The notes under the pieces: model-generated
Told to the model about the DNA's origin: nothing
Databases searched by the model: none
What the model saw: the letters and a program-made list of their open reading frames with translations, nothing else
Program-made: the position numbers and the translations under genes
Source: Chitinophagaceae bacterium
Lineage (GTDB): Bacteria > Bacteroidota > Bacteroidia > Chitinophagales > Chitinophagaceae
NCBI GenBank assembly: GCA_023251255.1
Contig: JAHEZD010000050.1
Span: 1 to 41,139 of the forward strand
DNA length: 41,139 nucleotides
Direction: 5' to 3'
Part shown: positions 1-41,139 of the stretch, in pieces
Layout of the letters: the number at the start of each line of letters is the position of its first letter
How positions within the stretch are numbered: position 1 is the first letter of the stretch

Positions 1-54
1 TGCTTGCGAACATGGACGTGTGGTGTACATCTTCCAAGCACTGCACCCGCTTCT

Positions 55-84
55 TTGCTCCCGTGTCCTAGCGGACGGGAGCAA
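55..84. terminator. Strong hairpin, terminator-like
   Basis: A perfect 10-bp stem, TTGCTCCCGT (55-64) with ACGGGAGCAA (75-84), encloses a 10-nt loop. No long T tract follows on either side, so it may be a terminator of a gene left of the window or a structured intergenic element. Confidence 0.4.
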
Positions 85-91
85 TTCCAAT

Positions 92-173
92 TCCATCGGA
101 ACCGAAGCGGCTGAGGTGCTTAGGGTGATTTTATGCAAGTGGGGTTCGGGTGGCAGGTGAATTAATAAATGGA
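92..173. repeat. Imperfect ~80-bp direct repeat, copy 1
   Basis: The core ATCGGAACCGAAGCGGCTGA followed by GGTGCT, then a GTGGGGTT-CGGGTGGCAGGT block and an ATTAATA-A-TGGA block, recurs in the same order in a second copy about 160 bp downstream. Differences are scattered substitutions and small indels. No reading frame is shared, so this looks like a non-coding repeated element. Confidence 0.7.
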
Positions 174-254
174 CCGCTGATTTCCAGTTGTTGCTAAAGG
201 CTTATGGATAACCGACAATCCATGCCTTGCAAAGATGTGTCCACACGATAGGAT

Positions 255-334
255 TTCATCGGAACCGAAGCGGCTGAGGTGCTAGGGGATACTACGCAGG
301 TGGGGTTTGGGTGGCAGGTAGATTAATAGCTGGA
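255..334. repeat. Imperfect ~80-bp direct repeat, copy 2
   Basis: Second copy of the element at 92-173, in direct orientation. The first ~27 bases are nearly identical, then the G-rich and ATTAATA blocks follow in the same order. Confidence 0.7.
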
Positions 335-532
335 ACCTTGTAGGATAAGCTAACGGAGCTTTGCTGACAAGTGAACAGAAAGAAGAGATGTTAGTACATC
401 AGCTACATCAACATCCAACTGTCTGGCCTCCTTCTCCTTTAGGAGAGGGAATGAGGGAGAGGTTGAACGACCTGAAATAAATACCCTGTAGCTGGTACGC
501 ACTTTTACCCCATCTTACGCAACTTTAACCGC

Positions 533-3271
533 ATGAAATTCCTGCTCCAGTATAGTATTTACATGGTACTGTTTGTACTGGCCCTGCATGCACAGGAGCC
601 CAAAATGGTGCTGCCCGTGGGGCATAGCGGCGAGAAACTGACGGACATTGCTTTTTCCGCCAACAGGAAAATGATCGGAACCGTATCGGGCAATGAAATC
701 AAGATTTGGGAGTACAATAGCGGCAAGCTCCTGACCACCATATTCGGTCATCAGAACGGCATATTCTCCATGGCCTTCAGTGCGGACAGCAAGAAAATGG
801 CCACTACCGGTTTTGACATGGACAGTATCCGCTTCAGTGTAAAGGTTTGGGACATCCAATCGGGAAAGCTGCTGCACACATTGGCCAATGATAGCAGTTG
901 GTACCTGGATGCCTTTTTTGCCAAGGGGGACACCAGCATTATCTGCACAATGGATTCCATGGTACTGGTGTGGAATACTGCAAATGGCCATATAGAAAGG
1001 AAGACAGCATTGACCTTTGGCAAGCAGACCCGTACCCTCACCGATGCCAATCGGTACATAAGTTTTGCAAGCCCCGCCAAAGTTTGGGACATGGACGGGA
1101 AGGAAACGACCTATGCCTCAAGGCCCCAACTGTACTACAAAAAGTACAACCATCTTTTTGCCAACAACAGGTTACTGGTAAGCAATGGGGATACCCTTGG
1201 GCTACTGCACCTAACGCAGCCCCTGCTTTCCAAGCAGCTAATCCTGAAAAAAAAGTCCATGGAGCAATTGGACCTGTCCAAAGACGGCCGCTATGCATCC
1301 ATTATCCATTACCCCCAAACCCTAAGTATTTGGGATACCTACGCCAATAAGCTGGTGGTCTCCATGGACAGCGTGGAATCATGCCAGTTCAATACGGCGG
1401 GCAATCATTACCTGGTCAAAAGAATGGGCAGGCCACCGGAAATAAGGATCTTGCAGAAGGGTACAAAGCCAGTAACCATACAGCGGCAGAACGACCCATC
1501 CTATGCGGCTGCCTCCTGTTTCTTCTCCCCCAACTATGATAAAATAATTGTTGCCAGGAGCAATGCATTCCAGCAACTGGTGGTGGATATCTGGGACGTG
1601 CAAACAGCCAGTTTCGGGAACGGGCTACAGGGCCATACCCTGCCCATTGAGTATGCCACCTTCAATAAACTGGGCAATAGGCTGTTTACCTCGTCCATAC
1701 GCAGCCTCAACCAAGTGTATGACATGGATTACGGTAAACTGATAGACCGGTTCTATGTAAAGGACGAAGCAGCATACCAGGAACTGGCCCCCGGTGATAC
1801 CATCATTAAGGGGAGGCAGGTGTACATTGACCAGGGGGAACAGTACGCAGTGAGCATTGTGGACACTGCACAGCAAACCATCTTTTCCATTTATCCCATA
1901 GACAGTACGGACTACCTGACCAAAATTCCGCAGGGCTACTATCAAACAACACCCCATGCTGCCAAAATGCTGCACTATGTGACCAAGGATTTCAGGGTGG
2001 TATCTTTTGAACAGTTGGACATCAAGTACAACCGTCCCGATAAGGTACTGGAAGCCATTGGCTGCAAGGACACAGCCCTTATCCGTTCCTACAAAAAAGC
2101 CTACCTGAAACGCATCAGGAAACTGGGCATTGATACCGCCCAGTTCAGGGAAGGCTACAGTGTGCCGGAAACGGACTTCATGAACAGGGAAGCTATTGGG
2201 TACGTGCAAACCAGCAATAGGCTTAGCGTAAAAATAAGGGCGCAGGACAGTAGCTACCCACTGGACAGGTTCAATATTTGGATAAACGAAGTGCCCCTGT
2301 TTGGCCTGAAAGGAATCAGTGTGAAAAATAAAAATGCCAAGCGGTTTGATACAACCTGCACCATCATTCTATCGCAGGGGGACAACAGGATCGAAACATC
2401 GGTTACCAATGCAAACGGAACGGAAAGCTACCGCATGCCACTGATGGTAAAGTATGTTCCTCTGGTGGCCAAAGAATCCAAACTGCATTTCATAGGCGTG
2501 GGCATTAACCAGTTTGCCCATCCCGGTTACAACCTCAACTGGAGCGTGAAGGATATCACGGACCTTGCCGCCAAGCTGAAGAGCAAATACCCCGGCATAC
2601 TGATAGACACTTTGTTTGATGCCCATGTTACCAAAGAAAGGGTCCTGGCACTGAAACAGCGACTACTGCGCCTGAACGAGGATGACAGGGTCATTGTAGC
2701 CTATTCCGGCCATGGCCTGCTGAGCAAGGACCTTGATTACTACCTGTCCACCTATGCCATCAACTTTGAGCAACCGGAAGAGAAAGGCCTTGCCTATGAT
2801 GACCTGGAATCCCTATTGGACAATATCAGGCCGCGCCAGAAGCTGATGCTGATAGATGCCTGCCATAGCGGGGAAGTGGACAAGGAGGAAATAGCCAAAA
2901 TAGAAGCAGCCAAACAGTCGCTGGACAGTATGGGCACCCAATCAAAAAGCACCGTAAAAGTTACTCCAAAGAAGAACCTCGGCATGGCCAATAGCTTTGA
3001 GCTGATGCAGGGCCTCTTTCTAAATGTGGGCAAGGGCACGGGGGCCACCATTATCTCCGCAGCGGGCGGCATGCAGTACGCACAGGAACGGGGGGACCTG
3101 AAGAATGGCGTGTTCACCTACAGCATCATTGAAGCCTTCAACAATAACCCCACACTGAAAGTGTCCGAACTGAAGAAGCTGGTGGGCACCCGCGTGACGC
3201 AACTGACCAATGGCCTCCAGCAGCCCACTTCCCGAAATGGTACCAACAATTATGACTGGGTGATATGGTAA
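533..3271 (+). CDS. WD40-type propeller protein with C-terminal caspase-like (C14) protease domain
   Basis: A 912-residue protein. It begins with a probable signal peptide (residues 1-20, ending in LHAQ), so it should be exported. Residues ~25-480 look like WD40/beta-propeller blades: several end in IWE, VWD or IWD, and blades contain GH and SAD/SxD turns. Residues ~650-912 form a caspase/metacaspase-like (peptidase C14) domain. The catalytic His is seen in YSGHG (H727) and the catalytic Cys in DACHSGE (C777), so the dyad is intact. A link of ~150 residues separates the two parts. The next gene is a same-strand paralogue starting 85 bp downstream, which suggests co-transcription. WD40-caspase fusions are known in bacteria as putative signalling or regulated-proteolysis proteins; substrate and trigger cannot be read from sequence. 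The ATG at 533 gives the signal peptide directly and is preferred. Confidence 0.88.
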   Translation: MKFLLQYSIYMVLFVLALHAQEPKMVLPVGHSGEKLTDIAFSANRKMIGTVSGNEIKIWEYNSGKLLTTIFGHQNGIFSMAFSADSKKMATTGFDMDSIRFSVKVWDIQSGKLLHTLANDSSWYLDAFFAKGDTSIICTMDSMVLVWNTANGHIERKTALTFGKQTRTLTDANRYISFASPAKVWDMDGKETTYASRPQLYYKKYNHLFANNRLLVSNGDTLGLLHLTQPLLSKQLILKKKSMEQLDLSKDGRYASIIHYPQTLSIWDTYANKLVVSMDSVESCQFNTAGNHYLVKRMGRPPEIRILQKGTKPVTIQRQNDPSYAAASCFFSPNYDKIIVARSNAFQQLVVDIWDVQTASFGNGLQGHTLPIEYATFNKLGNRLFTSSIRSLNQVYDMDYGKLIDRFYVKDEAAYQELAPGDTIIKGRQVYIDQGEQYAVSIVDTAQQTIFSIYPIDSTDYLTKIPQGYYQTTPHAAKMLHYVTKDFRVVSFEQLDIKYNRPDKVLEAIGCKDTALIRSYKKAYLKRIRKLGIDTAQFREGYSVPETDFMNREAIGYVQTSNRLSVKIRAQDSSYPLDRFNIWINEVPLFGLKGISVKNKNAKRFDTTCTIILSQGDNRIETSVTNANGTESYRMPLMVKYVPLVAKESKLHFIGVGINQFAHPGYNLNWSVKDITDLAAKLKSKYPGILIDTLFDAHVTKERVLALKQRLLRLNEDDRVIVAYSGHGLLSKDLDYYLSTYAINFEQPEEKGLAYDDLESLLDNIRPRQKLMLIDACHSGEVDKEEIAKIEAAKQSLDSMGTQSKSTVKVTPKKNLGMANSFELMQGLFLNVGKGTGATIISAAGGMQYAQERGDLKNGVFTYSIIEAFNNNPTLKVSELKKLVGTRVTQLTNGLQQPTSRNGTNNYDWVIW

Positions 3272-3356
3272 GGGATGCGCAGCGGCATGAAGTAAATACC
3301 CCGAAACGGGTATGCGGCCTATTGAGGTACACGGCTATCTTCGGTGAAAATACCCT

Positions 3357-6300
3357 ATGAAGCATTCCTTGCTGGTAGCATTGCTCTTGATTGTCCAAAA
3401 TACTGTACAGGCCCAGGAGGCAAGGCTCACCTTGCCCATTGGCCATACGGCCAGCCTAATTGGCTACCGGGTAACGCCAGATGAAAAATACTTGGTGACC
3501 GCCTCCGAAGATGCCACGGGCAAGATATGGAACTACCGCACGGGCAAGTTCATGTACGACCTGAAGCTGCATACCAATACCCTAACCGGAATTGAAATGA
3601 GCAAGGACGGCAGTTTTGTGGTACTGGCTTCTACTGATGGTACCTACTCCACATGGGAAGTAGCAACCGGTAAACTATTGTTCCATTCGCCCCCCGAGGC
3701 CAGCATCCGCCAGCTTTTCCTGCTACCGGGCGATACAACCCTGCTGCTGGTGAAGGATTATGTCATGGTGATAGCAGCATTGAAGGGGGACGAGGGTGAA
3801 ATGGTCTTTGATGAAATTACCGAATACTATAGCGACGACAAGAAGAAACAGATAGCCATAAGCCCCGATTACAAAACACTGGCCATTCACCAGAAGAACC
3901 ATTCCATTAAGATCTATGGCCTGCCCGATGGCAATTACCTGAGCAGCATTGAAAGGGCCTATATAGACAGCACCAGGTATTACGACCTTACCAAAGTGGA
4001 CCCTGATTTCCTGCTCTTCATGTCCAACAATGAAGTGGCCGGCTCCTTTGAAGGGAGAATGATGGCAGGCTTCAGGACAGATACTACCAAGCAAACCTTC
4101 TTCTATCCCAAAACAGTCAGGCGTTATGAGCTGAACAGCAGCCTCACTACCCTTGCCTTTAAAAATGGGCGTGATGACAGCATCAGGCTATGGAGCATAC
4201 CAGCTAGGAAGATGGCTGCAACAATTGCCAATGAACAGGGTTTGAACATGATTGCTTTCTCTCCAAAAACAGGGAACCTCATCCTGCAAAAAAACAGAAC
4301 GGTACAGGAGTGGTCAGTAACAGGTCTGCTAATGAATGAAAAGAAATTGGAAGAGGGCGTTGCTTATGTGTCCCAACTGAACGAAAAAGAAACCATTGCT
4401 TTGGCGGGTATTGACAATGGCCTGCAGACCATTCATTGGAAAACAGGCAGGACCATCAACGAGTTTGTGGGCAAAATAGCCGCCGTTAAAAAAGCACTGA
4501 TCAGTTCAGATGGCCTCTGGCTGTTTGAACTGAAGGGGGCTTACAGCAATTACTGGAACATCAAGCAAATGACTGCCTCCCGCTTCCCAGAAAGTAACGA
4601 GGAACAGGTGCGGAACATATTGCCGACACATGAACCCCATAAAGTAGTATTGGAATACCCAAGCTCCTTCAGCCTGTTTAACTGCACAGAAGGCAAGGTG
4701 ATCTATACCAAGGAAGGCCATGGCATATTGATGCTGAAGGGGGATTCCAGCTTCTTGACCATTGCCAACAAGCAAATAAAACAATGGGCCCTTGCCACGG
4801 GTGAAGTGACCGAGGCATGGACGGTGACGGACAACATCAACAATCCTGCTGTTTCGGGTGACGCCAGTTTATTGGCCTACAATACCGAAGCAACCAACAA
4901 TGATTCCATCATGGTTTGGAACATGAAGGAACATACAAAAGTAGCCTCCTTCTATAGGCCAAGCGAGCACAGGGAAACAGGCTTCGTAGTTATCTATACG
5001 CCCGGCTATACACCTGCCTTCCGTTTTTCGGCTGACAATAAGTACCTGTTCTTCAGCTCGGGTGAAACTGGTTGGCTCAGCATTGCCAAGCTGCCCTATG
5101 AAGAATATGTGAAGTATGGCACGGAAACCGACACCATCAAGAATGAACTTGACATCGTTTACCAGGAAGGCACACTGGAGTTCTTTTCCCGGTACCACCC
5201 AGTGGCAGTGATGGAGGGCCAGCACACCGTGCTGCTAAGTGCGGACAACGAAGTGGGGAATGATGAAATCAGGGCCTACAATTATGAAAAGGGTACCGTG
5301 GACTTCAGGTTAAGCTACCCTTCCTTCCAAAGGATCATGTACTATGACAGTGTACAAAAACAGTTGTTTACCGCCACCAAAAATGAATGGCTGATATGGG
5401 ACCTGAACCAGCAAACCCTCCTGAAAAAAATACCCTTGCCCAATGGCAGTGATGCGGCAGCCGTGCTGGCACCTAAAAGGCAATTGCTGACACTGTCCAA
5501 TGACCGCATAGGCATACAGTTCTTCGATTCCACCAAGCCTACCTACTTCTTCAGCACGCTGGACCAGAACGAAACGGTGGCTTATAGAAGTGACCGCTTC
5601 TACAAGGCCACACCCAACGCAGCAGCCAGCCTCTCCTGGAACATTGGCCAGAAGTTCTATGATTTTGACCAATGGGACATGCAGTTCAATAGGCCAGATA
5701 AACTACTGGAAGTAACCGATGCCAAAGATGCCGGCCTTAGCAGTGCCTACTACAACGCCTACCTGAAGCGCCTCAAGAAAAATGGCATCAAGGAAAACGG
5801 CTTCCATTACTCCACCCAGTTGCCACAAACCAGCATCCTGAACAGCCAGTTGAATGGGGATATAGTAACTGATCCAGTATTCATGTTGAGCCTGAACATC
5901 CTACCTGCCAGCAAAAAAGCGGCGCTTAAAAAAGTATTCGTGTTGGTGAACGATAACCCCGTGTTCGGGAAGAATGGCTACAACTTACCTGCCAAGGCGG
6001 AAAAGCAGGTCCAATTGCCTATTACACTGTCAGCAGGGCTGAACAATATCAAGGTTTCCTGCATGGATGAAAACGGTAATGAATCCATCAGGGAGCAGTT
6101 GCAATTGGTGCATCCTGTTGCAACCACTGGCCAGCCGCAGGTGCATTTCATTGGTATCGGCATCAACCAGTTTGCCCAACCCGAATACAATTTGAACTGG
6201 AGCGTAAAGGACATCCGTGACCTTGCCCTGAAACTCAAGAGCAGGTATCCTGCCATCCGTATAGATACGCTGTTTGATGCCAACGTGACCAAGGAAAACA

Positions 6301-6929
6301 TACTGGCCTTGAAGCAGCAACTCCTGCAGTTGACTGAGGATGATAAAGTGATTGTTTCCTATTCCGGTCATGGAATACTGAGCAAGGAATTTGATTATTA
6401 CCTCTCCACCTATCACATTGCGTTCGACAAACCGGAAGACAAAGGGCTTGCTTATGATGACCTGGAATCCCTATTGGACAATATCAGGCCACGCCAGAAG
6501 CTCATGCTCATAGATGCCTGCCACAGCGGGGAAGTGGACAAGGAGGAGATAGCAAAAATTGAAGCATCCAAGCCGTCACTTGACAGTATGGGTACCAGAT
6601 CAAAAAGCAGCATCAAAGTGGTCCACAAGAAAACATTGGGCATGGCCAACAGCTTTGAACTCATGCAGGGCCTTTTTGTGAACATGGGCAAGGGCACAGG
6701 TGCTACCATCATCTCCGCAGCAGGCGGCATGCAGTATGCACAGGAAAGCGGTGATTTGAAGAATGGCGTTTTCACCTACAGCATCATAGAGGCATTCAAC
6801 AATAACCCCACCCTGAAAGTATCCGAACTGAAGAAGCTAGTGGGCAGCCGTGTGATGCAACTGACCAATGGCCTGCAGAAACCCACCTCCAGGAACAGCA
6901 CGAATAATTATGATTGGGTGATATGGTAG
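3357..6929 (+). CDS. Second propeller-caspase (C14) paralogue
   Basis: A 1190-residue tandem paralogue of the preceding gene, with a signal peptide (residues ~1-19, ending VQAQ), a longer propeller region (~25-750) with blades ending in IWN, LWS or VWN, a linker, and a C-terminal caspase-like domain (~930-1190). The catalytic His is in YSGHG (H1005) and the Cys in DACHSGE (C1055). From about VHFIGIGINQFAQPEYN onward it is close to the first protein at both protein and DNA level, while the propellers are strongly diverged and differ in length. This suggests either conserved protease function with divergent sensing, or gene conversion of the 3' ends. Location is probably periplasmic or surface. 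No immediate regulator or inhibitor gene is visible. Confidence 0.88.
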   Translation: MKHSLLVALLLIVQNTVQAQEARLTLPIGHTASLIGYRVTPDEKYLVTASEDATGKIWNYRTGKFMYDLKLHTNTLTGIEMSKDGSFVVLASTDGTYSTWEVATGKLLFHSPPEASIRQLFLLPGDTTLLLVKDYVMVIAALKGDEGEMVFDEITEYYSDDKKKQIAISPDYKTLAIHQKNHSIKIYGLPDGNYLSSIERAYIDSTRYYDLTKVDPDFLLFMSNNEVAGSFEGRMMAGFRTDTTKQTFFYPKTVRRYELNSSLTTLAFKNGRDDSIRLWSIPARKMAATIANEQGLNMIAFSPKTGNLILQKNRTVQEWSVTGLLMNEKKLEEGVAYVSQLNEKETIALAGIDNGLQTIHWKTGRTINEFVGKIAAVKKALISSDGLWLFELKGAYSNYWNIKQMTASRFPESNEEQVRNILPTHEPHKVVLEYPSSFSLFNCTEGKVIYTKEGHGILMLKGDSSFLTIANKQIKQWALATGEVTEAWTVTDNINNPAVSGDASLLAYNTEATNNDSIMVWNMKEHTKVASFYRPSEHRETGFVVIYTPGYTPAFRFSADNKYLFFSSGETGWLSIAKLPYEEYVKYGTETDTIKNELDIVYQEGTLEFFSRYHPVAVMEGQHTVLLSADNEVGNDEIRAYNYEKGTVDFRLSYPSFQRIMYYDSVQKQLFTATKNEWLIWDLNQQTLLKKIPLPNGSDAAAVLAPKRQLLTLSNDRIGIQFFDSTKPTYFFSTLDQNETVAYRSDRFYKATPNAAASLSWNIGQKFYDFDQWDMQFNRPDKLLEVTDAKDAGLSSAYYNAYLKRLKKNGIKENGFHYSTQLPQTSILNSQLNGDIVTDPVFMLSLNILPASKKAALKKVFVLVNDNPVFGKNGYNLPAKAEKQVQLPITLSAGLNNIKVSCMDENGNESIREQLQLVHPVATTGQPQVHFIGIGINQFAQPEYNLNWSVKDIRDLALKLKSRYPAIRIDTLFDANVTKENILALKQQLLQLTEDDKVIVSYSGHGILSKEFDYYLSTYHIAFDKPEDKGLAYDDLESLLDNIRPRQKLMLIDACHSGEVDKEEIAKIEASKPSLDSMGTRSKSSIKVVHKKTLGMANSFELMQGLFVNMGKGTGATIISAAGGMQYAQESGDLKNGVFTYSIIEAFNNNPTLKVSELKKLVGSRVMQLTNGLQKPTSRNSTNNYDWVIW

Positions 6930-7066
6930 CTTCCCAAACCCTGACGACGGCTTAGGCCTCGTTAACGGTTGTCATAATCTTCTGTACTTTCTTGATAACA
7001 GGTATCCCAACTGATGCACACATGACCAATCGGATTAACTTTAGTCATCCGCTAAATGTATACATC

Positions 7067-7279
7067 ATGAAATCAACATTCGATTGGCACAAGGAGCCAT
7101 TAACACCGCAAACAGTCATAACAGATAGTTACAAGAATACCCAAAATGTTAGGCGGTTTTTCAAGCAGCATATAGGCAACCATTTTTCTTTCGACAGGGG
7201 CTTCATGTTCTACATGAAAACAAGCATAGGAACCACATTGGCCGATGCTGTACAGGAATGGAAAAGCAGGAACACATGA
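7067..7279 (+). CDS. DUF6434 domain protein
   Basis: A small protein of ~70 residues that is almost entirely one domain of the DUF6434 type. The recognisable run is FDWHKEPLTPQTVITDSYKN, then NVRRFF and a C-terminal ADAVQEW. In other bacteria this domain is often joined to a SAP DNA-binding domain; here it stands alone. The function is unknown. The frame is open upstream to a TTG at 6992 and an ATG at 7022. I prefer ATG 7067 because the domain begins four residues later and a weak -7-like element (TAACTTTA, 7036-7043) lies at a suitable distance. It converges on rho, from which a shared terminator separates it. Confidence 0.65.
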   Translation: MKSTFDWHKEPLTPQTVITDSYKNTQNVRRFFKQHIGNHFSFDRGFMFYMKTSIGTTLADAVQEWKSRNT

Positions 7280-7288
7280 TATAAACAA

Positions 7289-7322
7289 AAAAGCAGCAGT
7301 ATAAATATATACTGCTGCTTTT
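7289..7322. terminator. Bidirectional rho-independent terminator
   Basis: A 15-bp perfect stem (AAAAGCAGCAGTATA, 7289-7303, with its complement 7308-7322) and a 4-nt AATA loop, A-rich on the left and T-rich on the right. It lies between the convergent DUF6434 gene and rho and can end both transcripts. Confidence 0.88.
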
Positions 7323-7341
7323 GATATAACGCATATTATAA

Positions 7342-8997
7342 TTATCTATTCATACTTGCCAGGAACTCCTCATTGTCCTTGGTGCCCCTCATACGTTTCA
7401 GCAATTCATTCATGGCTTCCTCCGTGTTCATATCGTTCAGGAACAAGCGTAGCACGTTCATCCTTTGCAGTACATCCTTGTCCAGCAACAGGTCATCCCT
7501 ACGGGTAGAGGAACCTACCAAATCAATGGCAGGGTAGATACGGCGGTTGGCCAATCTCCTATCCAATTGCAGTTCCATATTACCGGTACCCTTGAATTCC
7601 TCAAAGATTACCTCATCCATCTTGCTACCAGTTTCAATCAAGGCTGTTGCCAGAATGGTCAATGAACCACCATGTTCTATTTTACGGGCAGCACCGAAGA
7701 ACTGTTTGGGCTTCTGCATGGCATTGGCTTCCACACCACCGCTCAGTACCTTGCCACTACTTGGGGCCACGGTATTGTGTGCACGGGCCAAACGTGTAAT
7801 ACTGTCCAACAGTATCACCACATCATGACCGCACTCCACCAAACGTTTGGCTTTCTGCAAGGCAATGGACGAAACCTTTACGTGCTTCTCAGCAGGTTCA
7901 TCAAAAGTCGAAGCAATCACTTCGGCCCTAACACTACGTTCCATATCGGTAACTTCCTCTGGGCGCTCATCTATCAGTACCACAATCAGGTAACATTCAG
8001 GATGGTTGGCAGCAATGGCATTGGCCACTTCTTTCAGCAACATGGTTTTACCAACCTTTGGTTGCGCCACTATCAGTCCACGCTGTCCCTTACCAATAGG
8101 CGTGAACAGGTCCATGATCCTGGTACTGTAATTGGTGGAAGTCGTATATAGATTCAGCTTCTCAAAAGGGAACAATGGCGTTAAGTAATCAAATGGAATC
8201 CTGTCCCTAACTTCTTCTGGCTTGAAACCATTGATGCTATCCACCTTCAACAAGGCAAAGTATTTTTCGCCTTCTTTTGGTGGGCGAACAGAACCTGCAA
8301 CAGTATCCCCTGTTTTCAAACCAAACAGTTTTATTTGGCTGGGGGATACATATACATCATCCGGTGAGCTTAAATAGTTATAATCGGAAGAACGCAGGAA
8401 ACCATAACCATCGGGCATCATTTCCAGTACACCCTCTCCGTTGATCACACCATCGAACTCGATGTTGAAAGCCTGCTCACGGCGGAAGTTCTGCTGCTGG
8501 CGCATGGGTTGCGACAGGTTCTGCAGCGGTGTTTCCTCCGTACTGGCCAAAATGGCCTGTGCCAGAGGGGAAATGGTATCTTCTTCCGTATTTTTATTGA
8601 TATTGTTATTGTCTGCCTCATCCACAGCAGGTGCTTCTTCCTGTTTTTGTTCCTCGGCCACAACAGGTGCAGCAGGTTTCTCTATCCTGGGTTTACGTGC
8701 CCTAGTAGCAGTCTTGGCAGGTGCAGCAGGTTTTTCTTCTTGGGGCTTGGGGGCTTCCTGTACCACTTCGGCTTCCTCGGTTATATTTGGGGTGGAAGCT
8801 TTTACGATAATGGGCCTGCGGGGTTTGGATGCAGGCTTCTTTTCCTTTACTTCGCTTTCCTTAACAGCTTGACTGTCAAGTATCTTATAAATCAATTCCT
8901 GTTTGTCTAATTTTTTGGCTCCTGTGATGTGAAGTTGGTCAGCTACATCCAATAATTCAGGAACAAGCATGTCGTTTAATTGCAAAATGTCGTACAT
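7342..8997 (-). CDS. rho: Transcription termination factor Rho
   Basis: A 551-residue hexameric RNA helicase that terminates transcription. Residues ~4-45 form the Rho N-terminal helical domain. Residues ~50-180 are a low-complexity insert rich in Ala, Pro, Glu and Lys, then Asn and Gln. Residues ~183-255 form the cold-shock-like RNA-binding domain, with DGYGFLRS. The rest is the ATPase core, with Walker A PKVGKT at ~312-317, [14 protein letters not shown], and [13 protein letters not shown]. The insert makes it longer than the ~420-residue E. coli protein, as is usual in Bacteroidota. The ATG at 8997 fits the family start. An inverted repeat at 9021-9039 in the leader could be a regulatory structure. 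The gene is monocistronic. Confidence 0.97.
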
Positions 8998-9397
8998 AGA
9001 TTCTATTAAGTGAGGGGAAAATTGAAACGTTTTTTCAATGTTTTGTAAAGTCTGATAAATTGAAAATCTTGATGAGTGCGTGCTAATTTGGAAAAGAGGT
9101 AACCGATATGTAAATGAGAATTGAACCTAGAAATACAGAATCAGTTGGGTTTCCATTGCAATGTTAAGGCAGTTTTGTGTAATGCAACAAATTTTTTTGT
9201 CCAATTAATTCGACAGCATAGGTGAATGGCTGCTTTCTGTCGTTAACAGGACTGCCTTTAAGCGCAAAATGCCTGAAACAACCATCATGCGATGGGCTTA
9301 TATTTGCCGCCATATTCGATAAACAGTACAAGCGTCCGCCACTAGGGCGAACAGGGGCCCAACCCGCTTCCGCAAGCTTGTCACAAAACAATAGACC
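8998..9397. other. Divergent rho/asnS intergenic region
   Basis: 400 bp without a supported gene; short open frames on either strand match nothing. It contains a hairpin-forming inverted repeat, ATTGAAA-N5-TTTCAAT (9021-9039), in the rho leader, and a good -7-type element for asnS (9299-9306). Confidence 0.6.
9299..9306 (+). promoter_or_regulatory. Candidate -7 promoter element for asnS
   Basis: TATATTTG matches the Bacteroidota consensus TAnnTTTG exactly and lies 91 bp upstream of the asnS ATG. I see no good TTG at the expected -33 spacing, so this is tentative. Confidence 0.35.
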
Positions 9398-10849
9398 ATG
9401 TTCAACAAGCGTATCAAAGTAAAGGACCTACTGCAAACGGAGCAAACAGGCCATGAAGTAACCGTAATGGGATGGGTGAGGACATTCAGGAACAACCAGT
9501 TCATAGCCCTGAACGATGGCAGTACCAATAACAACCTGCAAGTGGTAACTGAACTGGGTTTACTGGACGACGCCACCATCAAACGGATTACCACAGGCGC
9601 TTCCTTGAAAGTGGTAGGGGAAGTGGTACCAAGTTTGGGCAAGGGACAAAAAGTAGAAGTAAAAGCAAGGACCTTGGAAATATTGGGGGATAGTGATGCC
9701 GAAAAATATCCGCTGCAACCAAAGAAACACAGCCTTGAATTTTTGAGGGAAAAAGCGCACCTGCGTTTCAGGACCAATACATTTGGTTCTGTGTTCCGCC
9801 TGCGCCATGCATTGGCATTTGCCATCCACCAATTCTTCAATGAAAAAGGATTTGTGTACCTGCATACGCCCATCATCACCGCCAGTGATGCGGAAGGTGC
9901 CGGGGAAATGTTCAGGGTTACCACCCTGCCGATTGATGGAACAGCTCCAAGAACAGCGGACGGCTCCATAGATTTTGCGGAAGACTTTTTTGGCAAGAGC
10001 ACCAACCTCACTGTAAGTGGCCAATTGGAAGGTGAACTGGGCGCCATGGCATTCAGTGATATCTACACATTTGGCCCCACTTTCAGGGCAGAAAACTCCA
10101 ATACTACCAGGCACCTAGCAGAGTTCTGGATGATAGAACCCGAAGTAGCTTTCAACGATATTGAAGATAATATGAACCTGGCCGAAGAGTTCATCCAGTA
10201 CCTCATCCGCTATGCCATGGAGCACAACATGGAGGACCTGGAGTTCCTGGATGCAAGGCTGGCAGAAGAAGAAAAGGCGAAGCCACAAAATGAGAGGGCC
10301 GAGTTCGGCCTGCTGGAGAAACTGAAATTTGTGGTAGACAACCAGTTTGAAAGGATTACCTATACCGAAGCCATACAGATACTGCTGGATAGCCCCCATT
10401 ACAAAAAGAAAAAGTTCAAATACGATGTTAGCTGGGGCATTGATATGCAAAGCGAACATGAACGTTACTTAGTGGAGAAGCATTTCAAGAAACCCGTTAT
10501 TGTTACTGGCTACCCCGCCGCCATCAAGGCATTCTACATGCGCTTGAACGATGGCTGCGAACCCGGTAAGGAAACAGTGGCAGCCATGGACATCCTGGCC
10601 CCGGGCATTGGCGAAATAGTGGGCGGTAGCCAAAGGGAAGAACGCTTGGACAAATTGGAACAGCGCATGAAGGATTTCCATATCCCCGTGGAAGAAATGA
10701 GCTGGTACCTCGATACAAGGCGTTTCGGCTCCGTACCGCATGCTGGCTTTGGTTTGGGCTTTGAACGCATGGTTCAGTTCGTAACTGGCATGACCAATAT
10801 CAGGGACGTAATCGCTTTCGCCAGAACACCCAAGAACTGCGAGTTTTAA
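9398..10849 (+). CDS. asnS: Asparagine--tRNA ligase
   Basis: A 483-residue class IIb aminoacyl-tRNA synthetase that charges tRNA-Asn with asparagine in the cytoplasm. The N-terminal OB-fold anticodon-binding domain (residues ~15-110) contains [13 protein letters not shown]. Class II motif 2 is seen as [11 protein letters not shown] (~229), and motif 3 as GLGFERM (~451) followed by [12 protein letters not shown]. The active-site MIEPE rather than MLDPE context, and the overall length, fit bacterial AsnRS rather than AspRS. It has its own terminator just downstream (10885-10907). Confidence 0.97.
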
Positions 10850-10884
10850 GAAGCTGTTTACATAAAATGACAAAATCATTATAC

Positions 10885-10913
10885 AGGTTGGATGTTGCAT
10901 CCAACCTTTTCTT
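10885..10913 (+). terminator. Rho-independent terminator of asnS
   Basis: A 10-bp perfect stem, AGGTTGGATG (10885-10894) with CATCCAACCT (10898-10907), has a 3-nt loop and is followed by a pyrimidine/T-rich tract. It lies 36 bp after the asnS stop. Confidence 0.85.
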
Positions 10914-10922
10914 TTTCCTTTG
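10895..10922 (+). promoter_or_regulatory. Candidate promoter of the DUF3050 gene
   Basis: TTG (10895-10897) in the terminator loop and TTCCTTTG (10915-10922), close to TAnnTTTG, are separated by 17 nt, slightly shorter than usual. The ATG at 10940 is 17 nt further on. The promoter would overlap the asnS terminator. Tentative. Confidence 0.35.
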
Positions 10923-10939
10923 CAGCCAATTGTAAAGAA

Positions 10940-11722
10940 ATGAATGCATTTATTGAAGAACTGAAAGAACGCATATCCCCTATTCGGCAGCAGTTGGTGG
11001 AGCATCCATTGTATGCCAATATGCAAACAATGGAGCAGTTGAAAACATTTACCCAATGGCATGTGTTTGCTGTTTGGGACTTTATGAGCCTGCTTAAATC
11101 CTTGCAGATAAACCTTACCTGTACTACCACACCTTGGGTTCCAAAAGGCAGTGCCAATACCCGCTACCTGATTAATGAAATAGTACTCGGTGAAGAAAGC
11201 GATGTGGACGAAGAGGGCAATAGGGCCAGCCATTTTGAACTCTACCTCCAAGCCATGCAGCAAATGGGTGCAGGTACCCAATTAATCGAACAGCTCATTG
11301 TTTACCTGCAAAATGGCGTTAGCGTGGCCAGTGCACTGGATAAACTGCAAACGCCCAATGCAGTAAAGGATTTTGTCAACCACAGTTTCCGGGTAATAGA
11401 GCAGCAGTCCATATATGTTCAGGCAGCCGTATTCACCTTTGGTAGGGAAGACCTTATCCCCGACATGTTCATTGGCATCGTAAAGGAATTGTCAGCCGCC
11501 CATGCAGGCAAGCTCAACCTATTCAAATACTATTTGGAACGGCATATAGAAGTGGATGGTGGCCACCATAGCCACTTGGCCATGGAAATGGTAAGCGAAC
11601 TATGCGGCAATGACCCCATTAAATGGGAAGCAGCAACCACAGCCACCATAGAGGCGCTGGAACAGCGGAAACGATTGTGGGATGCTGTTCTGGCCCACTT
11701 ACCAAAGGAAGTAATGGCTTAA
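10940..11722 (+). CDS. DUF3050 (heme-oxygenase-like fold) protein
   Basis: A 260-residue soluble protein. Features of the DUF3050 family are FTQWHVFAVWDFMSLLKSLQ near residues 35-55, then a block rich in conserved acidic residues (INEIVLGEESD) and a C-terminal GGHHSHLAMEM. These His and Glu residues recall metal-binding positions of heme-oxygenase-like helical bundles. The family's biochemical role is not established. The frame is open further upstream to an ATG at 10892, but that start would translate the asnS terminator hairpin; ATG 10940 begins the conserved MNAFIEEL segment. Its position next to tRNA-Phe gives no functional hint. Confidence 0.8.
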   Translation: MNAFIEELKERISPIRQQLVEHPLYANMQTMEQLKTFTQWHVFAVWDFMSLLKSLQINLTCTTTPWVPKGSANTRYLINEIVLGEESDVDEEGNRASHFELYLQAMQQMGAGTQLIEQLIVYLQNGVSVASALDKLQTPNAVKDFVNHSFRVIEQQSIYVQAAVFTFGREDLIPDMFIGIVKELSAAHAGKLNLFKYYLERHIEVDGGHHSHLAMEMVSELCGNDPIKWEAATTATIEALEQRKRLWDAVLAHLPKEVMA

Positions 11723-11852
11723 AACAGCTATCAGAAAAAAGTTTGCAGAAATAACTGATTGATGTGGATTATTTGTGAAATCCCCCTATTTTTGCTGCCC
11801 CAACTGAAAAACGAAGGGCATTCTGAAGTACCAATAGTAGAATGAAAAGGAT

Positions 11853-11925
11853 GGTGCGGTAGCTCAGTTGGTAGAGCAAAGGACTGAAAATCCTTGTGTC
11901 GCCGGTTCAATCCCGGCCCACACCA
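11853..11925 (+). tRNA. tRNA-Phe (GAA)
   Basis: A complete 73-nt cloverleaf without an encoded CCA tail. The D-arm is AGCTCAGTTGGTAGAGC. The anticodon stem AAGGA/TCCTT encloses CTGAAAA with anticodon GAA. The T-arm is GCCGG-TTCAATC-CCGGC. The acceptor arms GGTGCGG and CCACACC pair except for a C5-A68 mismatch. A terminator follows within 8 bp. The last bases, with the terminator, recur near 26964. Confidence 0.93.
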
Positions 11926-11932
11926 CAATGTC

Positions 11933-11974
11933 AAAGCCCAGAATCAGCGTCAAGCTTGAGTTCTGGGCTTTTTT
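11933..11974 (+). terminator. Terminator of tRNA-Phe
   Basis: An 11-bp perfect stem, AAAGCCCAGAA (11933-11943) with TTCTGGGCTTT (11961-11971), is followed by further Ts. The loop is 17 nt. A related hairpin occurs at 26980-27022. Confidence 0.9.
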
Positions 11975-12099
11975 AATATTCAGAAACGGTGTCTCGTGAC
12001 CGCAATGATTTTATATGCTATTTACATCAAAGGTCTTCAAGCTAGGTTCCGTGTTTTTAAAGGAGCAATTTGTCTCGCAAGCTCGGATGTCTATAAACT

Positions 12100-12134
12100 A
12101 AGGAAGCACTTTGTATAATACAAAATGCTTCCTT
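12100..12134 (-). terminator. Hairpin terminator of the first T9SS/PID-CTERM operon
   Basis: A long stem, AAGGAAGCA (12100-12108) with TGCTTCCTT (12126-12134), continues after one C-A mismatch with TTTGTA-type pairing toward the tip. It lies 20 bp beyond the minus-strand stop of the 61-residue peptide gene. The following T run is weak. Confidence 0.65.
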
Positions 12135-12153
12135 GATTATTTTATTCCTGTTA

Positions 12154-12339
12154 TCAATTTCTTTTCTTCCTTAGCTTCTTTGCTCCATAACCAACACCAG
12201 CAGCAATGAGTAATGAGAGGCCTCCATCAAGTGGCACATCGTCAGCAAGACCTCCATCATTATCTATGGCTAATGCTTTTAGCGACATCATGCAAATAAA
12301 AACTGCTATCAGGCCGAGCATTTTATATCTCTGTTTCAT
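12154..12339 (-). CDS. Small PID-CTERM-type sorting-signal protein (copy 1)
   Basis: A 61-residue protein with a signal peptide (residues 1-24, ending SLKALA), a short acidic stretch (IDNDGGLADDV), the motif PLDGG at 36-40, a hydrophobic segment LSLLIAAGVGYGA (41-53) and a basic tail KKLRKKRN. The order motif, transmembrane segment, basic cluster matches C-terminal protein-sorting signals, and the P-x-DGG core matches the PID-CTERM family as I recall it. After both cleavages almost nothing would remain but a ~12-residue acidic peptide. It starts 26 bp after the giant T9SS gene on the same strand and should be co-transcribed. A homologous peptide follows the second T9SS gene at the same spacing. 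Function unknown; it may help sort, anchor or signal for its large partner. Confidence 0.75.
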   Translation of the reverse strand: MKQRYKMLGLIAVFICMMSLKALAIDNDGGLADDVPLDGGLSLLIAAGVGYGAKKLRKKRN

Positions 12340-12365
12340 GGGTTTCTGTTTTGATTGAAATAATA

Positions 12366-15300
12366 TTAGTTTTTTACAATTTTTATTACCTCTTTTTTGC
12401 CTGCTACATTGGTTACTTCAAGCATATAAATACCTGCTGCAAGCTTTGCTGTTGAAAGAGTATTGTTGGCCAACTGTGTAGTTTGCTGCACCAGTACCAC
12501 ACCCCTCAAATCCACAAGCTTTAGTGTATAGGTTTCCCCTAATGAAGGCAATTCAATATTCAGCACATCCTTAACAGGGTTTGGATAGGTTTTTATAGAG
12601 AATGGCAATAAGCTAACAATGGGTATTGGTTTGCTGAACACTACTGAAAACCTTTCTTTTCCCTGTGTTGCAGCAATGCTTGTTGTTACAGTGAAAGCAT
12701 ATTCCTTGTTGGTGTTCATCAACTGCACAGTACCTGTATAGTTATCTACCAAATAGATATTTGCATTGGTTTGCTGAACAAGATCATCAAAGTCATAGAA
12801 GCTTAATTTGAAACTACCATTGTTGTTGCTAACCACATCCAGCCGAACCGTATCATTGATAAAGTTGCTGTTCCTTGTATTGATGGCAAGTTCCCTTTCT
12901 GCTTTTATTGATTTGATGTTTTGTGTGCCACTGTTAATGGATACAATATCATCATTGTTCAATGCAGTTGAAGAAGCATTATTGGCAAACCTGATCATGA
13001 TTTCATCTGCCTGTGTACCATTTGCAAGTAAGTAGCCAATTCTTAAACGTTGAGTAATGGCAGCTTGCCTAAAATAACCATTGCTGTTAAGCCCTGATTT
13101 CATTGATTCAGCCCAATTCAATGTTACACCTGCACCTGCTATTTTGCCCTGTACAAAGAAAGCTTGCCCACTGGCAATGGTATTGCCTGTAGCATCATCC
13201 ATACCTGTATGGCCACCAGTAAAGGTGGAAACGCCATCCCAGAAAGCATAGTTCCCCACCGTATTGCCAGGGGCAAATGTGGCATAAGCATTAGTGATGC
13301 CACTTGCTCCATTGTTACCTGCCTGTAGGGCTGAAAAGCTGATGGCACTTGGGTAGGGATTACCTGTAAGCATATAATTGTCATTGGCAATGGAAGCATC
13401 TGCATTATTGAACAGGTCAATGGTGAAGCTGCCTGCATTTTTATTGGCCTGGCTCAGTACACCGGTGGTGCTTAATGTAACGGCATCGGTTGTGGTAACC
13501 GTTCCATCCAGCAATGAACAACCATTGCTCCTTGGCCCTCTGATATTCATTCTAAATCCTTTTCCCGGAGCTGTACTAACAGCATTGGTTCCTGTAATGG
13601 AAGTCCATCTGGTACCAACAGCTTTTGTTCCATCATAGACATACATGCTTGCTGCATTGCTAACAGTTGCATCAAAACCATTGGTATGTGCTGTTAGGGA
13701 AGGGCAAACTGTGCCACCTGTACCGGTACCCGTAATATGTACCTGCTGCTGCCATCCACTACTAATAGTTTGCGTAAATGGCGATGCCACCATGCTCCAT
13801 GTTCTGGAAGATTTCGCGGGTATGTATCTTTCAACTGTTACATTGCCACTAATGGTGCCACTGGGACCAACCCCAGCAGTTTTTGTGGCGGATGATTTTA
13901 ATACCAATCCATTATTGGTAGTTAATGCACCACTATTGAAATAAATATTGTTGGTTATATTAACTGTGCTTCCTGGCAGGATAATAGCTCCCAAAGAATT
14001 GTTCAGGACTAAGATTTCAATTGACATAGTTCCTGCTATAGTAATCGGGGTTGTTCCATTGTAGGGTTGTAACATACCTCCAGTATTTGTAGTAAGTGTT
14101 CCTGCACAACTAATACTTTTTGAGATAAACAGTGCAGTCAAAATATTAACGGACGCAGCTGATTGAATGCTCAGTGATCCAGCAATGCAATTCAATCCTA
14201 TTCCTATGCTAACAGGCATATTGGCCGCCCCGTTTGGAATAATGACTGCATCGTTGGTTGTAGGTACAGTGGCCGGTGTCCAATTGGATGCAGTATTCCA
14301 ATCATTACTGGTGGTGCCGTTCCAAACAATGCCGCCAGCAGTGCTAACAGTGGTTACATTTGAATTTGCACCCTGGCCCGTAAGGCTTGTTTTTTCATCC
14401 CTTATGCGGTAGTAGTAAGAAACACCTGCTGTTAACCCGGTAACACTTTGTGAAAGCCCCGGGTAAGCAATGGTGAATGGCGAACCGGTAATCACTGTTC
14501 CAAAATTAGGGTTGGTAGAAACATCCAATAAGTAATTATCAACTGTGCCAATGGCAGGTGCAGTCCAGTTAGCAGTGAAACTAGTGGTAAGCACACTGGT
14601 TGCAGCAGTAGTAGCAGAAACAGCCATCGCATAGCTTTCTACCCAATTGCTTGTACTGCCTGTTAGTGCAAAATTGTTCAACGTACCATTGTTGGTGTTC
14701 GCTGTTTGATCAATTAAAGTAATGAGCCCTGTATTGGTACCCGCTGCTGTGCCATTATCAAAATTATAATATGCTTGCAAACTAACTGGTACAGATGATG
14801 ATGTACTCACCATATCTACCTGGATATTGGCTGCTGAAAGATTGGTATTGTAAACCTTTACTTCATCTATATTTCCATTAAAAAGTTCTTTTGCTGTGGC
14901 CACATCATCCAAAAATCTTCCAATGCTAAATGTGGAGGCATTGTTGATGTTAGGATTCCCATTGAGCGTTTTAGCTGTTGCATCTGACACACCATCCACA
15001 TACAGCAACAATTGTGTAGCTGTTCTAACAGCAGCCACATGGTGCCATTTTCCATCATTGATGGTAGTGTTGCCAGTTATGAAAGTATAATTGGCTGCAC
15101 TGCTTTCATTTATTTCCAAAGAAGCTTTACCAGATGCTGTTGCAGTAAGCCTGAAGTAATTGCCATAAGTTGTAGCAGTTCTTTTTGATACGATACTCCC
15201 ATTGCCTGTAGATGTTGTCTTAATCCAGGCCTCCACTGTAAAATTGCTTGTACCAAAGTTTCCTAAAGTAGTATTAATGCCCACATAGTCATTGGCCCCA

Positions 15301-18300
15301 TCAAAGTTCAGGGCATTGCCTGGTGGTGTCATTGCTACGGCAGATGTTGTTACTGTTATGATAGATGAGCGTGCCCCCTGCCCGGTTATAACAGCCTTAT
15401 CTGCACGAATTCTGTAATAGTAAGTAGTGCTGGCAGATAACCCTGTAATTATCTGGCTTGTTCCGGGGGAAGCAATGGTGAATGGTGAGCCTGCTATTAC
15501 TGAGCCAAAACTTGCTGACGTACTTACATCTAAGAAGTAACTGTTTGCAGTGCCTATTGCTGGTGCTGTCCAGTTTGCTGTAAAGCTGGTGGCACTGATG
15601 GAAGAAGCTGTTGCAGCTGTAGGTACTACCATAGCATAACTTTCTACCCAGTTACTGCTGGTTCCTGATAATCCAAAACCTAGTAACGTGGCCGTGTTGG
15701 CATTGCTGGTCATATCAGGCATTGAAGTAATGCCTGCATTGTTTGCTGTGGAAGTACCAATATCGTAATTGAAATAGGCTTGCAAGCTTGCTGGCACCGA
15801 TGGTGAAGTGCTTACCATATCGGCCTGTATATTGGCTACGGAAAGATTGGTATTATATACCCTTGTTTCATCTAAACTTCCTGCAAACCAATTTATGCCC
15901 AGGTCATTGGTTCCCAGCCTTAAACTGGCAGCATTGTTTATATTGGGGTTTCCAGCTAATGTAACCGGTGTGGCATCGGCACTTCCATCAATATACAATG
16001 ATATTTGCGTACCATTTCTAACCACAGCAATATGGTGCCACCTGCCATCATTAATATTGGTATTGCCTGTAATAATCGTATAGTCAGTATTATTACTATG
16101 GTCAATTTCGAAAGCAGCTTTCCCGGTTGCCGATACAATTATATTAAAGAAATTACCGAATGAAGCTGAATTCCTTTTTGCCATAATAACACCTGCTGAG
16201 GCAGTTGTTCTAACCCATGTTTCCAATGTAAAGTTGCCCGTTCCAAAATTGCCTAAGGTTGAGTTGGTACCGACATTGTCGTTTACCCCATCAAAATTCA
16301 ATGCATTACCGGGAGGGGTATAGGCGATGACAGTATTTATGGCTACCGAATTTCCGCCCTGGCCTGTAACACTTGTTTTATCTGCACGAACCTGGTAATA
16401 ATAATATCCTGAAGTGAGGCCAGTAACTACTTGTGAAGTGCCATTTACCAACAGACCGCTATAGCCCGAAACAAAAGAAGTGAAACTTGGTGAGGTGGAT
16501 ACGTCCAACCTGTAACCATTATCCACTGTTCCTGTTATAGGTGCGGTCCAGTTTGCAGTGAAACCAGTTGTGGTGATATTGGTAGCAGCAGTTGCTGTTG
16601 GAACAACCATCGCATAACTTTCCACCCAGTTACTGGTAGCTCCTGCTGTCAGTCCAAAATTGTTGAGTGTGCCGTTAAGGGCATTGGAAGTCGCATCGTT
16701 CAAAGTTGTTATGCCCGTATTGGTGCCACCAGCCGTTCCATTGTCAAAACTATATGAAGCTATCAAACCAGTAGATGAGGGGCTGACCACATTGAACATG
16801 CCTGCCTGTATTTCTGCCTGCGTACGTACCACGTTCCAAATGCGGAACTCATCAAGGCTGCCTTTGAGATAGTACTGATTGGTGCTTCGTCTGCCAAGGT
16901 TGATGTCATTGGTATTATTTACCAGAACACTGCTGATGGCACCTGATGTAACCGTATAGGAAACCTCCACCCCATTGATATAAACTTTTGCGTACGTGTT
17001 TGATGGATCATAAACAAAAGCAACATGTGTCCATGCATTTGTTTTCAGTGCATTGGCAACATCAATAAAAACACCAGTACGAGGAATGAAACGCAGGCCG
17101 TTTGCCGTGCCGCCTGCCTGTATTTCCAGGGCTTCCGTTCCCTTGCTGCACAGGAACTGAACATCGGCAGATGTTGTAGGCGTCCAGTAAACCCATGTCT
17201 CCATGGTAATCTTCGCAACATTGAATGCAGCATTATGTACTATGGAAACGTAATCGTTGCTGCCATCAAAGTTCAGGCCATTGCCTGGGGGAGTTAATAC
17301 TTGTACCGCAGTGCTTGCTGTGATTGTTGAAGAATAGCCCCCTTGTCCTGTAACGCTTGTCTTGTCTGCTTTTACACGATAATAGTATGTTACAGAAGCA
17401 GTCAAGCCTGTAATAGCTTGTGAAGTGCCATTTACCAACAGACCGCTATAGCCCGAAACAAAAGAAGTGAAACTTGGTGAGGTGGATACGTCCAACCTGT
17501 AACCATTATCCACTGTTCCTGTTATAGGTGCGGTCCAGTTTGCAGTGAAACCAGTTGTGGTGATATTGGTAGCAGCAGTTGCTGTTGGAACAACCATCGC
17601 ATAACTTTCCACCCAGTTACTGGTAGCTCCTGCTGTCAGTCCAAAATTGTTGAGTGTGCCGTTAAGGGCATTGGAAGTCGCATCGTTCAAAGTTGTTATG
17701 CCCGTATTGGTGCCGCTTGCAATGCCATTATCAAAGCTATAGGACGAAACAAGGCCAGTAGCAGATGGGCTGACCACATTGAACATGCCTGCCTGTATTT
17801 CTGCCTGCGTACGTACCACGTTCCAAATGCGGAACTCATCAAGGCTGCCTTTGAGATAGTACTGATTGGTGCTTCGCCTGCCAAGGTTGATGTCATTGGT
17901 ATTATTTACCAGAACACTGCTGATGGCACCTGATGTAACCGTATAGGAAACCTCCACCCCATTGATATAAACTTTTGCGTACGTGTTTGATGGGTCATAA
18001 ACAAAAGCAATATGTGTCCATGCATTTGTTTTCAGTGCATTGGCAACATCAATAAAAACACCTGTACGCGGAATGAAACGCAGGCCGTTTGCCGTGCCGC
18101 CTGCCTGTATTTCCAGGGCTTCCGTTCCCTTGCTGCACAGGAACTGAACATCGGCAGGTGTTGTAGGCGTCCAGTAAACCCATGTCTCCATGGTAATCTT
18201 CGCAACATTGAATGCAGCATTATGTACTATGGAAACGTAATCGTTGCTGCCATCAAAGTTCAGGGCATTGCCTGGGGGAATGACAGCCCTTGTTACTGTG

Positions 18301-21300
18301 ATTGTATATATTTTAATGGTTGTGCCATCTTCTGCTGTAACTTTTATATCAATGCTATTGCTGCCAACATTCAAGGTCAATGAAGATGATGCTGCACCGC
18401 TTGTTACTGCTGAATAACCCCCACTGTTTACCTGCACTTGAATGCTTGCATTGGCGTCTGCCTTTGTTGGGGTTACCGTTACACTTGAAACTGCATTGGT
18501 CACATTTACAGCGTAAGTAGTTGTTGCTGCTGCAAAACTTGGTGACAATGTTCCTGCAGTGCTGGTAAGGGCTGATAAGTTTGCATTAGTTGAAGCCACA
18601 GCTCCTCTTGTTACAGTTATAGTGTAGGTTTTAATAGTGGTTCCATCTTCCGCTGTAACTTTTACGTCGACAGCATTACTGCCAACATTCAAGGCCAATG
18701 AAGATGATGCTGCACCACTAGTTACTGTTGCATAACCAGCACTGTTGACCTGCACTTGAATACTTGCGTTGGCATCAGCTTTTGTTGGTGTTACTGTTAC
18801 ACTGGAAACTGCATTGACAACGCTAGCTGTATAGGTAGTTGTGGCGGCTGCAAAGCTTGGTGATATTGCACCAGCTGTGGTAGTCAATGCAGAAAGGTCT
18901 GCATTGGTGGATACTGCAGCCCTTGTTACCGTTATGGTATATGTTTTAACGCTTAAGCCATCTTCCGCAGTAACTTCTACATTTATCGTATTGCCCCCTG
19001 TATTCAATAACAGTGCTGATGACGCATTCCCACTTGTTACCAATGCGTAGCCCGTACCATTTGACCTTACTCGTACGGTTGCAGTAGCATCTGCTAATGT
19101 TGGTGTAACTGTTACGCTTGTAGTGGCATTGCCCACACTGGCTGTATAGGTTATTGTATTTGCTGTAAAGCCTGGTGACAATGTTCCTGCAGAGATAGTA
19201 AGGGATGACAAGTCAGCATTGGTTGAAGGTGCAGCCCTTGTAACAGTTATGGTATATGTTTTAATGGTGCTGCCATCTTGTGCTGTAACTTTTACGTCAA
19301 TGGCATTACTGCCAATATTTAAGGCCAATGCAGACGATGCTGCTCCACTTGCCACTGTTGCATAACCACCACTGTTTACCTGTACTTGAATGCTTGCGTT
19401 GGCATCGGCTTTTGTAGGTGTTATTGTTACGCTGGAAATTGCATAGGCAACACTGGCTGTATAGGAAATTGTTGCTGCTGCAAAACTTGGTGACAATGCT
19501 CCCACTGTGCTGGTAAGGGCTGATAAGTTTGCATTGGTTGAAAGAGGTACTGCTCTTGTTACTGTTATAGAATATGTTTTAATGGTTGTTCCATCTTCCG
19601 CAGTAACCTTCACATCAATCGCATTGCTGCCAACATTTAGGGGCAATGAGGAAGATGCTGCACCACTTGTTACAGTAACATACCCTCCTGCATTTACTTG
19701 TACTTGAATACTTGCATTGGCATCAGCTTTTGTTGGGGTTACCGTTACACTGGAAACAGCATTGGTTACATTAACGGTGTAGGCAGTGGTGGCTGCTGCA
19801 AAGCTTGGTGACAATGTACCAGCTGTAGTAGTTAATGCAGATAGGTTTGCATTGGTGGAAAAAAGCGAAGAAATGTTACGTAATACCGAAACCGTACTGC
19901 TGCCATTGTTTGTTGTTAAATCAGGTTTGCCATCACCATCTATATCTCCAACCACTACTATACTTCCAGCAGTAAAATCTACTTTAGTAGCAAAGCTGAG
20001 CATTCCACTGCTACCAGTATTTTGGAATACAAAAATCGTATTAGTATAGTCACTACCTATCGTTAAATCGGGTTTACCGTCGCCATTGATATCACCAAAC
20101 GATATGATATCAGGAGAAGTGCCAGTGGCAAAATCCACCTTGGTAGCAAAGTTAACAGTGCCACTGGTTGACGTATTCCGGAATAGTGAAACCGTATTAC
20201 TGCTAGTATTGGTTACTGCCACATCCAATTTGCCATCACCATCCATATCACAAAGAGCCAACCCAGTACCTTCACCTCCTGAAAAGTCCACTTTGGTGGC
20301 AAAACCGATTGAGCCACTGGTTGATGTATTCCTCAACACTGATATGGTAAGGTCAAATTGATTACCAGTTACTATGTCTGGTTTACCATCGCCATCAATA
20401 TCACCAATGGCCATTGGTATAGGCCCTAAACTAGGGCTTATATCCACTTTAGTAGCAAAGTTGATAGTAGTACCACTGCCTATATTGCGAAGTATGTTAA
20501 CCTTATGATTGTTATAGCTGGTAGTTACTAAATCGGCCCTGCCATCCATATCAATATCGCTAATCAATACTGCCATACAAAAAGCACCAGTAGCAAAGTC
20601 TACTTTTGGTGCAAAACTAACAGACCCAATGCTACTGGTATTGCGAAACACCGAAACCGTATTGTTGCCATTATTTATTACTGCAATATCAGGTTTGCCA
20701 TCACCATCAATATCTCCAATAGCCGCAGCATAAGGATATGCATTTGTGGTAAAATCTACTTTAGCTGCAAAATTCACTGTGCCACTGTTGCCAGTGTTCA
20801 GCAATACTGAAATTAGATTGTTCGTATAATCGGGTACTACCACATCTGTTTTGCCGTCACCATCTAAATCTCCAATAGCCATTGTATAGGAGGATGCTGC
20901 ATTTGTAGTGAAATCAACTTTACCAGCCATATCAGCCAATGTTATACTTCCTTTGCTTGGCGTGTAAGTGGGGTTGAAAAATTGCTGACTAGCTGCTGTT
21001 AACGCAGTACCAGTGTTCAGCTCAGTAACTGCTGCATAAGTGGCCCCTGCTGGTACTGTTACTGTTAAACTGGTAGCTGTGGCTGCTGTAACTGCGGCTC
21101 TTGTGGCCCCAAAAAACACTACATTATTTGTGTTTGTTGTGTTGAACCCTGTTCCTGTTATGGTTACAGAAGAACCAACAATGCCACTGGTGGGGGAAAT
21201 GGAGGTTATGGAGATTTGTGCAAATGTCTGTGCACCAACAAGCCAAGAACAAAAGATGAGTGCTGCAATTTTCGTAAGCATACGGTTGGGTTTTGGTAAT

Positions 21301-21314
21301 GACAGAACCATCAT
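12366..21314 (-). CDS. Giant modular T9SS-secreted protein (TIG, FG-GAP, cadherin-like, LamG/FN3)
   Basis: A 2982-residue predicted surface or secreted protein. In order: signal peptide (ending AQTFAQ, ~33; an inner ATG at 21281 would also work); IPT/TIG domain (~36-115); seven FG-GAP/VCBS-like repeats with Ca-binding D-x-DGDGK-x-D loops (~140-480); five cadherin-like beta-sandwich repeats (~482-1010); four LamG/concanavalin-like domains starting near 1014, 1343, 1668 and 1998, each followed by an FN3 domain; a WNGTTSNDWNTASNW segment (~2326); a ~400-residue module starting RYIPAK (~2496); and a T9SS type A sorting domain with YPNPVKD (~2908-2982). Such proteins are exported through the outer membrane and act in adhesion or polymer binding. 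It lies downstream of a sensor kinase and LytTR regulator on the same strand, with a 256-bp gap. The C-terminal ~485 residues match those of the 1534-residue protein. Confidence 0.93.
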   Translation of the reverse strand: MMVLSLPKPNRMLTKIAALIFCSWLVGAQTFAQISITSISPTSGIVGSSVTITGTGFNTTNTNNVVFFGATRAAVTAATATSLTVTVPAGATYAAVTELNTGTALTAASQQFFNPTYTPSKGSITLADMAGKVDFTTNAASSYTMAIGDLDGDGKTDVVVPDYTNNLISVLLNTGNSGTVNFAAKVDFTTNAYPYAAAIGDIDGDGKPDIAVINNGNNTVSVFRNTSSIGSVSFAPKVDFATGAFCMAVLISDIDMDGRADLVTTSYNNHKVNILRNIGSGTTINFATKVDISPSLGPIPMAIGDIDGDGKPDIVTGNQFDLTISVLRNTSTSGSIGFATKVDFSGGEGTGLALCDMDGDGKLDVAVTNTSSNTVSLFRNTSTSGTVNFATKVDFATGTSPDIISFGDINGDGKPDLTIGSDYTNTIFVFQNTGSSGMLSFATKVDFTAGSIVVVGDIDGDGKPDLTTNNGSSTVSVLRNISSLFSTNANLSALTTTAGTLSPSFAAATTAYTVNVTNAVSSVTVTPTKADANASIQVQVNAGGYVTVTSGAASSSLPLNVGSNAIDVKVTAEDGTTIKTYSITVTRAVPLSTNANLSALTSTVGALSPSFAAATISYTASVAYAISSVTITPTKADANASIQVQVNSGGYATVASGAASSALALNIGSNAIDVKVTAQDGSTIKTYTITVTRAAPSTNADLSSLTISAGTLSPGFTANTITYTASVGNATTSVTVTPTLADATATVRVRSNGTGYALVTSGNASSALLLNTGGNTINVEVTAEDGLSVKTYTITVTRAAVSTNADLSALTTTAGAISPSFAAATTTYTASVVNAVSSVTVTPTKADANASIQVQVNSAGYATVTSGAASSSLALNVGSNAVDVKVTAEDGTTIKTYTITVTRGAVASTNANLSALTSTAGTLSPSFAAATTTYAVNVTNAVSSVTVTPTKADANASIQVQVNSGGYSAVTSGAASSSLTLNVGSNSIDIKVTAEDGTTIKIYTITVTRAVIPPGNALNFDGSNDYVSIVHNAAFNVAKITMETWVYWTPTTPADVQFLCSKGTEALEIQAGGTANGLRFIPRTGVFIDVANALKTNAWTHIAFVYDPSNTYAKVYINGVEVSYTVTSGAISSVLVNNTNDINLGRRSTNQYYLKGSLDEFRIWNVVRTQAEIQAGMFNVVSPSATGLVSSYSFDNGIASGTNTGITTLNDATSNALNGTLNNFGLTAGATSNWVESYAMVVPTATAATNITTTGFTANWTAPITGTVDNGYRLDVSTSPSFTSFVSGYSGLLVNGTSQAITGLTASVTYYYRVKADKTSVTGQGGYSSTITASTAVQVLTPPGNGLNFDGSNDYVSIVHNAAFNVAKITMETWVYWTPTTSADVQFLCSKGTEALEIQAGGTANGLRFIPRTGVFIDVANALKTNAWTHVAFVYDPSNTYAKVYINGVEVSYTVTSGAISSVLVNNTNDINLGRRSTNQYYLKGSLDEFRIWNVVRTQAEIQAGMFNVVSPSSTGLIASYSFDNGTAGGTNTGITTLNDATSNALNGTLNNFGLTAGATSNWVESYAMVVPTATAATNITTTGFTANWTAPITGTVDNGYRLDVSTSPSFTSFVSGYSGLLVNGTSQVVTGLTSGYYYYQVRADKTSVTGQGGNSVAINTVIAYTPPGNALNFDGVNDNVGTNSTLGNFGTGNFTLETWVRTTASAGVIMAKRNSASFGNFFNIIVSATGKAAFEIDHSNNTDYTIITGNTNINDGRWHHIAVVRNGTQISLYIDGSADATPVTLAGNPNINNAASLRLGTNDLGINWFAGSLDETRVYNTNLSVANIQADMVSTSPSVPASLQAYFNYDIGTSTANNAGITSMPDMTSNANTATLLGFGLSGTSSNWVESYAMVVPTAATASSISATSFTANWTAPAIGTANSYFLDVSTSASFGSVIAGSPFTIASPGTSQIITGLSASTTYYYRIRADKAVITGQGARSSIITVTTSAVAMTPPGNALNFDGANDYVGINTTLGNFGTSNFTVEAWIKTTSTGNGSIVSKRTATTYGNYFRLTATASGKASLEINESSAANYTFITGNTTINDGKWHHVAAVRTATQLLLYVDGVSDATAKTLNGNPNINNASTFSIGRFLDDVATAKELFNGNIDEVKVYNTNLSAANIQVDMVSTSSSVPVSLQAYYNFDNGTAAGTNTGLITLIDQTANTNNGTLNNFALTGSTSNWVESYAMAVSATTAATSVLTTSFTANWTAPAIGTVDNYLLDVSTNPNFGTVITGSPFTIAYPGLSQSVTGLTAGVSYYYRIRDEKTSLTGQGANSNVTTVSTAGGIVWNGTTSNDWNTASNWTPATVPTTNDAVIIPNGAANMPVSIGIGLNCIAGSLSIQSAASVNILTALFISKSISCAGTLTTNTGGMLQPYNGTTPITIAGTMSIEILVLNNSLGAIILPGSTVNITNNIYFNSGALTTNNGLVLKSSATKTAGVGPSGTISGNVTVERYIPAKSSRTWSMVASPFTQTISSGWQQQVHITGTGTGGTVCPSLTAHTNGFDATVSNAASMYVYDGTKAVGTRWTSITGTNAVSTAPGKGFRMNIRGPRSNGCSLLDGTVTTTDAVTLSTTGVLSQANKNAGSFTIDLFNNADASIANDNYMLTGNPYPSAISFSALQAGNNGASGITNAYATFAPGNTVGNYAFWDGVSTFTGGHTGMDDATGNTIASGQAFFVQGKIAGAGVTLNWAESMKSGLNSNGYFRQAAITQRLRIGYLLANGTQADEIMIRFANNASSTALNNDDIVSINSGTQNIKSIKAERELAINTRNSNFINDTVRLDVVSNNNGSFKLSFYDFDDLVQQTNANIYLVDNYTGTVQLMNTNKEYAFTVTTSIAATQGKERFSVVFSKPIPIVSLLPFSIKTYPNPVKDVLNIELPSLGETYTLKLVDLRGVVLVQQTTQLANNTLSTAKLAAGIYMLEVTNVAGKKEVIKIVKN
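16430..17292. repeat. LamG-FN3 coding repeat, copy A
   Basis: An 863-bp block inside the giant T9SS gene, nearly identical to 17417-18279 at an exact offset of 987 bp (329 codons). The main divergence is near 16717-16790, in the linker ending the LamG domain. Confidence 0.9.
17417..18279. repeat. LamG-FN3 coding repeat, copy B
   Basis: Partner of 16430-17292. Long stretches are identical, for example from the conserved TTGTGAAGTGCCATTTACCA onward and through the LamG start, which indicates recent duplication or gene conversion. Confidence 0.9.
18286..19872. repeat. Array of five ~315-bp cadherin-like domain repeats
   Basis: Five tandem coding repeats, each encoding STNA-L-LT...GTLSPSF...VTVTPT-ADA...ITVTRA. 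They are divergent at DNA level but retain shared blocks. They belong to the giant T9SS gene. Confidence 0.85.
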
Positions 21315-21570
21315 TTGATGATTCTTTAAACAGTTTTTAAATGCACAGTTAAACCTGTACTATTATAATTGGACTGTAAATTATCAATCACAAGAAGTGC
21401 CTTTTTAAAAATGGGACAAAGTCAGCAGCATGTGGGATGAGGTTAATTATCAACCGTGATTGAAACTGCATTATTACTACTGCAAGCAATTACATCTTAT
21501 TACTACATTATTTTTTTGTGCAAAAAAATGTTTGGGAAATGAATGATTGGGAGAAGAAATGCTCAATAGT

Positions 21571-22284
21571 TTAGAGAAAGGTTTGCACCTGTACAAGCAA
21601 TGTATCACGAACGGGTTTCGTGATTGGAAATTCCAGTTGGTCCAGTAAGACCTTCTCGGTTTCTATCCTGGTTACATGTTTCAGGTTAATGATGAAGCTC
21701 CTGTTCAATTTGGTAAACATGCTATCGGGAAGCCTGTCCTGCATTTCCTGCAGGGTGGAACGCATCATTACTTTTTTGGCGTTGGCCAAATGGAAGGTTA
21801 CATAGTTTTGCTCACTACTCAGGTAAAGTATATCCTTGAAAGAAACTTTTTCAAAATCATATCCATCCTTCACTAAAATGGATTCCTGCTTTTTTGAAAA
21901 GGTAGTTGTGCTAGTGTAATTGCTTATAGCAATCTCAATGGCCGAATAAAGGTCTTCTTTAGTAAACGGTTTTACCAAATAAGCATTAGGCTTTACTTGC
22001 TTGGCCCTTTCCACTGTTATGTTATCGCTATTGGCCGTTAAGAAAATAATGGGTGCCTCATGGTTTTCCCTAATATAATGTGCCACATCAATACCATCTT
22101 TTTGTCCACCCAAATTAATATCCAGCAACATCAGATCGGGCTTTGAATGGTCAATCATACGCAAGGCCGTAGAATAATTATGTGCAGGGGGCAGCACTTG
22201 GTACCCCAGTTTTTTTAGGGTAAGGCAAATGGTATCTGCTATCACCATTTCATTTTCCACCACACCAATTTTCACATTGCTCAT
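21571..22284 (-). CDS. LytTR-family response regulator
   Basis: A 237-residue cytoplasmic response regulator. The receiver domain (residues 1-120) has acidic residues near the N-terminus (VVENE), the phospho-acceptor D55 in LMLLDINLGG and the conserved Lys in YLVKPF. The LytTR DNA-binding domain occupies ~135-237, with LYLSSEQNYVTFHL and LNRSFIINLKHV. The gene follows the sensor kinase gene on the same strand with a 118-bp gap, and the pair very likely forms a two-component system. Its nearest downstream gene is the giant T9SS protein, so that operon is a natural target, though no binding site could be identified. Confidence 0.92.
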   Translation of the reverse strand: MSNVKIGVVENEMVIADTICLTLKKLGYQVLPPAHNYSTALRMIDHSKPDLMLLDINLGGQKDGIDVAHYIRENHEAPIIFLTANSDNITVERAKQVKPNAYLVKPFTKEDLYSAIEIAISNYTSTTTFSKKQESILVKDGYDFEKVSFKDILYLSSEQNYVTFHLANAKKVMMRSTLQEMQDRLPDSMFTKLNRSFIINLKHVTRIETEKVLLDQLEFPITKPVRDTLLVQVQTFL

Positions 22285-22402
22285 AATATCATCTTTCTCT
22301 GTAAAAATTGAATATAGACAGAAACAGCCATTTGTTTATCCCTTAACGATGGATATACTTCAAAATGGGATGAAGCCAATGAAAGATGGGATAAACATGT
22401 CA

Positions 22403-25400
22403 TCAGCTTTCCAATTTACGTGTGTCACTGTCCTTGAATGCAATAGTAAAAACGCTTCCATTATCATAGCGATAAGCAGCTTGACCATATAGTTGTGAAG
22501 CAAGCCCTTTGATTAAGCGAAGCCCCAATGTGGACGCCTCTTCAAAGTCTATTCCTTGCTGAATCCCTGGACCGTCATCTGCAAACCTGAGCAAGTAGTT
22601 TCCATCGCCTTGATCTTTGAGGCTTATAGTTACCAGTCCTGTTTTGTTTTTCGATGTGGCATATTTGAATGCATTAGTCAATAGCTCATTGATGATTAAA
22701 CCCAATGGCACGGCTGTATCAATATCCAATATCAAATCAGGCATATCAATATCTATTTCAAGTTTTGCATTCAATTGTTCAAATACTTCACCCACCTGCA
22801 CGGTTAATTCCTTCACAAAGGAACTGAACTTGATATTGGCCAGGTTGTCGTTCTGGTAAAGGTTCTGGTGTATTAATGCTATGCTCTTTACCCTGCTCTG
22901 CCCTTCATTGAAAACTGCCTTGGATTCTTCTGCTTCAATTTCTTCCTTCTGCAAATCGAGCAGGCCAGAAATTATTTGCAGGTTGTTCTTTACACGGTGA
23001 TGGATTTCCTTAAGCAGCAGTTCCCGTTCACCTAATGATTTTTGCAGTTCGTTTGTTCTTGTGGTAACCGTTTCTTCCAATCGGTGCTTGTCCATTTGCA
23101 ATTTCTTGGTACGTAACTTAAACGCAAGAAAAACAATTGATGCCGCAATAGCCAAGAGCAATAACTGAAACCAAATTTTTCTATATAAGGGGGCCAACAC
23201 TTCAATAGGAATTAGCAGTTCACTGCTGCTCCATTGGCCATTCACATTCTGTCCTTTTATATGCAAAGTATATTTGCCATAGGGAAGACCGCTGATACGA
23301 ATACTGCTTTCTGTGGTATAGTTCCAGTCTTTGTCCTGAGCTTCTATTTTATAGGCATACTGGTTTGTTTTGTTTTCATAATCCAGTAAGCGGAACTCTA
23401 TATTGAAAAACTGGTCCCCAGGATTCAATACAATTTTTTGATGCTGCAACAATTCGGCAGTTAAATCAACCAACTTGTCTGCATTTGCAGAAAACTGCTG
23501 GAAGGATACAATCCTCAAAGCTGCTTTTGCATTGGAAGCATCATTGATAATTTCATTGGGGTAGAACGCATTTACACCATTCATGCCACCAAAAAAGAGC
23601 CTTCCATCACTTGCCTTGTATGAAGACATCCTGTTGAACTCATTATCTGAAAGCCCATCGCTTACAAAGAAACTGTTCATGGTTTCGTTCTGCATATTGA
23701 AGCAAACCAGACCATTCTCAGTACTTATCCAAAGATGGTTTTTGCCATCACTTTCCATTCTGTAAAGCACAGAAGAAGGCATGCCTTCTTTTATACTGAA
23801 ATGCGTGAAGTTGTTTAGCTTCCTGTTCCATTTGCACAGCCCATCACCACTTGTAGTAAGCCAGATGGTTCCTTGTTCATCTTCAAAAATATCTGTGAAG
23901 TTGCCCTTAGGCAATTGGTGCCCTGCTTCTTTATTTTCTGCATCAAAATAATCTATAATATCGCCTTTGCTGTTCAATAGCTGCAATCCACTTTCACCTA
24001 CAACCCAAATTGTTCCATCTTTCCTTTTCAGGAAACGGTAAGGCATTGAAATAACCTTATTCCTGAAATGCTTTTCTACAAGTTCATGGGTACGGAGATT
24101 ATAAGTATAAACATATTCCATTTTGCCAAGCAGCAACATACTGTCATTTAATGAAGCTGCACTAAGTATGGAACGGCCACTATCTGTATTTGCAAGCCGT
24201 TTGAATTTGTTTTCCTTAAACAAATATTCCTGCAGGGGATAATTGGTAGAGTACAATTTCCCCAAATGGCTAAGCAGGGCAAAGTTTACTCCAAATGTAT
24301 TGATGGCCTTTTGCCTGTCTTTTTGCTGTATAAAAAATTTGTCCCATACATTGGCATAAACGGTCCCTTCAGCATCCTGCCAAATACCCCTTACTTGGTT
24401 ATTTGCTTCCAATTGCTGCTGCTGCTTGGAGAAGTAATGAGTAAACCTGTTCTGCTTCACTTTAATTTTATAGGTACCTACTGATGTGCAAATCCATGTA
24501 TTGCCTAATTGATCAGCAAAAGCCTCATGCAGCATGAAATTGGTAAACTTTTTTAGTCGTGATGCCCCCACTATTTCTAGCAATGAATTACCTGTGTAAA
24601 GAAATATCCCTTTGTCAACTACATGAAATATGCAAGTTGTGTCGTTTGCCACAGGAAAGGGGGTTCCACCAAATCCTTCCAAGTCAGCAAGATGGGCATC
24701 TTTTGCATTGAAGCCATCGTTTAACTTGCCATTCTTGTCCATGGAAAAGAAGCCCAATCTTTTATAGTCATTACTATTGTAATGCACCATGAATTCACGA
24801 TGGCTATTGAGGTTTACGGGAAGGTAATTGAGGCTAACATCTGGTGAAAACTGGCTTATCTGGTTTCCATTGATGAAGTATTGGGTTTCATGACCACCAA
24901 ATCCCATGCATACAAAGTCCTTATAAAAAAAGCTGTATGGCCCAGTAGGGTCGCTGTATTTGTAGTAACCAGTATTCCATGGTTTCATTTCAAAACGCAA
25001 CTTGAACCCATCTTTTGCAGTGTACTGCCATAATTGATAGGGGCTTTTAGTCATGATGTTCACCCTATCTGTTCCATCGTTTGTTATCCAATAAACATTT
25101 GCTTCCTTAAAGGGCAGGTCTTTAAATGTTTGAGTTAATGAAGCAACCTTTAAGGTTTGTTGGTTAAGTATATCCACTTTGCCTATTGCCATTCTTTGAT
25201 ACCCAGGGTTGCCATATTGAATGAACAATTGGCTGTGCATATCAGTGGCCAATTTTACAATGTTATTGTCCTGCATTTGATAATCCTGTCTCGTAAACAA
25301 CTGCATTTTCTTACCATCGTAACGGTTTAGCCCATTCCTTGTTCCAAACCAGATAAACCCTTGACCATCCTGCAATCCGCAGAACACCTCATTTGCAGCA

Positions 25401-25567
25401 AGTCCATATTCAATGCCCAATAATTGATGTGAGATAGTGTATTTATCCTGCTTAGGTTGAGCAAGTACCCTTGATATACAACAACAACAAGTAATAGCCA
25501 ATGCGAAGCAATTGAACAGTCCTATTTTTTTCAAAGATGTATTGAGCATTTTCAAGGGAGTGGGCAA
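22403..25567 (-). CDS. Two-component regulator propeller / Y_Y_Y sensor histidine kinase
   Basis: A 1054-residue inner-membrane sensor. A signal peptide with an unusual Cys run (ending SRVLAQ, ~36) precedes Reg_prop-type beta-propeller repeats (~40-690; FIWFGTRNGLNRYDG and LWISTENGLV are typical). A Y_Y_Y domain follows (~705-785; GLPYGKYTLHIKG), then one transmembrane helix (~797-815), a HisKA_2-type dimerisation domain with EIHHRVKNNLQ (H856/H857) and an HATPase domain with INELLTNAFKYA and DDGPG. Unlike the large hybrid HTCS proteins, it ends after the ATPase and uses the adjacent LytTR protein as partner. In Bacteroidota, propeller sensors commonly detect glycan fragments in the periplasm; the ligand here is unknown. 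An internal ATG at 25549 (M7) is also a plausible start. Confidence 0.93.
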   Translation of the reverse strand: MPTPLKMLNTSLKKIGLFNCFALAITCCCCISRVLAQPKQDKYTISHQLLGIEYGLAANEVFCGLQDGQGFIWFGTRNGLNRYDGKKMQLFTRQDYQMQDNNIVKLATDMHSQLFIQYGNPGYQRMAIGKVDILNQQTLKVASLTQTFKDLPFKEANVYWITNDGTDRVNIMTKSPYQLWQYTAKDGFKLRFEMKPWNTGYYKYSDPTGPYSFFYKDFVCMGFGGHETQYFINGNQISQFSPDVSLNYLPVNLNSHREFMVHYNSNDYKRLGFFSMDKNGKLNDGFNAKDAHLADLEGFGGTPFPVANDTTCIFHVVDKGIFLYTGNSLLEIVGASRLKKFTNFMLHEAFADQLGNTWICTSVGTYKIKVKQNRFTHYFSKQQQQLEANNQVRGIWQDAEGTVYANVWDKFFIQQKDRQKAINTFGVNFALLSHLGKLYSTNYPLQEYLFKENKFKRLANTDSGRSILSAASLNDSMLLLGKMEYVYTYNLRTHELVEKHFRNKVISMPYRFLKRKDGTIWVVGESGLQLLNSKGDIIDYFDAENKEAGHQLPKGNFTDIFEDEQGTIWLTTSGDGLCKWNRKLNNFTHFSIKEGMPSSVLYRMESDGKNHLWISTENGLVCFNMQNETMNSFFVSDGLSDNEFNRMSSYKASDGRLFFGGMNGVNAFYPNEIINDASNAKAALRIVSFQQFSANADKLVDLTAELLQHQKIVLNPGDQFFNIEFRLLDYENKTNQYAYKIEAQDKDWNYTTESSIRISGLPYGKYTLHIKGQNVNGQWSSSELLIPIEVLAPLYRKIWFQLLLLAIAASIVFLAFKLRTKKLQMDKHRLEETVTTRTNELQKSLGERELLLKEIHHRVKNNLQIISGLLDLQKEEIEAEESKAVFNEGQSRVKSIALIHQNLYQNDNLANIKFSSFVKELTVQVGEVFEQLNAKLEIDIDMPDLILDIDTAVPLGLIINELLTNAFKYATSKNKTGLVTISLKDQGDGNYLLRFADDGPGIQQGIDFEEASTLGLRLIKGLASQLYGQAAYRYDNGSVFTIAFKDSDTRKLES

Positions 25568-25575
25568 ATTGAAAA

Positions 25576-25583
25576 CAAATGTA
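25576..25583 (-). promoter_or_regulatory. Candidate -7 promoter element of the sensor kinase
   Basis: On the minus strand this reads TACATTTG, an exact TAnnTTTG match, 8 bp before the ATG at 25567 and 26 bp before ATG 25549. Transcription from here would fit the inner start better. No clear -33 TTG is present. Confidence 0.35.
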
Positions 25584-25655
25584 AATGGTTTAAGAGGAAA
25601 CGCATTTTTTGTTGAAAAACAATAGCTCGATAAGAATATACGTATAAGCTAGCTG

Positions 25656-25990
25656 TTAGTCAAACGATATAACTATTCGAGTCGCTCCTCTGGTAGACCG
25701 CAAGATTTTTAAGACGCCTTCTAAGCTCATGTTCTCCCCTACTGCAAAATTTATATCCCAGAAACCGTCAAAGATGTTATTCTGAGGATTTATGTCACTA
25801 GTGCCACTGAGTGCACGCATGGCATATTTGAAATATTCTTACATTCCTTGCGAAATTTCTTTAGATTTTTTGTACGGGATTTATATTCTGCGATTTTGGA
25901 TAACCACATAAGGAAGGTCACTGTTCCAACAGACGTAATTTCCAGTGTGGCAGGAAATGGCACTGCAGCCTCAAATCGCCAGTTCGAAAA
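25656..25990 (-). pseudogene. Decayed gene of unknown family (possible frameshifted fragment)
   Basis: Two minus-strand open stretches adjoin in different frames. The upstream one includes VTFLMWLSKIAEYKSRTKNL and a basic KKFRKEC tail. The downstream one runs EYFKYAMRALSGTSDI to RSTRGATRIVISFD and a TAA at 25656-25658. Adding one base near 25843 would join them into a single frame of about 110 residues. From ATG 25820 alone a 54-residue ORF is possible. I do not recognise a family. The surroundings, next to the broken HTCS gene, suggest debris of a degraded gene. Confidence 0.35.
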
Positions 25991-25992
25991 GA

Positions 25993-26728
25993 TTAAGGTT
26001 TCTGGATTTTTAAATACTCCGAAGGTGACATTTGATACTTGTTCTTAAAACGGGTACTAAAATACTTTGTGCTACCGAAGCCCACTTCCAAAGCAATTGT
26101 GGCAATATTGTCTTCTCCTCCATCCAGCAGTTCTTTTGCACGTTTGAGCCTTGTATCACGAATGAACTCAACTGGTACAAGATTAGTTAGGCTCTTGAAT
26201 TTCTTGAAGAATGTTGTCCGCCCCTGTAATAGCAATTCAGCCACGTTATCAATATTGAAATCGGGATCCTGCATCCCCCTTTCCACAATTTCAATTACCT
26301 TATTTAAGAATACTTTATCCTTGGCTGTAATGACAATTTTTGTTTCTTCTCTTGCAGCATCTTTTTGATTTTCACTCGCAACTTGCTTTATCTCCTCAAT
26401 GCTTGCATTTGATGCTTTTTTCTTTGAAAGCAATGACTCAAAAAAAAATTTCCGTTGCTTCAGTTAAGTTATCTATTGAAGCAAGGATGAAGTTGGTATT
26501 AAATGGTTTAGTGATATAGTAATCTGCCCCCTAGTTCTGCCCTTCTATTTGGTTTTCAACAGATGATTTTGCGGTTAACAAGATGACAGGTATATGTCTA
26601 GTGGCCATATCATTTTTAAGTTTGTCCAGTAATTGTATCCCATCCATTTCGGGCACCGTTACATCACTCAATATTAGGTCGGGCATTAAGGCAATGGCTT
26701 TATCCCAACCTTGCCTCCTCAAAAAAAA
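25993..26728 (-). pseudogene. Remnant of hybrid two-component regulator (receiver + AraC HTH)
   Basis: This is the C-terminal part of an HTCS-type protein, broken in several places. The upstream piece (26531-26722) encodes a receiver core with MPDLILSDVTVPEMDGIQLL and PVILLTAKSS, ending at an in-frame TAG (26531-26533). Reading continues as GADYYITKPFNTNF, the receiver end. A run of nine A/T bases (26440-26448) then shifts frame by one into the AraC part (ORF 25993-26433), whose HTH contains ATIALEVGFGSTKYFSTRFK. The sensor domains, transmembrane helix and kinase are missing, and the receiver start is scrambled next to another A8 run (26721-26728). This is inactive as a full HTCS, although the AraC piece could in theory be made alone. 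Confidence 0.82.
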
Positions 26729-27189
26729 GCCTAGTAGTAATTACGAGCAAAATGATTAAACCCCTTGATTGAACCTGGAATGCAACTTATAAAGATTTAA
26801 GTTGTAATCAAAAGGCTCAAAAATCAGGTACCTTATTGGTAGCCCGCATTTCCTTCGAGCTACTGCAAGGCATTGGAACAACCTGTATTTTTAATATTGA
26901 TGCAAAGTCGGGGCAATATCGCTTCTGCTACTGAATAGTAGCTGATTGCAGTAAATTTCACCTCGGCCCACACCACTCTAAAAGCCCAGAACGTAAGCGT
27001 AACGTTGGTTCTGGACTTTTTTGTGCTTGGGAATGAGGGTTGGTAGTCCCAATTTGTTTATAACAGGAAGAGTTGCCTGTTAACGTTTGTAATTAGAAAT
27101 GCTATGATACTTATTTCGACATGATTATGAGTATGCACGTTGCATTTGTGCTGTTATAGGTTGGCAAAAAGAAGTTGTCCGAAAGGTTG
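26729..27189. other. Intergenic region with tRNA-Phe 3'-end copy
   Basis: 461 bp without a gene. The left part looks like further decayed sequence. The centre holds the tRNA-Phe tail and terminator copy (26964-27022). A 7-bp hairpin, TAACAGG/CCTGTTA (27061-27082), lies further right and may end the minus-strand PID-CTERM transcript, though it lacks a clear T tract. Confidence 0.55.
26964..27022 (+). repeat. Copy of tRNA-Phe 3' end plus terminator (possible att or duplication scar)
   Basis: CGGCCCACACCAC (26964-26976) is identical to 11914-11926, the 3' end of tRNA-Phe plus one base. A hairpin with the same stem follows (AAAGCCCAGAA..TTCTGGACTTT, one C-A mismatch), with a related 17-nt loop sharing AGCGT and TTG. 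The sequence just upstream has only faint tRNA resemblance (GTAGCT then TTGCAG near 26940; ATTTCACCTCGG for the T-arm), so any tRNA body is lost. Confidence 0.8.
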
Positions 27190-27384
27190 TCACTTCAAAA
27201 GCTCTTTTTTGTCTTTCAGTTTTCTTGCCCCATAGCCCACACCAGCAGCCACCAATAAGCTGAGGCCGCCATCCACCGGAACATCGCCACCAATGCCGCC
27301 CTCATCGTCTATGGCCATGGCCTTTAGGCTTATGGCAAACGTGAACACCAGGGTTAGGCTAAGTATCCTATATGCTTGTTTCAT
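27190..27384 (-). CDS. Small PID-CTERM-type sorting-signal protein (copy 2)
   Basis: A 64-residue homologue of the peptide at 12154-12339. It has a signal peptide (1-24, ending SLKAMA), the acidic IDDEGGIGGDV, motif PVDGG (36-40), hydrophobic LSLLVAAGVGYGA and basic tail RKLKDKKELLK. The open frame extends upstream to 27555, but that part overlaps the T9SS gene in another frame. The ATG at 27384 gives a proper signal peptide and aligns with copy 1 from the first residue. It starts 25 bp after the T9SS stop codon and is probably co-transcribed with it. Confidence 0.75.
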   Translation of the reverse strand: MKQAYRILSLTLVFTFAISLKAMAIDDEGGIGGDVPVDGGLSLLVAAGVGYGARKLKDKKELLK

Positions 27385-27409
27385 GATTCTTGCTTTGTTG
27401 GCTGAATGT

Positions 27410-30400
27410 TTATTGCTTGATGATTTTTTGAATGGACTTCCCTCCTTTTTGATTGATGGCTTCCAATAGGTAGGTTCCCGCTGACAGCCTTGACATGTTG
27501 ATGGTTTCCAGTGATGAGGATGCATCCTGCTGAACAAGTACTTTGCCCTGTGCATCAGACAGCTTCAGTAACCATGTGCCTATTGGCAACTGAACCTTCA
27601 GCTCGCCCAGCACTGGATTGGGATAGGCCCTCACCTCTACGTACATGGGTATGGATACCGGTACTGGTTTAATGAACACCACAAAAAGCCTTTGCTTGCC
27701 AAAACTATTGGCATCACCATTGTTTACAGTGAAGCTGTATTCTTGGGTATCATTCATCAACTGTGTAGTACCAGTGTACTTATCTATCAAGTAAATCTTT
27801 GCATTGTTATTGGTAACGAACTCATCAAAATCATAGAAGCTTAATTTGAAAGTACCATTGCTGGTACTGGCCACATTCAGTTGCACAGTATCCATGGTGA
27901 AGTGGATGCTCCTTGTATGGAACGCCAGCTCCTTTCCCGCCTTCAATGATTTAAGGTTCTGTGAACCCGTGCTGATGGAAACCACATCACCATCATTTAT
28001 TTCATTGCTGCTTGCCCTGTCCGTAAACTCCACCATAATTTCATCAGCCTTGCTCCCATTGGTCAGGAAGTAGCCAATCCTGAGCCTGTTTGGGTTGATG
28101 CCACTATTCCTGAAATAGCCGTTCTGTATGGAGGATGATTTCATGCTTTCGGCCCAGTTCAAAGTAATGTTGGCCCCTGCCACGCTGCCCTTTACAAAGA
28201 AGGCCTGCCCGTTTGCTAGGATATCACCAGATGCATCGCTTAATCCTGTGTTGCCGCCTGTCCATGTGCTGCCATTCCAAAAGGCATAGTTGCCGATGGT
28301 GTTGCCTGGTGCATAAATGGCATAGCTGTTATTGATGACGCTGCTGTTGGCTGTCCTCAATGCACTGAAGCTTATTGGGCTTGGGTAGGGGTTGCCAATT
28401 AATAAGTAATTATCGTTAGCTCCCGTTGCATCGCCATTGTTGCTTACTGTGGTGGAGAAACTGCCCATGTTCTTGTTGGCTGCACTCAACGCACCTGTTG
28501 AACTTAGTGTTGCAGCAGCAGTTGCAAGTACGGTACCATCCAGTAACGAACAGCCCATGCTCCTTGGGCCACGTATGTTCATCCTGTAGCCAGTACCCGG
28601 TGCCAAGCTAACAGCAGTAGTGCCTGTAACAGAAGTCCACCTGCTGCCAACAGCCTTTGTTCCATCATATACATACATGCTTGGTGCATTGGTTACCGTG
28701 GCATCAAAGCCATTGCTGTTGGGTGTCAATGAAGGGCAAACGGTTCCTCCCGTACCTGCACCTGTTATGTGTACCTGTTGCTGCCAGCTGCTGCTGATGG
28801 TCTGTGCAAATGGTGATGCTACCAAACTCCAGGTCCTGCTGCCCTTGGCAGGGATATAACGTTGCTGGCTAAGGTTGCCACTGATGGTACCAGTATTGAT
28901 GGTGCCATCAATGGCTGCAATGCTTGCAGTGCCAACTGCTGTGGATGCTAGTACCAGGTTGCCATTGGTAATGAGTGTACCGGATTGTAAGGTAAGCACA
29001 TCCGTTACTGTTTGCTTGCCGGTAGCAGCAATGGTTGCATTGTTGTTAATGGTAAGGCTGCTGATGCTGCCAATGCCTTCCAATGTTTGGCTGCCCATGG
29101 TTCCATTGAGAACAGTGGTGCCACTGCCAGAGATGGTTCCATTATTGCTTAGCAGGCTTCCAATGTTCAATATGCCTGTATTGTTGATGCCTGCATTGCT
29201 TTGTATAATCAGTGCACTGCTGTCCAAACCAAGGTTGCCAGTTGCACTTAGTGTATGGCCAGACTGTACGGTAAACCTTGCCAGGTTATTGAAGGCCGCA
29301 GGGGAAGCCCCCGTTCCATCCGTATTGGCCCTCCAATTGGTGAGTGTATTGGCCAAATTGTTGCCATTGCTGTAGTAAGCAGGTAGCTCATAGACTCCCA
29401 TATCGATCCTGCTTCCTTTTATACGGACGCTGTTCCATAGATCCACATTGCCTACGCCAGTCCCAGTAGTATCTGCCGTACCTGCATCAATGGCAGGGCT
29501 ATTGGGCAAGAGGCGGTAATCATTATTGGCGGGATTTACAAATAAGGGGTTTGTATTTATTAGGTCGCCCGTGCCGTTAATGTCTGCTCCTGATTGATTG
29601 ATATAGCTATGGTCCCCCGGCCCTACTATGCTATTGTTCAATACAACAGCCCCCCCAGCAGCATAAAGGCTTGCACTGGAGCTTGGGTCATTCCCTGCAC
29701 TATTATTGTACAGGATACTGTTATAAATAGCAGCATTGACATCATAAAAAGAAGCTACGGCACCTGTATATCCTGCTTTGTTGTTGGCAAATACACAATT
29801 GCTTATTTTGATGGAGGAGCTGTATCCACTATATATGGCCCCACCTTCACCGCCACCATCATAATAAGTGGGGTCATAAGGGTCAGGTAAACTGGCAGCA
29901 TTGCCTATGAACAGGCTGTTGCTCACCACTGGGTAAGAGCTGTTTTCACTGGAGATACCACCACCATACCCTCCAAAACTATAGCCGCTATTATATGGAT
30001 ACACTGTTTCTACAGCTGTATTGCCCCAAAAAATACATTGGGAAATAATAGGTGATGATTGGTTATTGTAGATGGCCCCACCACCATTATCTGATGCGGT
30101 GAAATTGTTCAGGAAACTACAGTGGCTGATGGTGGGAGATGCACGGATATTGGCTATGCCAGCAGAAACGCCAATTGATGAGCCATTTGATTCTGCGTAT
30201 CCATCACGAAAGGTAAAACCATCCAATACATCATCTGGTGTAAGCAGGTTGTTATCATTACGGATAATGCCGGCACCGTTTCCTGTCAAGATGGTGCCGC
30301 CTTCCGTACTGCCAGCAATGGATGGCAGCACCCGTTGTGAAAACAATCCACCACCACTGGGGAAGCCCCCAAACATTTTTACGCCTTTGGCCATGACAAA

Positions 30401-32014
30401 GCTTTGTCCAATTGGTGGTTGATAAGTGCCTTTGGCTACAAGGATACTATCTATTGTACTACAGTATTTGGCAGCAAGTAGGGCATCTGCCAATGATTGA
30501 AAGGCATTAGCCCAACTGCTGCCATCGCCATTTACAGTTACACTACTGTCAACATATAAAGTGGCGGAGGGGGGAATAACTTTTAGCAAGTGTACGGTGA
30601 TGGTACTATCACAGCCATACATATTGGTGGTATGCGACACATAGGTATCCGGTGTGGTATAGGTAATGCCATTAGCCGTATATCCACCACAGGTAATGAC
30701 TGTAACTTCTGAACTGGTTGCTGGAAGTACTTTCAGGTATAGTGTTACAATACTATCGCAACCATAATACGTTGAGTAAGTGTTGGAATAGGCACCTGTT
30801 TGGGTAAGGGTCTGGCCCTTGTAAATATAAGAGGAGCCCTGACAAATGGTATCATAAAAATTGGTGTACTGGTTGCCGCCAATTTCTTCAAAAACACCCA
30901 TATCAACCGTTGTTCTTCGTATGCGGTCGTTACCAGCTAAATCCTTGGTGAGATATGCTGGAACCTTGGCATTATTACCATTGTTATTGGCATTGCTGCT
31001 GCATTGCAAATGGAAATTGCCATTGGCAGGGTCTACATAACGATTACCGTTGTCTGGGTCTATGGAGCGAGGGTAGATAAAATTATAGTTGTCTACATTT
31101 ATCCAACTATTGCCCAATGTGTAGGTACGTGGATAAATACAGTTTTCCAAATGGGCGAACTGTATGCCTATCACATTACGTTCATCCCATACTTCATTAT
31201 CAAAAATGCAGTTATAGGCACTTATCCCACCAGTAAAAGAAACATTCCAAATACAATAACCCCCATAAACCGACAGGTTGGGGATGGTGCTTTTGTTGTT
31301 GTAGAAACTGCAGTTGTATAGGTTCAGCGAATAGTTATTGTGGTAAATGGCACCTCCTTTAAGGGCTGTGTTGCTATTAAAAAGGCAGTTGGCAAAAACA
31401 GTAGGGGTGCCTTCATTGGCGAACATGTTGGTAAACACAGCTCCACCGAAGTTGCCAGTGTTGTTGACAAAACTGCAGTTCTTAATAATCCTTGCAGAGT
31501 TTTGATAACCATTGCCACTGGAAGACTGTATGACCAGCCCACCTGCTTTTAAAACTACTTGGTCATTATCAAAAAGCGTGGCTACCCCATCCCTAATGGT
31601 AAACCCATCAAATTCCGTATTGCCAATGGCCCCCATTAGTAGCACTGGTGCATTGTTCCCTTTTAAGACAGTGGGATTGTTCAACACATTACGCTGGGCA
31701 AAACTGCTGCCGCCAGAAGGGAACCCTCCAAATATTTTGAGGCCTGCTTTTTGAAAGTTATAGTCGTAATAGCCAATATCAAAATAGCTTCCCGAACCTC
31801 GTTGGTAAGTTCCCTTGGCCACCAGCACGGTATCGTTTACACCAGAGGCATCAATGGCTGCCTGGAAATCTTTGAATGCAGTAGCCCAACTACTGCCATT
31901 GCCAGATACAGCCATACTGCTGTCCACATACCGTTTGGTTTGTGCTTGGCAAAACCCATGGATGGCAACAAGCAATAGGGTCAATAACAATGTTCTGGTA
32001 AAAATGCTTTTCAT
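27410..32014 (-). CDS. Beta-helix T9SS-secreted protein
   Basis: A 1534-residue predicted exported protein with a signal peptide (ending FCQAQ, ~25). Two right-handed parallel beta-helix regions (~27-385 and ~486-895) each begin with YVDSS...GNGSSWA.AF or a close variant and contain runs such as NNTGNFGGAVF, typical of polymorphic outer-membrane or pectate-lyase-like repeats. Between them are two short repeats ending YGCDSI-T-L. A further beta-rich stretch (~900-1050) precedes the ~485-residue C-terminal module starting RYIPAKGSRTWS, shared with the 2982-residue protein. The end is a T9SS type A sorting domain with YPNPVLGE. Likely role: surface adhesin or polysaccharide-binding protein. It lies downstream of a TPR-HTH regulator gene on the same strand (235-bp gap) and upstream of PID-CTERM copy 2. 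Confidence 0.92.
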   Translation of the reverse strand: MKSIFTRTLLLTLLLVAIHGFCQAQTKRYVDSSMAVSGNGSSWATAFKDFQAAIDASGVNDTVLVAKGTYQRGSGSYFDIGYYDYNFQKAGLKIFGGFPSGGSSFAQRNVLNNPTVLKGNNAPVLLMGAIGNTEFDGFTIRDGVATLFDNDQVVLKAGGLVIQSSSGNGYQNSARIIKNCSFVNNTGNFGGAVFTNMFANEGTPTVFANCLFNSNTALKGGAIYHNNYSLNLYNCSFYNNKSTIPNLSVYGGYCIWNVSFTGGISAYNCIFDNEVWDERNVIGIQFAHLENCIYPRTYTLGNSWINVDNYNFIYPRSIDPDNGNRYVDPANGNFHLQCSSNANNNGNNAKVPAYLTKDLAGNDRIRRTTVDMGVFEEIGGNQYTNFYDTICQGSSYIYKGQTLTQTGAYSNTYSTYYGCDSIVTLYLKVLPATSSEVTVITCGGYTANGITYTTPDTYVSHTTNMYGCDSTITVHLLKVIPPSATLYVDSSVTVNGDGSSWANAFQSLADALLAAKYCSTIDSILVAKGTYQPPIGQSFVMAKGVKMFGGFPSGGGLFSQRVLPSIAGSTEGGTILTGNGAGIIRNDNNLLTPDDVLDGFTFRDGYAESNGSSIGVSAGIANIRASPTISHCSFLNNFTASDNGGGAIYNNQSSPIISQCIFWGNTAVETVYPYNSGYSFGGYGGGISSENSSYPVVSNSLFIGNAASLPDPYDPTYYDGGGEGGAIYSGYSSSIKISNCVFANNKAGYTGAVASFYDVNAAIYNSILYNNSAGNDPSSSASLYAAGGAVVLNNSIVGPGDHSYINQSGADINGTGDLINTNPLFVNPANNDYRLLPNSPAIDAGTADTTGTGVGNVDLWNSVRIKGSRIDMGVYELPAYYSNGNNLANTLTNWRANTDGTGASPAAFNNLARFTVQSGHTLSATGNLGLDSSALIIQSNAGINNTGILNIGSLLSNNGTISGSGTTVLNGTMGSQTLEGIGSISSLTINNNATIAATGKQTVTDVLTLQSGTLITNGNLVLASTAVGTASIAAIDGTINTGTISGNLSQQRYIPAKGSRTWSLVASPFAQTISSSWQQQVHITGAGTGGTVCPSLTPNSNGFDATVTNAPSMYVYDGTKAVGSRWTSVTGTTAVSLAPGTGYRMNIRGPRSMGCSLLDGTVLATAAATLSSTGALSAANKNMGSFSTTVSNNGDATGANDNYLLIGNPYPSPISFSALRTANSSVINNSYAIYAPGNTIGNYAFWNGSTWTGGNTGLSDASGDILANGQAFFVKGSVAGANITLNWAESMKSSSIQNGYFRNSGINPNRLRIGYFLTNGSKADEIMVEFTDRASSNEINDGDVVSISTGSQNLKSLKAGKELAFHTRSIHFTMDTVQLNVASTSNGTFKLSFYDFDEFVTNNNAKIYLIDKYTGTTQLMNDTQEYSFTVNNGDANSFGKQRLFVVFIKPVPVSIPMYVEVRAYPNPVLGELKVQLPIGTWLLKLSDAQGKVLVQQDASSSLETINMSRLSAGTYLLEAINQKGGKSIQKIIKQ

Positions 32015-32249
32015 GTTTATCTAGATTAACGGCCAAACAAAAAAGGGAGGGTTGAATGGGGGCAAATGCTGTACCCTTTCCAGTACTTTACTTAAGAGGA
32101 TGCAAAGTAGCCTTACTGCGTTATGCTAATAGTGCAAAGGAGGGGGGCAATTTGGGGTACAATTCTATAAGTTGTTGATAATGAATATCAACAGAGAAAT
32201 AAATCATAGTCTTTATCTTGCTTTATCTTGAAAGAAATACAGCTATTGC

Positions 32250-34025
32250 CTACAAGACATCCATTACTTCTTCTAGGCTTGTTTCTTCTGAAATGCCAAT
32301 TTTTTTGCGTAGGCGTTGACGGGTTTTTTTGATAGTGTCTGCATTTACGCCTAGCATGCTGGCCATTTCCTTGGTACCCAGTTGCAGTTTGGTCAGGGCA
32401 CATAACCTAGTTTCTGCTGGCGTTAGTTGCGGGTAGGTGGCCTTCAATTTTATGAAGAATCCAGCATGAACCTTTTCAAATAGCTCCCTGAATCCCTGCC
32501 ATTGTTCTTCTGTCAGTATGGTGGAATCATTAAGCCTTTGCAGGAACACCAGTTCCTCATCATGGTTAATGGCTTGATGCTGCAGCAACTGTATTTCTGT
32601 TTGTACCTTGTCCAACAAGGCTGTCTTCTGCTGCAGGTTTTCTATATAGCTGTTCAGCATGGCCGTGGCATGCTGGAGGTCTGCTTCTATCTTCGCCTTC
32701 TCGGATTGCAGTATGGCTTCTTTTTTCTCCAGTAATGCCCTGTCCTTTTTCCGTTTGATAAGTTGCCTGTTATATGCCAACCAAAAAATGATGGCCACCA
32801 ATGCAGCAGCAGCAATCAGGAAATATTGCTTCTGCAAGGCGTTGTGCTTTTCTTTTTCCAGCAGTTTTATTTCACTAGCATGCTGTTCCGCTTCCAATAA
32901 TTGCTGGATGGCGATGTCATTGGAAAGCCTTGCCCTCCTATCAATACTGTCCCTTACCTCATCTGCCAGCTTGCGGTAGTGTAAAGATTGTTCTGCATTG
33001 CCCTTGCCCTCCCAAGCCCTTGAAAAAGTATTGTACAGGTAGCCTTGCCTTACATAGTCTTCCACCTGTATGTCGCCCGGTTTTGCATGATAGGTAGCAT
33101 CCGCCTCCTGTAAACGCTGCAATGCTTCATTATAGCGGCCATAAGAAACATCAATATCTGCGAGTCCCATCAAGGCTTCGGAAATACAGACTTTGTCTTT
33201 TGACACCAAACTGTACCTATAATAATCATCTAAAAAAGGCGATGCAGCCTTATAGTCATGCTCATTGAGGTGTAGGTTGCCAATATTGCCTGCTGTAATG
33301 CCCATCCATGCTGTATCACGCGTAGAAACTGCTTTTGCATTTGCCAGCAGGAAATAATGGCGGGCACTATCGGTTTGGAACAGTTCACGATAGCATAGCC
33401 CAGTAGTATTGAGTACATATATCTCCGCAACTGACGTGTGGATAGGATATTTTAGTGCTGTTTGCAAATGCTTTAGGGCCTCATGATAGTTGCGTAAGTG
33501 ATAATATACAAACGCTAACCTGTACAAATGGTATCCCTGTTCCTTTATCTGACCATAACCATAATGCTGGAAAATATAATTGGCCTTTAGCATGAAGGAA
33601 AGGGCCACGGCATATTGCTTTTTGATGAAATGGTAATACCCCAAGTGGTGCCAGTATTCAGCTGCCTGTAGTTCTTGCTTGTTCTGTTCTGCTAGCTGGA
33701 TTCCCTGCTGCATGTAATCAATGCCCAATGCTTCATGATTAAGCTTTATGGCTATATACTGTCCGCGGTAAAAAGCCACAGCTGCCAAACAGATTCCATC
33801 CTTTGCTTTTTCTGCTTCCCTTTGTAGCCCATCGAATGCCCGAAAGGCGTTTGTACTGTCGTATTGCCGAACATGCTGAGAATACCAATCGTAGAGTTTA
33901 TCTAATTGTGCATTGCCTTTGGTCTGTAGCAATGTATCGTATTGCCGGGTTTGGGTAAAAGCCTGTGAAGTAACTATCAACATCAAGCCGATTAATAAAA
34001 TGTTTTTTATTTGTTGCAAAAGCAT
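32250..34025 (-). CDS. TPR sensor-regulator with C-terminal LuxR-type HTH
   Basis: A 591-residue protein: signal peptide or N-terminal membrane segment (1-25, ending SQAFTQ), TPR-like helical repeats (~40-385; for example AEYWHHLGYYHFIKKQYAVA and NIGNLHLNEHDYKAA), one transmembrane helix (~398-420; FLIAAAALVAIIFWLAY), a long coiled coil (~420-490) and a C-terminal HTH (~530-591) with LTPAETRLCALTKLQLGTKE and VNADTIKKTRQRLRKK. This places the TPR domain in the periplasm and the DNA-binding domain in the cytoplasm, a one-component membrane regulator common in Bacteroidota. It precedes the beta-helix T9SS gene on the same strand and is a good candidate for its regulator. Confidence 0.85.
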   Translation of the reverse strand: MLLQQIKNILLIGLMLIVTSQAFTQTRQYDTLLQTKGNAQLDKLYDWYSQHVRQYDSTNAFRAFDGLQREAEKAKDGICLAAVAFYRGQYIAIKLNHEALGIDYMQQGIQLAEQNKQELQAAEYWHHLGYYHFIKKQYAVALSFMLKANYIFQHYGYGQIKEQGYHLYRLAFVYYHLRNYHEALKHLQTALKYPIHTSVAEIYVLNTTGLCYRELFQTDSARHYFLLANAKAVSTRDTAWMGITAGNIGNLHLNEHDYKAASPFLDDYYRYSLVSKDKVCISEALMGLADIDVSYGRYNEALQRLQEADATYHAKPGDIQVEDYVRQGYLYNTFSRAWEGKGNAEQSLHYRKLADEVRDSIDRRARLSNDIAIQQLLEAEQHASEIKLLEKEKHNALQKQYFLIAAAALVAIIFWLAYNRQLIKRKKDRALLEKKEAILQSEKAKIEADLQHATAMLNSYIENLQQKTALLDKVQTEIQLLQHQAINHDEELVFLQRLNDSTILTEEQWQGFRELFEKVHAGFFIKLKATYPQLTPAETRLCALTKLQLGTKEMASMLGVNADTIKKTRQRLRKKIGISEETSLEEVMDVL

Positions 34026-34029
34026 GCAA

Positions 34030-34037
34030 CAAATGTA
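34030..34037 (-). promoter_or_regulatory. Candidate -7 promoter element of the TPR-HTH gene
   Basis: On the minus strand this reads TACATTTG, exactly TAnnTTTG, ending 4 bp before the ATG at 34025. If used, the transcript would be leaderless or nearly so. No clear TTG at -33. Confidence 0.35.
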
Positions 34038-34171
34038 GCAGGTTGGGCATAAAAACCAGTTTTCATGTAGTTATGTTACCAGCTTGCTACAAAGCAAAAA
34101 ATGCTGGATACCATAACATTGAAGGATTGAAGGGGCCTTGATATATGGCAGTATTGACAGAACAGAATCTA

Positions 34172-34378
34172 TCATCTCTTTTTCCTCTTCACTTTTTTGA
34201 TTCCAAACCCAACACCTGCAGTAATCAGCAAGGAGAGCCCACTGGGGCGGTCATTTCTTTTTATGCTCTTCGTTAGGGAAGAAACAGCAACGGCTAGAAA
34301 GAGCCATGGAGCAATTGGCAAACAAGGGGTGGTTACTGCTTTATACACAAGGACATCGGCATTATATACAGGCGGCAT
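34172..34378 (-). CDS. Divergent PID-CTERM-like small protein (copy 3, possibly a relic)
   Basis: A 68-residue ORF whose C-terminus, SGLSLLITAGVGFGIKKVKRKKR from ~46, closely follows the hydrophobic and basic tail of the two other PID-CTERM peptides. The preceding motif is PSG rather than P-x-DGG. The N-terminal part has a hydrophobic stretch (IAPWLFLAVAVSSL) but no clean signal peptide with a start directly before it. No T9SS gene lies upstream; it precedes the TPR-HTH gene instead. It may be a diverged third member or the leftover of a lost cassette. Confidence 0.45.
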   Translation of the reverse strand: MPPVYNADVLVYKAVTTPCLPIAPWLFLAVAVSSLTKSIKRNDRPSGLSLLITAGVGFGIKKVKRKKR

Positions 34379-34477
34379 ATAGCGAAAGGCAGGGGCATAT
34401 ATGGATTAAGGCACCGTGATGTATGAATAAAAGTAGGATGCGCTATAGATGATACTACGGTGAGGTACGGGTGAAGG

Positions 34478-34532
34478 TCGGTATAACATCAGTATAATGT
34501 CAGTATAGTGTCAGTATAATGTCGGTATAATC
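34478..34532 (+). repeat. Five tandem 11-bp repeats upstream of a promoter
   Basis: Units: TCGGTATAACA, TCAGTATAATG, TCAGTATAGTG, TCAGTATAATG, TCGGTATAATC, without spacers. The array ends 12 bp before the -33 TTG. An 11-bp period is about one helical turn, which would suit cooperative binding of a regulator on one DNA face. Role inferred. Confidence 0.85.
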
Positions 34533-34544
34533 TAGGATGGTTTT

Positions 34545-34575
34545 TTGCCAAAACGCATACCGTGCAGTAGTTTTA
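34545..34575 (+). promoter_or_regulatory. Bacteroidota-type promoter of the 34610 gene
   Basis: TTG (34545-34547), 20-nt spacer, TAGTTTTA (34568-34575) matches TTG-N19-20-TAnnTTTG except for the last base. The ATG is 34 bp downstream. Confidence 0.6.
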
Positions 34576-34609
34576 TAGTACTTATAGCAATATAAACTTT
34601 TTATCCATT

Positions 34610-35317
34610 ATGGCAAAGAAAACACATCCGCTAGCGAAGCTGCAGGGCACACTGAACGGCATGGTGTTCGTGAACAGCAGCAGCTATGGGCAGTACATGC
34701 GGGCGAAGCGGAGCACGTATACGCAGGCGGTGCTGAATGACAGTATGCAGGCGGCCAACAAACGTACCGTGGCGCTGAACCAATTGGCGATGCCTGTACA
34801 TGCGTTCCTGAAACTTTACTGTGGCCGTTTCAAGCACAGGAAACTCTGGCAGCAGTTACTACAACGCTTACGGGCTGCGGCATCTGATAGCCCGAGCGTA
34901 TTGCTGGAACAATTGAACGGTCTTGATATCAACCAGGACTATCCTGCTTGGTCGATGATACCGAATGTGCAACTAGTGATGAAGGGGAAGGAACTGGTTG
35001 TACAGTTGGAAACAAAGCAGCACCCTGTTTTTAAAACGGTGGACAGTGACTGTTATTATTATGAGGTGGCGGTGCTTTTTCTGGACAGGCAGCTGGCGGC
35101 CATGGGTTCTTCTGTTAGTACGGAATGGATAGGCATGCAAGATGGACCTCCGTTTTTTGAACTGAGTTTTCCGAGGCCAAAGGGTGCCATAGGTTATGTG
35201 GTGTGCTTGATGGTGAAGGGTGGGTTTAAGGGAACGGAAATAGATAGTTTTAAGAGTATGGGCATGCAGGTGGTGGGGGCGGGTGGGGTCCAAGCCTATA
35301 AAATGGAAAAGCATTAG
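34610..35317 (+). CDS. Conserved-looking hypothetical protein
   Basis: A 235-residue protein without signal peptide or membrane helix. The N-terminus (KLQGTLNGMVFVNSSSYGQY followed by MRAKR) recalls small Bacteroidota proteins of the type G-x-G-x-hydrophobic-F..., with a basic segment that in related families (DUF6266-like or phage-structural-like) is conserved, but I cannot assign it firmly. The central part has helical, charged stretches, and the second half is beta-rich. It lies behind a well-formed promoter with an 11-bp tandem repeat array and converges with a stand-alone LuxR-type HTH gene only 11 bp away. Function unknown. Confidence 0.75.
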   Translation: MAKKTHPLAKLQGTLNGMVFVNSSSYGQYMRAKRSTYTQAVLNDSMQAANKRTVALNQLAMPVHAFLKLYCGRFKHRKLWQQLLQRLRAAASDSPSVLLEQLNGLDINQDYPAWSMIPNVQLVMKGKELVVQLETKQHPVFKTVDSDCYYYEVAVLFLDRQLAAMGSSVSTEWIGMQDGPPFFELSFPRPKGAIGYVVCLMVKGGFKGTEIDSFKSMGMQVVGAGGVQAYKMEKH

Positions 35318-35328
35318 ACAAATGAGCC

Positions 35329-35571
35329 TTATTTCCCCACTTCAATAATTCCATGCCGGATGGCATAAAATACCATGCCCAATATACTTTTGACCCCCAT
35401 TTTCTTCTGGATCAGTACACGGTGCTCTTCCAGCGTCCGGTGCGAATATGTCTTTTGCTTGGTGCTGAGTTTTGCGGCAATCTGCTTGCCCGTTAGTTCC
35501 TTGCAGACAAGCTTGATAATCTTGAGTTCAAGATCGGTGAACAGTGGCTTTTTTGGTGGGGTAGATTTCAC
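35329..35571 (-). CDS. Stand-alone LuxR-type HTH protein
   Basis: An 80-residue protein that is essentially one GerE/LuxR-type DNA-binding domain: FTDLELKIIKLVCKELTGKQ followed by IAAKLSTKQKTYSHRTLEEHR and a C-terminal YAIRHGIIEV. No receiver or sensor domain is present in frame or upstream. Such short proteins bind DNA as dimers and may be regulated by expression level or a partner. It is convergent with the 34610 gene, whose promoter has 11-bp repeats, so it could bind there; this is inference only. Confidence 0.8.
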   Translation of the reverse strand: MKSTPPKKPLFTDLELKIIKLVCKELTGKQIAAKLSTKQKTYSHRTLEEHRVLIQKKMGVKSILGMVFYAIRHGIIEVGK

Positions 35572-36042
35572 GCAGGTAAAGTTTTCCTAAAGATAGGGCT
35601 TATTTTCCTATCATATAGTCACTCCTATCAGCCTTTAGACCATGCGGCGAAAACATTCAGGCCTGCAGTACCCAAGCCTACAAAATCGAAAAAGGTACTG
35701 GCCCTTGCAGCCAATGCCTTTATTTTCTGCAGATTAAGAAGCTGTTTGGCTTTCGGTTCATTACGAATGTCCTTGTATGCAGCAACATACAGTCCACTAC
35801 TACCTTTCTTGCAGAACAACTTTTACGTGTAGCTAAAAGAGGAAGGATGGAGCGAAACCATCCCTCCGTTGACTCTACGATTGCTTGTTGTCTAGAAGCG
35901 TGAAAACATTGTTCCCTTTTTGACAACATGTTCTTGTTCCAGTAACGATTTACACAGAAGTATTTCCGCACTAACAATAGCTTTCTTACAATCATTTATA
36001 TCCTACTAGCGTATAAACTACAATTTATCATGACAGCATCCA
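35572..36042. other. Intergenic region with uncertain small ORF
   Basis: 471 bp. One minus-strand open frame (35628-35819) looks protein-like; the overlapping longer frame at 35720-35995 is rich in Arg and Cys and looks like a shadow. No terminator, tRNA or promoter was clear. Confidence 0.5.
35628..35819 (-). CDS. Uncertain small ORF or gene fragment
   Basis: 63 codons with only a TTG start at 35819 and an in-frame stop just upstream. The C-terminal part (KIKALAARASTFFDFVGLGT, then AGLNVFAAWSKG) has a natural-looking amphipathic to hydrophobic composition. It could be a real small protein or the 3' remnant of a longer gene. No family recognised. Confidence 0.3.
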   Translation of the reverse strand: MFCKKGSSGLYVAAYKDIRNEPKAKQLLNLQKIKALAARASTFFDFVGLGTAGLNVFAAWSKG

Positions 36043-38331
36043 TTAAAAAACAAGGCCTTCTTTCAATGAAAAAGTGGTCGATAATTTACTAATCACAACT
36101 TTGAAATCACCAGCTTCCAATTGTCTTTTATTGTTCAAGTTTATGAACGCAAGTTGTTTTAATGGTACGTTAAAACTCACTGTTGCCGTCTCTCCTGCTT
36201 TAAGCTCTATCTTCTCAAAACCACGTAACCGTTTTTCGTCTGGCGTTAGCGAAGCAACAAGGTCGCTAATGAACAGGTGCACAACTTCCTTACCTTCAAC
36301 CTTGCCTGTATTCTGAACCTTTACACTTATGGTTATTGTGTCGTTTGCATTAAATGATTGCTTATTGATTTTAAGGTCGCTATATTTAAAAGTTGTATAG
36401 GACAGGCCATAACCAAACTGGTACAGCGGGTTAAAATCAGGTGTGTAAATACTGTCCTGCGGATTGGCAATATAGTCGGAAGGCTTATGTATATAGGGTG
36501 TTAGTGCATTTGCAAACCTTGGATAGGTATAAGGTAATTTCCCGCTCGGATTAACAATCCCCATCAACACATCTGCAAGTGCATCTGCGCCATAATTCCC
36601 AGGCAAATAGACCTGTACTATTGCTGCCACATCCTTTTCAAATCCGGATATGATCCTAGGTCTCCCTTCATTCAGTACGGCAATCACTTTCTTGCCTGAT
36701 GCAATTGCTGCTTTTGCAAGCGTCATTTGGTTGCCGGACAGGTTCAGGTCCTCCGTATTACCAGGCGTTTCGGTATAACTGTTTTCGCCGATACACAGTA
36801 CTATATAATCCACATTGGCCGCAGCTTTTATTACCGCACCCATATCAACAATGGAATCTTCCCAATACCTGCCTTTCATCTTGTACACGACGCCTTCGCT
36901 GAAACTCACATTCCCTTTCCCGAACCTATTCTGCACAGCTTCCAAAACTGTGTTGTAAGTACTTGCATATATATCTGTTTTGTCTCCTTGCCAAGTGTAG
37001 CTCCATCCTCCATTTAACGAACGCATGGTATTGGCATTGGGGCCTGTAACCAATATTTTTGCATTGGCAGGAACGGGTAAGGTTTGTGCATCGTTCTTTA
37101 ATAAAGTAATGGACTCAGAAGCAGTTTTGTATGCAGCCAGCGCTGATGCTTTACTTCCAAAGTTATTCTGCAATGTCACATTGTTTTTCTGTTCATCAAA
37201 CAGTCCCAATTCATATTTCACACGCAATATCCTTAACACTGCATCATTGATTCTTGACATGGACACGTGACCTTCCCTTACCAAAGCTTCAAGGTCGTTA
37301 CAGAATTCTGGATAGTTGAAAGGGACCATGGACATGTCAATGCCAGCATTGATGCAAAGCATAAGTGCTTCTTTATTGTCTTTTGCCACATGGTCACGCT
37401 TACGTGTATTTTCTATATCCTGCCAGTCCGTAACAATAAACCCTTTAAAGCTTAGTTCACCTTTCAATATATCTGTAAGCACGTGTTTGTTCATGTGCGT
37501 AGGCAACCCATTTATCAATGCGGAGTTTACCATTACATTTTGGGCACCCGCCTTGACGGCCGCTGCAAAAGAAGGAAGATGGTATTCCCTTAAATAATTT
37601 TCGGGTATCCATGCATTGGTGCGGTCCTTCCCATACTTTGGGTCAGAATAGCCCATGAAATGTTTAAGGCTTCCCTCTACTTTTTTATTGCCATTTCCTG
37701 GGTTATGCATGCCTTTTATAAAAGAGCTACCCATTTCCCCGGAAAGGAAGGGGTCTTCACCATATGTTTCCCAAAACCTTGGCCATTGTGGATTTACCCC
37801 AAGGTCCATTACTGGCGAAAAACTCCACGGCACATTTACTGCACGGCTTTCGTTTGCAGTAATCATCCCGCAATTCGTTGCCAGTTGGCGGTTCCATGTT
37901 GCTGCCATTCCTATCTGCTGGGGAAAGGAGGTAAACCCTTCAGCGAAATTAACCCCATGAATATCGTCCAATCCATAGATGACGGGAATTGCCAATCTTG
38001 CTTTTTTTGCGAACCGTTGAATGGTTGCAATTACCCCGTTCCACTCTTTTACGTTTAATAAAGTGCCGTTAGGAGTATTTAGAAGAGAGCCTACTTTATA
38101 TTTCACCAATACATCGTATAGCCTGACACTATCGATCGTGAATTTTTTTGTACCCTCATTTATTGTCCCTACTTGATCAATTGCAACCTGTGCCATCTGT
38201 CCAATTTTTTCTTCCAAGGTCATCTTCTTTAGAAGGGCTGCAGCTTTTGCTTCGTTAGTGGCAACCTGTGCCTGTAGTGTAATTGATGCGAAGAAGCCCA
38301 TGACCACAGCAAGCATTGTTTTTTGTGACAT
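36043..38331 (-). CDS. Glycoside hydrolase family 3 (beta-glucosidase-like)
   Basis: A 762-residue exported enzyme with a signal peptide (ending ITLQAQ, ~22). The GH3 N-terminal TIM barrel (~35-380) contains MTLEEKIGQM, VIYGLDDIHG and KHFMGYSDP. The catalytic nucleophile is D302 in VTDW. The C-terminal alpha/beta sandwich (~415-620; SITLLKN, GPNANTMRSLNGGW) and a fibronectin-type III-like domain (~655-755) follow the BglX arrangement. It removes non-reducing terminal beta-linked sugars; substrate specificity cannot be read. It begins 9 bp after the stop of the preceding esterase gene, so it is translated from the same operon. Periplasmic location is likely. Confidence 0.95.
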   Translation of the reverse strand: MSQKTMLAVVMGFFASITLQAQVATNEAKAAALLKKMTLEEKIGQMAQVAIDQVGTINEGTKKFTIDSVRLYDVLVKYKVGSLLNTPNGTLLNVKEWNGVIATIQRFAKKARLAIPVIYGLDDIHGVNFAEGFTSFPQQIGMAATWNRQLATNCGMITANESRAVNVPWSFSPVMDLGVNPQWPRFWETYGEDPFLSGEMGSSFIKGMHNPGNGNKKVEGSLKHFMGYSDPKYGKDRTNAWIPENYLREYHLPSFAAAVKAGAQNVMVNSALINGLPTHMNKHVLTDILKGELSFKGFIVTDWQDIENTRKRDHVAKDNKEALMLCINAGIDMSMVPFNYPEFCNDLEALVREGHVSMSRINDAVLRILRVKYELGLFDEQKNNVTLQNNFGSKASALAAYKTASESITLLKNDAQTLPVPANAKILVTGPNANTMRSLNGGWSYTWQGDKTDIYASTYNTVLEAVQNRFGKGNVSFSEGVVYKMKGRYWEDSIVDMGAVIKAAANVDYIVLCIGENSYTETPGNTEDLNLSGNQMTLAKAAIASGKKVIAVLNEGRPRIISGFEKDVAAIVQVYLPGNYGADALADVLMGIVNPSGKLPYTYPRFANALTPYIHKPSDYIANPQDSIYTPDFNPLYQFGYGLSYTTFKYSDLKINKQSFNANDTITISVKVQNTGKVEGKEVVHLFISDLVASLTPDEKRLRGFEKIELKAGETATVSFNVPLKQLAFINLNNKRQLEAGDFKVVISKLSTTFSLKEGLVF

Positions 38332-38340
38332 TTTGTATGT

Positions 38341-40296
38341 TTATTTTATCCAATTATCCGTACGAAAAGGCGAAGCGGGCAAGCCTTCCTTATTATATAA
38401 ATTGCATCCCTCAGGATTATCTGCCCACGCATACCGCACCGCAACAGGGGCTAACACTTTGTCGCTCCAAACAATTACCTTGTTGCCTTCTATTTTTGCA
38501 TTTGCCCATACAAAAACCCGGTCCTCACCAGCTATGGCAAATTGTTTCAAAGTGTCTCCATTTTTTGCAACCAATCCTCCCCCAATATTGTCAAATGACA
38601 AGACAATTTTATTTCCCTGCTTTTCCATAGACAGATATCCCGGTCCCGAAGAAATTGTTTTAGTGTTGTTGTATGCCACCTTATCTGCTACAAGCGCAAG
38701 CCTATAGCCAACATCTTTTTTGTTAAGCGGATGTATGTCATTTGCCTCACCAATATCTATAGCAACTGCGAGTCCGCAATTAGGTTCCTTGCTGGCAACT
38801 ATTGTTTGAGATTCACGCAGCATGGCCCAATTACTTTCATCTGGTTGCGGCTTCGCTGGCATAAAGTTGGCAAGCTGCACTATTAAAAAAGGGAAGTTGC
38901 CCTGTTGCCATTTAGCACGCCACTCGTGTATCATCACTGGCAAAAGTTGCCTGTATTCAAAGGCCTTGAATTTGCTGGTATTGCCTTCGCCCTGATACCA
39001 AATAGCACCCTTGATGCTATAGTTTAAAATAGGCTCTATCATGCCATTGTAAACGTAAGTTGGCTTATATGCAATGCGTATGAAATTTTGCGCTGAAAGG
39101 CCCGTTGTTGCATACCCCACTTTATAAAACCAATTGCCAGCAAGGCTTATATCTTCTGTGCCGTTTGTAAGCCTATATACTTTACCGGGAACAATACCGC
39201 CTTGTCCCTCGTTATCTATAACCCGTACTGTAAGTATGTTTTCTCCTTCTTTCAATAAGCCTGCTGGGACCTTGTATCTGCGTTGGTTATACTTATTATC
39301 TGTAAAGCCTACTTGTTGTCCATTTATATAAGTGGAATCAATATCATCTATCAACCCAAGTTCCAAATAAACATCCGTATTCATAAAGCTTTTGGGTACT
39401 GTTACAACATGCTTCAGCCAAACTGCACCGTCAATATTTCCAGCACCCTGATTCTCCCAGTAACCAGGCATATTTATAGGCAACCAGCTTGTATCTATCG
39501 GCTTACCCGCCCACGATGCCCCATTTTGCCTATAGCCTTTGTCGCTAGTATTTACCTGCCTGTACCAGTTTTGTGTAAGTGTTCTCTCGCCCTTTAAAAC
39601 CGAATCTGTATAAGCAGCATTGGCAAATTGCTTTGCTGTTTTTACATAGTCGGGGAAATTCTTCAAACTATCTATACTTATCCAAGATTCGGCAGGTGTT
39701 CCTGGCCAGCTTGAGTGCAAAATGCCGATAGGAACCTTATAGGTCTCATATAATTTTTTTGCAAAGAAATACCCTACCGCAGTAAACTTTAAAATGTTTG
39801 TGGGATTGGCTGGCTTCCAACTTCCCTCTGCTTTTTCCTCGGGTTTGTAACTATACCGTTCCTTTACGCTAAACTCCCTTATGAGGTAACTTGCCGATGC
39901 AGCAATATCATCAGCGTATTTAAACCTCACTTTATTCATGGCAAACTCCATATTGGACTGTCCTGAGCAAAGCCAAACATCCCCTACCCAAATATCTTTT
40001 ATTGCTATTTCATTGCTTCCTTTTATCAGCATCTCATAGGGTCCGCCCTCTTTCATAGCAGGCAAGATTACAGCCCATCTGCCATCTTCTCCAGTAACGG
40101 TATTGTACTTTTTCTTATTAAACCCTATCGTTACTTTTTCACCGGCTGCAGCCCATCCCCAAATCTTTAAAGGAATGTTTCTCTGTAGTATCATACTGTC
40201 GCTTACCAGTGAAGGGAGCATTATCTGTGCCTTTACCCCTATACACAATATAAAGGTGGTGAAAACGAAAAAAATGCCTGTTTTTATAATGCCCAT
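38341..40296 (-). CDS. Sialate O-acetylesterase-like SGNH esterase
   Basis: An exported esterase of ~651 residues from the ATG at 40296, which starts a clean signal peptide (MGIIKTGIFFVFTTFILCIG then VKAQ). The frame is open to an ATG at 40350, which would add 18 polar residues in front. An N-terminal beta-sandwich (PSLVSDSMILQRNIPLKIWG) leads to the SGNH block, with the nucleophile Ser in CSGQSNMEF (~110). An inserted jelly-roll-like domain (~215-400) follows, then WYQGEGN (~435) and the DIHP catalytic Asp/His block (~520). It removes acetyl esters from sialic acid or plant or microbial glycans. It lies between a heparinase-like gene and GH3 in one operon, consistent with de-acetylation before glycan cleavage. 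Confidence 0.92.
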   Translation of the reverse strand: MGIIKTGIFFVFTTFILCIGVKAQIMLPSLVSDSMILQRNIPLKIWGWAAAGEKVTIGFNKKKYNTVTGEDGRWAVILPAMKEGGPYEMLIKGSNEIAIKDIWVGDVWLCSGQSNMEFAMNKVRFKYADDIAASASYLIREFSVKERYSYKPEEKAEGSWKPANPTNILKFTAVGYFFAKKLYETYKVPIGILHSSWPGTPAESWISIDSLKNFPDYVKTAKQFANAAYTDSVLKGERTLTQNWYRQVNTSDKGYRQNGASWAGKPIDTSWLPINMPGYWENQGAGNIDGAVWLKHVVTVPKSFMNTDVYLELGLIDDIDSTYINGQQVGFTDNKYNQRRYKVPAGLLKEGENILTVRVIDNEGQGGIVPGKVYRLTNGTEDISLAGNWFYKVGYATTGLSAQNFIRIAYKPTYVYNGMIEPILNYSIKGAIWYQGEGNTSKFKAFEYRQLLPVMIHEWRAKWQQGNFPFLIVQLANFMPAKPQPDESNWAMLRESQTIVASKEPNCGLAVAIDIGEANDIHPLNKKDVGYRLALVADKVAYNNTKTISSGPGYLSMEKQGNKIVLSFDNIGGGLVAKNGDTLKQFAIAGEDRVFVWANAKIEGNKVIVWSDKVLAPVAVRYAWADNPEGCNLYNKEGLPASPFRTDNWIK

Positions 40297-40444
40297 ATTG
40301 CATATTTTTTTATACCTATTACCACTATATGTTTTATCTACTTTGTCCATAAATTTTTATACAATCAATCAAAGACCAGTTTGCAGACTGTCCCTTTAAT
40401 GTTTCAATCTATTTAAACATTGAAAAAATAAACGGGTAAATCCG

Positions 40445-41139
40445 CTACCATTCGCTCAATGGCTTCAATGAAGATTTTTTGATGGCTATCTGCCCCTCGC
40501 TTGGGACCAATAACACGTTGAACGATTTCTTTGTATGTGCTGGCACGGTTATCTCAAAACCAACAAGCGTGGTACCCAAGTTTAACGCATCGTAACTATT
40601 AGGCGGGTCAGTAGGCCAGGTTTTCATAATGGCCTCTGGAACACCGTTCACATATAAAGTAAGTTTTCTTCCTTTGTTTGTCAACTGCATTTGCATATCG
40701 CTTTGCTGTGCAATAACTGCCGGTGTAAGCATTGACCAACGTATTACACAGGCCGAGTCACCAGTTTCAATTTCATCCCTTACCAGCACATATTGTTTGT
40801 TTACAATTCCTATTCCACGACTGGCCTTCACTAGATTTTTCTTATACAAAGACTTCATGTCCATTACTGCGTTGGTAAATAAGGAATCAGGCGAGCTAGA
40901 AATAATATCGGCTTTCCCATCCACATCCTGCAAAGCATTGTTAACGGTTAACGTACTATGCGAATAATTGGCGTAACGGAACACTTGCCAACGCTGAGAG
41001 TTTTGTGCCATGTCCCATATTTTCAATCCCTTCGATTCAAGTGACTCATAGCCTTGCATGCCCAGGTCTGCAGACCACCTCACACCGTCAGCGTCCATCA
41101 CAAAGGAGCCAATATCCATATGGCCGTGACTGGCAGAAG
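40445..41139 (-). CDS. Heparinase II/III-like protein, C-terminal part (cut by window edge)
   Basis: The 3' ~231 codons of a gene whose start lies beyond the right edge. The frame continues through the edge as SASHGH before MDIGSFVMDADGVRW; the HGHMDIGSF block is a typical heparinase II/III-like motif, and the rest is the C-terminal beta-sandwich domain, with VRDEIETGDSACVIRWSMLT. Members are polysaccharide lyases acting on uronic-acid-containing glycans, usually periplasmic. It precedes the esterase and GH3 genes on the same strand (gap of ~150 bp to the esterase ATG), so the three form a glycan-degradation operon. Confidence 0.85.
   Translation of the reverse strand, partial: SASHGHMDIGSFVMDADGVRWSADLGMQGYESLESKGLKIWDMAQNSQRWQVFRYANYSHSTLTVNNALQDVDGKADIISSSPDSLFTNAVMDMKSLYKKNLVKASRGIGIVNKQYVLVRDEIETGDSACVIRWSMLTPAVIAQQSDMQMQLTNKGRKLTLYVNGVPEAIMKTWPTDPPNSYDALNLGTTLVGFEITVPAHTKKSFNVLLVPSEGQIAIKKSSLKPLSEW

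Follow-up and report, generated by a model that had tools for sequence, protein, structure and literature searches.

Two related surface-protein cassettes behind tRNA-Phe in a Chitinophagaceae genome: probably a small genomic island and not one ancient duplication

The window analysed here, a complete contig (C138) of 41,139 bp from a 6.1-Mb genome of 188 contigs, carries two similar gene cassettes behind one tRNA-Phe gene, and the question it raises is how they came to lie one after the other. The initial annotation had recognised four landmarks recurring at almost the same offset and had read them as a collinear duplication of ~15.04 kb, produced by an ancient segmental duplication or by repeated integration at tRNA-Phe. 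The landmarks, their common order and their near-constant offsets were borne out (tRNA 3' end, 15,050; PID-CTERM stop, 15,036; T9SS stop, 15,044; start of the T9SS module, about 15,035), but the length of the duplication was not: the repeated homologous block measures only ~1.95 kb (11914-13862 against 26964-28900) and contains the tRNA-Phe 3' end, a terminator, the PID-CTERM gene and a C-terminal T9SS module of ~496 aa. Self-blastn aligned the tRNA end plus terminator at 51 of 63 positions (81%, E 1e-8), so that the similarity extends beyond the coding modules, and matched the PID-CTERM genes at 72% (12160-12282 against 27203-27327, E 5e-14) and the T9SS modules at 69% (12622-13806 against 27660-28838, E 2e-120), the latter reaching 13862 and 28900 in the protein comparison with 62-63% identity. 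Measured against mononucleotide shuffles, the tRNA end plus terminator scored 54 (12.7±2.2 in 500 shuffles), the 300 bp upstream of the two 13-mer copies described below showed no similarity (17 against 17.9±2.4) and the spacer between terminator and PID gene was unalignable (16 against 17.0±2.2). Furthermore, self-blastn at E 1e-3 gave zero matches between 13862-26963 and 28900-41139. Since homology is confined to ~1.95 kb, 15.04 kb is a spacing and not the length of a duplication, and a 15-kb duplication was ruled out. A tandem segmental duplication would be homologous across its whole repeat unit, and here this holds for ~1.95 of 15.04 kb; the common order and orientation, with absence from outgroups, were found.

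Both cassettes consist of a small PID-CTERM protein and a large T9SS surface protein encoded on the minus strand. Cassette A codes for a PID-CTERM protein of 61 aa (12154..12339; NF046080, 48.6 bits) and a giant T9SS protein of 2982 aa (12366..21314), and cassette B for one of 64 aa (27190..27384; 46.4 bits; cut-off 26 for both) and a T9SS protein of 1534 aa (27410..32014). The domain searches placed a T9SS type A sorting domain (TIGR04183) at the C-terminus of both large proteins (43.1 and 41.4 bits, above the cut-off of 23), whose common module lies at 12366-13862 in A and 27410-28900 in B. Their N-terminal parts differ, as the initial annotation had claimed for two paralogous cassettes: besides the sorting tail, protein A carries TIG, FG-GAP, cadherin-like, LamG and fn3 domains and protein B choice-of-anchor-Q domains. 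The genome has 24 PID-CTERM and 123 T9SS-tail matches, and 22 of the 24 come directly after a T9SS tail of the same orientation, the two domain matches being 118-324 bp apart. Because the T9SS-PID order is a standing gene pair genome-wide, two of the four landmarks count as one, and the locus-specific landmarks are the tRNA end and the terminator only. The third and closest other copy of the module, at C10:41017 (59%), has a PID gene behind it as well, and was found without the tRNA end and without a terminator of the A/B type. In the module tree A and B are sisters (97/90) and C10 comes next (100/99). Among the genomes in the tree these three make up a clade restricted to this genome, set against its congeners; the tree retains 35 of 54 loci (those with fewer than 330 aligned residues or with identical rows were dropped) and none of the 18 genome-contig loci. 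Together with the terminator stem, in which 21 of 22 positions agree between A and B by our count by eye, the sister relationship upholds the common ancestry proposed for the whole tRNA-end/terminator/PID/T9SS block. No module was found at E<=1e-40 in the congeners G002, G004, G005 and G006. In addition, among 98 loci (96 with relatives of the module, many with 1.5-kb flanks only, plus our own two), tRNA-Phe occurs at our own locus alone; the PID motif could be tested at 82 of the 96, 14 being too short, and some genomes are present twice. Our literature search returned no mention of PID-CTERM.

The left boundary of what we call segment A is an intact tRNA-Phe (GAA; 11853..11926, plus strand), detected by ARAGORN and preceded by the asnS-DUF3050-tRNA-Phe order that is kept in G002, G005 and G006, the genes behind the tRNA differing among the three. 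Its last 13 nt (11914..11926) return as an exact repeat on the same strand at 26964..26976, identical at 13/13 positions; these are the sole sites of the 13-mer in the 6.1-Mb genome, and a reversed-pattern control gave 0. Judged from sequence alone, these direct repeats of a tRNA 3' end are attL/attR-like, as in a CIME or islet. A hairpin starts 7 nt (A) and 5 nt (B) past the 13-mer. Terminator A (11933..11971), between tRNA-Phe on the plus strand and the PID/T9SS pair on the minus strand, is predicted to be bidirectional, with folds of -21.6 (+) and -21.2 (-) kcal/mol (z -5.4 and -6.4); terminator B (26981..27019) folds with -16.4 (+, z -2.3) and -17.3 (-, z -3.3) kcal/mol, with a C.A mismatch on the plus strand and full pairing, including one G.U, on the minus strand. 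Within this genome the hairpin pattern is restricted to these two copies. Retention of the stem is explicable by use, and copy B looks as if it now served the T9SS-PID transcript alone. The 13-nt stub, unlike the terminator, has no function to explain its retention. The terminator as a family-wide feature of tRNA-Phe was ruled out, as downstream hairpins mostly differ among congeners; G005 and G006 have one in common. Also ruled out was a swap of the tRNA 3' end at integration, which a suspicious C-A mismatch in the acceptor had suggested; relatives carry this mismatch too. The motif of tRNA end plus stem was found in 2 of 394 family genomes, this one and G342 (a single match).

The two sides of the second junction carry information on its age. 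Silent sites between modules A and B are saturated (pS 0.746), with an identity of 0.39 over 142 four-fold sites, comparable to that of asnS between this genome and its congeners G002 (0.38) and G006 (0.34). At a neutral identity of 0.39 the chance of an intact 13-nt stub would be 0.39^13, about 5e-6, a figure calculated after the fact, given that a decayed stub would escape notice and that the run may be the remnant of a longer one; at an identity of 0.69 it would be 0.69^13, or 0.008. As the stub is intact at 13/13 positions despite saturated silent sites and an unalignable spacer, the junction appears younger than the modules. To its left lies the 3' relic of a hybrid two-component sensor (25993..26712, minus strand; receiver and AraC end, truncated at the 5' side), with 78% nucleotide identity to C32:44902-45620, where the frame of the paralogue is still open further upstream. 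The relic and its paralogue differ by 0.138, 0.100 and 0.395 at codon positions 1, 2 and 3, with five one-base gaps. The differences being mainly at third positions, the relic was a working gene under protein-level selection until recently. Thus, as far as these comparisons go, the cassettes look old and the junction between them young, and both sides of the junction agree.

The rest of segment A codes on the minus strand for a LytTR response regulator (21571..22284) and a Reg_prop/Y_Y_Y/HisKA_2 histidine kinase (22403..25567), both recognised by domain search; a search of 58 other genomes gave no match to the kinase at E<=1e-100. Between relic and stub lie ~250 bp (26713..26963) with no DNA match elsewhere in the own genome and no similarity to integrases. 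Four integrase queries detected no recombinase or relic of one in the window (best E 0.57), the main ORFs of segment A gave no recombinase or transfer family among the matches listed, and no mobile-element gene was found in the segment; these searches detected neither integration nor conjugation genes belonging to it, as expected of a CIME or islet. Elsewhere in this genome, the integrase of the relative G119 has only a distant relative (30%, residues 110-409).

Integration behind tRNA-Phe was observed in several relatives. In the same-genus genome G002 the tRNA is followed by an ICE-like element, and 44 nt of the tRNA 3' end are repeated at a distance of 19.3 kb. G002 carries integrases, a TraG-like gene and mobilisation genes there, by names we assigned from the translations. 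We compared 93 stretches downstream of tRNA-Phe, a non-random sample in which 13 stem from a first set, some picked for a visible tRNA fragment, and the other 80 were taken in list order from genomes with a tRNA-Phe match, several ending at contig ends; such a match was present in 113 of 117 genomes, part of which the stretches cover. In 12 of the 93, 13 nt or more of the tRNA 3' end recurred exactly, as second tRNAs (L216, L243, L276), as copies of 43-49 nt (L222, L236, L269, L282), of 28 nt (L050) or of 13-17 nt (L211, L231, L253, L258). Those of L231 and L253 are unlike the others, being by eye short local copies with a palindrome in place of the T-loop. Integrase matches were also found in 12 of the 93, including L033 and L040, the sources of two queries, with L211 as an additional match, to the integrase of G119 only. 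In G119 (L258) the same 13 tRNA-Phe positions are repeated 16.6 kb away, beside a tyrosine-recombinase-like gene; G133 (L211) combines a 17-nt repeat with a partial match to the G119 integrase, and one relative of that integrase was found on viral contigs. In G129 (L222), tRNA 3' end, terminator and downstream DNA are repeated (211 bp at 97.6%) around 7.1 kb. Fragments at tRNA-Phe mostly measure 43-50 nt, not 13. A few bases just left of the core are common by eye to G000 and G119, too few to serve as evidence. In the family, tRNA-Phe is an integration hotspot, with one integrase-linked 13-nt precedent in G119. Integration sites are reportedly found at distinct sublocations within tRNA genes, the subject of Williams 2002. 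Our literature search found nothing on integrative and conjugative elements at tRNA-Phe in Bacteroidetes.

The explanation we put first, tentatively and at a little less than an even chance, is a late arrival of segment A, which would have used a short core to insert at the 3' end of tRNA-Phe, in front of a resident cassette B. Cassette B would already have followed an intact tRNA-Phe when segment A (11927-26963, comprising terminator A, PID A, T9SS protein A, the LytTR regulator, the histidine kinase and the truncated sensor) entered through a 13-nt att-like core, the insert restoring the tRNA and leaving the 13-nt stub before B. The outcome would be an integrase-less, CIME-like islet whose recombinase acted in trans or has since been lost. 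We infer three things from the young junction and from what is observed in relatives, whose integrases and 3'-end repeats behind tRNA-Phe favour insertion: an insertion took place, a specific site was its target, and A arrived after B. Against it stand the searches, in which the window yielded no integrase or relic and the rest of the genome nothing closer to the G119 integrase than a distant relative, and the length of the stub, 13 nt where fragments at tRNA-Phe mostly have 43-50. As the motif of tRNA end plus stem occurs in just one other of 394 genomes, a donor would have to be a near relative, and none was found. Composition does not mark A as foreign either, the GC3 of T9SS protein A (0.35-0.37), like that of B (0.43-0.53), being inside the range of 26 other ORFs of the genome (0.26-0.60). 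The repeated integration named in the initial annotation is plausible from what relatives carry, and is left without a recombinase in the window and without a single-cassette relative in the 93 stretches. In these, tblastn at E 1e-4, queried with the A/B modules and PID proteins and liable to overlook diverged PID proteins, found a T9SS module plus PID gene behind tRNA-Phe in 0 of 93, so that the related genomes it had pointed to for comparison did not appear, and a T9SS tail only in 5.

A less probable but still serious course would be an old tandem duplication of a complete tRNA-Phe plus cassette, in which both tRNA genes long remained functional until a recent deletion cut the 5' part of the second tRNA and of the sensor, leaving stub and relic. 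A single deletion would account for the truncated tRNA and the truncated sensor alike, whose cut ends face each other at a distance of ~250 bp, and an in-lineage duplication suits the pattern of sister modules with a dispersed C10 copy next, all in one genome. Moreover, genomes with two full-length tRNA-Phe matches occur in the family (G054, G114, G127 and G136 of 117). On the other hand, eight of nine congeners have one near-full match each and G004 (80% complete) none, the ~250 bp would have to be filler at the junction, and the stub would have to start by chance exactly where the integrase-linked repeat of G119 starts, a coincidence that favours insertion over duplication. Insertion and duplication followed by truncation both imply that, until recently, each cassette had a working tRNA-Phe in front of it; they differ on whether A came from outside. 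A simple ancient segmental duplication with its breakpoint inside the tRNA, the stub being equally old and kept by constraint or luck, is unlikely: block order, orientation and spacing agree with it, the terminator stem is kept and the loop diverged as under selection on a terminator, and the chance figure is somewhat overstated for a run chosen for being intact, but a functionless stub of that age should rarely be intact, the flanking relic decayed recently and just 1.95 of 15.04 kb is shared. The ancient duplication proposed at the outset thus loses ground on these counts. Hardly credible is an independent placement of two PID-T9SS pairs behind tRNA-Phe ends, for which the abundance of such pairs and of T9SS tails in the genome could be cited; A and B are sisters with a common terminator stem and spacing, and the C10 copy lacks both the tRNA end and that terminator.

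Comparable arrangements are on record. CIMEs (cis-mobilizable elements) are described as elements devoid of integration and transfer genes that retain attL and attR and arise by decay and tandem accretion (PMC5704250). Like them, segment A would lie between direct repeats of a target-gene end, with no integration or transfer genes detected, and relatives carry ICE-like elements at the same tRNA; unlike them, it has a repeat of 13 nt only and homologous cargo on both flanks, no related ICE or IME was seen at the site in this genome, and the likeness is one of sequence features. In Dehalococcoides, tandem ssrA islands with rdhA genes are set off by 20-bp repeats, 15 of them without an integration module (PMC3146451), which resembles our locus in the short RNA-gene 3'-end repeats as separators and the related cargo. 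The Dehalococcoides islands are numerous and their serine recombinase module is known, whereas here there is a single pair and no recombinase was found. Within the Bacteroidota, the Riemerella 10K genomic island likewise sits downstream of a tRNA (Arg-tRNA) with a direct repeat, of 53 bp, in which, going by the printed letters, we recognise a terminator-like inverted repeat; the island has its own integrase and was reported to excise (PMC6764341), while here the repeat has 13 nt and no own integrase was found. Lastly, fragments of tRNA genes that island integration leaves behind have been described (PMC9897764), and these cases share with our locus an incomplete tRNA copy at the island's far end; the example PYG1 differs by its 44-bp repeat.

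Taken together, the arrangement is uncommon but of an already known kind, probably a small genomic island and not one ancient duplication. It is an example of how repeated cargo and the junction between its copies can be dated separately. Conservation of a tRNA stub lasts only as long as the stub belongs to a working tRNA, so that an intact one between paralogues with saturated silent sites marks their join as recent. We regard as very doubtful a reading in which the block from the tRNA-Phe 3' end through the bidirectional terminator and the PID-CTERM gene to the T9SS sorting module is a fixed landing pad, where a short-core recombinase supplied in trans stacks or exchanges giant surface-protein genes with differing N-terminal ends; if true, it would be a cassette site for surface-protein diversification without an integrase of its own. 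If the insertion is confirmed, tRNA-anchored islets of this family would count large T9SS surface proteins, along with the local regulators of these, among their cargo.

The giant T9SS surface protein of cassette A (12366..21314, minus strand, 2982 aa) contains two adjacent internal repeats of about 950 bp each, 16348-17292 and 17332-18279, which share 94% identity. Because this value is far above the similarity between cassettes A and B, the sequences indicate that the repeats are the product of a recent internal duplication or conversion. The third, next-closest paralogue of the two proteins is located on another contig of the same genome (C10:41017-~65000; L202 3201-8222), where the reported open frame is 8000 aa. 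Its 5' side, as in A, is occupied by a LytTR regulator together with a large sensor kinase, which at the C10 locus are in divergent orientation; the LytTR proteins of the two loci share an identity of only 23%. Another case of shared sequence in the window is the tandem pair of genes coding for WD40-propeller plus caspase-like (Peptidase_C14) proteins, 533-3271 and 3357-6929, whose 3' ends are 82% identical at the DNA level over 788 columns.

In the acceptor stem of the tRNA-Phe gene (11853-11926; GGTGCGG / CCACACC) the fifth pair is a C-A mismatch. Of 21 family genomes inspected by eye, 20 have this mismatch, the exception being G022. In three surveyed stretches, L231 (G132), L253 (G122) and L050 (G012), the 3' part of tRNA-Phe recurs 171-403 bp downstream as a short second copy, and visual inspection showed palindromic or GC-rich inserts in the T-arm or variable region of these copies.

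The approximately 420 aa preceding the T9SS tail (within 12366-13862 in A and 27410-28900 in B) are recurrent in their own genome: 18 of the 19 matches covered more than 400 query residues, and they lay in 17 open frames. In protein B (27410..32014, minus strand, 1534 aa) the tail was the sole Pfam family matched at E 0.001. A T9SS type A sorting tail directly precedes, on the same strand, 22 of the 24 PID-CTERM matches found genome-wide, a pairing that includes both cassette genes of the window (12154-12339 and 27190-27384). In other species, the PID motif lies downstream of the module at 13 of 82 loci, a set that includes duplicates. The third PID-CTERM match of the window (34181-34240, minus strand, 27.8 bits), upstream of a TPR gene (32250-34025), has no T9SS tail beside it. 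Our literature search found no mention of the name PID-CTERM; the protein is possibly a dedicated partner of T9SS cargo.
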